Shown here piece by piece: positions 1 to 64,000 of a stretch of DNA of 64,000 nt. Each line of letters starts with the position of its first letter. The stretch's first letter is position 1. The position numbers and the translations under genes are program-made. Below the pieces are notes generated by a model. The model made no database searches. It had not been told where the DNA came from and saw nothing but the letters and a program-made list of their open reading frames with translations. This DNA comes from Fistulifera solaris (Eukaryota; Bacillariophyta; Bacillariophyceae; Naviculales; Stauroneidaceae), in contig AP026169.1 of the NCBI GenBank assembly GCA_030295235.1, positions 620,001 through 684,000 on the forward strand, in the 5' to 3' direction.

Positions 1-180
1 GTACCGGTACCGGTACCCTGGTACTCTTTCGGGTGAAGAGGCACCAGAAACCGTACAGGTACAAGGTACAGTACCGGTACGGTACCTGTACCTGTTAGGT
101 ACCTGTACCAGATCCTCTGCAGTACATCCGTTAGAGTTAGGGTCAGGGTAGTTGGTACGCCGAGCATCGTACCAGGTACA
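1..180. repeat. GGTACC-rich low-complexity repeat
   Basis: The stretch is built from overlapping palindromic GGTACC, GTACCGGTAC and TACCTGGTA units, giving many short self-complementary words. Smaller patches of the same vocabulary occur near 1550, 30430, 35275, 35915, 41650, 56320 and 62695, always between genes. It is cut by the window edge, so its full length is unknown. No coding sequence is visible in it. Confidence 0.7.
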
Positions 181-760
181 GTCATGGGACGTGAAGTTAC
201 GATACGCTTCAGATGTCGAGAGTCAAGATCCGCCATGATGTGGAAGAATGACGAGTTTGTCGTCTTCCCGCTTTCTGAGAATTCCTATGATGTCCTTTTG
301 CACTGCAAAAAGTGAAAGAAATGACATCATCACGGTCCTAAATCCTGTATTTTGTTGTAACTGTGGACGACCTTTTTAAACGACTTAAGGATTTCAGTCC
401 CGTCACTCGTCAACTAGAGCGTTTCTTACACTTTTTTGCGCCGTCTTGTGACATAGACAAGATGGTCGAAAGATCTCATTGCAGGATAACCAGACATCAA
501 AATAACAACATAGTCATTCTTTGTGACTAATCATCGGAATTTAAAAGTTGTAATTGATCTCCCTCCCTTTCACCACAGCCACGAGATTCATAAAGAATTC
601 TCGGACGTATGTTGTAAGGACTTTGTTGTTGGCATTGTATGTCGCTTGCGACAAAAACAGTGGGTTGTCATTTGAAGAGACGAACGAAAGCGTCCTCATT
701 TGGATGCATCGACGTCGTGTAAGTCTTATTGATTCAACAAGAATGAACAGGATGATTCAG
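181..760. other. Intergenic, no gene recognised
   Basis: This lies downstream of the minus-strand Lin0512 gene. A short plus-strand open frame at 554-955 overlaps the real antisense exon and has no protein-like features. I see no RNA gene here. Confidence 0.5.
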
Positions 761-1476
761 TCAGTAACCAACGGTAACAGCCACACAAACAACAATCATA
801 TCCGTATTCGTATCGCCCATCGACTCTATAGCTTTTCCACTGTTCGCGATCATTCCACCGTCTTGAATTTGGACGCGTATGTGACCATAGGGGAAGGCTG
901 CTTTCACCGCGGAAAGATCCAAATCCGCCTGGTACTTGGAAGGAACAGCGACTAACACATCCAGTTTCATGGCATCTCGACCTCCCGGTATGATATCTCC
1001 AATACTAGGAATCTGATTGAATTCAATGGCGTTTCGACACGCTCTCACTAGGGGAATTATCGGAACGAAAGACGAGAGAGCAGCGATTTGTCGTGAACGT
1101 AAAAAGCTATGATTCAGTGTAAAAGACAATCCTCTTCAAAGCAAGATCCCTTCCCTACTTACCAGCTGCTTTGGTGGAATTTTGCCCATGGGCGTCGGCG
1201 CCGAAACCTGGCAGAAATAAAATATAGAAGGATGAGTGTTATTCAAGAAAAAAACAGCTTTTTGCTATCTTTCATCACTACTGACAAGAACGCACCACAT
1301 TCAACAAAGAGAATCTTTTCAACATGGGGATTTTCCGATAAAAATAGTCTCATTGTTGACGACCGGACGGAACATTTATCGGCTCGCAGTATTGAAAATG
1401 AAGGTCGTGCAACGAATCCCTGGACGGATGTTGTAGCAGCAAATAGAGCCACCAAAAAGAGTATGCAAGGATTCAT
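761..1476 (-). CDS. Lin0512-family protein, plastid-targeted
   Basis: Three exons on the minus strand: 1476-1296, 1207-1163 and 1047-761, giving about 170 residues. All junctions are GT-AG and keep the frame. The core reads FVECGFGADAHGQN, STKAAVRACRNAIEF, an IPGG turn and a C-terminal IVCVAVTVGY, which matches the Lin0512 family of unknown function. The first exon encodes a hydrophobic signal peptide (MNPCILFLVALFAATT) followed by SVQG/FVARPSF, an ASAFAP-like site typical of diatom plastid import, so a plastid location is inferred. It is a tandem paralogue of the gene at 1946-2553, with both shared introns at the same positions. The biochemical function of the family is not known to me. Confidence 0.8.
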
Positions 1477-1945
1477 GGAAAGAGAAAATGTAATAGGATG
1501 ATTCTTTTCTAGATGGTTGAAAGTTGAAATAGGGAGTAATAATACAGAGTACCGGTACTCCGTAATAAACAATGGCGGCGGCAGACATCCGACTGAACTG
1601 CATTTCAGTCACGAGACGAGAAAGCTTCCTTACTACTCCTTATTCATTAGCGAATAATCTACCTTTATTAGCACCAATTTTAGGTCAATGGTTGATACAC
1701 GAGGACACTTGAGCTCGAACGTCATTGGTGTACGGGCAGATGAAATTGCGTTTCGCCTACCAAAACCTCCGTTTGACAATTAATTGGAAAGTGACTCGAT
1801 GCTTGGTTAATAGTTACAGCATCATTAGATTTCTTTGAAGCAGGGAGCAAACGATGCTAGTACCAAATTCCTATAGCTAGAAGACCAGCGAGAATATGTC
1901 GCAGTCAGAGCAGTTTATTGCAGTAGTATGTATCGACACAGTTGA
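1477..1945. other. Intergenic between Lin0512 paralogues
   Basis: This is the promoter side of the plastid-targeted copy and the 3' side of the second copy. It holds a small GTACC patch (about 1548-1560) and one copy of the GACTG-N5-CAGTC-type dyad at about 1596-1615. Nothing else was recognised. Confidence 0.5.
1596..1615. promoter_or_regulatory. Dyad motif ACTG-N5-CAGT
   Basis: The sequence AACTG, CATTT, CAGTCACGAG forms a short inverted repeat about 120 bp upstream of the start codon at 1476 (minus strand). It belongs to the repeated dyad family also seen at 2670, 3931, 4147, 7647, 43496, 62185 and 62401. A regulatory role is inference only. Confidence 0.35.
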
Positions 1946-2553
1946 TTAATATCCGACAGTCACAGCGACGCAGACGATCACCATATCCGCATTTTTGTCT
2001 CCGAGCTCTTCGACGACACTACCACTGTTGGCTATCATCCCTCCGTCCTGGATCTGAATCCGCACTTCACCATAAGGGAATGCTGCTTTGATGGTAGAAA
2101 GATCCAACTGGCTCTGGTATTTTGGCGGGACGGCTAGCAAGACATCTAGTTTCAAGTTTTCCTTTCCACCGGGTATAATGCTTTTCAAACTAGGGAGCTG
2201 ATTGAATTCAATGGCGTTTCGGCACGCTCTGACTAGTGATTGTTTAATAACATCAAATTGAGACACTATTTCCTTTGATGCTTTTCATTTTACTTTGGAC
2301 TTACCCGCTGCTTTGGTCGAATCCTGGCCATGAGCATCCGACCCAAAGCCTGCGTCGCAAAGATGTAATCAGATGACAAATGAACAGAAAAGATCGACTC
2401 GATTAATTTTACTCAGATTGTTTACTCACCGCACTCGACAAAAGAATGTTTTGCACATGAGACTCTTCTGACAGAGTCTGCGCCGTAGAAGCCTTGCTGG
2501 TCTCCATAATAGAAAATGACGTCGTAGATATACTTGTAACTTTGATTCGTTTT
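1946..2553 (-). CDS. Lin0512-family protein, second tandem copy
   Basis: Exons 2232-1946 and 2349-2305 are clear, and an upstream coding exon ends at 2430 (TGC G, donor gtgagt). Joined, they read HSFVECGFGSDAHGQD, STKAAVRACRNAIEF and end in IVCVAVTVGY, the same family as the neighbour at 761-1476 and with identical intron positions. The open frame runs back to 2553 with no ATG in that frame; a preceding AG at a TAG suggests either an unseen upstream exon or an indel, so the 5' end is unresolved. The ATG at about 2507 is in a frame that does not join the core. No signal peptide is visible, so this copy is probably cytosolic. Confidence 0.7.
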
Positions 2554-2669
2554 CTATGCAACAAGAAAGGACTTGTTAATTGTCACAATTGTATGACAAC
2601 AATTAAAAATCGTTTGCGCCGCAAACAGATCCATCATCGAGCGAAAAAAATAATCCTGTCCCTCAAATT

Positions 2670-2690
2670 CATGACTGGATTTCAGTCTTG
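2670..2690. promoter_or_regulatory. Dyad motif CATGACTG-N5-CAGTCTTG
   Basis: A near-perfect inverted repeat (CATGACTG, GATTT, CAGTCTTG) lying upstream of the minus-strand Lin0512 gene and downstream of the kinase gene. It is one of six close copies of the same 21-bp pattern in the window. Confidence 0.45.
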
Positions 2691-2951
2691 AGAACTTCAT
2701 TTCATATTCTCTACTCTGGCTTCTTATCTTATCAAATTCACTTAATTAACGTATCCCGCCTTAGTACAAGTGGACTTTCCGACCGTCCTTTGCCTTGAAT
2801 GTATAAGGTTCCCTGATGTGTTAACTTTCTAGTGGCGGCTCACAATGAACTCGAATGCTTTTAATTCCGACCCTACGTTTACTGCGACAAGAACCCAAGT
2901 ATACATTGACAAGAATTGTACATCATTTATAAATTCGATGTCTGTTGCTAG

Positions 2952-3854
2952 CTACCACGAGTCCTCCGAAGAATCGTCATCGTCATTCACGTATATGGGC
3001 TGGAGGGTCGCTGTAAATCGCGCTCGGTTTCTGGTATCCAGCAGATTGGTTGCGGTCAAACGCAACATACTGGTTCCCGAACTTGCTTCAAACCACCGCT
3101 TCGTCGTTCGCGGTCGACTCCAGCACTCACCATTTGAATGACAGAATTGATTGCAGGAATGGTGATAAAAGAAGCTTTCGATCCCCTTTTCACCCAGGTC
3201 GGTTATGCCATAGTTCCGTCTACGGGAGCAGATGGCTACATCCGTCAGTTCAAAACGGGACGTCTTTCCCGTGAACCTATCAAAGCGATAGCGACCTTGC
3301 AGGTCACAGACAATCATTTGTCCTCCGGAGCGATGATAAGTGAAATGGGAAAAGGCTTCCATTGCCAGTACGCCCCAGCCTACATCATCTTCGTCGGCAA
3401 TCCAGCCATTATTCGAAGTATACTTTCGAAAATAACGAATCAAAGGCTCGACTAAAAACTTCTTTCCACCAAGATTATGAAGACTTCCGTGCGTAATGAG
3501 AATTTCTTTCCCATAATCACACCACCGGTTCCAATCCTCCGCGAATTGGATGGCCTTGGCCGCCACCTGAAAATCCGTCGCGTAAAATTCGGTTTCAAGT
3601 GCCGAATAATGATCCTTGAAGATTTTGCACACGCATTCTTGTTGATTCCGATTGCCTCCGATATAGGTCCCCGCGTACGCGAGACGAAATTGACCTTCTC
3701 CTACAATTTGACGATGTACGTTTGCGCGGTCGCTGTCGAGATTGGTGCGGGCGGCCGATGAGTACATGATAGTATTCTTTGTGCGCTGAGAATCCCAAAA
3801 GCGTCTTTGATGGAGATGCGAACGATAACTACTAAACGTTGCGCATCCCTGCAA
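2952..3854 (-). CDS. Alpha-type (MHCK/eEF2K-like) protein kinase
   Basis: A 300-residue single-exon gene. An alpha-kinase catalytic domain covers most of it: glycine-rich VGEGQFRLAYAG (51-62), ATP-binding lysine in CVCKIF (K77), the GGQMIVCDLQG segment (178-187) carrying the catalytic aspartate, TDVAICS, and the zinc-binding tail DLGEKGIESFF followed by HHSCNQFC (231-238). These are the diagnostic marks of the atypical alpha-kinase family, which phosphorylates serine/threonine, classically in helical contexts. No calmodulin-binding, WD40 or channel domain is attached, so the substrate cannot be told. The acidic C-terminus (NDDDDSSEDS) is unique. The start is the first ATG of the frame; the N-terminal 40 residues are poorly structured. 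Confidence 0.85.
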   Translation of the reverse strand: MQGCATFSSYRSHLHQRRFWDSQRTKNTIMYSSAARTNLDSDRANVHRQIVGEGQFRLAYAGTYIGGNRNQQECVCKIFKDHYSALETEFYATDFQVAAKAIQFAEDWNRWCDYGKEILITHGSLHNLGGKKFLVEPLIRYFRKYTSNNGWIADEDDVGWGVLAMEAFSHFTYHRSGGQMIVCDLQGRYRFDRFTGKTSRFELTDVAICSRRRNYGITDLGEKGIESFFYHHSCNQFCHSNGECWSRPRTTKRWFEASSGTSMLRLTATNLLDTRNRARFTATLQPIYVNDDDDSSEDSW

Positions 3855-3930
3855 AATCCCTGCAAAATGGCATCTTCAACAGAAACGATAAAGGCGCAAA
3901 AAAATCGCGACGACAAGAACCGTTGCGTCT

Positions 3931-3951
3931 CATGACTTATTTCCAGTCTTG
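3931..3951. promoter_or_regulatory. Dyad motif, one half degenerate
   Basis: CATGACTT, ATTTC, CAGTCTTG lies 77 bp upstream of the kinase start (minus strand). The right arm is intact and the left arm differs by one base from the consensus. Confidence 0.35.
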
Positions 3952-4146
3952 CCGAAAAGCGGCGAACACTTTGGGCCTATAGTAAAACAAAACGGGAACG
4001 ATCCGACCGAAATTTTGACGTCAATGGTCGGATGGATCATGGCTCGTATACCATATCATACACTCTATCCAATTGATGCAGTGTCCACGTGTTTACGAGG
4101 CAGCATTCACAATCGCAAATAATGTGAAATCAGAAAGCGTTTGTCT

Positions 4147-4167
4147 CATGACTGAAATCCAGTCTTG
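4147..4167. promoter_or_regulatory. Dyad motif CATGACTG-N5-CAGTCTTG
   Basis: A full copy of the dyad (spacer AAATC) about 185-200 bp upstream of the likely HslV start codon at 4352, in the gap between the divergently transcribed kinase and HslV genes. Confidence 0.45.
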
Positions 4168-4351
4168 ATAAAATTCGACGTCCTTACGCCAGCGAGCATG
4201 CTTTGCTCGATTTTCTTATGCAGCGAAAAATAATAACTTCTCGCATTCCACCATGGTGTGATGTGAAGTTGACGCGTCCTGCAATCAACTCCTTTTGAAT
4301 CCTTACTTGGATAATCTTTTTTCTGTCTTTACCATATCACAGTATTCCTTT

Positions 4352-5091
4352 ATGAATCCTTCAATTTCTTCCAGAATTCTTTCACGAAATGTATGGAAAG
4401 CTGCGACATTCCGCACCTTGGCCTCGTCGGACGGATGGCACGGGACGACGATTCTTTGCGTCAAAAAGGATGGAAAAATCTGCATGATGGGTGATGGTAT
4501 GGTGAGCCAAGGTAACATGATTGTCAAACCGAATGCTGTCAAGATTCGCAGAATTCCGGATAAAGCAGACGCCACGAGCAAAGTCACTCCGACGCTGGTG
4601 GGGTTCGCCGGCGCGACGGCGGATGCTTTCACTCTCTTGGAGCGCTTGCAAGGAAAGCTAGACGAATACCCTGGTCAGCTACAACGAGCGGCTGTAGAAG
4701 TAGCCAAGGGTTGGAGAACAGACAAGTATCTCCGAAGATTAGAAGCGTCGTTGCTGGTGGCGGATGCCAAGGGAGTTTACGAAATGACGGGGAATGGCGA
4801 TGTCTTGGGCAGTCATGACGGAGTTGCTGGAGTTGGCAGTGGGAGCCCTTTGCTATTGGTAAGTTCTGGGATCTTGTTTATCAATACACCGAGACAGACG
4901 CGATCCTCATTTATTTGTGTAATTTACAACCGACAGCCGCGGCACGTGCCTTGATGGATTCAGACCTCTCCGCGGAAGAAGTGGCTCGAAAAGCAATGAA
5001 CGTGGCTGCCGACATGTGTGTTTATACAAATCATCAATTTCTTGTTGAGGTAATAGACGCCAAAGAACCTACGGAGGAAGGAGAATCATAA
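4352..5091 (+). CDS. HSLV: HslV (ClpQ) protease subunit, mitochondrial
   Basis: Threonine protease of the HslUV proteasome-like complex. After a basic presequence ([20 protein letters not shown]...) the mature N-terminus is expected at the TTILCV threonine. Also visible are [50 protein letters not shown] and GVGSGSP, followed in exon 2 by AARALMD and CVYTNHQF, all standard HslV blocks. The intron is 4859-4936 (gtaagt to cgacag). As printed, the exons join out of frame by one base; one more base in the CCCTTT run at 4846-4851 would give SPFAIAAARAL, matching the family exactly, so a sequence error is likely. An upstream in-frame ATG at 4295 would lengthen the presequence. No hslU is in the window. 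Confidence 0.88.
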
Positions 5092-6246
5092 GAACGGGCC
5101 TGTGTCTCTTTCTAGAAAGGATGGTTTTTCCTAAAGATACTATTATCAAAGCTGCGTATCCGGATGATTTCGTAAAGCTATGATTTATAGACTCCGACTA
5201 GCTGAAATACAAAAGTTCCGACTATTCAAACGTCCATTGACTAGGGACGACTCGCATTTAATGCTTGCTCTCTCCATGTATTAGTCATTCTGAAGTTCAT
5301 TTTGCACGCCATCGCACACGTAAACACTCTCTAGAACAAGATCGTCATGCTTCGTACGTAATGTGATCAAATACGTGCTCTGATGCTGCAACGTTTGACG
5401 TTCTTTCTTACACTACGTGATCAACTTTGTGACTCAAAGTTGCAGATGATGCGCGTGACGTCGATTTTCTTGCGGGAATACGAAAAAATTTCATACATTA
5501 TTGCAGAGTAAATTCGTTGAACTTGAAGCTATCCACGGCTTACCCGGTTCAAGATGAATACGAATGTACATTAAGTCTTCTTTTCGGTCTTGTTTCTTGT
5601 TTACATATACTACTTATCCATTTTTTAAATGTTCTGTGCGATTGCTTGACGCATGACCGCATGACGCATGACTTCTTAACGAATAACGAAGAGACTACGA
5701 GCGTCTTCATCTCATCTGTCGTCTCCATCTTCCCCGCTATCATGATATGATTGTCAAACCCACATTACTATGGAAGAAGGCAAACGACATCATTAACATC
5801 AGCATCCTAAACTAAGATGTCGCGATACAGCTTCGTACTGCCAATCGGCCACGTCCTTTATGCCCTTTAATAACGCTAAGTGTCAAGTGCCTTCCTGCAC
5901 AGAGTCCTGCGTTCACTCGAGCTACCGTAGTACGTAGTATAAGGAGACAGGAAACATGATCGTCTAACGTTACAACAATGTACAAGTGTGACAGAAGCAA
6001 GATATTCGACTCAAACCTTCTTGTCGGTACAAAATCCACATGATTCTACGCACAGGTGGCATGGCAAATCCATGTTTAGATTCCCTTCCGTAGAAACACT
6101 ACCGAGACACTTGGCTCGTAAATTCCGAGCGACATGTTCGCCTTTCTCAAAGTTTGCTACCGATCTCATTAATTTGCACGAGAAAGCTTGCCGCATATCT
6201 TTTCCATCTAATGTTTTTCGAAGAGTTTCACGAGCCTCACGACATC
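5092..6246. other. Intergenic, no gene recognised
   Basis: About 1.1 kb between HslV and the DUF6824 gene. Short open frames on both strands lack any protein-like composition. There is a small tandem of GCATGAC words at about 5649-5672. It probably holds the HslV 3' UTR and the promoter of the next gene. Confidence 0.4.
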
Positions 6247-7388
6247 ATGCCGAGACCTTTACTCCGTAACAAGAAGAAGGAAATCGAAGAAAATGCAGAT
6301 TTGCAGACCTTCCCGATTGCCGACCTAACGTGTCATGATATCATGTTGGGCAGAGGAAATGCGGTCGCGCACAGTGAGGGCAACGTCTGCTATCGAGCCA
6401 TTATCTGGCAGTACCGGGAGATCTATGTTGCTTCTGCACGCGACAAAAAACAAGAGATTGCGCAGCAAGTGATCGACCAAGTGTATGCGCTGGATCCTCC
6501 GGGGCGATTCCTCGAGTACATATCGGACGATATGTGTCGAGAAGTTCCCCATGCTCGTATCCTCGAGAAATGCTGCCAATCGTTGCGAGAAAAGAAGTAC
6601 AAGAAAGTTCCCAACATTGATCTTCCTTTGCTCGGCAAGCAGTCCTCGACCAGCGGTACCTTGTCGAAGACGACGAGATGTGCCTCCCGCAAGAAGAAAA
6701 TCTCTCCGCGAAAGGCCAAGACCGTCGCATCATCAATCCAGCAGACCACAAAGCACGAGTTCAAGTTGACAAAAAGCAAGATTGGAAAACGACCCACCAC
6801 GCGAAAGTCAGGAGCCGAAGCGCCGGAGTCCGACGTTCAGCAAACGAACATGAAAGATTCAAACAGCCCCGACCGTGAGGAAGAGCAAGCTGCGACCGAA
6901 ACCAAGATGGATATCGGAGAGAAGACTCCTATTTGTGACAATAGGAGCTTCATCAACGCCAAAAAACTTCTTTTGGGCAAAAGGTTCAACCATCTACGAC
7001 GGAGGCGACAACGGCGAAGCCTCCCCCTTTGGAACAGCCTGCCGGTATGGAAAACACCAAACAACTTGCTGAAAGCGTGGAAGAGTCCGAAAACGAAGTC
7101 TTCGATGGCATGTTCAACATGTTGCCACTATCTCTTGTGGAGTTTTACACCACATCCGCTGGCGATGACCGCATCACGCGCGAAAAGACACGTGAAGAAA
7201 GCATCGAGTCACCCACCACCGTCATGGACGATTTTGGTTTCCTCCCACCGCTTCCTTTGCAGATGGCGAATTCGCTGTACCTCGAAGGTGAGACCAAGTG
7301 GGTCAACCCCGCGGATAATGTCACGGCCAACGTCGTGGCCGCGTGGACGGAGTTCGCCACTAACGGCGGTTTCGCCCGATACAGCTGA
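6247..7388 (+). CDS. DUF6824-domain protein (frame break)
   Basis: The N-terminal third carries the diatom DUF6824 pattern: HDIMLGRG, then HSEGN, a basic helix (RAIIWQYREIY, ARDKKQEIAQQVIDQV), PPGRFLEYI and ILEKCCQSLREKK. The middle is a basic, Lys/Ser/Thr-rich linker. The C-terminal part (KVQPSTTEATT, SVEESENEVFDGM, DDFGFLPPLPLQ, WVNPADNVTANVVAAWTEF) is in another frame. The switch falls at an A6 run at 6961-6966; one added A gives a continuous protein of about 380 residues. The domain is common in diatoms and often predicted as DNA-related, but its function is unknown. ATG 6247 is preferred; an upstream in-frame ATG (6154) adds 31 unlikely residues. Confidence 0.7.
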
Positions 7389-7646
7389 GCATTCTCGGCA
7401 ATTTTGGTTTCATAGAAACGTAGAAAATTATTAGTAGTGTTGATTGTTTGGATTCATGTTCTTCAGCGTTGTTATCTACATTTGACTTAGTGTTCCAATC
7501 CATTCACATCGTCTTCACCGCAGCGTTCTTCGAAAAAGCGCACCAAAACGACGCAACTGTCTCTCTCATAAGTCGAAATCACAAAGCCGTCCGTTGTCAC
7601 CCGTTCTTGCTAGGAGTATAGTCCAAAGTGTTGGTCGTTTTTTTGC

Positions 7647-7667
7647 CAAGACTGCGTTTCAGTCATG
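7647..7667. promoter_or_regulatory. Dyad motif CAAGACTG-N5-CAGTCATG
   Basis: Inverted repeat with spacer CGTTT. The flank after it (AATAAATATTG) resembles the flank of the copy at 62401 (AATCAATATAC), hinting that a longer unit was once shared. It is about 325 bp upstream of the CLF1 ATG. Confidence 0.45.
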
Positions 7668-7824
7668 AATAAATATTGTGTTGAGTCAACCTGCTACGCA
7701 ACGACCGTTTTTTCGTCAGCGTTGTGAAATACAATTTGACTTTATTTCAATTCAAATCTTCTGCAGCATTTGCCTATGCGCATAACAAACGAGAAATTCG
7801 ACAAAGCCGTTGATTTCCGGAGAT

Positions 7825-7847
7825 CACGACTGCAGCTCTGTCACGAG
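7825..7847. promoter_or_regulatory. Degenerate dyad motif
   Basis: CACGACTG, CAGCT, CTGTCACGAG keeps the symmetry of the flanks but has CTGT instead of CAGT in the right arm. It lies about 150 bp upstream of the CLF1 start. Confidence 0.3.
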
Positions 7848-7991
7848 TTGTGAGGGAGCATGATCTCCATAGTCTTGCTTTCACCCGTCTCCCTTCAAAC
7901 CAAAGCGCATTGACAAAAAGTTAAAAAATAATCGAGGTCTTTTTCTTGTTTTCATCATTTCCCTGACTCTTTTCATTTGCATTGCAACAAC

Positions 7992-10069
7992 ATGTCCAAG
8001 AATTTAGTGAAAACAGAGCTCCCGCTCCCATTCAAATATCTGCCGAGCAATTACTGCGCGAAGCCGCGGATCGACAGCCCGAGTCCGCTCCCATTGAACC
8101 GGTCGTCAAAGTCCACGACGCGGAAGAATATCAGGCTCATTTGCGAGAACGTCGTCAGCATTACGAAGACAACATTCGATACAGAAGAGACGATATTGCC
8201 AATTGGATCAAGTATGCCAAATTTGAAGAAGAAAATCAAGAATTGGAACGCGCGCGGAGTGTTTTTGAGCGGGCTTTGGAAGTCGTCTCGAGTCGTTCGC
8301 CCGATTTATGGTTGCGTTATGTTGAACTAGAGTTACGCAATGAATGCATCAATCATGCTCGTAACATTCTGGATCGTGCCGTGCAGTTGTTACCGCGCGT
8401 CGATCGTCTCTGGTACAAGTATGCCTACGTCGAAGAAATGGTGCAAGACATTCCCAAGTGCCGTGCCGTTTTCGAACGATGGATGCAGTGGTTACCGGAC
8501 GATAATGCGTGGCTCTCCTTTGCTCGCTTTGAGACTCGGTGCGGGAATGTCGTACAAGCCGAAAAGGTACTTCGTCAATACGTCAATGCGTATCCGAGTG
8601 CTCGTGCGTTTTTACGCTTTGCCAAATGGGCCGAATTTGAAATCAACAACATTGCGCTGGCTCGAACCATATACGAGTCGGCCTTGACCGAATTAGAACC
8701 CGAAGAAGTACAACAGGCACGGTTATTTCGGCAATTTGCATCGTTCGAAGAGCGGCAGGGAGAATACGAACGCGCGCGTGTCATTTACAATCACGCTCTC
8801 AAGCTATTGAATTTGGAGCAAACTGCCATGATAGATGAAGACATTTCGGAACAGGAACGGCAAAAACGAGAGGAGCTATACAAAGCATATTTGGCGTTTG
8901 AAAAGAAGCACGGTAATCGTGAGGGGATAGAAAGAGTACTGGTGACGCAACGTCGGGTCAAATATCAGAAACAGCTGGAAGACAATCCGTACGACTATGA
9001 CTGCTGGTTTGACTGGATCAAGCTAGAAGAGTCTCAATTAGACAACGCAGCGGCAACACGCGATGTTTATGAAAAAGCTGTGGCACAAGTCCCCCCGTCA
9101 TCGGACAACAAAGATCATTGGCGGCGGTATATTTACTTGTGGATCTTTTATGCCGTTTACGAAGAACTCGCCAATCATGATTTAGATCGAGCAGCCGAAG
9201 TCTATCAAACCTGTTTGTCGCTCATTCCTCACAAAAACTTTAGTTTTGCGAAAATTTGGATTTACGCCGCACAGCTCCAAATTCGGCGTAAAGATGTCAC
9301 ATCCGCTCGTAAATTGTTTGGCAAGGCCATTGGTTTGTGTGGTAAAGAAAAGATTTTCACCGAGTACATCGCCTTGGAACTCGCTCTTGGTGAAATCGAC
9401 CGATGCCGATCCATATACAACAGCTACCTGAAAGCTATGCCTCACAATTGTAAAGCTTGGTCCAATTTCGCTGAATTGGAGAAATCGGTAGGCGAGACAG
9501 AGCGATGTAGAGCATTGTTTGAATTGGCTATCTCACAGCCGGCACTGGATATGCCAGAGGTCTTATGGAAAGCATATATCGATTTTGAAATCGAAGAAGG
9601 TGAAGGAAAACGAGCTCGGGCACTCTATCAAAGGCTTTTGGAAAAGACGAATCATGTCAAGGTATGGATATCATGGGCGCAATTTGAAGCCACCCCCGTT
9701 GGATTGGGTATGGACGAATCACGTACCATTATGGAAAAAGCGGACGATCAATTACGGAAAGAGCAGCTTTCGGAAGAACGCGTCTTGTTGCTCGATGCGT
9801 GGCGCGTATTGGAGCAAGAACACGGCGATGTTGACAGTGTCAGCAAAGTGGAAGCGAAGATGCCTCGTAGGATCAAACGCAAGCGAATGCGACAAGGCGA
9901 GCAAGGCAATGATCTGGGATGGGAAGAGTATTTCGACTACCAGTTTCCCGACGACGAAGGTGCAGGTGCTAACAATTTCAAGATTCTTGAAATGGCGGCC
10001 AAATGGAAAGCTGCCAAGGCTAATGCAGCGGACGATGATGATTCGGATCTTGACAGTGATGATGAATGA
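7992..10069 (+). CDS. CLF1: Pre-mRNA splicing factor CLF1/Crooked-neck
   Basis: A HAT-repeat scaffold protein of the NineTeen complex and spliceosome, about 695 residues, matching the yeast and animal proteins in length. It begins with APIQISAEQLLREA, then DNIRYRRDDIANWIKYAKFE and about 14 HAT repeats (W...Y...E and A...Y/FERAL patterns), including LPRVDRLWYKYAYVEEM, HWRRYIYLWIFYA and ISQPALDMPEVLWKAYIDFE, nearly identical to animal CRNKL1. The tail is acidic (DDDDSDLDSDDE). The long frame has no ATG; the nearest, at 7992, is one frame off. One extra T in TTT at 8003-8005 would give MSKNFSENRAPAP and a complete protein, which I favour over an unseen exon. It is convergent with the next gene. 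Confidence 0.92.
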
Positions 10070-10271
10070 ATAATCGTGAGTTAATGCTGATTATAACGGA
10101 AAAATCACTGCCATGGCTATGTTTGGCCAGTGCCATTAACAAGAAAACACGAACTCTTCGCATCAAACGACCGGTTAACATAAGACACGTATGATATAAA
10201 ATTGCGGCCTAAATTCTACGATCTGTGATTAACAGTCGCTTTCCTCTTCTATCAAAATAGTGTACATCATT

Positions 10272-10979
10272 TTAGGGCTTCAATTCTGAATCCCATTCAT
10301 TGCAATTCAAAGAATAACTCAAAACGGCTTCCAATTGAGCCCGTTGACTATCTTGCGTCGAAAAAATCTGCGAGACTTCTCTCAAAACTTCCGGATCATG
10401 GATACCGCAGTATCTTTGGACCGATTGTTGCTCTAAAACGTATCGTGTGTAACGCTGATTGCGTAATTTTCGCATCAAAGCGTTCCCTTTCGGTAGTTGT
10501 TGCTCTAAACCTAATGTACAGTGTTCTTCCGCATCCAGCAAGCGCATATTCCCACCAACGCTCCTCCACTTTGTCAAAACAGACTGCAGTTCTGTCACAA
10601 AATTCTGATAATCTTTGGGCCAATACCACGACTCCATAATTTCCTCACGCGTCGGTTCCGTTTGGGGTTGAATGGTGGCAATTTGAGGCGCGAAGCGGAC
10701 TCGCTTGGTTCTTCCGTTACGCTGTTTGCTCCGCCTATGTTTCGCATCTACAGGCACTGTATGTACGCGTGATTTGTAAGACCATTGTCGACGCGTGGAT
10801 AAGTCCAGTTTTCGAAGGGAAAAGCAAGGATGCGTAATTCGTGGGATTGAATGTGTCTTGTCAAGAAATGGCGGGGGTTCAGGAAATGTTAACGTATTTT
10901 GTTGCAGCGGTCGCGTACGAAGAGGCTGCGTATCGCTCATAGACGAGATAGATTGATTGCTTTCGAGAAAGGAGTTCAT
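10272..10979 (-). CDS. Diatom-specific conserved protein
   Basis: A 235-residue single-exon protein. It has an Arg/Lys-rich N-terminal half with TKRVRFAPQIATI, then EEIMESWYWPKDYQNFV, then CTLGLEQQL, RYVLEQQSVQRYCGIHDPEVLREVS and AVLSYSL. From memory, many diatom genes share this order of elements (RVxF-like basic motif, E..WY...DY, GLE, EQ..Q...G..D), but no function is known. The KRVRFAP segment looks like an RVxF-type docking site for protein phosphatase 1; this is speculative. No signal peptide or membrane segment. Confidence 0.65.
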   Translation of the reverse strand: MNSFLESNQSISSMSDTQPLRTRPLQQNTLTFPEPPPFLDKTHSIPRITHPCFSLRKLDLSTRRQWSYKSRVHTVPVDAKHRRSKQRNGRTKRVRFAPQIATIQPQTEPTREEIMESWYWPKDYQNFVTELQSVLTKWRSVGGNMRLLDAEEHCTLGLEQQLPKGNALMRKLRNQRYTRYVLEQQSVQRYCGIHDPEVLREVSQIFSTQDSQRAQLEAVLSYSLNCNEWDSELKP

Positions 10980-11534
10980 GGTGAATGGCTCTTTGACTGG
11001 TTTGTGAAAAGTGTTCGTGCAATCGTATGGTCGACTCCAACCCGTTGGGTAAAAATGAGAGCCGCGAAAACGGTCGAGTGAGTTTTTGGGGAGAAACTCG
11101 CCAAACCTGTCTATGCACTGTGACTCGTTTAACGGATGTTTTACTTAGGACAAGGATAAACAGTGGAATCCTTGTCAGTTATGATTTATATTGGGAATAT
11201 TCTGCTTAACGTTGCATGCAGGACAGGGCGTAGTTTCAGGTCCTGGTCCAGAACAGCTGGCTTAAATCTTATGGAGGTCTTTCCATGATGTAACATTGTT
11301 CTCCTACTTCCTTTTCTATACCTCCCCACCGTTTCTCTGACAGTTTGTACTATGTAAGAAAAGGCATCTTGACTTCTTTACGCGCATCTGCCACATAAAA
11401 AGAGACAGTGTGACTAACATAATTAGAAGGGCTTTTGTGTTTCCTTTATTCTCTGGATTTGAATTTCGGAACAGTTCCCTACAAAGTACACTTGATAACG
11501 CCCGACGAAAAACTAGGGACATCTTGTTCTTGCG
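10980..11534. other. Intergenic, no gene recognised
   Basis: About 550 bp between two minus-strand genes, holding the promoter of the 10272-10979 gene and the 3' end region of the bifunctional enzyme gene. Nothing specific was seen. Confidence 0.4.
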
Positions 11535-13691
11535 CTATAGTTTGGCTTGACCGCTGCGCAAATGCATTTCTCGCTTGTAATACTCTTCCACAGTGATCTG
11601 AAGTCTGACACATCGTTCCAATAGTTTACTAGGCACGAAATGCTCCGTGCGAGGATACTTGCGATGCAGGGATTGCAGCTTGGACAACAATACCGAAAGG
11701 GTAACCTCGTGGTCGGCCCAATACATTGGTCCTCCGCGCCATGCCGGGAAACCGTAGCCGAACAGATAAACAATGTCAATATCACTAGGTGATCGCGCGA
11801 TGCCTTCCTCTAAGCATTTGAAGCCTTCATTCACGAGAGGATACAACACTTGCTCGATCATTTCGGCCTCTGTAGTTGCGGTGGCGCCTCTGGCACGATA
11901 CTTTTGAACTAACATCTCCATTTCCGGTGAATACAGTCCTTTACGACCTTTTCCGATAGCTAAATCATAATTGTACCATCCTTTTAACGTTTTCTGACCC
12001 AATCGTCCGTGTTCTGCCACCATGTCGTCAGCCAGCTCCGTGTAGCGATCGGGGCGATTGGGCGTCGTGTTTCCGGTTCGTACCCAACCCCGTTCTTTGC
12101 GAATATTGTAACCAACATCATTCCCGGCTAAATCGGACATTTGGAAAGGCCCCAAAGCCATACCGAACTTCAGAAAGGCTTTGTCTACATGAGCAATATT
12201 GTTCTTGGATTCCGTGATCAACAAAACGGTCTCTGCCGAATACGGTTTCAACATGCGATTTCCACAAAAGCCATCACAATTCCCAACGACTACTCCAATC
12301 TTGCCCATGCGTTTCGTTAAATCTTGTAGCAGAGCCACCGTTTCTTTGGATGTTTGTTTTCCTACCACGATTTCGACGAGCTGCATAACATGAGCGGGCG
12401 AAAAGAAGTGCCAACCCGCGAAACGTTGGGGAAAGACCACAACGGCCGCCATTTGATCAATATCCAATGTACTCGTATTGCTCAACAAAATAGCCGTTTT
12501 CGGTACCACGCTGGAAAGCTGCTGAAATATTTTTCGTTTGATGGTCATATTTTCAATCGCCGCCTCCACCACCAATTGACAGTCTCTCAAGTCGTCGTAC
12601 GATTGCGTGGTATGCAAGTTGGCGATCAAACTTTGTTCTCGTGATGCCGTTATCTTACCTCGCGCGGTTTGCGTCTTGAGAATTTGTTGAATCAATTGCG
12701 CGCCTTTCTCTAAGGCTTTTTCGTGGACATCGACGAGATAGACTTGGTACTGGCCCGTCTGCAACAAAACCAGCGCAATCCCACTCCCCATGGTTCCAGC
12801 ACCAATGACCGCGACGGGAACTTTATCCTTCAGCAACAGGTGTGGGGGTGGTGATTGCCAGGGCTTTTGCGCAGAACGCAACGCAAAGAAAACATGACGT
12901 AACGCTTGACCTTGTTCCGAGAGTAGAGTTTGAATGAACTGTTCGGCTTCCACTTTCATGCCGCTGGACAAATCAGGAGTCGTATAGACAGCACGCATAG
13001 CCTCTATAGCCGCATGTAGACCTTCACTTCCCTGTGGTGGGAATCCTAACGTCGCCGCATGCAAAGTTACGTGTGCCTCGGGTGGAGATTCTTTCGGCGG
13101 AAGCTGTCCGACTCTACGAATCGGTGTAGTTTCACCTTGCTGTGCCCATTCCTTAGCGGTTTCTAAGACTTGATCCGAAACAATATCTACCAGTGTCAGC
13201 TGGAGCGCCTTTTCGGCATTCACCGGTTTCCCCGTCAGAATCATATGACAAGCGGCCGGTAAACCCACCAACCGCGGCAGACGCTGTGTGCCTCCCGCAC
13301 CCGGAATCACTCCCACTTGTACTTCCGGCAAACCAAGTTTACTTTTAGAATGTGCCACACGGTAATGACACGACAGCGCAACTTCGAGTCCACCGCCCAA
13401 GCAATGTCCGGTGATGGCAGCAACGACCGGTTTCTCGCTCGCCTCAATCGCCGAAACGACATCGATCAGTGAAGGAATGTTACTTTGATTTGCTTCCGCA
13501 AACGAAGAGAATTCGGATAAATCAGCACCCGCGGAAAAATTGAAATTACCGCCGGTCAATACGATCGAAGTAACACTGGGGTTCGTTTGCGCCGTCATGA
13601 GTTGTTCCAGCAAAAAGCAACGCATTTTGGCCCCTAATGGATTCAACTTGGCCGACGAAACCGTCGAGAAATCGATGACTTGTACAACCAT
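11535..13691 (-). CDS. Peroxisomal bifunctional enoyl-CoA hydratase/3-hydroxyacyl-CoA dehydrogenase
   Basis: A 718-residue single-exon MFP1-type enzyme (animal EHHADH is about the same length) that performs steps two and three of fatty-acid beta-oxidation. The N-terminal crotonase domain (1 to about 190) has FSAGADLSEF, GHCLGGGLEVAL with the first catalytic Glu, and LGLPEVQVGVIPGAGGTQRL with the second. The NAD-binding 3HCDH domain starts near 290 (VAVIGAGTMGSGIAL) and contains the HFFSPAHVMQLVEIV histidine block and NCDGFCGNRML. The C-terminal helical domain includes SPSDIDIVYLFGYGFPAWRGGPM. The last three residues, AKL, are a PTS1 peroxisomal signal. The frame is intact. Confidence 0.95.
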   Translation of the reverse strand: MVVQVIDFSTVSSAKLNPLGAKMRCFLLEQLMTAQTNPSVTSIVLTGGNFNFSAGADLSEFSSFAEANQSNIPSLIDVVSAIEASEKPVVAAITGHCLGGGLEVALSCHYRVAHSKSKLGLPEVQVGVIPGAGGTQRLPRLVGLPAACHMILTGKPVNAEKALQLTLVDIVSDQVLETAKEWAQQGETTPIRRVGQLPPKESPPEAHVTLHAATLGFPPQGSEGLHAAIEAMRAVYTTPDLSSGMKVEAEQFIQTLLSEQGQALRHVFFALRSAQKPWQSPPPHLLLKDKVPVAVIGAGTMGSGIALVLLQTGQYQVYLVDVHEKALEKGAQLIQQILKTQTARGKITASREQSLIANLHTTQSYDDLRDCQLVVEAAIENMTIKRKIFQQLSSVVPKTAILLSNTSTLDIDQMAAVVVFPQRFAGWHFFSPAHVMQLVEIVVGKQTSKETVALLQDLTKRMGKIGVVVGNCDGFCGNRMLKPYSAETVLLITESKNNIAHVDKAFLKFGMALGPFQMSDLAGNDVGYNIRKERGWVRTGNTTPNRPDRYTELADDMVAEHGRLGQKTLKGWYNYDLAIGKGRKGLYSPEMEMLVQKYRARGATATTEAEMIEQVLYPLVNEGFKCLEEGIARSPSDIDIVYLFGYGFPAWRGGPMYWADHEVTLSVLLSKLQSLHRKYPRTEHFVPSKLLERCVRLQITVEEYYKREMHLRSGQAKL

Positions 13692-14250
13692 ACTACAAGT
13701 AATTTGTTGTTCAGTCGATTTGAATGAACGGATTTAGAATATATGTGTTCGTGCTGCTTCCTATGGATGATTTTGATGTTGATGCTTCACATCATGCTTC
13801 GCCCGGCGGATCTTTTCTTTACTCCTATTTTTTACTTTGTATTTGTTCAGGTTTCCGTAGCAAACACTCACTGTAGCTCAAAGGGTAGTCTGGACAACAT
13901 CTGACTCAAAAACATTCAGTCCCGGATCCTGTCGACCTCCTACACGTTTCAATGCATTTCAACCTAAGGACTGTTCTAAACCAACAGATGTAGGTCTATT
14001 TCTACATTTGACTTTTGATTTGATTACGTCGACTTTGCATTTTATGGAATCGCCGTCATTTTTTTCACCGTAAAGAAATAGGGAAACCCGACTCAAGCTT
14101 CTTTACAGTCCCGGAACTAGTCGTCCGACGAGTTTGTCCTTTTCAAATCCTTTTCAACCCTCGTCTTGACAGGTATACTCACAATGAGACTACCGTGACA
14201 AGTTGACACTAATAATGATGAAGAATCTAGTTGCGTTAACTTAAACTCGC
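13692..14250. other. Intergenic, no gene recognised
   Basis: About 560 bp between DapF and the bifunctional enzyme, both on the minus strand. It contains two CAGTCCCGGA half-dyad words (13917 and 14107) but no gene. Confidence 0.4.
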
Positions 14251-15192
14251 CTAGACTTTCGCGGACCCTTCAAATGCGAACGTAGCTGGACCGGTCATAT
14301 ACACATGGTTGTCTGATTCACGCCATTCAATGAAAAGATCTCCTCCCGGTAGAGTGACTCGGCAAGATTCTCCACGAGGGATTTTTCCCGCACGAATGGC
14401 GGCCACTGTGAGAGCACAAGCACCGGTACCGCACGCCAAGGTTGGTCCAGCACCTCGCTCCCAGACCTTCATCACCAGATGGTCCGGTGCTTTCACTTGA
14501 ACGAATTCAACATTTGTCTTGGCCGGAAAGACACTGGCTTTTTCCAAGGCCGGTCCGTCGTTGGCAAAATCAATATCCTTTTCCAGATCTTCGACGAAAA
14601 TAACGGCGTGAGGATTGCCCATGCTAACGCAAGAAATCTTCCATTCTTTTCCATTGCATTCGTATGTCTGCTCTACCACAGAGTCGCCTTCAAAATTGGG
14701 TTCTAATGTCGTGGGGACTTTTGCCGCGGCTAAAATGGGTTCGCCCATATCAACCGTAATACTGTCTTCGTTCATTACCGGGACAATTTTGCCGGCTAAC
14801 GTGTGAATGTTGTACGATTTTTGCTCTTCACCAAGATCTTTGAGAAACTGTGCAAAGCATCGAATGCCATTACCACACATTTCCGGTTCACTGCCGTCGG
14901 AATTGTAAATGCGCATGGTGAAATCGTACTCGGAGCTGGGTGGCTTCAAAGCAAAGATGACCCCGTCGCCTCCGATTCCGAAATTTCGATTGCACAACTT
15001 TTCCGCCTGTTCGGGCGTCAAGGAAGGATCGTCCCGATCCCGATTGTCAATGAGAATAAAATCGTTTCCCAGACCATGGTACTTGGAGAACTGTACGGCG
15101 TTCAGTGAGGTCGTCGCACGTCTGGGTACGCGAGGCGTCGGGAAAGCCGATGCAGACATGACGCATAGCAGAGTCAAGACTTTTGTCAGCAT
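14251..15192 (-). CDS. DAPF: Diaminopimelate epimerase, plastid-targeted
   Basis: PLP-independent racemase converting LL- to meso-diaminopimelate in lysine biosynthesis. 313 residues. The first 16 residues form a signal peptide, and SASAF/PTPRVPRR is a textbook ASAFAP cleavage motif for diatom plastid import. Mature part: FSKYHGLGNDFILIDN, GGDGVIFAL, then the two catalytic cysteines in SEPEMCGNGIRC (C106) and GPTLACGTGACA (C254), with MGNPHAV between them. All residues needed for activity are present. The gene is divergent from NDUFB9, with a shared upstream region of about 370 bp. Confidence 0.96.
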   Translation of the reverse strand: MLTKVLTLLCVMSASAFPTPRVPRRATTSLNAVQFSKYHGLGNDFILIDNRDRDDPSLTPEQAEKLCNRNFGIGGDGVIFALKPPSSEYDFTMRIYNSDGSEPEMCGNGIRCFAQFLKDLGEEQKSYNIHTLAGKIVPVMNEDSITVDMGEPILAAAKVPTTLEPNFEGDSVVEQTYECNGKEWKISCVSMGNPHAVIFVEDLEKDIDFANDGPALEKASVFPAKTNVEFVQVKAPDHLVMKVWERGAGPTLACGTGACALTVAAIRAGKIPRGESCRVTLPGGDLFIEWRESDNHVYMTGPATFAFEGSAKV

Positions 15193-15561
15193 ACTGTTAA
15201 TGCAATTGAGGCTGATCGATCAAATGGGTTAGACTTGCAATTCAACTGATTCTCAACAGTGTATTAATGTGAATAATGCGTGGATAGGACTTTAAATACA
15301 ATCTCAATTGCGATTAGTGTGGTACCAGGTATGGCTTTTGCTTTTTTTCGACATTTTCTAGTATGCCGATGACGTTACGCACAATCGCAGTACAGACCAC
15401 CACAGGCAAACTACAAATAACAGAAGCCATACCGGTCCGACTCAACGACGAATCGCCGCAGTTTGCTGCTGGCTGCGTTCAACTCGACCCAAAAATAACT
15501 ACAACAACATCAACAACTTGTTCACCCAGAAACCTTTTCTTTCACTTTCAACAAACGCATC
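15193..15561. promoter_or_regulatory. Shared upstream region DapF/NDUFB9
   Basis: The gap between two divergent genes. An open frame from 15363 runs through the first NDUFB9 exon in another frame; I regard it as chance. A single GGTACC word lies at about 15322. Confidence 0.45.
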
Positions 15562-16192
15562 ATGCCACCGGGACTGCGACCTCAAAATCTGAACGACATT
15601 TTCCAGGCAGCCGCCGCGCAAACGCGCCAGAAACTTCCCGAGTTGACATCGAACCAGAAGGTCGGTTGGCTTCGTATGTTTTGTTCTGTTACATTCATAC
15701 TTCTTATTTAAAACTGCTGACTATTCCAGGTTGCGCGTCTGTATCGCCATTCTTTGAAAACGCTATTGAGTTGGGCGATTGATCGAGATGTCTTCAATCA
15801 TGAAGCCTCACAGTTGCGTGCCCGTTTCGATGCTCACCGCGGCGTGAACGCCGCCTCCGCATCACGATTGTTGCAGGTAAGAACGACTTGTGTAGGTCTT
15901 TTCTTTCAAAATGGTTGGTTTTCTAGTTACTAACAAATAGTAATAGGAAGGACAAGACGAGTTGTTCCGTATGATGCATCCCGACATTTACAAGAATATC
16001 GACATGCCGGGTGGATCGAAATTCATGCGCAACCCTCCTCCTCCGATGGAAGTGTGTTTCCCGGACGGAAACTTGCCCAAGGATGCTCCTCGCTACACCT
16101 TTAATCCAGATTGGAGCATCAGTACACCGGAAAATGGTCGCAATGCAACCGGGACAGTTTTGGTGGATTTCTACAAGAAGAACATGGAATAA
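15562..16192 (+). CDS. NDUFB9: Complex I subunit NDUFB9 (B22, LYR protein)
   Basis: Three exons, 15562-15660, 15730-15876 and 15947-16192, with GT-AG introns of 69 and 70 bp, all phase 0; 163 residues. The LYR motif sits in NQKVARLYRHSLKTLLSW, followed by RDVFNHEASQLRARFDAHR and RLLQEGQDELFRMMHPD, then MPGGSKFMRNPPPP. This order matches NDUFB9, an accessory subunit of mitochondrial complex I that binds the acyl-carrier protein through the LYR helix. There is no cleavable presequence, as is usual for this subunit. The start codon is the only one compatible with the splice pattern. Confidence 0.88.
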
Positions 16193-16552
16193 TCGCTGCT
16201 GGGCTAAGAAGAGATGTGGTTCTTACTTTGAAAACAAATGGAAGGAATTAAAAATAAAAAGTGATATTACTTGTAGTTACTTTCGCAGTAAGACCAAGGT
16301 ACAGACACTTTGCAGTTAGACCATGGTAAACAATGTCAAGACCGAAAGGCACCTAAAAGCCGTGGATAGGAGTATTCGCCAACTGAAGCGCTCCGAGCCT
16401 TTGCGCAAAGGGCAGCAGCAGATGCTGGAAGGTAAGGGTACAACTAGGATATGCAAGAAATCAGAATAGCTATCAAAATAACTTTCACTTATTTTCTGCA
16501 ATTACATAATATTACTAATTTTGCAAACTCAGTCACATAGTAGACGAAGAAC
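16193..16552. other. Intergenic with a possible orphan exon
   Basis: The gap between NDUFB9 and the first silicon transporter (convergent). An ATG at 16323 opens 36 codons (VNNVKTERHLKAVDRSIRQL...) ending at a good donor (G|gtaagg) at 16431. No matching acceptor or downstream exon is visible, so I do not call a gene. Confidence 0.3.
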
Positions 16553-18138
16553 CTAGCTTTCTTGCAGTTCGAGGTCATCGCCCAACTGATGTTTGGTAGA
16601 CTCTTTCGCATCCGGGTTTCCAAGATACGTGACATCCGGTTCATATCGAGCGACTTTTCTGTGCATCAGGGCGATGACCCATGCAGCCGAGCAGACACCA
16701 GATGCTTCGAGGAATAAGCACAAACGGATGATCAAGTAGATGAGCGGGTTGGACAAGAAGGCGACCGGGAAAGCCGATGCAATGATGCGCCAAGCTAGTG
16801 ACCCTATGATGGTTGTGATGATAGCACCTAGAAGGCCTGTGTTGAAGAAATTCTGAATGCCCGCACTCACACCGAAAATCGTCGTCTCGCCCTCGTCGAC
16901 GCTGCACGTGGCTACGCGAGCAACGATGAACATGCAGCATGTCACACAGATCTGGCGACCGATCAAGAATGCTTGAAGGTGTGATCCAGAAAAGACCAAA
17001 TCGCATACCTTGGCGGCCTGTGAATGCTTCTTCAACTCATCTTTGGGCATGTTGATGACAGCAAAGAGAGCAATCTGCATGCCTTCCATCATACCGACAA
17101 ACGCCATCAAGACGAAGAGAAGAGTCACCGAGACTGGCTCAGGAACACCACTGTACATAGTAGTCTTGCCGTCAAAAAGCGCAACCAGGGTAACTGCCAA
17201 GGAAAAGACAAGACAGCCACCGAGAAAACAATTCTTAACCAGAAGAAAATGGCTTGTGGGATGGTGCGTGTCGGTTGGGTGTCGGTGGACTTGCCGGTGA
17301 TCTTGGCAAAAATAATCTGAACCAGGTAGACCGAATGTAGCAAACCAGACATTTCGATGAAAAGAGAAACATGCGTTGTGATCAGCATGACGTAATTGTT
17401 GATAAAGTCGAGCATGCAGTCGGCAGCATTGACCTGAGCCGTCAACTGCCCGAGAATGGTCGTCATCAAAATCAATGCGACGCCAGAGTTGATGAAAATC
17501 TCCACCATAAAGTCGGGCAAGTTGAGAACGCTAGCGCCTTTCAATGCCGATCCACACATGTTGATGACAAAGATAACGAGCACAACAAGGAACTGCCTTC
17601 CGACAATAAAACGTTCCAAGTTATTTCCTTCGTGAGCCAATTTCGTAACCTTCAATGCTTTCGGATGCGACTGAGCATAGAGTGTCTTGTCAATAGGCTG
17701 CAGGCCCACGAGACAACCTTGTCCTCCTTCCATGAAGGCCAACCAAAGCGTAAGAACCCAAAGAAGAATGAAAGCAACAGCAGAGTTGACGTCAGCTGCC
17801 ATTTTTGTCTGATCCGTGAAGATGGTGGCGGTGACGACGATGACCGAGAAGAGCAATAGCACAAGCGAATACGAATACTTGAACAGCGTGGCCAATGTGT
17901 GACGCCCATCTTTCACATTGTCTTTCGCAGTGTCCTGATCACTTGACTTGAGCTGTACCTGTGCTTCTTCGTCACTGATATCGTCGGACGAGATCGAAGT
18001 GCTGCCCTGTTCATACGTCGGCTTGACCGGAAGAGAATCTGGAGTGTTTGACATGATAGCTGGATCTGGTTCGGTGGTGGAGTTATACGTGTTACTTGAA
18101 ACTAAACGGCTGTTAACTTCTTTGGCCTTTCGAAACAA
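16553..18138 (-). CDS. SIT: Silicon transporter (SIT), copy A, frame break
   Basis: Multi-pass plasma-membrane carrier for silicic acid, about 530 residues with ten predicted membrane segments. Both SIT signatures occur twice: EGGQGCLVGLQPI with FIVGRQ, and EGMQ with LIGRQ. The two halves are in different frames because the plus-strand A run at 17203-17206 has four bases, where copy B has five at the matching site; adding one restores SFSLAVTLVALFDGKTT. Either the copy is newly inactivated or this is a sequence error. The likely start is the ATG at 18054 (MSNTPDSLPV); 18138 is also open. Copy B lies 1 kb upstream in the same orientation. The C-terminal region is almost identical between copies. 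Confidence 0.85.
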
Positions 18139-19137
18139 CGGCTTTTAACCTTTTTCGCATCAAGGTAAAAATGACAGTTTTGATGAACCGACAAAAAACC
18201 GCAAAAAGTCTGAAAGTTAAATTTTGGAGAAACAACTTGAAATATAACGGTTTAAATAACGCTAAACTACCGATAAACGTTATATAGTTTCCTAAGTAAT
18301 ACTATTGGTTTCCTATCTAAAGATGCGCGCCCAGAAATGTACATTAAACGCTAGACTCAGTTTTTCGTACTTAGGCTTCGGAGCTCTAACAAACCTGGTA
18401 CGAAACAAGGGTCATGATTAGCACTTGACGAAAATCGATCGCGGGCTCAACCGCAGACAAGGAGCTGTTGTGGCAAGGGACATCGAATTTATCGCTTACT
18501 CGAAGATCTTTTCTATCGCTGAATATTGCCAAGAATCCCCTTCCATGAAAGCAGTCTTAAGTGGCGAGCTACTTCCGTTGAAAGGTTTACACGGTACTGC
18601 CCACGCCGCATCAGTATAACATCATCGCGAGGACGACAAGTTACATCATGCATCGTATAGAAAGCAAATGATGCCCAAGTTAAACGTGGGATCATGTCAT
18701 CGCTTGGGGCGGATGTCAGCAAAGGTACTGTAAGCGACAGGGGGCGCAATGTGGACAAGCGATATCTACCGAAGACTTGCCATTGACTACTACGGCCCGG
18801 ATCCATTGTGACGCTGTTAATGAAGGAAACCATTGGAGTGGGTCATTTTGTAAAAGAGTACGGTGAAAGTTGAATTTTGTCAAGCAATTGTGCAATACTA
18901 AGTCATCATTATATTGCATTGCTGGGGTTTGGGCGCTGATGATTTGTTAATGATGGCATAATAGCATATGGAGTGAAGATAGAGTTTCTATAAAAAACTG
19001 AACATTAATAGAGATTTGAATTTCTATTTTTTAAAACAAATTTCGTTTAACTTAATTCGTTTTACTTCAAGGGGTCGTATCAGTCGATTGATTGGTCAAT
19101 CCACTAATCCACAAAGTCAAGAGTTAGTTAGATAGCT
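18139..19137. other. Intergenic between the silicon transporters
   Basis: About 1 kb that should contain the promoter of copy A and the 3' region of copy B. Its 5' part (near 18140-18420) is AT-rich. Open frames on the minus strand (18513-18919) have no recognisable features. No duplicated promoter segment is obvious by eye. Confidence 0.4.
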
Positions 19138-20742
19138 TTAGTTTTCTTGCAGTTCGAGGTCGTCTTCCAACTTTTTGCCGGCTCCTCCGGTTTTCGAAGG
19201 ACCAAGATAGTCGACATCTGGTTTATATCCAGCAACCTTTTTTTGTAATCGTGCCAGGACCCACGCGGCGGAACAGACACCAGATGATTCGAGGAATAAG
19301 CACAAACGGATGATCAAGTAGATGAGCGGGTTGGACAAGAAGGCAACCGGGAAAGCCGATGCAATGATGCGCCAAGCTAGTGACCCTATGATGGTTGTGA
19401 TGATAGCACCTAGAAGGCCTGTGTTGAAGAAATTCTGAATGCCCGCACTGACCCCAAAGATCGTCGTCTCGCCCTCGTCGACGTTGCACGTGGCTACGCG
19501 AGCAACGATGAACATGCAGCATGTCACACAGATCTGGCGACCGATCAAGAATGCTTGAAGGTGTGATCCAGAAAAGACCAAATCGCATACTTTGGCGGCC
19601 TGTGAATGCTTCTTCAACTCATCTTTGGGCATGTTGATGACAGCAAAGAGAGCAATCTGCATGCCTTCCATCATTCCAACAAACGCCATGAGAACGAATA
19701 ATAGCGTGACGGATACAGGCTCAGGGACACCACTATACATAGTAGTCTTGCCGTCAAAAAGCGCAACCAGAGTAACCGCCAAGGAAAAAGACAAGACAGC
19801 CACCGAGAAAACAATTCTTAACCAGAAGAAAATGGCTTGTGGGATGGTTCGTGTCGATTGATTCGACTCTGTCGATTTGCCGGTGATCTTGGCGAAAGCG
19901 ATTTGAACCAGATAAACGGAATGCAGCAAACCAGACATTTCGATGAAAAGGGAAACATGTGTTGTGATCAGCATGCCGTAATTGTTGATAAAGTCCAACA
20001 TGCAGTCGGCAGCATTGACCTGAGCCGTCAACTGCCCAAGAATGGTCGTCATCAAAATCAAAGCGACGCCTGAGTTAATGAAAATCTCCACCAAAATATC
20101 GGGCAAGTTGAGAACTCTAGCGCCTTTTAATGCCGATCCACACATGTTGATGCCGAAAATGACTAATACCACTAAGAATTGCCTACCGATGATGAATCTT
20201 TCCAGATTTTCTTCCTTGTGGGCCAAGGTTGTGACTTTCAATGCTTTCGGATGCGACTGAGCGTACAGTGTCTTGTCAATAGGCTGCAGACCCACGAGAC
20301 AACCTTGTCCTCCTTCCATGATGGCCAACCAAAGTGTAAGAACCCAAAGAAGAATGAAAGCAACAATCGAGTGAACATCTGCTGCAATCTTTGTCTGATT
20401 CGTAAAAATAGTCGCTGTTACCACGGTGACGGAAAAGGCCAATATTGCCAGTGAGTACGCATATTTGATAAATGTGATACTGGTATAGTTCTGGAAGCCA
20501 GCTGGCAGTGTTTCTTCCGATTTCGTTTGTACAGATGCTTCCTCGTCATTGGCAATCACATGATCGAAAGCATATTGTTGAGAGCTGGCTTCAGAGGGAA
20601 CCGTCGACAAGGGCGATGAGTTGCTGCCGTATATCGTGCCCGGTTTGAACGGTACACATTCTCTCATCTTGGATCTTTGTTCTTCTTTATGGGAATGCGA
20701 TTTCGGGGCCTTGAGAGAGAGGTGCAACGAGGTGGTATCCAT
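19138..20742 (-). CDS. SIT: Silicon transporter (SIT), copy B, intact
   Basis: A 534-residue intact member of the diatom SIT family, which imports orthosilicic acid with sodium. The N-terminal 85 residues are hydrophilic. Ten hydrophobic segments follow. The paired motifs are EGGQ at 143-146 with GRQ at 186-188, and EGMQ at 359-362 with GRQ at 401-403, the hallmark of an internal duplication. The C-terminus is acidic (DDLELQEN). Unlike some SITs it has no long C-terminal coiled coil. It is the head gene of a tandem pair with 16553-18138, and its neighbour upstream (Mei2-like) is divergent. Confidence 0.93.
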   Translation of the reverse strand: MDTTSLHLSLKAPKSHSHKEEQRSKMRECVPFKPGTIYGSNSSPLSTVPSEASSQQYAFDHVIANDEEASVQTKSEETLPAGFQNYTSITFIKYAYSLAILAFSVTVVTATIFTNQTKIAADVHSIVAFILLWVLTLWLAIMEGGQGCLVGLQPIDKTLYAQSHPKALKVTTLAHKEENLERFIIGRQFLVVLVIFGINMCGSALKGARVLNLPDILVEIFINSGVALILMTTILGQLTAQVNAADCMLDFINNYGMLITTHVSLFIEMSGLLHSVYLVQIAFAKITGKSTESNQSTRTIPQAIFFWLRIVFSVAVLSFSLAVTLVALFDGKTTMYSGVPEPVSVTLLFVLMAFVGMMEGMQIALFAVINMPKDELKKHSQAAKVCDLVFSGSHLQAFLIGRQICVTCCMFIVARVATCNVDEGETTIFGVSAGIQNFFNTGLLGAIITTIIGSLAWRIIASAFPVAFLSNPLIYLIIRLCLFLESSGVCSAAWVLARLQKKVAGYKPDVDYLGPSKTGGAGKKLEDDLELQEN

Positions 20743-21552
20743 CGGAATATATTGAAAGACTTTTTACTTTTTTCCGGATCGAGGCGCTCCCGGCGCGCTC
20801 CCTCCTTTGGTACAATATTGTTGAGAGTGCTTCCCTCCGACATCGGAATTTGAGTCTTGATAGCCAAACCGGCACTCGAAAAATGACAGGAAAACGGTTC
20901 CCCTAAATAAACTTGTTCCCCCCCCCCCCCCCCAATTCAAATATTCCAATGTCTCGGCTCGGCATTTAACGGACCAAGGAAGGACCGCACATCCAGATCG
21001 CGTTTTTCGATGGTTCCGCAATGGACAATTGACAAAGCCGCCCTTCGCCGCCGCTACTGTTGCTGCTATAGTCACTTTGTGAGTCTTGTTTATTGTGAAC
21101 AGACGGAAGGTACGACGCCAAGGCTTCTCTCGGCTCTCGTCTCCACCATCCACGAGATTTTTTCTTTGATCGTCTGCTCGCTGCTCGTCGCTCGTCGACT
21201 GGGTAGAAAGCGTTATTGGGTCGATGGTTCGTAGATGCTCTTTTCGGTCTCTAGTAGTTTCACCGTCTGCTGCTTCCGTTCAATCTCCATCAGTTATAGC
21301 CAGTCACTATTTCTATCCACAAGAAGCCAATTAACGCTTCTTTTGCATCAATTGGACTCTTTTTTTCTCGTCCATTCAATTATTACAGAACAGCTGACTG
21401 GATTGGGTAGTCATTGCAACGAACGAAACCGTCGTTCCTAGTGAGCAGATTGATCCAGTGTCTAGAGGTCTGGTCCAAACCGTCACGCTTCGTGAATTGT
21501 GTGCAATCAACAATTCATATAGAAGCAAGGAGGAGACCCTCAGCAAATTCAC
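20743..21552. promoter_or_regulatory. Shared upstream region SIT-B/Mei2-like
   Basis: An 810-bp gap between divergent genes. It includes a run of 16 C at 20918-20933. The 21235-21552 part is pyrimidine-rich and is probably the 5' UTR of the Mei2-like gene. No open frame here looks coding. Confidence 0.4.
20918..20933. repeat. Poly-C run (16 bp)
   Basis: A homopolymer of 16 C between the SIT-B and Mei2-like genes; its length is likely to be uncertain in any assembly. Confidence 0.9.
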
Positions 21553-24152
21553 ATGCCAGCCCCAATGTCATCCGAACAAGAAGAATACAGTGCTGCGCGG
21601 AAGCAGTTTTGCAAGGAATCATCATCATCGTCCCAATCCGTTGGGGGAGAAAAGATTAATAGTGCCAGATTGTGGGAAGAAAGTCTCGGCATCGATGATC
21701 ACAGTTCCATGCACAACAGTTTTCGTTCACATCGCACCGACGTGACGGGAGTTTCCGGATTAACGATGAGCAGTGCGTTTGGCAGTATTCCGCTGCAACC
21801 GGGAGAAATGATGGAGCCCTACGAGCGGCCTCTTTCGGCACCTCCACCGCCGGGGTTTTCCGGTGGGGCCGAAGAACGCACGCGGAAAGCGGAACTGGCG
21901 TTGCGTCAGTCCCAACCCAAGCCGGATGAAGACAGTTATGGCTCTTCGAAAGATAAGAATCACGGCTTTGGGAACTTGGCGGATTATTTAGGAGCAGGGT
22001 TGGCGCAATCCATGGAGGATGCGGCGCGAGAAGTGTCAGAATCGAAGGATGACATCAATTTCCATCGACAAACGCGTCATGCAGCCAACCGATTGGTGGG
22101 TACAACAGACGCAAGTGCTATGAAACACACTTCGAATAGTTTGAAAGACGACTTTGCGGCTGCCCCATCTTCTTCGTCTCTGGGAGGCAATTTAGATCGC
22201 GGATTCCCGTCCCTACTTTCCACACCGCAAAGAAAGTCGGACGGTAATGATAATTTTGATACCTTATCAGGAGCTACTGCTTCCCATCCGATGTTTGATC
22301 AACGCTCGCGTTTGAATGGTATAGGAACGAACGTTAGTGAGCCAGAGGAAGAAGGTCTTTTCGGTCGCTCTGTTTCGGGTGTGGTTTCGATGAGGGTGGA
22401 TTATCCGCACATTGGTTCGGAATACACTTTCGATCGTCCCATGCTTTCTTCGGCCGCGAGAGAGTTTCAACCTTCCATGACAGGCGATATCCCTTTGTCG
22501 GCGAGCAACGACTCGAATCACTCGACCGATCTGAGTTCGCGTCAAGCGGAAATGGAGCTGGCTTCATTTTTATGGGATCCCAGTCAGAAAGGACCAAGCC
22601 GAACGCTGGCGATTTTGCACGTGTCTTGGCTTCGTGTTCCGGATGTTCGGTCGGCGTGTGAAACATTTGGTATCTTGGAAACATTTCGTTCCGAGTTTTC
22701 CAGTCTTGGGATCTATTTGGTATCCTATTATGACATTCGAAGTGCTCAGTATGCATCTGCAGAACTTCAAGCTATTTTACAACGTTTAGTTGTGATGCAG
22801 CGTGGAAGTGAAGAAGTTGTTGTGAAATTTTGTATCCCTCTCAACTCTTCCAGTCAAAATGACGATTCGCAGATTGTCATATCGGATTTACCGTTGGAGT
22901 ACGATGAGTTTGCCCTTCGATCTATTTTGTCCTCGTTCGGTTCGATCAGGTCTATTGGCTCGCAGGGTATGGGAAGTTACATGGTTGAATTTAATAATAT
23001 TCAAGATGCCAAGCAAGCTCAACTTGAGCTTGACAGCACCAACCATTTGGAGCTAACACTTTTGTCGAGTTAAGTATGAGAAGTCCAGGAATCCGGAAAC
23101 GAGGTCGCGAGCTGTTGAGTCTTCTCAGTCGTTGGAGACAGATGAACACGAGACGACAGCCAAGCCGTACATCGGATGCTCAATCGGTTGGTTCAGGTCA
23201 TAGTAATCCAGGAGATCCGTGGCGTGGTAAAGCCAACAACCCTTTTTTTCAAGGATCAACCGAAGTTGTTGGTATGGGTGCTGCTTACGGTGCGTCTAGA
23301 ACTTCAAATCCACACCAAGAGGCTACTCAAGTGGTTTTGGGACCCGATGGGCGTTACACTCCTGTTGTTATGCAAAGTAATTTCTCCTCTTTCGCACCGA
23401 TGGGCGCAACTGCAATAGATCCCCGTCAACAACAGATTATTCAAGGCCCTGATGGGCAAATGTATCTTGCTCCTGTTCCTGCTCCGCAAAGTAGTCATTC
23501 TTTTGGTGGACATGGGATGCAGATTCAGGGATCGCGTTATCCATATCCTGCAAATGTTCTCGCTCATCAAGATCGTAGACCTCCGCCGCAAAGCCGAACG
23601 CCCTACTACTCGCATGTCGTCAACGACGCGAGTTCCCTCTCAGGACGGTCGCACCGTTCAGGATACTCGAACGGGACAGATGCAGAAAGGGACACCCGGC
23701 ACTTGGTGTTGGATCTAGATGCGGTTGAAGGAGGTCTTGACACTCGAACTTCTCTTATGGTGAGAAATATTCCGAACAAATATACGCAAAACATGTTGCT
23801 ATCGGAATTCGCAGAGAACGGCCATGGACCCGGTGTTATTGATTTTTTCTATCTACCGATCGACTTCAAGAATCGATGTAACAGAGGCTATGCATTCATC
23901 AACTTTATTGATTACCGAGATATTCTGGCCTTCCATAAGCAGTATTATGGAAAGCATTGGCGAACGTTCAATAGTGATAAGATTTGTGACGTTACGTACG
24001 CCCGTATTCAAGGAAAAGCGGCGATGTTGAAGCGTTTTGAAAACTCAGCTTTAATGGAGAAAGACGAGGAATACAAACCACTGGTATTTTCTAGTTCCGG
24101 GCCTGATAAAGGTCAACGTCTCCCATTCCCAGATCCATCGACAAGGGCTTGA
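21553..24152 (+). CDS. Mei2-like RNA-binding protein (frame break)
   Basis: About 865 residues in three RRM domains. RRM1 (about 349-420) begins TLAILHVSWLRVPDVRSA; RRM2 (about 432-500) has QIVISDLPLEYDEFALRSIL and GSYMVEFNN. The C-terminal Mei2 domain is diagnostic: TSLMVRNIPNKYTQNMLLSE, DFFYLPIDFKNRCNRGYAF, and CDVTYARIQGKAAMLKRFENS. Mei2-like proteins regulate RNA in meiosis and growth in fungi and plants. The first frame stops at 23071 and the second continues from about 23050; adding one T to TTT at 23046-23048 joins them (NHFGANTFVEL). A GT-AG intron 23069-23196 would also join the frames, but I prefer the indel because the same error recurs in other genes. Confidence 0.88.
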
Positions 24153-24418
24153 TTGTTTTCCCTCAAACCCCTAGTTTTATAAATAAGCGCATTTTTGATG
24201 GCTACCTATCATTTTCTAGTCTACGACGCTTCCATAGCATGATCTTCATTCGGAGATAGCAAAGGCGGTCGTGGTGCCCTGCGCTTCTCCCATTCCCAAG
24301 TTACGCAGGCCTACGATAGAATGCATGGCGCGGCTACTTAAGAGAAAAATGAATGACACAGTTACTTTGGATCACTCTAAAAGCGATTGTCACCTCTCAC
24401 CGGAACAATATGATCTCA

Positions 24419-26240
24419 TCAGCTACACGTTCTTGCGCGAATCCCATTGCTTCGCATGTGCTCTTTAACAGCTTCAATTTCAACCTCTTTGCGGTGAAAC
24501 ATTCCTGCAGCCAACGCTGCCTGCACATTCGCTCTTTTGAAAACATCGGTGAAATGCTCGGGCTTCCCGGCTCCACTGCTAGCAATAACAGGTATTGTTA
24601 CCGCCTCTGAAACGGCCTTCATCAACGCAATATCAAATCCCTTACACTGACCATCCATATCAATGCAGTTCAGCATAATTTCACCAGCTCCTAAAGCTTC
24701 GGAACATCGCGCAACGGTGACTGCACAAATGTCGCGTTCCTCTCGACCACCTTTCGCAGTGCACTGATACCAACAAAAGCGTTCTCCATTCGGACCAAGT
24801 TGGTCGCCTTCTAATTCAACTACAACGTGCTTCTTGTCGGTACTATCTTGTGATGCGACGTATACTCGCTTTGGGTCAATCGATACAACAACAGCCTGCA
24901 CTCCGTAAACACGCGATATTGTTTCTAATGAGGTCTCGCCGGTTTTCTTTCCTCCTGATGCTATCAGTGCCTCAGCCGCGTCCACAGCATCACTTCCCAT
25001 GCTAACCTAAATGAAGAATTTCAGTACCTGGATGTTGCAAATGCCTTTCGACGCTACTACATGGTAGACCTACCTTATCAGCGCCTGCTCGAAAGTATCT
25101 AGAAGCCACTTCCAAAGCCGACCAAGTTTGCCCAGAAGCAGGATCCGAATAACTGCGAATGCCGCCACCAACTGTCAACGGTACAAAGATATTTTTGGAC
25201 GCTTCCTCGAGAACTTGTAGCATGGGCATATCCTCGATCACGCCTTGACGAAAGCTTGTAATGTTCAAGAAAGCAATTTCATCGCCACCTTCCTGATAAT
25301 ACCGGCTCGCGAGCGCGACGGGTTTGCCCAAATTTCGAACACCACCTCGTCCCGTTACAACGCCTTCCTTTTGATTCTCCCGAACATCGTACTGGTCACC
25401 TTTGGTGACGACCAGATCTCCGTGGTCGTTGGTTCGAACATCCAGTGCAACAACAACTCGTTTCGTCAAATGCGTCGTTGCCGTCTCATCGATTTCAAGT
25501 GGTTTTGTCGAGCCGAGTGTGCCGTTTTCGACAGCCTTGTATTATTCACATGATTTGAGATGATGCTTGCAAGTCCATCAAACTTAATCTATGGCAACGA
25601 AAGAACTTACCTCTAAAAACGCCCGCATGACTTTCAAACCAGTCGGACCACTCTTTTCGGGATGAAACTGTGTCGCTACAACGCAGCCCTTCTGTACAGC
25701 ACTAATAAATCGTTCGTCTTCGTAGGTAGTCGAGCTCAATACCCATTCTTTGTTTTCGGCTGTCACTGGTGCATAGAAAGAGTGAACAAAGTAGACATCA
25801 TCGTCGTTATTGACATTCTCGAATACCGGACTTTGTTGATGCAAAATGCGTCCATTCCATCCAATATGCGGCACTGTCATCTTTGTTTCGTCAAATTTAA
25901 TCACCTTTCCTGGAATCACTCCCAGTCCGGGGATGGGAGGCTTCCCTGGCTCGTGCTCATCCGACGATTCGAAGAGCGTTTGCATGCCCAAACAGATACC
26001 CAGGAAGGGTCGATTTTGCGCCAAATATTGCCGCAAAGGCTCATCAAACCCTTTTTCTTTCAATACACGCATGGCGGAGCCAAAGGCACCCACACCCGGA
26101 AAAATGATCGCCTTGGCCTCCAAAATCTGACCCGGCTCGGTAATCTCCTGGATTTCGAACCCCGCCGCGAAAATGGCGTTGCGAACGGAGCGGACGTTCC
26201 CGGCGCCGTAGTCCAAAAGAGATACTTTGAATGATGGCAT
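24419..26240 (-). CDS. HIS7: Imidazole glycerol phosphate synthase HisHF
   Basis: A fused glutamine amidotransferase-cyclase for the fifth step of histidine synthesis. Three exons, 26240-25611, 25535-25074 and 25006-24419, with phase-0 GT-AG introns; 559 residues (yeast His7 has 552). The HisH part has [12 protein letters not shown], the nucleophile in FLGICLGMQ (C83) and QFHPEKSG (H193, E195). The HisF barrel starts [11 protein letters not shown] with its catalytic Asp and includes [28 protein letters not shown]-type ([11 protein letters not shown]) with the second Asp, and VIASSGAG. The protein begins directly with [12 protein letters not shown], so no organelle presequence is present. It is divergent from the ABCG gene. 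Confidence 0.96.
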
Positions 26241-26759
26241 GATTGACTTCCTTTTCGTTGTTGTAAACGTAAAGCTGTCTTTTTAGATGGAACGTAAACT
26301 ATTTTTGAATAGTTATACTTGTAGTTTGTAGTCGATTTGATGGATGTGAAAACGACGTTTTGGTGCGTGTCTCGTGCCGATCACCACGAAAATCTGTGTC
26401 AGACGACGGACGTACACAAAAAGATACCACGCGACGCGCCGTTGCCCTAAGTAATTCTCCGTGTTGTACACTTTGTACTATAGTGGAGGGGAAAGGCCTG
26501 TGACGTAGTGTATATATTGGGACTTTTGGACGTTTCGGGGGCCTTCATCATGAGCTTCACGAGACACTTCGACGAACCTTCACGAACAGCGAACAAAACC
26601 AAAACCATCGTCGCACTTTTGTAGGACGAGAATTGAAAAACTGCATAGACCAACCCGAACTTCTTTCTGATTCATGGTCTCATTTTGATTCCTTCAGACG
26701 GCTCATTCAAGTGAATTCGACCAACCAGGACTATCCAGATAAGAAATATTCGGGAAATC
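26241..26759. promoter_or_regulatory. Shared upstream region HIS7/ABCG
   Basis: A 519-bp gap between divergent genes. No gene-like open frame and no dyad copy were seen. Confidence 0.4.
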
Positions 26760-29038
26760 ATGTCGGAAGTTGAGGAAGGAAAGGCGCCAACAACAACAAC
26801 AACAACAAGCAAGCGTCTCCAATCCAGCCACAGCAGTGGGATGGAAAGCTCTATTTTGCGTTTCAAGGATGTCAACTTCATCGTTGGAACAGGTGATAAA
26901 ACAAAGAATATCTTGACGGACGTGTCGGGGACTGTACGATGGGGACGTAAGTAAAACATTGAGTTGTTGGTCGTTTCATGATGAGAAACTCGTTCGAAAT
27001 TCTCATTCTTTTACGTGCAACGCTGCGTCGGGACGAGCAGGCGTTTTGGCTATCATGGGTCCATCGGGAGCCGGTAAGGTAAGTCAACGTCTTCGAAAGC
27101 ATCATTATTCTTTCTTATTCAAGGGATATTCACTGACGATGTCTAACTCGCCGCACTATCCTTCTTAGACTACGCTCATTAGTTTGTTGACGCTAGATGC
27201 GCTGTACGGTAGAGCCGTCGGTAAGGTGACCCTCAACGGTGTTCCTCTGACGGATCAGATCTTTCGTGAACATTGCTTTGTTGTGAAGCAACATGACAAA
27301 CATTGGCCCTACTTGACCTGTCGCGAAACACTCCGTTACGCCGCGGAACTCTACGATGTAGCGGCGGCGGAAGATATTGATGCCGTCGTGGAAGAGATCA
27401 TTCAAAAGATGGGTCTTGTTACCGCCGCGGACACCCGAAATGCCAGCATGAGTGGCGGACAGCGTCGCCGCTTGTCGATTGGAATTGCTCTTCTCAAGCA
27501 GCCAACTCTTCTCTTTCTCGATGAACCGACCAGTGGATTGGTACGTTTGTTGAGTACAAACGTAGAAAGAACTGGCATAGCATGTCATCTAACTTCGTTT
27601 CACTTTAGGATGCCGCATCTTCCTCAAACATCATGCAAGAGATTGTTCGTGTCGCAAAAGAGGAACGCATCATTATTGTTTGCACCATTCACCAGCCCTC
27701 TACGAAGGTACGTGATACGTGATTCTTATCGACTGGATAAGTCTTTTTTATTGACGCAGCGTGAAAAATGATACCAGGTTTATAATAGTTTTGACCAACT
27801 TATGATCATGTCTCGTGGTCGGGAAGCTTTTAGCGGAGATGTCAAAGAGGCGCTACCTTATTTCGAAAGCATCAATTTTCCGTGCCCGCCGGCAACCAAT
27901 CCAGCTGAATACTTTTTGGATCTTGTCAACTCTGATTTTTCGGATGAAAAAGTCATCACCGAAATCTTGGATATGTGGGAAGAGAGGCGTCCCAGCGCCG
28001 GCTCGTCCCATCACAAGAAAAGGGTTCGGTGATGATGAGGAAGGTCAAGAAGGTGTGACAAAAATGAAGCGAGCACCACTTCGGAAAGAGATGGCGATCA
28101 TGTTTCGCCGACATGCAGTCATGATGCAGCGAGACCCGATTCTTTACATTGGTCGATGCTTCGTTTTTCTCACAACAAACTTAGTCTTTGCCATCGTCTA
28201 CTGGAATGGACGTGACTACACTCAAGATCAGTCGATTAACAAATTTTGGGTGAGCATTTGGTAAGGTCTTAGAAGTGTCTATCTCGCCCTTTCATAGCAG
28301 ATTCCACTCTAATCGTGATTTCACTTTTCGTCCGCAAAGGTTCATTGGTGTCCCTTCCAACATGGGAGTAGTTGCTGTGTACGCGCTCAACGATGAGTTC
28401 AAGTCCGTTCTTCGTGAGAGTAAGAATGGCATGGTCACTGGGTTCAGTTATGTTTTGGCGAAAACTGTCCTAGTCTTGCCCATGTTCTTCATCTTTGCAC
28501 TTTTCGCTCTTGGTATTCCTGCTTTTGCCATTCAAGATAACGAACCGAAAGGCTTCGGAGCTCAAATCATTCTTTTCGCTGCTGTAATGTTTGTATTCGA
28601 ATCTGTCGCAGAAGCACTTTCTGTTTGGTTTGAAGATCCAATCATTGGTATGCTTCAGTTTATGAACTTCTGGTTTGGTGCCTTTCTTTTCGGAGGATTT
28701 CTTATTGCCCCGGAAGACATGTACTGGCCTTTCCGTTTGTTTTACTACATCATGCCTTACGGAGCTTACGCAAGAAGTGTTGCGTACGAAATCTTTGCGC
28801 ATGCCACGTTTGCGCCTTGCGACCGAGCAACGAATCAGCTTTCGGCAATTTGTATTCCCGAGACTGATGGTGTGAAGGTACTTGGGGAACTGAGTAAAGT
28901 GTTTCCTTTGCTGTCTAGCGATGATAACTTCATCTCGGATTTGGTCGCGATTCTTGCGATTGGACTCTTTACAAGATACTTTACGTCATCGGAGCTTTCT
29001 ACAAGTCGACTCTCGTCGCCAAGATCCACGAGAAGTAA
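26760..29038 (+). CDS. ABCG-type (White family) half-transporter
   Basis: Six exons: 26760-26946, 27041-27078, 27169-27540, 27609-27707, 27778-28260 and 28340-29038; about 620 residues. The ABC domain comes first: Walker A GPSGAGKTT, split by an intron, signature MSGGQRRRLS, Walker B LLFLDEPTSGLD, also split, and H-loop CTIHQPS. Then follow the membrane domain with RKEMAIMFRRH, VPSNMGVVAVYALNDEF and several hydrophobic helices. This order (ABC then TM) defines the ABCG family, which exports lipids or other hydrophobic compounds as dimers. Two single-base breaks: AAAAGGG at 28018-28024 (one base too many) and TTT at 28968-28970 (one too few); the second restores the C-terminus LFYKILYVIGAFYKSTLVAKIHEK. 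Confidence 0.9.
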
Positions 29039-29212
29039 TTGAAAGCAGTGCAGTTTTCGTTTCTTAGTGATATTTACATTCAATATATATCTACACCATT
29101 AATCATCAACGCGTTGCTTTTCATTCTAGCGTGAAGCAATGCGCTCCTTTTCAATCAAAACCTTATAAATTAATTACAATTTAGTGAGATGAAAACGTCT
29201 TACGCAGTATTA

Positions 29213-30260
29213 TTATTTTTTTAGTTGCTGAAATCGAGCAGCCAGATCGGCAAACGATGATGTCATGCTCGTAGCAGTGGAAGCACCACTCGGAGATACC
29301 GAAGACGGTGCCGAAGGCGGCATTCCAGGTTCATCGCCGCCATCTTCATCATCATCACTTTCTCCACTTATGGAACTGACACCCGTGGATTTTCCATTGG
29401 AGTTTCTTGCCGCCGGTACGGTAATTTCGGGATCGGTCTCGCTAAAGTTATTCGACATGGAGGGCGGGATGTAAGGAGCCATGCGAGGTACAGAGACAAA
29501 CGTTGGTGACTGTTTACTTCCGTACGCTTTCGAACTAACATCATCCACAATGATTCCCAAGCCAGTCCCCTGTGCTATTCCCACAGAATCTCCAAGAGGT
29601 GCGGCCATGGGTTGAGAGAGCTGTGCAGCAGTTAACTTTAACTTGGGTGACCAGTCGACTTGATGCTTTTCACAAATTCGCTCCAAGTATATTTGCACCA
29701 ATGCGGCTGCTGGCGGTTCGACCGACAGCTTGTGGACTACTCTTTGATTCAAAACATTCCCCGCGTTCTGTAAAGCCCGCTCTTCGAACTCTTTTCCGTA
29801 CTTCGCTTTGAATTGTTTGCGGATAAGGACAAGTTCGGGTATATCCACCCGGTGCGAAGCCCATATGATAGTTGACACTACAGTCACCAAATCGTTCGGA
29901 CAGTCGCTACTGTAATCTATGAGCTTCATACGCTCATAGAGTAGTTCACAGCCCAACTGCAATATCTCGTAAGCCTCGATGAGATAGTCGTCACGAATGA
30001 GCGCTTCGGCCCGAATCCTCGCTTTCTCTTCTTTTGGTGGGTCTTCTGCCAGCATTTTTGCAACTTCCCTCATATTTTGTTTCTGTAATGCTGCTTTCTT
30101 GTTGGAAGCTATTTGAATCCTACCCACTGCCATCTTTAATTCTAAAAGAAATGAAATCGTACTGACATTGAGAGAAAATTCAAGCGCAGTTGTCGACTTT
30201 TTGACATAATTTTGACGCACCTGGCTTGAGCCTCTTTGCGTTGAAGCCACCACCAAACAT
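29213..30260 (-). CDS. IST1: IST1 homologue (ESCRT-III regulator)
   Basis: Two exons, 30260-30221 and 30141-29213; the intron (gtgcgt to ttttag) rejoins MFGGGFNAKRLKP with ELKMAVGRIQIASNKK, exactly the IST1 start. 322 residues. The Ist1 helical domain runs to about 190 (AEALIRDDYLIEAYEILQL, CPNDLVTVVSTIIWAS, DIPELVLIRKQFKAKYG). A disordered Ser/Pro/acidic linker follows, and the C-terminus SSFADLAARFQQLKK is a MIT-interacting motif for VPS4, as in human IST1. The protein is expected to act at endosomes and in abscission. The first exon is only 13 codons and is easily missed; a longer open frame upstream of it is spurious. Confidence 0.93.
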
Positions 30261-30878
30261 ACTCGAATCGGCTGTTTTTCCGGATTAAGATCGAAAGTAA
30301 GGTATGAAGATCCTTTTGATGAACACCTACAAGGAAATAGAAACACGAGTTAAAACTCTTGCCAGGCAACAAGAATTGAAGCACGAGCCAAACAGCCGTT
30401 GAGCGATGTCGTACTGCTACCGCTCCCGGTACGGTACCGGTACCGTACCTGGTATTGCGCGTTGGGGAAAACGTCCGTGACTGAAACGACTCATGACTCA
30501 TGACAAGACGGATGATTTAGTGCCGTGGTAAACAATGAAATGCTCGATCCGAGAGGATTCTTAACAATAAATGAGGTAAATGTAAAATGTAGTTAATCAT
30601 TTACTGCAAGCAAATGAAGGTTATTCTATTCATATAGCTACTTCAACCCACTTAGCACAAATTACATGCAGGCGTCCTGCGTGTGAACTGATTGCTGATA
30701 GTTCCATCGTAAAAACTGACTTGTCATGGGGTAATCACGTGCGAGAAAGCAAATCGAAGCAGAAAGACAACTAAGCGCACGCCTAAACCACCTATACTAC
30801 GACGAGTTGACGAGTCACTTGCATTCTGACAGCCGCCCTGTGGATTTGGGTGATGTATCTCGAAGCCGGTAGGTACAA
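30261..30878. other. Intergenic with GTACC patch
   Basis: About 620 bp upstream of IST1. It contains a GGTACCGGTACC-type patch at about 30425-30455 and ACTGAAACGACTCATGAC at about 30480, a broken form of the dyad. No gene was recognised; an open frame at 30724-30930 overlaps the end of the next gene and is probably chance. Confidence 0.45.
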
Positions 30879-32013
30879 TTATTCTCGTAAGCGTGAATGC
30901 GCCAGCACTGCCATCCGAAACTTCAACCACCCGCCAGGAAACGTGCGAGTGTCACGCCAATTCACCGCACCACCACCTCGTATTCTCAACAAAGGAGCCC
31001 AATAACGTGGGCCCTTCGTCACTTGTACAGCATTTTCCTTAAGCCAACGCCAGAGAAGATGTTCGGAATTCCAATCACCCTTTCCTGTTTGGGTCGAAAC
31101 ATCGACTTTTTTTGGAAGAAAAGCCAGAACTGAACCATTGTACCCATAATTCAACTGAGTTCCAGAAATTTGCACCCTTTTCGAGGTCACCTTCTTGGCC
31201 ACCTTTCACGTAATGGAAAAATCCTTGCGCCTTGGCCTGAACGTAAATTCGAGCAGCCGCCGGACCCGCTACGGCAAAGCGATCGTTATTTTCATCATCG
31301 TCGTGAACTTGCCAAGAGGGCACGATCAGTTCGTTTTCGGCGATATTGCAGTGAATGTCGACCTTGTCGGCCAGGAACGTATCGGGACGCGCGAACACAA
31401 AAACGCGGTACTCTTTGTTGCTCTGAAGTGCATGTTGATAGGACTGAAGCATGGAATTCCCTTGTCGGAACATGTTTTTCAGAGTATTGAGCGTCCATCC
31501 TGGACCAAAATGCATTAAATGCTTTTCTCCTAGCCAAGTGAGATTTCGGGCATCAAAGTCGGCCTGACGTGTTTGTACGAGTACGTCATTGCCTTGGCCG
31601 ATGGTGTGAAGGAGAGTGGCGACGGATTCCATTTCGACATTGATTTCTCCGTTTTTCGGGTTGGTCAGCGTTTTGATGTCTGAGTAGAGGTGCATGGAAA
31701 CATCAAACTGAATGTGCGGATTGTGGTCAATGAGATTTTGTCGATAGGCTCTCCATACTAAAGGGAATGATTTTGGCAACCCAAAGAGAATGAATGCTGC
31801 TTGACATTGAGTATGATTGTGCGCGACTTTGGGATCGTCAACAAGTTGAAAGAACCAAAAATGGCACAACAGATTGAGAGACAGCACGACGAGAAATAGC
31901 ACGACGGCAAATCGCATGGAGAGCATGCTTCTCCGTTTGCCGAAATGATGCTTTTGTACGGAGAATGTCTCAAGTGTCTCATTCTTTCTTGCCCATTGCT
32001 GTATAACATTCAC
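30879..32013 (-). CDS. Putative type II membrane protein, glycosyltransferase-like
   Basis: About 378 residues over two frames. The N-terminus has a short basic cytosolic part and one membrane anchor (MRFAVVLFLVVLSLNLLCHFWFF). The luminal part contains FVFARPDTFLADKVDI, ELIVPSWQ and NNDRFAVAGPAAARIYV, then VQISGTQLNYGYNGSVLAF and WNSEHLLWRWLKENAVQV. The R-P-D, I-P-W and N-D-R-F-A order is seen in poorly studied eukaryotic Golgi-type proteins, so a glycosyltransferase-like role is possible but not shown. The frame changes near 31195 in AAAGGTGGCC (minus strand); dropping one G makes the protein continuous (YVKVAKKVTSKRVQ). The start may be the ATG at 31927 or the one at 32013. Confidence 0.6.
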
Positions 32014-32497
32014 GGTTGAGTCAAAGGAAAAGGATTAAGTCAAAGGAAAAGGATGCTATGTCGACAAGAAGGAAAGCATCGAGCAGCATTTTGGCCGCAT
32101 TTTTCAAAACGCAAAACGTAGTTGGCGCCTTTTCGAAATTGGATTCTTAGGGTTAGGAGTTATGAGGTATCCACGCCTTAATTTTCCCAACGTTCCGTTT
32201 CGAATTTTCGAAATGCCGTTGATCCATTTAGTTATGTAGTAGAGATTTTACACTTAATAATCAACACATTTCTTACTAGGGAAGATTTTTCTTGCGGACG
32301 GAAAAAGCCCAGCAACGAACAGATCGTGGTGGAATTTGGCTCGCAAGAGGTGCGCTTGACAAGAGTGAACTGGAGGGAGAAGCAAAGTACAGTACCATGA
32401 TAAGCTTACTATTCACTCCGTCGCGGAGCTACATCCGTGCAATTGTTGTTATTCAAACAATTCACCGTCAAAACGACGGTATTAAAAGACCAGAACT
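32014..32497. other. Intergenic, no gene recognised
   Basis: A gap of about 480 bp between the divergent type II membrane protein gene and the 32498 gene. It has a perfect short direct repeat of GTCAAAGGAAAAGGAT at about 32020-32055. Confidence 0.4.
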
Positions 32498-33424
32498 ATG
32501 GAAATCGTTGACAAGAATGCTTATTGGATAGCTCATCAACCTATGCGTTCTTTATCCGACGCGGACCGAGCCAAGTTGCAGCGCCGTGTCCCTTCTTTTC
32601 ACCCAACTCCGCGGAAAACTTCGTTACTGGATCCCGAATTAAAGAGTATTTTTGAACGGAAACTGGAATCAGCGGCTTTCTTCAAACCTGTAGCGGAGGT
32701 AACACCGGAATATGTGCCCAAGGAGGAGTCGATTTCGCCGGCTCTCCCAGAAAGTGCACCACCCACCCTGGAAGAAACAGTAGAAACGACAGAATTCGAG
32801 GAAATGAAACAATCATCAACCTTACTGACGCGAACTATGCTCTTTGCCGAGAGGCGCAGGAAAGAAGGGAGAGAAGTGTTTCGCCGACGAATGGTAAGCT
32901 TTCATTTTGCTCTTTTATGTCTTCTCCTAAGTTGTTGCCTCACGATACAAAATCCAGCAAACCTCCGCTTGTAATGCTTTGAATGATACGGACGTTGCAG
33001 TCGACATGGAATGCGCCAGTGCGAGTCCTTCGGTCAATGATCAACTGGAGATGCCGGAAAAGGAAAGGACACCGGAAAAGGATGCGGATACAGTTCTCAG
33101 TTTCCCCAATCCGGTAGATACCAGCTTTTCATCGGTCGATCTAACCGATGGAGAATACCCTGGACGATTTCTCGCCCGAACGAGCTCCTCTCTCAACTCA
33201 AGCAACTGAGTACTAGAGTGGCGCATATGATTTCATCCGAAGAGCGTAAAGAGGAAGAAAAGGACTCGGAAGAGAATGATCCAATCTACAGTGCTCGCCT
33301 GAAAGATGCGGAAAAGGCCAACTTGAAATGGTACGAACGCCCCTTCAAAACCCACCCTTTTGATTACATACCCAAACCGAGCTCCAGATTCAATTGTCTC
33401 TGTCCAGGAATGGTTGATTTCTGA
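32498..33424 (+). CDS. Hypothetical acidic protein, unknown function
   Basis: Two exons, 32498-32893 and 32958-33424, joined by a 64-bp GT-AG intron in phase 0; about 287 residues. I do not recognise the family. It opens MEIVDKNAYWIAHQPMRSL and DADRAKLQRRVPSFHPTP, has a Pro/Glu/Thr-rich middle, then a coiled-coil-like ELLSQLKQLSTRVAHMI plus a highly charged stretch, and ends with ANLKWYERPFKTHPFDYIPK, which could be a conserved C-terminal motif. The frame breaks at TTT 33168-33170; one more T gives GRFSRPNELLSQLKQL and a single protein. Confidence 0.6.
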
Positions 33425-33935
33425 TTAAAAATGATTCAAGCAAAATTTGATTTGAATCCAAAAATGTATGGTTTACACAAAATATGCTATTTTTGTGCCG
33501 CCAGACAAGGAACTCGCCTCGAATTGATCACCATTTCTTTGCGCCTAGAGAATAAGGCTTGTAGTCCGTAAACGCTATTTAGTCGCCCTGCAAGATATCT
33601 TCGCGCACTTGAACAATACAAAATGATACTAGGAATTACGGATGACTTGCTGGCTTAGCCTAGAACCACAAGTACTAGAAAAGGACCACATCCGCTTCCA
33701 TGAACCACTTAATAATTTCTTGCAATAGAACTAATTGTCACGTACTATGCAATAAGGACTCACACAACCAATCCACGTAATCCGCCAACAATAACCCAAT
33801 ACGTTGAAAGTCGGAGGAGGCGCGATAATGCAAAGCGGCGGCCGCAAGCGATTGTCGCGTCGATGGCAATGATTCTCGCGTGAGACTTTTGAGACCACGA
33901 AAGAATCGGTTCAGAGAATTAAGGGAACGGATTTT
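33425..33935. other. Intergenic, no gene recognised
   Basis: About 510 bp between convergent genes. No repeat or open frame of note. Confidence 0.4.
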
Positions 33936-35166
33936 TTAACTGGATGTTTCAATGACATCTAAGTATCGATTTCGTTGAAGCAGCTGTTGGAGCCACAGCA
34001 CGTTAGGGTCGACCATCGTTGGGTACTTTAATAAGCGAACAGTGCGCACATTGTCGTGAGTCTCCAAAACCGCAAAGAGATCTTCCATAAAATCATAAAC
34101 GTAATTAGTTTCTTCCATCAATTCCAAAGTTTCTAGCTCTTTATTGGCAGCCACCGCCTGAATCAACGCTTTCCCGACATCCGAAGGAACAGGATGAAAC
34201 GTAACCAGATGAAACGCAAATCGTTCTAAATGCCCCAACTTAGCCACTCGGCGAAAAAACGAAAGTACGAAGCTTGTGGGAAAGTCGCTAACCGCCATTA
34301 CGGCAAGATCAACGTCTTTCGGAACAATATCTACCCTGCTTAAATCAATTTCGCTGCTCTCCGATGAGACTCTAAAGCCGATCCTTTCCAGTGGTGCAGA
34401 AAGAAACGGCACTATGAGATCATTCGGTAGATTGTTTATTTGAAGATTCTTGAACAAAAATGAAAATACTGGAAAAGTCGTCGAAGATCGAGATCGTCAT
34501 GACTCCACTCCAATGTAAGAGATCCAAATGAAGTTTAGCGAGCCTGTAGGTTTCCAAAGAATGCAATATTATCAATCGAAAAAGAATCAACGACAACTGA
34601 ATAGGTTAAGGATGCGTAGCAATAATCGAGGACAAAACTGAGTTCAGTTGTGAATTAATAAATCTGATTTCCGTGGCTGGAGTCGTTCGCAATAAGGACG
34701 CAAGTTGCTCGGAATGACCAACGTCAAAATGCAAGTCAGGATGGATTGTAATGTTTAGTGCCGTCATTGTGGAATCCTCCGAGACGTCCAAGCTTGTAAA
34801 CTATACTGCAGTGTCCAGTATGCTCTCCACCGTTTCGCCAAAAACCAGAATTTCCAACTCCGGCATGTTATTAAACTCAAAAAGCAGCGTCAGAGACTGC
34901 TGGTAACATTCATCCAAGCGAAGAGGAGGGAGTCCGAAGATACCACCAAGATTCAGCAAGACCAATGTGTCCAGCTGTGGCATCCAAACAACGAATCCAT
35001 TTGTGTACGGCGCAAGCTCGTCGATGGTGTGAAAGGTGCACGCAAGAACTTGTGCGTCGACAGACTATGCCCGTCCGCTGTTTCTACTTTTAAAAAAGTC
35101 CTCGATATAATCGTGAGGAAGGAGAGTAAAGAGTGGTGATACTTCTGCTAATAATTCGTTTGACAT
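33936..35166 (-). pseudogene. Decayed leucine-rich-type protein gene
   Basis: Pieces of one protein lie in order on the minus strand. They are: MSNELLAEVSPLFTLLPHDYIEDFF (from 35166), MPQLDTLVLLNLGGIF (from 34983), NNMPELEILVF, TMTALNITIHPDLHF, and the longest piece, about 170 residues ending at 33936 (FKNLQINNLPNDLIVPFL, LGHLERFAFHLVTF, LETLELMEETN). The spacing of L-x-x-L-x-L words suggests irregular leucine-rich repeats. The pieces are separated by an in-frame TAG near 34802, another stop near 34607 and frame changes near 35070 and 34470. Some of these could be sequence errors like those in neighbouring genes, but the number points to a decayed gene. No function can be assigned. Confidence 0.5.
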
Positions 35167-35271
35167 GATTACTAGTCTACCAGTACGGGGATATATTTAT
35201 TACGTAGTATTATTTATTTGTGAAAAGTGAAATCGAAGGTCCCATCGCGAAGACACCCTAAAAATGCTTAC

Positions 35272-35303
35272 CAGGTACAGTACCTGGTACCGGTACCGTA
35301 CCA
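35272..35303. repeat. GTACC-rich patch
   Basis: A compact run of overlapping TACCAGGTAC, TACCTGGTAC and CGGTACCGTACC words. Confidence 0.6.
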
Positions 35304-35333
35304 AAAAGAATTTTCGTGTTCTTGAAAAAGATC

Positions 35334-35435
35334 CCCAGATTTTCTGGTAACTCAAAGAAACATAACATCTCACAGAATTTCGATGTGCCTTAAATGAACA
35401 CCCAGATTTTCTGTCTGTTCAAAGACACCGATTGC
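35334..35435. repeat. Diverged copy of the 62.5-kb repeat
   Basis: Two CCAGATTTTCTG words (at about 35334 and 35402), CACAGAATTTC, and GTTCAAAGACACCG resemble the CAGATTTTCTG, CCAGAATTTCTGG and CAATCAAAAACACCG words of the tandem unit at 62501-62890. The likeness was judged by eye. Confidence 0.4.
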
Positions 35436-35440
35436 ATAGA

Positions 35441-35471
35441 GCCCCTGCATAGGCTGCAGGGAGCTTTTTTT
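35441..35471 (+). ncRNA. Hairpin plus T7, possible Pol III RNA 3' end
   Basis: CCCTGCA (35443-35449), a five-base loop, TGCAGGG (35455-35461), AGC and seven T. A stable stem directly before a T tract is the usual shape of a Pol III transcript end. The RNA body upstream was not recognised, so this is only a candidate. Confidence 0.25.
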
Positions 35472-35494
35472 CGTTGTCGCCCTTCCCGCAAGCG

Positions 35495-35566
35495 GGCGGG
35501 CCTCGAACCCCATGGATAGCGTCAGCCTCGTGACCCCGACACACACACGGACAGTGCGCCATTGTA
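35495..35566 (-). other. Degenerate tRNA-like or SINE-like stretch
   Basis: On the minus strand ATGGCGCACTGTCCG resembles an internal A box and GGGGTTCGAGGCC matches a B box (GGTTCGANNCC). They are about 50 bp apart. A full cloverleaf cannot be drawn: the T stem has mismatches and no convincing anticodon arm was found. It may be a tRNA relic or the head of a tRNA-derived SINE. Confidence 0.25.
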
Positions 35567-35913
35567 AATAGACTTGACTTAACCTTCCGTCAAACCTGCA
35601 GCGAGATCGAGGTCACTTGCTGCTTCTGTGAAAACTATCCAAAACTATTTTTGTCATAGCTCGCAAAACCACTCGACGGGATCCGTCGGTAACGTCCTTA
35701 TCGGCTGACGTGCGGACTTTACGCGGTAACCCACGTGCGAAAGTTGGGTTGATGGCGATGGTTTGGCGTAATACTTCCTTCACAAATCATGGAGAATTAC
35801 TTCGGGGAATAGATGGAACGAAGTTTGCGATTACCTGTCGACAAACCGCCGGATCAGTCAACCTCTAGGCATATCGTGACTCAATTCGGAAAACAAAAAT
35901 CTGGCCGACAGCT

Positions 35914-35946
35914 ACGGTACCAGGTACATACAGTACCGTACCGTAC
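35914..35946. repeat. GTACC-rich patch
   Basis: Overlapping GGTACCAGGTAC and AGTACCGTACCGTAC words about 130 bp upstream of the 7TM gene. Confidence 0.6.
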
Positions 35947-36074
35947 TCAATAAGTACAGCTGTGTCTCTTCGAGTATTTTTTTGTTGGCATCGCGATTGG
36001 ACCATGACACGGTTCATCGTTCATCCGCCTAAAAAGAGAGCCTACAATAAAGACCTTCTCGTGATATGTAAGAA

Positions 36075-37467
36075 ATGGCGTTCAGCATTCATCAGCAACG
36101 CGCTCTCGCTGTGATTCCCAAAGTCACCGGTAACGTCTCTGCCTTTTTCAGCGGTTTAATTATCTATACCATTGTGCGCAATCAAAATCGAAGAAGTCGG
36201 ACGTATCATCGCCTCTTATTTGGTATATCCTGTTGCGACGTTTCTGCGTCGCTTTGGTTAGCCTTATCGACATGGCCGGTTCCCAAATCGAGTGGCTTGT
36301 TGTGGGCCATCGGCAATGACACATCTTGTAATGTACAAGGCTTTTTCACACAATTTGGTATCGCCAGTTCTTTTTACAATGCCAGTCTGTCCGTTTATTA
36401 CGTACTTGTAATACGGTATGGCTGGAAAGAGCATCAATTACGGAAAGTAGAACCCTTACTTCATACATTTCCTTTGCTGTGGGCTACTGTCACCGCGATT
36501 GCGGGCTTGATCAAGGGAGTATTCGGCAATGCTTCTTTGTGGTGTTGGGTGGCGGCTGAAAACAAAGTCTTTCGCTGGGCCGCTTTCTATGGTCCTCTCT
36601 GGCTCATGATAGGGATTGTGACTGTCAATACCACTTTGATTTATGTTCACGTTCGAAAGATTGAAAGAGCTGCTACCCTTCACCGTTTGTTCAGAGACGC
36701 TCCGTCGACGTCTCCTGTTCCGGCTTCTACTTCTGCTGCCGCATCTTCTCAGGAATTGTCCCCGCAACCGTCTACCCCGAAATCCATATCCAGTAATTTC
36801 AGTTCACGATTGTCGTTCGAAGCAGTCCGCAGTAGTTTGAATCCGACCGATAACAGCGCAGTGACGGAGGCAAGGCGGGAGGATATCAATGTACGGCGAT
36901 CGCGACTGCGGACAAGGTCTCGTTACACACGTGAGGTGGCGATTCAAAGTTTTCTTTACGCCGGTGCTTTCTATTTGAACTGGTTCGCGTTGACGGTAAG
37001 TGTCACAAGTATATGATAGTGTTGCGAATCGAAGTGCCTCACGGTAACCACAACGGCAGATCACGCGCTTATTGCAACAAGTCAACGGTAAAGTGTATTT
37101 TCCGTTGCTGTTACTGGCAGCGTTGACTGTTCCGCTCCAGGGACTTCCTAATTTTCTAGTCTACTTGCTCCCTCGTCTCAAGAAACTACGAACTTCCCAA
37201 GGACGAGAACGAATCACCCAAAAGATTGCTTCAAGAATGAGTCGTCTCACTTCGCCCAGTGTTGTTTTGTATTGCGCTCCTGCATATACTACACCACAAT
37301 CTGAACTCTTGCCCGAAATCGAAGCAATTGACGCATTAGTGGAGGAAAGTGACAATCAAGACGGTTGTGAAGATCTACCTACATTAATCAAAGACCTCGA
37401 GATGGATATCAATGAACTGGAGGCAAAAAGCTCGTCGTCACCCAATCGCATAGAACAGACGGCATAG
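36075..37467 (+). CDS. Seven-transmembrane receptor-like protein (cAMP-receptor type)
   Basis: Two exons, 36075-36995 and 37060-37467, joined in phase 0 by a 64-bp intron; 442 residues. Seven hydrophobic segments are visible, six in exon 1 and the rest after the intron. Features include SRTYHRLLFGISCCDVSASLW in TM2, CNVQGFFTQFGIASSFYNASLSVYYVLVIRYGW spanning TM3 (with the cysteine that would pair with WCWV in loop 2), PLLWATVTAIAGL, and a Ser-rich third intracellular loop of about 90 residues. The pattern fits the Dictyostelium cAMP-receptor-like GPCR group, which is well represented in diatoms. The ligand is unknown. The acidic tail is cytosolic. Confidence 0.7.
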
Positions 37468-37546
37468 AAAGGATACCTTGATGTGTCAATACTGTTTGTT
37501 AAGAATTAAAAAAAGGTTTTGTAATGTGCTTCTCGTGGCTTCTCTT

Positions 37547-38563
37547 TTAGGCTGGTAATTTATTAGCAGTGACTTGTGACAAGTCACCTTGCACTTTGGA
37601 AACACAAACAAAATTTCCATCCAGATCCGACTTCCACAGTTGCACCATTCCTCCATCACCCGACGATGCCAAGACCGTACCTGTGACATTCCATTGACAA
37701 CGCCAAGCATTGGCATCAATGGTCTGTGACGACTCGAGTTTCAAATGCTTGTTGTTATTGTTAGTGTCATTGCTTTTATTCTCAGTAGCGTCCCGACGAA
37801 ATTTGTAAATGCGGAGTTGTTGATTTTCCGCGGATGCGATATAATGAAAGCGTCTACCGACATTCGGAGCCCAAGCAACATCGAGCACATCTCCCTTGGC
37901 GGGTGCTGGCAATTGGACCAGTGATTGCCACGCACGCGCCGATTCACTGTATCGATAAATGACAAGATGACTGCCCCCGGCGACCAGTGTCGGTGGTTCG
38001 AATCGTCCATTGCACCAACTCAAACAGGTACATCCCAACTTGGATCCTTCCTCGAAGGATTGTAAAGCAGCCGCGAGTGGCCATTGTGACAAATTCATAA
38101 TATCGACCGCTTCGTAAATGCGCACACAACCATCGGCACTGCCCACCGCCAATTTGAGACCCCAATGCCGCGGCGCAAATTCGAGACACGTGACGCCCCG
38201 ACGTGCTTCTGTCAATGACGCACGTAACGTCCATCGACTCGCCATGGTATTGGTCGTATGACTCCGTTCTTCCCAGATCTTGGCGTCATGATCACTTCCG
38301 CACGTGGCCAAGATGGATCCAAATTCCGGATGCGCCCAACACAAACTCGTGACCGATCCACGATGAGCTTGCCACTGCGCCGCGAGAGTCCATTCTCCGG
38401 AATCGGTCAAATCCCAAATACGCACAAACCGATCTCCGGAACAAGTGGCGACCCGACGTCCGTAGGTATCGAAACTGACCCAGTGGACGTAATCAAGGTG
38501 CAGCGAGGGAATGATTTGGGTCGATTGATTGACTTGAACGAATTCCGAGTTGTCTTCGGTCAT
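37547..38563 (-). CDS. SEH1: SEH1 WD40 nucleoporin
   Basis: 338 residues forming a WD40 propeller: LDYVHWVSFDTYGRRVATCSGD, FVRIWDL, WQAHRGSVTSLCWAHPEFGSILATCGSDHDAKIWEE, GVTCLEFAPRHWGLKLAVGSADGCVRIYEA, LSWC..GRFEPPTLVAGG, DVLDVAWAPNVGRRFHYIASA and CQWNVTGTVLASSGDGGMVQLWK. The HWGLKLA and RFHYIA words distinguish SEH1 from the close relative SEC13. It belongs to the Y (Nup107-160) complex and the SEA/GATOR2 complex. The frame is intact; the start is the first ATG. Confidence 0.9.
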   Translation of the reverse strand: MTEDNSEFVQVNQSTQIIPSLHLDYVHWVSFDTYGRRVATCSGDRFVRIWDLTDSGEWTLAAQWQAHRGSVTSLCWAHPEFGSILATCGSDHDAKIWEERSHTTNTMASRWTLRASLTEARRGVTCLEFAPRHWGLKLAVGSADGCVRIYEAVDIMNLSQWPLAAALQSFEEGSKLGCTCLSWCNGRFEPPTLVAGGSHLVIYRYSESARAWQSLVQLPAPAKGDVLDVAWAPNVGRRFHYIASAENQQLRIYKFRRDATENKSNDTNNNNKHLKLESSQTIDANAWRCQWNVTGTVLASSGDGGMVQLWKSDLDGNFVCVSKVQGDLSQVTANKLPA

Positions 38564-39385
38564 TATTATTACGGAGTATTTTGGTAAATGTGAATTGTTG
38601 TTTTATTCTTTCAAGTAGATGGTAGTTGACTTGCTGGGAATGAAACGAATGAATCAATCAAGAAATAATAATGTTGTTTTGTGTTTTGATGTTATACAAG
38701 TACCAGGTAACATAAGTACTTTGTATTCATTGATTTTTAGGAGTAATTCGTTGCCTCGCAAGGATAGCAACGCGACGATATCTCCGCTCTCCGCTCTACC
38801 GTATAGTCCATCTCTCGAACAACGGACAGGCACGGATGGATGGACAGCCGCTATCCGCTATCCGCTATTGCTACCGTAGCTAGCACAATATGGAAGCGAA
38901 ATCAACCAAAAAAGGCGGAATTTTAGGTATTTTAGTCGTCCAATAACATCATAAATAGCAAAAAAACCAGATGAATTATGAATTATAATACTCGCTTGGA
39001 TGAATTGATCGTAGCTTGCCACTATTTTATTATTTCATTCGTAAAGGGGTGTCGTAGATGACGGGACTGCAGTCTCGTCAAGTCACTCGTCATGGCACCC
39101 ATACACTTCAATCCATACAAAAGTTGTAGTCGATTGAGTGCTGAACAGGTACCGCTTCGAAAAGATGACGTTGCCTGAAAGCATGTTGGCGGAAAACAAA
39201 AACAGCTGTCCTCGTCACAAAATAAATAAAAACGTGTGTCGTGTTGTTGTGAAGAGAAATAAGAGACACTTCTTTGCCTCACAACAATCGTCTCTTTTGC
39301 TCGTTTGGCCTTCCATAATAACTTACAATCCCCGACGAGGCAGTCAAGGCATTCCTACATGTAAACACAATAATAAAAGTTGGCC
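38564..39385. other. Intergenic upstream of the oxygenase gene
   Basis: A gap of about 820 bp between the divergent SEH1 and 2OG-oxygenase genes. It holds a small GTACC word cluster at 38697-38710 and a dyad variant (GGGACTGCAGTCTCGTC) at about 39060-39080, roughly 310 bp upstream of the next start. Confidence 0.45.
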
Positions 39386-40288
39386 ATGAAGCTTCACACA
39401 CTCGCACTGGTGGGCCCGATCATACTTCTTTTGCAGAACACTATTTTTGGCACGGCGTTTCAGCCCACTCTATCATCGGCACCACCGCAATCTTCCATCA
39501 AAGACTACATCCACGACTTTTGGAGCAAGCCTCGAACGGGATTGGAAGTCGAAAGTCACGTCCGAATATGTTTATCCGATCCCAAGTATTCATACACGAC
39601 CGAAAATCGTCCTTCTATTCAAATTCTATCGAACGAACCACCTCTCTTGGTCGTACACAACTTTCTTTCACCCCAAATGTGTGATGACATCATTCAAACA
39701 GCTCTCCAATCGGGAAACATGCGGCGTTCGACCATTGGAAGTCAGCAAGAAACATCCGAAACTCGCACCAGTTCCACCGTTTGGATCCAAGAACACGAAT
39801 GTCCAATTCCACTCCGCTTAGTGGCCGACAAGGTGTCCTCCATTACCGGCTTACCGACGTCGCATATGGAAAATTTGCAAGTGGTACGGTATGATCCAGG
39901 ACAAGAGTTCCAAATGCATACCGATCATCAAGATTCGTTTAATGATTTGGAATGTCGTGGTCGGTTGGCGACGTGTTTGATTTATTTGGCCGAGCCTGTG
40001 GCAGGAGGAGAAACGTGGTTTCCGGCATTAACATCCGCCAGTGGTACAAATAATGGTGTGTTGGTAACACCGAGACGTGGATCGGCCGTCTTGTTTTGGA
40101 ATACGGTAGAAAAACCCGGTTGTTCCAACTATTCGGCAAATATGTTTCTCCATGCGGATCCTCGGATGCTTCATGCGGGTCTTCCGGCCAGTGAAGGTGA
40201 AAAATGGGTCTGTAATCGATGGATCCATCCAATGGATTTTTGGTGCGGGTGTGCGGGGATTATAAAGAAAAAAAGAGTTTTGTTGTGA
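39386..40288 (+). CDS. Prolyl 4-hydroxylase-like 2OG-Fe(II) oxygenase
   Basis: 300 residues from the ATG at 39386. The N-terminus is a signal peptide (LALVGPIILLLQNTIF) followed by GTAFQPTLSSAP, which resembles the diatom plastid ASAFAP site; ER or plastid targeting are both possible. The P4H domain runs from about 85: LLVVHNFLSPQMCDDII, LQVVRYDPGQEFQMHTDH with iron ligands H178 and D180, ATCLIYLAEPVAGGETWFP, AVLFWNT, and the distal His in MLHAGLPASEGEKWVCNRWIH (H263) with K273 to hold 2-oxoglutarate. All active-site residues are present. Whether the substrate is a protein prolyl residue is unknown. Confidence 0.85.
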   Translation: MKLHTLALVGPIILLLQNTIFGTAFQPTLSSAPPQSSIKDYIHDFWSKPRTGLEVESHVRICLSDPKYSYTTENRPSIQILSNEPPLLVVHNFLSPQMCDDIIQTALQSGNMRRSTIGSQQETSETRTSSTVWIQEHECPIPLRLVADKVSSITGLPTSHMENLQVVRYDPGQEFQMHTDHQDSFNDLECRGRLATCLIYLAEPVAGGETWFPALTSASGTNNGVLVTPRRGSAVLFWNTVEKPGCSNYSANMFLHADPRMLHAGLPASEGEKWVCNRWIHPMDFWCGCAGIIKKKRVLL

Positions 40289-40408
40289 CAGCGCGAAAAG
40301 GAGTTGACGCACAACTCCTACGTCAACAACATTTTCAGAGATTATCGATAGAACAAGTTTCGTACGTAATACAAATCATTACTTCATGGTTCCATGGCAT
40401 TTGTTTTT

Positions 40409-41445
40409 TTACTTCATAAAATTATAAATCACAGCACCGAAACCAATGGCCAGACAAATGCACATAATGTCGACGCAGAGTTTGTCACCCGATCGCCCAA
40501 CTTCTTCCAACGTTTCTTTCATGCGACTGTTCACGTTGGTCATACGGTCCGTGACCTTATCCATCTTGTTGTTGACATTATCCAACATGGCGGACTGTCG
40601 TTTCACTTCTTCTCCCTGTAATGCCGCAATCTCGGCCAAATCTTGAATTCCTTCCCCAATTTCATCCAATTGACGATCAAAGTCCGCATCACGTTCTTCA
40701 ATCTGCATAATTTGTTGACGCTGTCCATCCGTCATGGCAACGCCTCCACCGGTGCCGGCCCAAGACGCTTTCTTGTTACTGGTTCCTATAAAAATTGAAA
40801 AAGAATCGAAGGGATGCGTGAGTTTCCCATTGACAAGCCACAATCGCGGTAATCATCATCAATGAATGAACAAACGTACCCGAATCCGAGTAAAGTGACT
40901 TGGTATTGAGACTAACTCCTGTTCCAGCATTGCGATCTTTCGCATACCCTCGCATTTGTGCTTCCTTGACTTTTTCAATTTCCGCATACAGTCGTCTGAC
41001 CAATTCTGATTGAACTTCCAATTCTTCGGGAGTGAATTTGGATTTCTTTTCCGTGCTTCTTTTTTGTAAATAGCGTCCATTTCATTCCATTCATCGGATG
41101 CCTGCCGAATTTGTTCACGAATCTCGGCTTGCATTTTAATAATCTCTTTGGCGTTGTCTCCACCGAATCCGGCTTTTTTCTTTTTCTTTCGTTTCTTTCA
41201 ATAAGTTGTGAATCGTTTTCATGCGATCGACGACGGTGCTTTTGATTTCCAAGAAACGAGAGCCTTTCTTTTCCGCCTTTTTGCCTTTGCCCATTACGGC
41301 AATATTTTGTGCCTTTTTCTTTCTTTTCTTGCTCGCTGGTTTTCGGCTTCGCACCAATGTCCTCTTGGATCGTGTACAATTTGGTTAACAAATCGGTCAG
41401 TTCTTCATCCTGTTTTGCCGGTTTTTCATTGCCTTCTGCTACCAT
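40409..41445 (-). CDS. Qc-SNARE, SYP7-like (three frame breaks)
   Basis: A tail-anchored SNARE of about 310 residues. The last exon (40785-40409) has a SNARE helix, RDADFDRQLDEIGEGIQDLAEIA and EEVKRQSAMLDNVNNKMDKV, then the anchor CICLAIGFGAVIYNF. The intron is 40879-40786 (gtacgt to tatag). The first exon encodes an N-terminal helical region: KQDEELTDLLTKLYTIQEDIGA, AVMGKGKKAEKKGSRFLEIKS-type, NAKEIIKMQAEIREQIRQ and KFTPEELEVQSELVRRLYAEI, as in plant SYP71. That exon is spread over three frames, changing in A-rich codons near 41325, 41180 and 41055, all fixable by one base each. Function: membrane fusion in secretion or ER traffic. Confidence 0.78.
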
Positions 41446-42030
41446 TCTTTATTGTTGTTTCGTAAGTATATTAGTTGAAGAAGAAGAAAAAACTTCGTCG
41501 TAGAAGAAGAAAGAAGAGTAACAATACAAGCGGGTCAAATAATAGAATAACTCTCAGGCACCGCTGCAGTTGTGTCCGTTTGGAACGATCGCGATGACTT
41601 TTTTTATTGTGGCTCACGCCTGGGAGGCGGAAAAGTTACGCTGCACGGTACGGAGCAAGAAGTACAAGTACAACGCACTACCAGGTACAGTACCTGGTAG
41701 CAGCAGACGGAGATAGTCTTACCAGTAGTTTGTAGGCTACTTACTAGAGGAGTGATGAGTGTAACGTAAGAAATCCAGCAAACTGTCATACCGGTAGCGC
41801 CTGACAATAACTAGAGAAATAGTATGGTAACGATGTGAATGTGAGGAAAAATAAACGGAACCTGGTGTGTTGCGGCACATCAGCTACATTAGGCAGGCAG
41901 CAGGCAGCACAACCACTTGCACTTGCACGCAATCGAATATCAAAGTCAACTGTGTATTCATCGATAGATATTGCGTGGTCATGGCAGCCAATGATTTTGT
42001 CGTTGATTTAGACCTGTTTAAAAATCTCGA
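41446..42030. other. Intergenic with GTACC patch
   Basis: It holds a GTACC cluster at about 41645-41700. A plus-strand ATG at 41981 (MAANDFVVDLDLFKNLDQVL) opens a short frame that runs into the antisense end of the transposon-like fragment; it could be the start of a gene cut by that insertion, but is too short to call. Confidence 0.4.
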
Positions 42031-42647
42031 TCAAGTATTGTTAGCGGAACATGTTTTTCCAGAGAAATACAGCGCCGCGTCACAAAAATGATTGAATAGT
42101 TTAATTGATTGATGAGATCCAGCAAAGATTTGAAAGATGTTTCCTGAGACACGTCCTATACTGAGTAAAGCAAGCTCGACGTCATTTAGATACTCCATTA
42201 CTGAGGGAGTATGGCCAATCGGAAGGTCAACAATGGAACACTTTGGTCGGTCCTTGGCATTCTTGCATCGCTTGCAGATAGAGAGGGTGACAACTCCTTT
42301 GGGTTTTGTGACTACGCTTCTTGGCGATATAGTAAGCTTTGCAATAGCCTTTCTGTCCTTTGAAGAGAGCTTAAACACTCGTTGCGGAGGAACCGAATAC
42401 TCTTCGTGAAAAAATGTCTTGAAGCACCAGGAATATTGGTCTTCTTTTGCCATTCCCTTGATAAAAAAGAATCCTTAGAAATTACGTCGGAGTTGGCTTC
42501 GTGGAGAAGAACGTCGCACACGCAACACGCTTTTATCATTGCGCTTTGCAAATATCCGTCGCTCTCTGTGTGCAACCGTAATGAGGTTCGTACTTTGCAC
42601 TCCTCTTTGATATCATTTAGTCTTCTCTGAGATACCATGATAGGCAT
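42031..42647 (-). mobile_element. Fragment with DUF6570-like protein, probable Helitron-type relic
   Basis: About 205 residues over two frames. The order ACCVCDVLLHEA, EYSVPPQRVFKL, LSICKRCKNAKDRPKCSI, LPIGHTPSVMEYLNDVELALLSIGRV, and FAGSHQSIKLF resembles the DUF6570 region found before the helicase part in Helitron-like DNA transposon proteins (paired CxxC, then P...L..L...E..L). No helicase or Rep motif is present, so this is a piece. The frame changes at A6 42473-42478 (plus strand). Element ends were not found. Family placement is tentative. Confidence 0.4.
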
Positions 42648-43495
42648 TCAATATTACGACGTCAATTTGAATACTTATTGTTTTAGCCTTACAGTGTGCC
42701 GCAATGGCGGTGACAACTCGTGTCGGGATTTCGTCCTTTGTTGACGTGTGTCGTGCGTCGCAACGTAATAGGCGGCGAGATTAAGTGCAACGGTCTTACA
42801 ATTTGGCCCTACAAAGAATACAAGAATAAAAAATTGGCGACCACATCGAGCGACTCTGTATATCAAATACGTGCTCCAGGAGAAGATAATAAAACACATG
42901 GGAATTAACGGAAACATAATTTGTACTGTTAAAAACTCTATACCTCCTTTGTGTAGACATTTTTATCAATTCATTTTCTCGTCAGTAGTATACTGTGCTA
43001 TTTTTTTATTTTGAAATTTGGACTGTGGCATAACCAGAAGCTGGGATGCCTGTAGCGAGGTCATTAGCATACATTGCGCCAGAGGGTAAGTCCTTAAGTC
43101 CTAATTTTTGGCGAGAAATGGCCCCCCCTCAGACTCCCCCCCAATGTCAAAGCGAAAAGTGGAACTTTTCGGATTCACGCCGTGCTCGGTGCGTGCAACG
43201 CACAGACCGTTTGTCGCAGTGTGGGCAAGAGTGTGAGCGACCTTTCAGCGTGACTCTCATTTCATTCATGAGACGACAATGAGAGACGATCGTCCCCTTT
43301 GCTTGCATCATTATTTTGACAATAATTTTTTCATTATTTATAACCCAGTACTTGAATGTTTATTCATAATTTCCCAAAGTCAGAATGTAATTTTGACATT
43401 CGAATGAATTTTCTCATTTTATTTGCAGTAGAGTATTATACTATCTCTTCTTGACCCAAAAATACACAATCGGCCAGAGTGTCCCCAACTTTTCA

Positions 43496-43520
43496 CATGA
43501 CTGAGATTTGCAGTCACGAG
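43496..43520. promoter_or_regulatory. Dyad motif, 7-bp spacer
   Basis: CATGACTG, AGATTTG, CAGTCACGAG; the arms match the family but the spacer is seven instead of five. About 300 bp upstream of the kinesin ATG. Confidence 0.35.
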
Positions 43521-43737
43521 ATTTTTCCCTTGCCAAGAGGACTGTCTTATTTACAGTGACAGTCTGTCACGCGCGCTTCTCACTACCGCGAAGACTGGCG
43601 TACTATAAACATGAAGTATTAATAATATACATTATTCTATATCGTATAAGCTGCCCGGCGCGCATCACTTAGATGAGATTTCCTCGTCAAGACACCAATC
43701 AGCCACTCGATCTCCATTCACATTTTTATCATTCCAA

Positions 43738-43766
43738 AACAACAACAACAACAACAACAACAACAA
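43738..43766. repeat. (AAC)n microsatellite
   Basis: Nine to ten AAC units in the likely 5' UTR of the kinesin gene. Confidence 0.9.
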
Positions 43767-43817
43767 AAGAAAACGGATAAGAAAATCATTCAAAACAACA
43801 ACTCATTCAGATCAAAA

Positions 43818-46800
43818 ATGTCGTTGATTCCTCAAAGAAAAACGATTCTGGGGGAGTCGAGTGTCAATTCGAACGAGATGAATCATCACAGTAGCCCGTC
43901 CAAAAAGTCTCTCATTCCAGGCGCAAGAAAGACCAACCTACCCGACAACAAAGCCAGCCTTTTGGTGAGAAAGAGCAAGGTCGACTCTGTCTCTAAATCG
44001 GGAGGCAATTTAGATATCAGTAATGTTCCAGGCCTGCAAGGTGAGTGATTTATGGTTCCATGCATACGGCGAATGATCATTGATCGTATGAGTCTCACCA
44101 TATTATCTCCTCCAGTGGCCGTTCGAGTGCGTCCACTCAACAGTAGCGAACAACAGCGTGGGAGAGTTTGGAAAGCCCTCAACAAGTACTCTTCCATTAC
44201 TCAAACGACGCGAGATGGTGAGCCGTTGGCGAAATCGGAACGAGTGATTGGCAAAACATTCTTTACGTATGACAAGTCCTTTGGAGAAAACACCAGCACG
44301 GATATGGTGTACGAGTCGGTGGCCAAAGGCATTGTTCACTCGGTTGTTACCGGTGTGAATGGAACGGTCTTTGCGTACGGTCAGACGAGTTCCGGGAAAA
44401 CGTATACTATGCAAGGTGCCGGCAGTATTGCGGATGGGGCCAAGCCGGGCGCCGGTGGAATCATTCACATGGCTGCCAAAGATATCTTTCGCCAAATCGC
44501 CATGACCCGTGATCGCAGCTTTGTTGTGAAAGCCAGTTTTTTGGAAATTTACAACGAAGAAGTCCGCGATTTGCTCAGTGCGGATGACAAAACGCTCTCC
44601 ATTCGAGAAAATGGTCAAAAGGGGGTCTTTGTCGAATGCACGGAAGAAACAGTTTCTGATGCGAAAAGCTTGGTGGATGTCATTCATCGTGGTGAGCAAG
44701 CTCGAGTAGTGGCATCTACGGCAATGAACGAGCGTTCTTCGCGAAGTCACACTATTATTCGCATCACCGTGGAGAGCTCTTCAAAGTTTGAAGAGAAGGA
44801 GAACATGTCGACAACTGGTTTGGAGTACGACACGATTCGTCACTCGACATTGAGTCTCGTTGATTTGGCGGGGTCGGAGAGTGTGCGCTTGACGGGTGCT
44901 ACTGCTGATCGACAAAAGGAAGGAGGCATGATCAATCAGAGGTAAGTTCGAGTTGGTGTTGAAAGCAAAGCGCATGTTGTGTAATGTCAAAAGTCTCACT
45001 CCCTTTAAAGTCTTCTAGCTTTGTCTCGCGTCGTATCAGCGCTCGGATCCTCCAATCAAAGCTTTGTGAACTTTCGCGACTCGAAGTTGACCAGAATCCT
45101 TCAATCGACTCTGTCTGGAAAGTCGAAGATTTCATTTATTTGCTGCATTACTCCATCCGAAGGGTGCTTGGAAGAAACACGTTCGACGCTGCAATTCGCT
45201 TCGCGCGCTAAACGTGTTAAAGTCCAAGCCGAGGTGAATGAGGTTGTGAACGACAGCGCAACCATCGAACGCCTTCAACGTCAATTGACGTCGGTACAGC
45301 GAGAGGCGCAGAAGAACGAGGCAGAAAATTGCCAAAAACTAGCCCAAGCGTTACTTGAGTCAAAGAATGCACAGCGAGACTTAGAGCTTGCGGAAACAAA
45401 GAATAAAAAAGTCCAAGAGCTTATCGCTAACGGTGAACACTTCTTCGGTGGTCCAATGGACATAACTCGTGTTTCTAACAATAAGAGGCGCCTTTCGGAA
45501 GCGGATGTGCTTGGAACGCCCAAGAAAGTAATGACAGAAGTGGCGGAACCGCCGTCGGACACCCGCGCATACAAACTATCTCGGGTTACGAAAGAAACCA
45601 CTGCTGACATCGACCTCCTTCTTGCCACCCTTCGTGCGAAAGACCAGCGCTTGGAAGAAAAGCAAGGCAAACTCTCTGAGATTTTATTGGTGTTGCAGTC
45701 GACAGACAATGAGTTGAAAGAGGCCCTCGGTGAGAATGAGCTTCTAAGCGCTCAGGAAGAGCGATCGCGCTTGGAGATATCTTCGCTAAGCTCGAAAATC
45801 CAGGTCCTGAAGGCAGAGCTTGCTTCCCAGGATGAAGCTTTGAAAAGGAAAGAAAGTTCGCTTCAAACTGTAAATGACAGCTGGCAAAAGAAATCTCGCT
45901 CCGAAATACCGTTGAACAAGAGGTAGAGAGACTCACTAGAGAAGCTCGTGGTTTACAAGAGCAACTTGACATCGTGAACAGACAGTTTAAGTCTGAATCG
46001 ATTATATTTGAGGAGAAACTATCCCGGGCATCGCAGCAAATGAAACATTTAGAGGAAGAGAAGCGTGCAATTGAGGATGAGCTAGCTCAAAAGCAAGAAC
46101 ATCTTGCGGAGTTGACGAACAGATTGAGCAATTCGGATGAAATGATCAGGCAAATCCGTTTCCTTTTGTTTAATGCGGGCTTTGAACGAGACCAGCTTGT
46201 CTCGAGAAATCAGCAATGCTCCCTTCTAATTTCTGAGCTGCAACAGTCAGTTGCCGAGTATGAAACGAATCTTGCTCACATGGTAGTAGCCTTGCGAACT
46301 GTCCGAGAAGAACTCTGCGAACAGGCCGATCGATACCAAGCGCTGGAAGATGAAGTAAACGCTCTTGAAGCTTCCGAAACCTCCTTGAAGAACGAACTTG
46401 TCAAAGTGAAGTCGGAGCTGGAATATATGTGCACCCAGAACGCTTCTCTCGAGGAAGAAATTGCTTCGTCGAACGCTGGCCTGAAGTCCCTTCATGAAAA
46501 GGTGTTACATCAGGATTTACTTATCGAAGACTTGAATCAAAAAGCAGAGAAATACGACAAGGCTGTGTTGGATTGTGAGGAGGCATCTATAGCGCTTGCA
46601 AAGGCCGAAAAGTTTGTTACGCTGGTCAAAAGGAACTCGACGAACAAACATTGCAATCCAAGAAGTTGACGATGGAGCTTGAGAACTCCAGAACTAACGT
46701 GGACGATCTTCAGAGTGCTATGTATGACAAAGATCAAATGGTAAATGAATTGAAACAAAGCCTTACATCCGTCCAGAATGAGATCAAAGCAATCGATAAG

Positions 46801-48726
46801 CAACTTATTGTCTTACGAGAGGAGAATGAATATCTTAAGGATGCCGCGGCTCATAGCCAAGACACGATTTCGGGTTTGGAACAAAAACAAGCGGAAGCAG
46901 AGCTTCGAAGTGAATCGCTGGAGGCATCGTTGGCCCAGCTAAACATCATCGAACAGCGCCTTCGAGCTGAGCTTGATTTCAAAGCAACTGAACATCTAAA
47001 ACTTGTTTCGGATTACGAATGTAATGAAAAGGAAATGCGAGAAGCGATGCGAATGCTAGAGAATATCCAAACTGAGTACGCTTCCATCAAAGCTGAAAAT
47101 GGAGAGAAACGAGAGCAGTTGGTTCGCCTTGAAAGAGAGAACATCGTGTTACAGAAGGAACTTAGCGAGCAGAGCAATGTTGTTACTGAACTGAAAAGTT
47201 CTAAATCTACTCTCGAAGAAGAGCTAAACGCTCGTGCTGCTGAGATGGAAGAAACGAATGGTCTAAATGAAGTCTTGAGAGCTCGTCTGCAGGAGTATTC
47301 GGACTTGGATGCTCAGCTACACCGTGAGCGTGAAGCTCGAGAGATCTCTGCCGCAAACCATGAAGGAACCATCTCCGCCCTAGAGACTCAACTGTCAGAT
47401 GCTATCGCCAAAGTGCGATATCTTGAACAAGAAATTGAAGAAGCACATGCGTCCGAAGCAAAGCTCCGCAGCGAGATAAGCGAGAATAGCAATATCATCG
47501 AGGAACTACGTAACCAAGGACAGAGTTTTGAAAGCGTGCTGTCCGATAAGGAGTCGGAGCTAACGTTGATAGGGAAACACCTTGACGAATCCAGAAACGA
47601 GGTTGCCCAGCTTCATGAGATGATGGGCACTTACAACAAAAGATGCACTGAATTGGAAGAATTGGTTGCGGATCAAACATCAAAGATTGAAATGCAAAGT
47701 GTTGTCCAGAGGGAACAGGCGTCTGCTCTCGAAGAGAAATTGGATGAGATCAAAGAGCTCGAAGTCATGTTGGAAGTTCGCTCAGGAGCCTTGCGTGAGG
47801 CTGAGCAGGAAATGAGAATGCTGAATAATCAACAGAATATGCAAATTCAGCAAATCATGCAGCTTGAGACTGAACTAGACGACGCTCAGGAGAAAGAAAA
47901 AGAACTGTTGCAGCAAATCGAGTTACTTCAAAGTCAATCAGAAAAGCAAGGCGACGAGATTTTGGCGCCTATTGCTGAAACTATTGCAATCGACGCGTCT
48001 CCTATCATTAGCTTCACTCCTTTCCCCCCCTGGACAAGTATCTTGTGAAGTCACTTCAGTAGTATCTGGAATAAAGTGCTCCGGCGAGACGACGACCTGG
48101 ACTTGCAGATTGTGTAAAAAGGAGGATGACGCAATTGATTTGGAGTTGTCGGAGAAAGGTTATGCTTTCAACTGGCTTTCCCGAGATGCATCGGCATCAC
48201 ACCTCAGAGCAGTAGCAATTGACCACGCTGAGAAGGAAGGACACGAAGTTCTCTGGAATTTTGCAAAGAAAGATAGCATTGACGAAGAGGTTTGTGGCTT
48301 GAGTCGAGGAGCCTCGGGTGCTCGTTGGTCGCTATTACAAGCAGCAGACATTTCTACATATGAAGAGTTCCGAAATGACGTCTCGTGGCCACCAAAATCA
48401 CCATCCGGCCTTATCGCTTACAGCGTGAAGCGCTTCGCTCGAGCTGAAGGAGTTTTATTGCAAGCAAGTGCTCACATGTTCAAAAAGATTAATGGGGAAA
48501 AGCCGTCACCAAAGGTGACAATGTCCGCGACGACTGCCGCGCTGTTCTCCAAATCCATTATCAGGCCATTGTTCGGGCCATTGAGCGCAATTGGACCGCC
48601 ATCCAAGCAATGTCTTCTCAAGAAGTTTATGTTCGTATCCAGGATATTTTGATTGGAGGTCACTACCGCGAAACTGCCCTTTACGTCCCTAGCGATGACG
48701 ACGCGGAGCAGATTTTCCGCTCCTAA
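43818..48726 (+). CDS. Large kinesin, CENP-E/kinesin-7-like
   Basis: About 1,590 residues. Introns 44041-44115 and 44942-45010 are GT-AG and in phase. The motor domain (about 75-430) has VAVRVRPLN, the P-loop GQTSSGKTYTM, switch I NERSSRSHTI, switch II LVDLAGSES and NFRDSKLTRILQSTLSGKSKI. A very long coiled coil (about 430-1370) follows, then a C-terminal module with WTCRLCKKEDDAIDL (a CxxC pair), SGARWSLLQAADISTYEEF, AVLQIHYQAIVRAIERNW and YVRIQDILIGGHY. I do not know this tail from other kinesins. N-terminal motor plus long coil suggests the kinesin-7 group, with a likely role in chromosome or vesicle movement. Single-base frame breaks lie near 45885, 46613, 48024 (C7) and 48530. Confidence 0.85.
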
Positions 48727-48796
48727 TCTGGATTCGAATAAAATTCTAACTGCATATTTAGTTTGTTATTCTTTACATGACTATTCTTTATTAACG

Positions 48797-49987
48797 TTAG
48801 GAGTCGTACATGCGCAAGCCAGTGTTTTTATCCACTGTTGGAAATGGATTGTCCTGCGGTTGGTTGAACGTTTGCACTTTAGCCGCTACCAAGTCCAATG
48901 ATTTGACTTCTTCTCCTGACAGCGACCATTGCAAAGCACCGTAGTTGCTCTGCACTTGTTGCAAGGTCCGAGCCCCTGGAATAGGGATAGTTCCTTTGGC
49001 GCGGGCCCAGTTCAAAGCGACTTGTGCCGGTGTTGCCGCAGCGTGACCATCCGCAATCTCCTGCATAGTCCGCAACAAATTGTCGTAATCGGGTGTACTT
49101 TTTAACTTATCGAAAATGAGTTTGCGCGGTCCCTGTGGCGGCCGTTCCATTGTATACTTTCCTGTGAGCATCCCCAACGCGAGTGGCGAATACGACAAGA
49201 TTTGAACTCCCAAATCTTGACAAGCCTGTGCGAGACCATTCTCCAAAGGATGACGATACAACAAGCTCATTTGAATTTGGTTCGTGGCCAGGGGGAATGC
49301 CGCGTTGCGCCAGTGCCGCATGACATGCCCTCAAGGCGTCGACCCCATAATTGGAGACACCTACGGCTTTCACCAAGCCTTGTTCATACGCCATGGCGAG
49401 TCCATCCCAGTATTCGGCATTCGACCATGCTCCAGGAAAATGAATTTGATACAAATCAATCGGTCGGTTGCCCAATCGCTTTACGGATGCTTGACAGGCT
49501 TGTACGACACTCTGTGGTTGGGTCCGCCAAGGCAAAGGGGCAAATTTGGTGGCAATTTGAATTTGATCGGGAGGATACTGTTTGGCAAAGTCCCCAATCA
49601 ACGATTCGGAACGACCGAGCCCGTACAATTCGGCCGTATCAAACAGGGTTGTCGTGTATTTGCCATTGTTGGATTGTGTCATGGCGAAATCAAAGACTTG
49701 TTGCAATTCGGCATCATTTTTGGGATTGTATCCCCAAAGAGTGAATCACCCCACGCCCAGGCACCCAAACCGAGAGGAGGTAAACTGATGGGTGCAAGAG
49801 TAGCCATGTTGGTAATTGGTTGTGCAACGGCAGCCTGTTGCGGCAATCCGAGAGTCGCCGCCGTGATGGCCGTTGTTTGCAGTTCGTGACAAAATTGCCG
49901 ACGCGAGGATAGAGGTTGATGATTCCATCCGTGAACAGTAAATGCAGCGCACAGCGAAAGTACAAATAGTTTGTTAGGCATGTTCAT
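48797..49987 (-). CDS. Aldo/keto reductase, probably plastid-targeted
   Basis: About 395 residues. The N-terminus is a signal peptide (MPNKLFVLSLCAAFTVHGW) and then a Ser/Arg-rich transit part; a plastid location is likely but has no clear ASAFAP Phe. The barrel has PPLGLGAWAWGD, FDTAELYGLGRSESLIGDF with catalytic D and Y, IATKFAPLPW with catalytic K, DLYQIHFPG with the H, AVGVSNYG, QILSYSPLALGMLTGKY and IPIPGARTLQQVQSN (cofactor loop), so it should be an NADPH-dependent oxidoreductase. Plant plastid aldo/keto reductases are the closest in form. Two breaks: AAA at 49736-49738 (one base short) and GGGGG at 49291-49295 (one too many), both plus-strand. Confidence 0.88.
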
Positions 49988-51197
49988 TATTAAAAAGGCG
50001 CACAACTTTGGCCTTAACCGTAAGTAAAGGGAACCGAGAAAATCAAAAAGGCAACACCACTACTATTGCTTGGTCTAGGAATTTTGGGCTCACCAAGTAC
50101 AGTGAATAAATGACGCCGTTGTTGTGCCGGCAATACGAAAGCTAGCCTACTGTATATTATTGATATCAGGAGATCAATGGAATTAGTTTTTTTATAATGG
50201 TTTCCCTGGTCTTGATTGCTGATGCAATAATAATGGTTGGAATGAAATTTGTCAGGTCAGTTTGTCGGAATGACGGAGTACTTGGAGTAGACTGTTGCTG
50301 ACTGCTGACGCCTATGTAACGGCGGAGTCGAATACCGATCCGATAGTAAGAGATACTGTGGGCTTTTTTTCGGTTAAGATGCAAGTCTCGCTACTGGTAT
50401 TTTTCAAAGATCGAGCCTTTGACAACTTTCATACTAAGAAATGTGATTACTATGTAGTAATAACCATTGTGGAATAATTCAGCGCTAGCTAGTGGCGCCG
50501 TTGCTTCAAAGGTTTTTGGATACCTGGTAGTAAACGACTAAAAAGTCATCAATCATAAATTATGATTCTTATGAGCCAAATTTTACCTAAATTACCCTCG
50601 ATAAAATTTACCCGTGCACGCCTCTTTGTGTCGAAATGATTGCAAGTTGTCATGCCGTTCGGATAATGCAGAACATAGATTGAAGATAAAGATATGAAGA
50701 TATTAGTAGTACGTCGGATAGACGCTTATCGCGGAGTCCCGCGCTCTTGAGCCACTGCCGAGGAGATACAGAAAATCTGTGGACGTCTACAACGCTTCGA
50801 TCGTCTACGTGTCTTTCATGTAGCCTCCGTAGGAAATTTATCGATGTAGGGGTTACTCGGATTTGATTTCTTTCGGCCTCACGTGATTTGTTGATGCAAC
50901 TGTCGTTGTTATTTCCATTAATATACAAAAAGCTTTATACGAAACGACAATCGACATCGTTCCGAGCTCAACTATTCGAAATGTCGTGCCTTGACTCAAA
51001 CGCATTCCAGTCCCGTCAGCTTACTTTCGTATTTCGCTTCTTTTTTCTCGCGACCATGGACGCGTTAGAAGCAGCGCATGAACACTTTATTTGACAAAGA
51101 CTTGCAATTAACATCCATTGAACTGAAACATAGCTTCCTTATACATCTTGCTTACTGCTGAATCAAGTCGATTTACTCAGAAAAAGAACACGAAAGA
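49988..51197. other. Intergenic, no gene recognised
   Basis: About 1.2 kb between the divergent reductase and DUF2009 genes. Several open frames of 60-90 codons on both strands have no protein-like pattern. There is no dyad copy; a CCAGTCCCGTCAG word lies at about 51008. Confidence 0.4.
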
Positions 51198-52825
51198 ATG
51201 GTATTTTTAGGACCACTCCGCAAAGGCGCCAACACAACACCCAATAAATCCGATCTGGCCGAACTCGCCCAATGGGTTCCCTTGCGTCTCACTCCTTCCG
51301 AACGCGCCTTATTGACGGTTCTGGAACAGACACTGCATGTTTCCGAATATACGGATAACGTCGATATCGCGAGTCGAAGAGGTGCTGGTGTCAAAACACA
51401 ACGCATCTTGGAAGGCATTTTAGAAGCTTGTCACATTGCGACGGGGTTAGTTGCCGCGAGTGGTCAAGAACCGTCCTTTGGAACGACACCATCACAAGAC
51501 AACACTAAAATCAAAACGAAGAAGAAGAAGAAGAAAGACATTAAACACAAAACACATTATAAAAAGCAAAAGAAAACACTCTCCGGAGCACACGGTGACC
51601 CCGCCGAAAACGCCCTCTGGTTACAAACCATGTTTGAAATTGGACGTCGTCATAAAGTATTGAATCCAGCATCCATGCGTTCAACGTACGGCAAACTCAT
51701 GTATTTGATGCAAGATTCACAAAATGCGACCGTCGCTAAATCACTCGGCTTTTCTCTTTATAAGCCATTGCAACTAGTCGGCCCGTATTTGCAACAACAC
51801 GGTTGTGAAGATTTGTTACATGATCCACGGTTGGAATGTGCCGTCCGGTATATTACCGATCGAAATCCCACGACGGGAGAAAAATACGAACGTGAATACC
51901 TTCAAACACTCGTACAAGGCAAACAACACGTGCTGGAGCAACTGGTCGAAGCCTATCAAGACAAGATGCCGCCCGACGACATTCGACGCGCCATTGAATC
52001 CTTGGCGGATGCCATGGCGTATATTGAAAGTAACGTGGCTCCCGTGCAGCGCATGTTAAAGTATCTCGAAGATAATTTCGATCCCTCCAGTCCGCATAAA
52101 GCCTTTTCGCTCGCCTTGACCACCAACTCACGCTATTCTGCCATCAGCAGTAGTAACAACTACTCACGCTACGGCTTTTCGGCCTATTCCAGTGGTACCC
52201 GCGAAGGACCCACCTTGACGCATTCACACAGTGAACAATACATGTTCGTGTGGCAATCGCTGCGTTTGTGGTGTAAAGTCATGCGGAATATGCATCGTTT
52301 GTGGGTTTGTGCCGATGACGATTTGTTGTCGACGCGGACGTCGTATCATTTGTACAATACGGGACAGGGATTGCAGCGCGTCCAAAGTTGTCCGACGGTC
52401 CGCCAGGTCATGTCAAAATTGTTGGCACAAACTCAACAAGAAGCGAATGCCCCGTGGGTGGGCCTTTCGGTCATACATTTGGGCGATCGGGATGTCCCCA
52501 ATGCGTTGGTGTTCATTGACAAGTATACCCAGATACCGCGGTTCTTGTCACCGATGGTGCATTTTTGCAGAGTTTGTCGGACGAGCACGACGAACGAATC
52601 GAAGCGTATATACAGGACCAATTTGGATCCAAGGAGCAATTGAAAATGATGGTATTGACGGATTATTTCAAACACGGGTTTGACGGCAGTGGGGATGATG
52701 GAGGTAGTTGCATTGATGGCCGTTTGACGAGTTCTTGGAATTGGACCAGTCGATTGACGAAAAAGTCGTACTATCATGCGTTTATGCTGTCGGGCTTTCA
52801 GGGCTTTGATGGGGATTTTCGGTAA
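51198..52825 (+). CDS. DUF2009 (UPF0652) protein
   Basis: About 542 residues of a conserved eukaryotic family with unknown function. Family blocks: [121 protein letters not shown] and the C-terminal [35 protein letters not shown] lysine-rich insert (residues 108-125, from AAG codons) is local to this gene. The frame changes near 52550-52562; one missing base there would connect [12 protein letters not shown] with [17 protein letters not shown]. No membrane segment. Single exon. Confidence 0.88.
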
Positions 52826-53075
52826 TGCAAAGTGTAAACCAATTACTCTACTGGAGTAGTTTTTAGTAGTGAATGGGACATTTTTCTAAAGTTTTGGCGA
52901 ATGTATTGTTTCAAAACAAGTCGATGATGATTCGACTAGTTATTCGATTTACCTAAGGTAGTAGTAAACGAATGGTAAAGTGCAACTGTTCTAAAGCAAT
53001 AGTCTGTATTTCTTATGTTCTTTCTTACACTTCACGTATCATTCAATCATTTATTCATTCTGCCTTTTTCTTTAT

Positions 53076-54015
53076 TTACTGCAAATCCAAAGTAGCATTG
53101 AGTTTCTCGGCAATGGCAATTTGCGTTTGTGTCAAATTGGAAAGGTAGGTGACCATTAACAAATCTTGCAAGGATTCGTGGAAAAGTTTGTCCATGGCAT
53201 CGGGTCGCATCCGGGGTACTGTCGCCAGTGCATCGGCAATGTGTCGACCTTTTTCCGTATCGGGTGGTGTTGTTCCTTCCACGACGGCATCAACGTAATT
53301 GGAAATCGTTTCCAGTAGTTCATAGAGTTGTTCCATGGAAATTTGCAACGGAGGCTTTTCTTCGCGTTGGTGTTGTTCTGTAGTTTCGTTGTTGTTGTTG
53401 TTGTCGGCGTTCTTATTCATACTTTTGATCATTTCACTGACGCAAATTGCTTCCGGTTCATTACTTCGTAGTGATAAGGGCAATTCATGAAACAAATTCC
53501 CCAATGTTTCTCCCTGTACAACAATCGGCGTGGAATGAAAGGCCCGCATCGTGACGGCATTTTCTTCCGTGAGACGACAATCAACGACCAAATGCACGGG
53601 ATTCCCATCTTCCGTTTCGGTCGAATAGAAATCATGAATGAGAGAAGACGTATCCGACAACAACGGCGACGACGAATACCATCCCACAATGACTTCCCGT
53701 TGTTTCGTACTGTTATTACTACTATTATTATTCTGTTGCAATAACGCCCACATGGTTTTGTTGAAATCTTTGCCAATGGCAACTTCGTCTCCGCGCTCCG
53801 CGTGGGGGCACCGCAAAGGCATTGGTGACTTCCACGAGAACACCGGAATCATCAAATCGACCCAACAATGTACCAATCACACGGGCACTACCCGCGGGTC
53901 GACGGCGGTGATGATCAAGAATGTGTAACAAGACCAATGGATGCACAAACACCGTAGTCGTCGTCGTGGTAGTAGTAGTAGTGTCCAACAAGAGGGCGGG
54001 AGATTGTTGCGGCAT
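53076..54015 (-). CDS. EIF3F: eIF3 subunit F (MPN domain)
   Basis: About 312 residues. It begins [11 protein letters not shown] with a run of ten Thr encoded by a microsatellite, then the MPN- fold [67 protein letters not shown] and VHLVVDCRL. It lacks the JAMM zinc ligands, as expected for eIF3f, a scaffold of translation initiation factor 3. The C-terminal helices ([42 protein letters not shown]) match the family. The frame breaks at GGGGG 53804-53808 (plus strand); one base fewer joins FAVP to HAERGDEV. A longer upstream start is unlikely. Confidence 0.9.
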
Positions 54016-54454
54016 TTTTGTTACAAGTATGTTTGTGTGTGAGAGAGAGAGTGTGTGTGTAAATAGGTAATGATATCGTAATTGTTGACTTTCGATCTTT
54101 CGGTATATTTGCACTGCAATGAGGAGTGAATCTCTTGATTGATATCGAATAGAAAAACACGCTTATAGCAACTAGCAACTAGGAAACATGAAGAAGAGCG
54201 AAGGAGACGGACGAAACAGGACGCAAAGTAGTTCTTGTTTGTCGTTTGTGGTCCATTTACCGCCTTACTAAACTACAGACGAGCGGAAGGCCAGACGACT
54301 CAGATCCCGTGTCGATGTTTCACGAATGAATCATCATCATCATCGTGAATCGTGAGTCCTGTTTACTCGCGAACTCTCTCAGCTGGATGGAACCGACCCG
54401 TGTGTCAATTGTCAATCAACAAACTTTGTTAAAGCTTTTCAAATATTACTCTAT
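54016..54454. other. Intergenic, no gene recognised
   Basis: About 440 bp between eIF3f and CCT4, both minus strand. It contains a short GA/GT-rich stretch (54037-54060) upstream of eIF3f. Confidence 0.45.
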
Positions 54455-56150
54455 TCATCGAACTACAATCAAATCATCAATTTTCAAGATCATGGCAACC
54501 GTCTCGGTAGCTAATCGAATGGCGGACGTCGTCACCATCAAGGGTTGCACCACATTTTGGGCAAACATGTCTTCGACTTGAGCCGTCTTGACGTGAATAC
54601 CCGCACCCACCACTCCCTTGGCCTGTTGCGCGCGAAGTTCCGTTACCGTCTCAATGGCATTTTGTCCAGCATTCTCGGCCAATGTGTACGGAATCACTTC
54701 CAAAGCGTCGGCAAAAGCCGTCCAACAATAGGCATCTTGTCCCGACCGTGTCCGGGCGTGTTGTCGCAAGGCCATGGCGGCTCGCGATTCCGCGGCACCT
54801 CCACCCGCCATGAGCGCCGGCTCTTGGACCAAACATCGCACCACACACTGGGCGTCGTGCAGGGACCGTGAGGCTTCGGCTAACACTAATTCATTGCTCC
54901 CTCGTAACAAGACCGTGACGGTACTACCGGCATTGGAAATGCCCGTAAATTGCACTACCGTATTGTTTCCTCCTTCCATGTATACATCTTCCACCAATTC
55001 CGCGTGCCCCAATTTACTCGCGTCCAGTTGATCGGGATGAGCAATTGGTTGACAATTCAGAGTTCGACAAATGAAATCCACATCACTCCGTTCAATGTCC
55101 GTCACGACTAAAATTCCCATTTTGGCCAAGAAATGCAACGATAATTCGTTGTAGGCGTCTCGTAAGATTGATTTTTGAATCAACAGCACATTGCATCCGG
55201 TCTTTTTGATTCGTTTGCACTGTTCCAATAGGTACTTTCGTTCTTCTCGCAGAATCCGATCCATGGCGGCGTAATCACTGACGACGACTTGATTGTCCAT
55301 ATCGGTTTTGGGTGCCGAAAGACAGTACTGAAGGAGGGCTATTTTGGCCTGTTTCATACTTTTGGGTCCTCCCGATTTGGCCGATCCTTTGGTGAGTACG
55401 AGACCGTGAATGAGTTCCGTATCATCGACGGTCCCTCCCACTTGTTCGACCAAGCGAATGTCACGCAAATCGATGGTGCGATTGCTCTTGTTGGATGATA
55501 GCAGTGCCAGAACGGAATCGACCGCAATGGGTGCCAACAAATCGGTATTCTGCGAAACGACTTTACTACTGAGACAAGTCTCGACGGCATGCAAGAGTTG
55601 TTCCCGATTGTCGGCCACGACGGGACGAGCGACTTGTTTCAATGAGTCACACGCCGTTTCGGCTGCTTGTAAGAAGTATTGTGCGACCGCCGATGGATGC
55701 AATCCCTTGCGCAACAATATTGACGCACTGTCCAACAAGGCCCCGGCCAGTACTACGACGGTCGTCGTCCCATCTCCCGCTTGTACATCTTGTGCTTGCG
55801 ACAATTCGACCAACATTTTGGCCGCCGGATGCAAAACATTCATTTTCGACAGAATGGTAGCACCATCGTTACTAATGAGAACGGATCCATCTTCGAGTTG
55901 CATCAATTTGTCCATACCGCGGGGTCCCAAAGACGTGCGGACGGCATTGGCGAGTGCCTGTGTAGTAGTAGTAGTAGGGAATGAAGAGTAAATAGTAAAC
56001 GTTAGTTAGGTGGTTCGTTTGGAAAGGAGAAGAAACGAAACGAAAGGAAAGGAATGGGAAAGGAATGCTAATTACCTTGGCAGCTACAATATTCGATGTA
56101 CGAACATCTTTGCCTTTCGAACGTTCATTGTAGGTTTCTCCTGACACCAT
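54455..56150 (-). CDS. CCT4: CCT4, TCP-1 delta chaperonin subunit
   Basis: Two exons, 56150-56076 and 55957-54455, joined in phase 0; 525 residues. It carries the group II chaperonin features SLGPRGMDKLM, ISNDGATIL, QAGDGTTTVVVLAG with the ATPase Asp, and GGGAAE. The delta assignment rests on NVLLIQKSILRDAYNELSLHFLAKMGILVV, IERSDVDFICRTLNCQPIAH and KGVVGAGIHVKTAQVEDM. It is one of eight paralogous subunits of the cytosolic ring that folds actin and tubulin. The first exon, MVSGETYNERSKGKDVRTS, is short but conserved in position. Divergent from the phosphate carrier gene. Confidence 0.95.
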
Positions 56151-56717
56151 TTTTTTGTTTGTTTGCTTCTTTGTTTTGATTATTATTATGTAAGATGATT
56201 GCTATTGATATGAATACTTTGTATGCTAACAGGTAACAATGTCAACGTAAATAGGATTGTGAATATATTATGAAGGAGGAAATCCAAGGCGGTCCAGGAG
56301 AGTGCGGTCGACGGAAGGTACCGTACCAAGTACGAAAGGGTTTGAGTTTGAGGTTACGGGTAACGGCGCACCTCCTTCTCTTTTTCATTCTTCCTTTCTC
56401 CTTTCGTTCCCCTTTCCTACGTCATCCATCCAGTTTCGACGTCAGCATAGGTATGTCGGAAGTGACGCATGTACATTTCAATTCACAGTGATTGAACCAT
56501 TCGGGGCCATTTCGCCATTCTCTCTCCGACCAAGAGTAGAAAGCGTTCCCCTTTGTTTTTGAGAGGATCGACCGCGCGCATCATCATCCTCCATCGCTTT
56601 TTTTTCGCTCCTCTTTGCGTCATTTTACCCGTCGTTATCCTCATCAAAGACTCTCGCAAGTTCTTCTTCTTCTTCTTCTTTATTATTACTATTAATTAAT
56701 ACCCACACTATCAAACA
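56151..56717. promoter_or_regulatory. Shared upstream region CCT4/phosphate carrier
   Basis: A 567-bp gap between two highly expressed housekeeping gene types. It has a small GTACC patch (about 56315-56334), a pyrimidine-rich stretch and a TTC microsatellite at 56661-56680 just before the carrier start. Confidence 0.5.
56661..56680. repeat. (TTC)n microsatellite
   Basis: Six to seven TTC units in the probable 5' UTR of the phosphate carrier gene. Confidence 0.85.
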
Positions 56718-57879
56718 ATGACAACTACCGGTGCTGTTCTACTCGCTCCTTCTCCGGCGGAAGGAGTCAAGTATGACCTCATGTATTATCTCAAAGGTGC
56801 TGCCGCTGGTGGTATCTGTTGTTCCATTACTCACGGTGCTTTGACGCCCGTCGATGTCGTCAAGACGCGTGTGCAACTCGATCCTGTTAAAGTACGTACA
56901 AATAGGCGAATGTAATGTGAGAATTCTGTTGTGCTACTACTTTGGTTGGCTGCGTCGGAGCACCCGTACACATTACACCGATTACGATGTGGGCGAATCT
57001 ACTCAACTCGTTTTTGACATTTTTCTTCTCATTCCTTTCCTTTTCTTCCCTTCCCTTTTACACTCTTTCCCACACGTTCCACATCTTGTAGTACAACACC
57101 GGATTGGTCGGAGGGTTCCGCACAGTCATTGCCGAAGAAGGTGTTGCCGCACTCGCGACGGGGCTCGGTGCTACCGCCGTCGGTTACTTTATTCAGGGAT
57201 GGTTCAAATTCGGTGGAGTCGAGTACTTCAAGATTAAAGCCGCTACATCCCTCGGAGAGCAAAAGGCGTGGGAAAACAAGACTGCGATTTACATTGGAGC
57301 AGCGGCCGGAGCCGAAACCATTGCCGATATCTTCCTCTGTCCGCTCGAGGCTGTCCGCATCCGATCCGTCTCGGACCCTGAATTCTGCACCGGATTATTG
57401 GATGGATTCCAAAAATGGCCGCCACCGAAGGTATCGGAGGATTCTACGCCGGTCTCGCTCCCATCCTCGCCAAGCAAGTCCCCTACACGTGCGCCAAATT
57501 CGTCGTGCAAGGGTCCGTCGCCGACAGCATGTACGCCGGGATGGGAAAAACACCCGCCGAAGTCAGCAGCACCACCGCCTTGGGTGTTTCCCTACTTTCG
57601 GGTGTCATTGCCGGTGTCGCCTCCGCGGTCATTTCGCATCCCGCCGATACGCTTCTCAGTAAAGTCAACAAGAAAGGAGCCGGTGGTGATGGACCCATGA
57701 TGACGCGGTTGATGAACATTGCGCGAGAAATTGGTTTTGTCAAGTTGTTGACGGTTGGTTTGGCGCCCCGTTGCGTCATGATTGGTACTCTTACGGCCGG
57801 ACAGTTTGGTATCTTTGATACCGTCATGAATGCCTTGGGGGCCAGCAAGTTCCATTTCCACAATCCCGAACAACATTAA
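56718..57879 (+). CDS. Mitochondrial phosphate carrier (SLC25A3 type)
   Basis: Two exons, 56718-56891 and 57092-57879; about 320 residues. Three carrier repeats are visible: YYLKGAAAGGICCSITHGALTPVDVVKTRVQ, AAAGAETIADIFLCPLEAVRIRSVS and LLSGVIAGVASAVISHPADTLLSKVN, each with a PxD/E-type signature. The words GLGATAVGYFIQGWFKFGGVEYFK and YAGLAPILAKQVPYTCAKF identify the phosphate carrier, which brings phosphate into the matrix with protons. There is no long presequence. The frame breaks at AAAAA 57411-57415; one more A gives GFQKMAATEGIGGFY. Confidence 0.93.
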
Positions 57880-58013
57880 TTAATTACTCCGTAATTAATT
57901 AATTATGAGTAGTAGTATAAATATAATGCTGTCAACCACTGAAAAACCCATTTGGTTTGGATAATTTTTTGGATTGTAACTAAGTTCTAAAATCTCTATT
58001 CCATTGTCTGGTA

Positions 58014-60232
58014 CTACCAGTCGCTGGAACTTCCACCATTGCGGGCTCCGATTCTCGATAATCGTACTTCGTCACCGGAAACGGGATCGTACTGTTTCCA
58101 GGAAACGGTACGATGGCGTGTCATGTAATGGAGTGGCAATGGCACCGGTTCGGTCATTTCGTGCGAGGATGATAACAAGCTCTCGGATGGCGGTGGCCAC
58201 AGATACAGAATTTCGGCTTTCTTCAGACAATTGTTTTCCTGGAATGCCGATTCCGGTGAATGCGGTCGACCAATGCAATGTTCACGCATCATTTGGGCCT
58301 CCAAACGTTCCAAATCATCCGTGGGTAAGCGTCCTTTGAAAACAGCAACTTCCGCTATTGCGCCGTCACCACCTCGTTCCATGTGTTGTCCACAACACAA
58401 CGAAATGCCAAAACAATGATCGGAGCCCAGCGTTAAACCATCCAACATCGGTCGGCCATTCCGATATTCCACGAAGTGATGATGCTCAACGCCTTCTTTC
58501 ATCCCATCAACGCGTAATTCGGTGCGATTGTCATCCACAACGGCAGTATAACAGTGCCACGATCCGGGTGAAAATCTCCCACGATGTATTCTGCGTCGGG
58601 TGTAATTCTGGTCGTCGTCATCGTACTCGTCTAGTTTATTTCCAACATTCCGATAAATACATCGGCATCGATTCATTCGGTTGGGACCCTTCGGATCGTT
58701 GTCACAACCACCTTCGTCCTCTTCACTACTGCCATCACCATAACTTCGTCCACTGTTTTCGATAGCCACCGAAGCGTCCTCGGATACATCGTCTCTTACG
58801 GACAGCCGACCCGACGCTTCGTCTTCGGCCTGGGAGCTATTGTCGTACATCGCATGATCATCGTTGGAAACGAGCGATTCACGATCCTCTTCCTGGATCC
58901 AATCTACCGTTGCAATACAAAGAGCACTTCGTTCGACTATTTCGGTTAGTTCATCTTCGGGGTACATGTGCCCTAACTCAAAGCGGTGCCGCAGTCCGGA
59001 TAGAAAACAACCGTCTTCTGTAGCAATGGCGACACAGATAATGGTGACCGGTTCGGAGATGGGGCCGCAAGCGAAGAGTGGTGTAATCATACACACCGCA
59101 TGATATTTGGGCGCGTTTAGAAACTGAACGCATCGTTTTCCGGATTTTCGGGCTACTTCATCCACCAATTCGTCTTCTCTTTGTGTCATTTGATTCGTAC
59201 TGGCGCTTGTTATAACACGCGGAAGAACTTCACGCTGTAACTCTCGACGATGGAGCTCCTTTCGGATCAGGTAATCTTGAAGCTCCTGCAACCGAATCTC
59301 GGTCGTTTCCTCGTCGTCGTCATCATTTTCGCTTTCACTCATATGAGAATTGATGATTTTATTCACATCAATCGGCTTTCTACCATCAACAACAATATCT
59401 TCATCCATGCAGAGACAATAACTCTCGGGACGCGCAACTGTAGCCCCCCTTACGGCAAATGTAGTTTGATGCCGCTCCACGTTCTCTATAGCTAAACGAC
59501 CAGATATTGACCCGTCTGTGATGCGTGTTATTGTCATTGAGGGACTTATTGACAGTTGAGCCGCCGCATTGAGCAAACTGGATACAAAACTAGATCGATA
59601 ACCGAAGTGACGCAAGACTTGCAGGGGTTGCTGGTAGCCGGTCCATTCCACAATTGTGCTAACGCTATTCATATCGTCAGGACTTATGGAGTGGCTGTTA
59701 GTAGCCAGAGCACTGTTCTTTTCAATTTCCCTCTTCTTGAATCTTCATCATCGTCATCGTCATCCGTTTCATCCAAATTTTCTGCACCATTTGGTGCGAA
59801 ACGTCCCTGAAATTGAATTATTTTTTGAATCGGTCGGGTATTGTTCGCCAAAAGCATAGCCTTATAAATTTGTTGCTGAATAATTTCCAATTCCTCTTCT
59901 TTCGATAAAGTCATCGCCAATCGTGTCTCTTTGATTCCCTCGGAACGAAACCAAGCGGCACAAAAGGTCTCATTGTCTCTCGGAACGCGCGATTCCTTTC
60001 GTCCATTTTTTCGCATTCGTCCGTTGCAGTTGTCTCCTTCTATAATACAGCGTAGCATGGACGGAAGGAGTAGAAGCTGATTCGTTTGATCGCTAACTGC
60101 TTGTTCTAATAGCACTTGATGCAAAGCATTTCTCCAGCCGACACTGACATTGGAGAAACTCGCCACATCGCTATTGGAGACGTCTCCTTGTAAAACGGCC
60201 CATTTCAAAAACACTTGCTCCGCGGTGCTCAT
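58014..60232 (-). CDS. Diatom LamG/ConA-like protein, unknown function
   Basis: About 739 residues in one exon, broken once. The C-terminal third resembles a concanavalin A/LamG-like domain: RFSPGSWHCYTAVVDDNRTELRVDG, GLTLGSDHCFGISLC, GDGAIAEVAVFKGRLPTDDLERLE. In front are acidic stretches (ESENDDDDEETTE, EDEGGCDNDP) and a compact region with FLNAPKYHAVCMITP. The N-terminus (MSTAEQVFLKWAVLQGDV) has no signal peptide, so it is an intracellular protein despite the lectin-like fold. The first 175 residues are in another frame; one missing base near 59735 would read KREIEKNSALATNS and join them. No function is known to me. Confidence 0.7.
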
Positions 60233-60726
60233 TGTATTGCCTCTTTGTTAGATGGGATAGACGCGATGTATCCTCTCGTTGTTAGGAATCAACAAGCCAA
60301 CAATGAAGGGAACACATTTGGAAAAAGAAAACGAAAGCGACGAAAAACAAAAAAAAAAATGGAACGTGCGGTGCTCTGGAGACGATCGCAGGACGAACTG
60401 TCGTCGGGAAGCGCGTTTCGAGAATAGTGATTTGTAAAGCGGTACGTCTCAATAAGTAATCACTATTGCTGTAAGTGTGGTTTCCTTTTCTTCACGACTC
60501 AAATCATTTTGCAGTCCCGGAAACTATGGTACTAACAAAATGGGCACTTTTGATGGACCAACACATGTAGATTTACAACGTCGCGCAATTTTCTACCATC
60601 AAATTAGTGATGTTGCTTCTGTTGTACAAGGAGATACTTAAAGCACGCTCAAATTCAAAAGTGAAAAACAGTGTTTTGAAAAACTCACTTAAGCTATAGC
60701 CCGCCTACGTGTCTTTTCCCAACCTG
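60233..60726. other. Intergenic, no gene recognised
   Basis: About 490 bp between two minus-strand genes. It contains a short A-rich run (60343-60359) and a CAGTCCCGGAAAC half-dyad word at about 60514. Confidence 0.4.
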
Positions 60727-61896
60727 TCAAAGGCGATGATCCGCAACGAAGCGGAAAGGTTCTGATGGCACCTCAAATCGAACCGTGCCGACATGGTGTT
60801 CATTGAACTCATCGTTGGAACTTGTTAAATGTTCTTCAAACGATAAAAAGCCGTTCCGACCATGAATATTGATTGGTTGTATAGTCAACACGATCTTTAC
60901 ATATTGCCAAGGCTGCTTCGCGATGACTGTTACTTGTCGTCCACTAACTTGATATCTTCCCCAAACGGCCGCCGCATCTTCTGTGTAACCCAAATTCACT
61001 CTCCGTAATCGCGGGAACATGTCATGCGGAGCCGTTGTAGTCAAAGCATAAATAACGCGCCCGTCTTCTTGAAAATACAAATAGCGATAGTATATACTTT
61101 CAAGGATGGCTCCATGAGGGATCTAAAAATCACCATCAAGTTGCCTGTGAGGTCATTTTCAGTTCAGTCAACCTTTCCAGCCACGATGTATCTTACCTCG
61201 GTCCACATGTCTCGTTGAATCTTTTTGATTTGTTTATACTTGATCACGTACACACCACCTCCAGCACGGACTCGTGGTCGCTTTTCCAGCATGGTACGGT
61301 ACGAATTTCCAAAGCGCGAGACGTGCAGTGTGCGTTTCTTGCTTTGCTGCAGATACAGACGTTCGCACAATCTCCGGTAGGCTGCTTCGGTCCTGGTAAA
61401 CGATTTCCAATGTGGACTGACTAATGCCAATGTAGCATAAGTATCTACTGGTAGAAAGTCAAAGACTCGATGCAACAAATCATCCGGAAGTATCAGTATG
61501 CGTCCACCCACTTGAAGTAACTGATCCGTCGGTAACGTGTCTTGAGCGGCCAGTCGTTCCGATTCTATTTTCTCATCCAGCTCTTCATGATCCGACTCTT
61601 CTTCTTCATTTTTGGCTGCTTCTAGTTTGCGTTGCTCTGCTTCTACCATCAAGGGATGAGAATCGTCGGGCTGAGGGGGGATACGCTAAGGTGTTGGAAT
61701 ACGGTTGGCTGTCGGAAGAATCTCCCACGGCACGTTGCATTGTCATATATTCTTCAAATTCACCGATTGTTTTGTAGCCGTACTTGAATGCCAATTCCTT
61801 GCGCTCATTCCTTGACAACATGTGCCAAATCGGCCACGTTAACTCCCATTCATTGTCCCAAATTTCAACGGAAATAGGAGCACTGCCGGAGCTCAT
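60727..61896 (-). CDS. F-box protein, FBXO9/Hrt3 type
   Basis: Two exons, 61896-61197 and 61122-60727 (intron gtaaga to tttttag), about 364 residues. An F-box (ILILPDDLLHRVFDFLPVDTYATLALVSPHWKSF-like, about 125-160) is followed by YRRLCERLYL and the FBXO9 substrate region RPRVRAGGGVYVIKYKQIKKIQ, YYRYLYFQEDGRVIYALTTTAPHDM and GRYQVSGRQVTVIA. The family acts as the specificity subunit of SCF ubiquitin ligases. The N-terminus has no TPR helix as in animal FBXO9. The frame breaks at GGGGGG 61675-61680 (plus strand); one G fewer gives PPQPDDSHPLMVEAEQRKLEA. Confidence 0.85.
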
Positions 61897-62184
61897 CTTT
61901 AGTTCTCAATCTTCTCGCAGTGTCGCTACCCCCCACAGAATTTGCCGCAACAAAATTCCATTCAATCGAGACTCCAAAAAATGATCGGCAGAGGTAACTG
62001 GGTTTCAAAGCAGCAGAGGCAGTGTTATGCAATAGACTAGAAAACGAAGCGCCGACGGAATTTTTAAATGAATCATCATCATCATTATCACTCGACGATG
62101 CGCGTAGTAGCAGTCAGAAATTCCGTCTGCATCAAAAAAGAACAACTGTATCTACTATGCCCCAAAGTGTACTGTCCAACAATC

Positions 62185-62205
62185 CACGACTGCTCATCAG
62201 TCACG
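62185..62205. promoter_or_regulatory. Dyad motif CACGACTG-N5-CAGTCACG
   Basis: Full dyad with spacer CTCAT, embedded in the interspersed repeat. Confidence 0.4.
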
Positions 62206-62400
62206 AATCAATATTCTTTCGAGCGACAATGCTGCCCATATTTTTACTCGTTCCGCAACAACCTTAAACTCCACTTGTCGGTATTGCAAAAATAGGCTAA
62301 AGCAGTGTTTAGATTACACGTCATTCTATTTTAAGTTGAACAGCCTTGCGAAACGTTGTCTGCCGTATTATTATAGACCAGAGTGTTGCCCGTTTTTCGT

Positions 62401-62421
62401 CACGACTGCGCTTCAGTCATG
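62401..62421. promoter_or_regulatory. Dyad motif CACGACTG-N5-CAGTCATG
   Basis: Full dyad with spacer CGCTT; its flanks match those of the copy at 62185 and partly those at 7647. Confidence 0.4.
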
Positions 62422-62500
62422 AATCAATATACATCCGAGCGACAATGCTGCCTACAACTCGTTCTTTCAAAGAAATATAAGGTCTATTTTCCCTAAGGTA

Positions 62501-62888
62501 GGGTTTGATGATGAAATACATCTGGACCATTCAAACAGATTTTCTGTATGATGAAGTAAACCTATTCCAGAATTTCTGGACCATTCACACAAAATTCCTG
62601 TTCAATCAAAAACACCGCTTTCAGAGATAAAGATTCTGGAACAAGCACAAAATATCTGTACCAATAAAACAGAATATCGTCTATCGTCTGTACTGGTACC
62701 ATGTACGGAAGGGTTTGATGATGAAATACACCTGGTCCAGAGTCCAGAATATCTGGACCATTCACACAGATTTTCTGTGTGACGAAGTAAACCTATTCCA
62801 GAATTTCTGGACCATTCACACAAAATTCCTGTTAAATCAAAAAAACCGCTTTCAGAGAAAAAGATTCTGGAACAAGCACAAAATATCT
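62501..62888. repeat. Tandem duplication, period 210 bp
   Basis: Two units start with GGGTTTGATGATGAAATACA at 62501 and 62711 and run in parallel through TCTGGACCATTCA, ACAGATTTTCTGT, GAAGTAAACCTATTCCAG, CACAAAATTCCTGTT, AACACCGCTTTCAGAG and TTCTGGAACAAGCACAAAA. Inside each unit the ATTTCTGGACCATTCACACA word occurs twice, so the unit itself is duplicated. Divergence is low, implying a recent event. Confidence 0.8.
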
Positions 62889-63278
62889 TTATGATATAGG
62901 CATATAGGCTTTAGCAGCGTTTTTATTAAATGTTATTTTATTGTTACGTCGCAGAGCCTTGCGAAACGTTATCTTCTTTATTTACTATGGACCCAAAGTG
63001 TTTGTCTACTAGGAGACTGCGACCGCATTTCAGCTATGAGACCAGTTCGGTTAGACTAACCTTACCTGAGAATGCCCCTTCCTTTCGCCAGAAACAATAC
63101 ATGAAATATAAGGAGACATTCGAAGAGTTCAATTGTTCGATCCTTCTACGTATTGATGTCCATTTGATGTCAAGTATCGTTTCAAGGCACTAAACGTAAA
63201 TTGTCGGAGAAAGCGACAATGGACGATCATTCACCACCTACAATGCTTGTGCATTTAGTTAATAAAGCCTTTCGTTTA

Positions 63279-64000
63279 TTAAAGCTCCTCACGCACCGCA
63301 TCGGTCGCTGCTTGTATAGATTCGCATGCTGCGCCCACACACGCTTCGACAACATCCAAGCTATCCATCCCATTTCCCTCTGTAATGTTCAAGGTTGCAT
63401 TCCGCTCCATTTCAAGCATTAAATCCCATTGATCACTATTACCCATAAAGGCATGCATTATGAATCCGATTACCGCAAACGTTTTCAGTAGACTCCAAAC
63501 GTCCTTCATGGATGTCTCGGCGAAACCAGCAACAAGAATATGTCTGCAGAAAATAAATTTCATAAGGCGGTCCAGAAGAAACGTTGCAACCAAATCCATC
63601 GCGAGGATTAGAAGAATGAAATTACGAAAGCCCTCATCTGGGAACGGAACCAACTGGAAATAACGATTCAAACCAGGAACCGATTCCGAGGCAAACATGA
63701 ACGTCAAAACAAAAGTAGCTGTGAGACTCCATAAAAGCGGTCGGTTCTCGGTGACACCTGTCATGAACGGGCGGCCTTGTAAATTCACAAAAATACCGTG
63801 ACTTGCTGAACGCTGCTTACGAGGAATACGACGGTGTTCAAGATGCCGGGTTTGAAAGTCCCATCAAGTTCGGCATCGTAATCAGGTGGCAGGTGCGTCT
63901 TTGCGGTGGAGACCGCAGCGTAAAGAGTGCCAAGGTGAACAGCGAATTGAGCAAGTAGACTACAGAACAGCGCTGGGTGGAAAATCGAAGTCAGCGGGCG
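63279..64000 (-). CDS. P5A-type ATPase (ATP13A1/SPF1), C-terminal part
   Basis: The 3' end of a gene that runs off the window. From the edge inward: RPLTSIFHPALFCSLLAQF, GTFKPGILNTVVFLVSSVQQV, FVNLQGRPFMTGVTENRPLLWSL, FASESVPGLNRYFQLVPFP, then the last membrane helices. The NxxGRPFM..ENRPLL and ELVPFP-like words identify the P5A ATPase, the ER membrane-helix dislocase. The C-terminal tail after about residue 120 of this piece (WSLLKTFAVIGFIMHAFMG and an acidic end) is longer than in animals. The frame breaks at AAAAA 63789-63793 (plus strand), fixable by one base. Confidence 0.87.

Follow-up and report, generated by a model that had tools for sequence, protein, structure and literature searches.

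Abundance and spacing of the dyad

A palindromic dyad, CAYGACTG and CAGTCRYG separated by five bases, recurs in the 64,000-nt stretch of Fistulifera solaris DNA analysed here (the window). The question is whether it represents a promoter site for a dimeric protein or the core of a mobile repeat; both had been proposed in the initial annotation. The dyad proved real, and its frequency greatly exceeds chance. With up to three mismatches, the pattern CAYGACTGN5CAGTCRTG matched the window at seven positions (2670, 3931, 4147, 7647, 7825, 62185 and 62401; the left arm is mutated at 3931), against 0.77 expected, and none of 100 shuffles attained seven matches. The genome-wide copy number is also well over chance: the 51.7-Mb genome holds 1743 occurrences of GACTG-N5-CAGTC and 27 of the backward control. 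The five-base spacer length is specific to the dyad. In a sample of 264 kb (the window and 20 stretches of 10 kb), the exact arms occurred at 12 places with this spacing, five of these in the window, and at 0-2 places with each of the remaining spacings between 0 and 12; five alternative arm pairs occurred at 0-1 places each.

The looser copies gave mixed results. Taken by themselves and allowed two mismatches, the inner arms were found 25 times in the window against 23.65 expected, which is the chance level; the proposed copy at 39060 depends on these arms and is therefore not supported. The copy at 1596 is a plausible decayed copy, and the one at 43496 has a weak model match but a spacer of seven bases (Table 1). 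The half-word CAGTCCCG is more frequent than expected from base composition (seven against 1.4), but it is absent from the core consensus.

The conserved core and its copies in the window

The dyad sits at the end of a core that is conserved and asymmetric, measures about 55 bp and recurs in the tandem monomers. This core consists of TTTACTATAGnCCaAAGTGT, then usually about 11-14 bases, then CCACGACTGnnTTTCAGTCATGA. Its upstream half, ACTATAGNCCAAAGTGT, was found 76 times genome-wide and its control not at all. The copies in the window are collected in Table 1. The homeologous core listed there for 7621..7675 lies about 0.35 kb past the last alignable base, and we infer that it occupies the same site. 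Alignments of many other copies to the window copy end at 62457-62478. The decayed third core at 62983-63039 had been missed in the first reading of the sequence.

Table 1. Repeat features in the window (positions counted from its first base)
Feature	Position	Strand	Evidence or remark
Decayed core, dyad part only	1597..1617	+	nhmmer 17 bits
Core reduced to dyad	2660..2694	+	Upstream half (CACTATAG..AAATGT) missing here, present in homeolog L052
Core 1 of direct pair, 216 bp apart	3927..3977	-	Also in homeolog, spaced 210 bp there
Core 2 of the 3931/4147 pair, exact dyad	4142..4183	-	Homeolog dyad has two arm mismatches
Full core, exact dyad	7621..7675	+	Core also in homeolog, L052 6356-6402
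Decayed core, 178 bp downstream of the 7621..7675 core	7809..7849	+	nhmmer 22 bits
Doubtful remnant, dyad with 7-base spacer	43480..43521	+	nhmmer 15 bits
Element 5' terminus CAGAAATTCCGTCTGCATCAAAA	62115..62137	+	1 mismatch to family pattern
Core 1 of subfamily-A element	62162..62213	+	Dyad pattern and core model
First-monomer spacer	62214..62374	+	Spacer model 126-127 bits; copy itself among the model-building rows
Core 2 (216 bp beyond core 1), perfect dyad	62375..62429	+	Dyad pattern and core model
Third monomer, interrupted start	62430..62478	+	Spacer model 23.5 bits
Different repeat inside third monomer	62494..62891	.	141-nt units, 231-bp spacing, 95% alike
Third monomer remainder with decayed core	62944..63039	+	Core 62983-63039 read by eye

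Organization of the repeat element

The dyad is not an isolated factor site but one piece of a repeat of about 220 bases, often arranged in short tandem rows. The shared flanks of the copies at 7647, 62185 and 62401 had suggested the core of a mobile repeat, and the similarity indeed extends well past the dyad. The monomers are direct tandem units of about 216-233 bp, arranged head to tail, with alike centres and decayed edges; one copy is inverted (locus L020). Among the exact dyads listed for contig 1, 30 of 99 neighbour distances fall within 201-246 bp (0.28 expected; sd 9.9), a range that does not demand a nucleosome-fixed spacing. These listed dyads form 68 separate clusters in 1.94 Mb; 52 of the clusters contain just one exact dyad, and the maximum is six. 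Arrays read from end to end contain 6, 5, 3 and 2 exact or near-exact dyads. With 40 candidates scored per query, the L051 monomer had at least 102 subfamily matches and the window copy at least 107; these counts include self-matches and tandem neighbours.

Subfamily A, which includes the window copies at 62.1-63.0 kb, is the best-defined subfamily sampled. Its 5' end, CAGAATTTCCGTCTG..TCAAAA, occurs in 97 copies genome-wide, and the control in none. A complete copy consists of the 5' terminus, a core, and then repeated units of an approximately 160-bp spacer and a core. On contig 1, listed exact dyads lie within 1.5 kb of 11 of 13 termini, in every case on the downstream side only, and in 7 of these 11 cases the first is 71-78 bp away; of the two termini with no listed dyad nearby, one is past the end of the listed range. 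The terminus is also seen as an alignment boundary: when other copies are aligned to L027, 22 of 50 alignments end within two bases of it, and 10 of 107 rows aligned to the window copy begin within two bases of it. It is absent in two of nine subfamily-A loci (L025 and L051), and was found in only one sampled locus outside the subfamily (L029), these other loci being members by their core. Only the longer pattern is specific, since the first 11 bases with one mismatch occur at about a dozen places away from cores in the sampled DNA.

The 3' terminus could not be fixed from the copies compared. An inverted copy of the 5' terminus downstream was found in none of eight copies; the best inverted matches to its 15 bp, over the next 1.4 kb or as far as the stretch extended, had 4-5 mismatches (P 0.10-0.70 against shuffled motifs, all eight copies). 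A MITE, as a derivative of a transposon with terminal inverted repeats, does not match these eight copies, in which the terminus has no inverted partner. An LTR-like or target-duplicating element was rejected, as no terminal or target-site duplication was seen by eye, with the 3' end not fixed. A tRNA-like SINE was considered by eye and found no tool support.

Homeologous sites and a probable subgenome bias

Absence from the homeolog was checked by design at two sites, and at both of them the copy was missing. The homeologous contig has 101 bp in place of 636 bp at L027, and 98 bp in place of 956 bp at L019. The unaligned stretch is longer than the element at both sites, so the break is not base-precise, and the absences could alternatively be due to deletion. 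The window pair at 3931/4147, the window copies at 62 kb and the L017 copy are present in both homeologs; thus, the family is old. For L012, no core was found among the homeolog matches listed (best 40 of 89 candidates scored). The 5' termini are distributed 59:16 between the odd and even contigs of C1-C24, and the upstream 17-mer 50:13. The odd-contig excess of 5' ends is probably a subgenome bias, and the repeat apparently spread more in one of the two parental genome halves.

The excess of the dyad, the tandem monomers, the one-sided shared 5' terminus and the homeologous absences together indicate a dispersed, satellite-like mobile repeat. The mobile-repeat proposal is supported by the direct tandem of about 216 bp, the 97-place terminus and the two absences. 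In this diatom, whose two subgenomes have diverged, the dyad is probably the easiest part to recognise of a family of mobile, non-coding repeats dispersed through the genome. Scattering of a plain satellite by unequal crossing-over and segmental duplication, with no mobile element involved, is very unlikely. Such a satellite would be compatible with the head-to-tail monomers, which are alike in their centres and decayed at their edges, and with the inverted copy in L020; yet the shared 5' terminus keeps to one side of the listed dyads wherever there are any nearby, the 68 clusters are spread over one contig, and copies are absent at two collinear homeologous sites. Classical satellites share the head-to-tail arrangement, but their long arrays, characteristic of heterochromatin, were not found here, as most contig 1 clusters hold a single dyad among those listed and the sampled copies lie between predicted genes. 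The CENP-B box is a protein-binding box in centromeric alpha satellite. It is likewise a short conserved box in more variable tandem monomers, the binding being a feature of the CENP-B box; unlike that centromeric satellite, the repeat studied here occurs as short intergenic arrays and single copies.

Placement relative to genes

The annotated position between genes holds for the core model matches. All 72 in the sampled DNA lie outside predicted coding segments, including all 9 in the window and all 14 in the 20 stretches of 10 kb that were placed systematically; window and stretches together are 60% coding. The proposed promoter proximity was not borne out: the cores lay a median of 391 bp from the closest predicted 5' coding edge (57 matches), against 320 bp for random points drawn from the same intervals. 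None of the 33 intervals holding cores is convergent, and with length controlled this avoidance is borderline (P 0.04-0.09 for intervals of at least 500 bp; 0.05-0.12 for at least 600 bp). The cores have no orientation preference relative to genes. The adjoining genes are varied; among 25 of 29 Pfam families listed for 37 predicted segments, histidine phosphatase alone recurs (twice), and no transposase-named family was seen.

A host transcription or chromatin factor might bind as a dimer, either to the 21-bp dyad or to the entire core, with promoter sites kept by selection and tandem duplication merely adding sites. The palindrome with its fixed five-base spacer, the non-coding placement and the lack of convergent intervals would fit such a site. 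So would several patterns of conservation. The core z is above both flanks in 16 of 27 neighbouring pairs, in windows of unequal length; the array cores of L033, L020 and L051 are nearly alike by eye while their spacers are not; the spacers of 19 of 32 loci are unlike those of any other sampled locus; and a homeologous core persists near 7647 despite unalignable flanks. Judged by eye, the likeness of cores between arrays with nearly unalignable spacers exceeds what would be expected from simple neutral decay of one repeat, which counts against the mobile-repeat reading. However, the copies were chosen by exact dyads, which biases them towards conserved cores, and kept arms with a varying spacer would also be expected of old diverged repeat copies picked by their arms. 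In 11 of the 27 pairs, mostly recent arrays or those with a poorly anchored partner, the core is not above both flanks, and within subfamily A the pre-dyad box is no more conserved than the spacer. Constraint between homeologs was not significant in the 3931/4147 pair, where 17 of 104 core sites differ against 71 of 298 sites in the non-coding neighbours (P 0.13), and the homeologous 4147 dyad has mutated arms. The lack of any pull towards gene starts and the odd-contig bias of the termini and the upstream 17-mer also count against a factor site. As read from sequence, the circumstantial support for a promoter-proximal dimeric factor site is weak, and this explanation is unlikely.

An RNA gene, small-RNA promoter or RNA hairpin terminator is extremely improbable. 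By eye, the dyad could form a 5-bp hairpin and a TATA-like CTATAG lies upstream of it; but Rfam and tRNA scans of the window returned nothing, orientation relative to genes is indifferent, and convergent intervals, where terminators would be expected, hold no core.

Comparison with known elements and motifs

The repeat resembles the HINE and Cg_HINE elements, without their subterminal inverted repeat having been found. HINE/DINE-1 elements are described as non-autonomous Helentrons (PMC4067079). As in that description, the repeat is non-coding and of high copy number, with central repeats, a short palindrome, a palindromic 5' end (CAGA ATTTCCG TCTG) and no target-site duplication visible by eye. 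Unlike them, no subterminal inverted repeat pair was found, and a TT insertion preference is not evident in eight flanks: the base before CAG is T in six of eight copies and TT in two, with the 3' end not fixed. Cg_HINE of Crassostrea gigas are described as satellite-like repeats carried by non-autonomous Helentrons, in arrays of mostly two or three monomers, predominantly 140-180 bp (PMC7492417). The family shares with them, on that account, dispersed short arrays inside an element with flanking sequence (here the 5' terminus, then core and repeated spacer-core units of about 216-233 bp), and a palindromic sequence within the element; that account also has groups in which the flanks are similar and the monomers unrelated. 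The subterminal inverted repeats were found in none of eight copies here, and the 3' module is undefined. In the HINE and Cg_HINE elements as described, the palindrome lies 8-35 bp before a fixed 3' end; here it is present in each monomer, with the 3' end not fixed.

Two diatom promoter motifs have been described: Thalassiosira oceanica has ACACGTGC (PMC3491386), and Fistulifera solaris has TABASTA (PMC5935921). Like the dyad, both are, as described, short and upstream of genes, but the dyad sequence is unrelated to ACACGTGC. A TABASTA word lies within 40 bp of 29 of the 72 cores. Only 8 of 93 TABASTA words in the non-coding sample DNA are inside cores; therefore, the repeat does not explain the TABASTA motif, and identity of the two was rejected as the main explanation. 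Among the open-access matches listed, no diatom promoter study with a CATGACTG, CACGACTG, CAGTCATG or CAGTCGTG motif was found, nor any published description of the family under diatom tandem or palindromic repeats, motifs or Fistulifera repeats; we do not claim that it is unpublished. One exact pattern had no matches in the IMG/VR viral contigs.

Proposed origin and significance

Copies of the mobile repeat may have been moved as a unit by machinery acting in trans, most likely rolling-circle (Helentron-type) or a similar transposase. The arrays would expand and contract via recombination between monomers, and lone cores and pairs might be older copies that decayed or collapsed. The palindrome is probably a binding or hairpin site for the mobilising machinery, possibly re-used by a host protein. 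A further reading, in which the core and not the element is what is kept, is unlikely. A putative DNA-binding protein, either the element's recombinase or initiator or a host regulator, would recognise the 55-bp core. Hundreds of promoter-bearing intergenic intervals would thereby be seeded with pairs of sites separated by roughly the length of a nucleosome and its linker, to a different extent in each subgenome, which might contribute to the bias in homeolog expression known from this allodiploid diatom.

Caution is warranted with palindromic "promoter motifs" of compact algal genomes, since such motifs can be pieces of mobile repeats. The use of subgenome-specific transposon relics was said, in the F. 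solaris study, to need a better assembly than the authors' own (PMC5935921). A subgenome-marking repeat would give a direct, gene-independent parental assignment of the chromosomes of the allodiploid diatom, and would order events before and after hybridisation.

Abundance of the dyad and its conserved core

The GACTG-N5-CAGTC palindrome (the dyad) is recurrent well above chance, as the initial annotation had suspected: 1743 copies were found genome-wide (51.7 Mb, 61 contigs), versus 27 for the backward-read pattern. The window corresponds to C24:620001-684000. The window contains seven full-arm dyads (up to 3 mismatches) where 0.77 are expected, and none of 100 shuffles scored as high. The inner 5-base arms, with up to 2 mismatches, occur in the window at chance level (25 versus 23.65 expected), so looser copies such as 39060, which had been counted in that annotation, are discarded. 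Exact arms at spacing 5 occur 12 times (window 5, stretches 7) in 264 kb, comprising the window and 20 10-kb stretches from contigs C1-C20; all remaining spacings in the 0-12 range occur 0-2 times each. Otherwise family-like dyads have a 10-base spacer (position 1061 of sampled locus L049) or a 7-base spacer (window 43496). The word CAGTCCCG, absent from the core consensus, occurs seven times on both strands of the window (395, 13917, 14106, 15569, 39062, 51008, and 60512), versus 1.4 expected from base composition.

The dyad terminates a conserved unit of about 55 bp (the core). Alignment of 41 exact copies, with overlapping loci and copies too near stretch ends removed, showed that the core is asymmetric: TTTACTATAGnCCAAAGTGT, as a rule about 11-14 variable bases, then CCACGACTGnnTTTCAGTCATGA. 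The upstream half alone, ACTATAGNCCAAAGTGT, was found 76 times genome-wide and 0 times in controls, and is therefore by itself no artefact of dyad-based selection. An iterated nhmmer model identified 72 core matches of at least 15 bits in the sampled DNA (window 9, 20 stretches 14). Inverted cores lie beside forward cores at L020 1227-1265 and at L011 1370-1404 and 1474-1521. TACTATA, a box within the core, conforms to the published TABASTA motif (PMC5935921); a TABASTA word lies within 40 bp of 29 of the 72 cores, and only 8 of the 93 TABASTA words in the non-coding part of the sample are inside cores.

Tandem monomers and subfamilies

Neighbour distances were taken from the first 100 exact dyads listed (contig 1, 0-1.94 Mb), out of 1743 in the genome. 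Thirty of 99 distances were 201-246 bp (mean 219.7, sd 9.9), versus 0.28 expected if random, and none was shorter than 201 bp. These dyads fall into 68 clusters, of which 52 contain one dyad each.

Dyad arrays in sampled loci
Locus	Dyads	Spacing	Sequence
L051	6 exact	227-233 bp	in full
L006	5		in full
L033	3; third with two arm mismatches	231 bp	in full
L020	2, plus one inverted decayed copy	217 bp	in full

The core alignment z exceeded that of both flanks in 16 of 27 neighbouring pairs in the sampled DNA, and not in 11; pairs with one decayed, poorly anchored copy (e.g. L001, L017, and L023) are unreliable. Cores clearly matched while spacers resembled shuffled sequence in L002, L003, L013, L024, L027, and window 3931/4147. 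Core-masked comparison of 32 loci linked 13 to another locus and 19 to none. Nine loci with a common spacer form subfamily A (L005, L006, L018, L019, L023, L025, L027, L051, and window 62 kb); L024 is linked with L033, and L026 and L049 are linked with each other and with L006 through an unrelated 93% repeat. A short repeat, 93-94% alike, lies beside or between cores (L049 706-858, L006 2847-2993, and L026 1356-1486), and its presence would explain the 385-bp core spacing in L049.

A profile detected weak monomer similarity that extends upstream past the core, from about -70, in some of the 19 unlinked loci; as its target contained the core, this extends the core and is no proof of spacer homology. 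In subfamily A (8 monomers from 6 loci), conservation is similar along the whole monomer (15-column means 0.44-0.85) and peaks at the dyad, itself the selection criterion. Thus the data are compatible with constraint on the core as well as with simple shared descent. A regulatory function of the core is a lower-probability possibility, supported mainly by the likeness of cores across arrays with spacers that no longer resemble each other.

The 5' terminus

In six of the eight subfamily-A loci scanned (all but L023), no match to the spacer model precedes the first core; L025 and L051 do have one. A different shared sequence, CAGAATTTCCGTCTGnnTCAAAA, the left end of the element, instead occurs on the same side in eight copies (seven of the nine subfamily-A loci, and L029). 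Its first 11 bases, with 1 mismatch, occur at about a dozen other sampled places, as expected of a short word; the 23-base terminus pattern occurs 97 times genome-wide (up to 2 mismatches), versus 0 for the control. For 11 of the 13 contig 1 termini, all listed exact dyads within 1.5 kb are downstream and none upstream. The nearest listed dyad follows at 71-78 bp in seven, at 99 bp in one, and at 165, 221, and 481 bp in the remaining three, whose first dyad has presumably mutated. The other two termini lack a listed dyad nearby, one of them being outside the listed range. Alignments of other copies to L027 end within 2 bases of the terminus in 22 of 50 cases, and 10 of 107 rows for the 62-kb window copy begin within 2 bases of it. 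The third monomer of that copy encloses, at window 62494-62891, a pair of 141-nt units that lie 231 bp apart, are 95% alike, and contain CCAGAATTTCTGG-type palindromes; related pieces occur in L005, L039, and L052.

Presence and absence in homeologs

The spacer query from window 3980-4140 matched one other place, collinear on C23 (80%), and that from L017 matched one other place, collinear on C2 (74%); the L012 flank also matches C2. These collinear single matches indicate that C1/C2 and C23/C24, the two pairs compared, are diverged homeologs, consistent with the genome of an allodiploid diatom, for example Fistulifera solaris, for which 42 homoeologous chromosome pairs are described (PMC5935921).

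Several copies are shared. L052, the homeologous stretch, aligns to window 1747-7525 (82%) and retains the 3931/4147 core pair at a distance of 210 bp; these cores differ at 17/104 positions versus 71/298 in spacer and flanks (P 0.13). Where window 2670 has the dyad only, L052 carries the core's upstream half too; an L052 core near window 7647 lies past the last alignable base. The 62-kb element matches C23:699231-699836 (75%), and the L017 pair matches C2 across both cores (75%).

Absence was assessed with both flanks for L027 and L019 only. Both subfamily-A copies are absent from C2, where the flanks are 101 bp apart versus 636 bp on C1 (L027), and 98 bp versus 956 bp (L019); the unaligned stretch is longer than the element, which leaves the breakpoint imprecise at base level. 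Among contigs C1-C24, 5' termini number 59 on odd versus 16 on even contigs (75 of 97 termini, P ~2e-6), and the upstream 17-mer 50 versus 13 (63 of 76, P ~1e-5). These P values assume odd contigs to be 52% of length (from C1-C20 lengths), and are too small since copies within one array are non-independent. The odd contigs probably all represent one subgenome. Among C1-C24, L051 monomer matches fall on odd contigs only (40 scored of 126 candidates); window-copy matches include C2, C4, C8, C12, C22, and C24.

Gene context

A coding predictor trained on long ORFs from the same DNA assigned 60% of bases in the window and stretches to coding segments. All 72 core matches lie outside these, confirming the intergenic location originally described. 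The 33 distinct core-bearing intervals with both neighbours comprise 14 divergent, 19 tandem, and 0 convergent ones (for the lack of convergent ones, P 0.005-0.015 relative to their fraction of interval length; 0.04-0.09 for intervals of at least 500 bp, and 0.05-0.12 for at least 600 bp). Core orientation showed no preference relative to tandem gene pairs (11 versus 9 clusters). The promoter-proximal placement once proposed was not borne out, the distance from core to nearest predicted 5' coding edge being no shorter than random.

Pfam families were searched in 37 neighbouring coding segments (at least 330 bp, from non-overlapping 3-kb loci, four merged ones excluded). Of the 29 families found, the 25 listed are varied, with one in two segments and none transposase-named. 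In the window, a tandem gene duplication at 16554-20763 consists of two long coding blocks with an offset of about 2583 bp, 88-97% alike in four stretches. Segments 765-1060 and 1157-2352 are diverged tandem gene copies (54-nt match, 78%), and L052 400-695 also matches 765-1060 (72%).

Nature of the repeat

The dyad belongs to a family of repeats whose left end is defined and whose monomers are direct; at two sites a copy is present on one homeolog and absent from the other, and the 5' ends are unevenly spread. These features support the mobile-repeat alternative of the initial annotation, which had also considered a transcription factor site. Copies have probably transposed in trans; each monomer's palindrome could serve as a hairpin or binding site of the transposition machinery, and arrays could grow by recombination or read-through. 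The closest architecture is that described for the HINE group (PMC7492417, PMC4067079), with satellite-like monomers between modules carrying subterminal inverted repeats and a 3' palindrome. Unlike those subterminal inverted repeats, the 5' terminus had no inverted partner in any of eight copies searched, and the repeat is therefore not filed as HINE, although by analogy it may work like such an element. In summary, the family is a satellite-bearing mobile repeat, a real and strong, mostly conventional feature of this genome, and a role as regulator is less probable.
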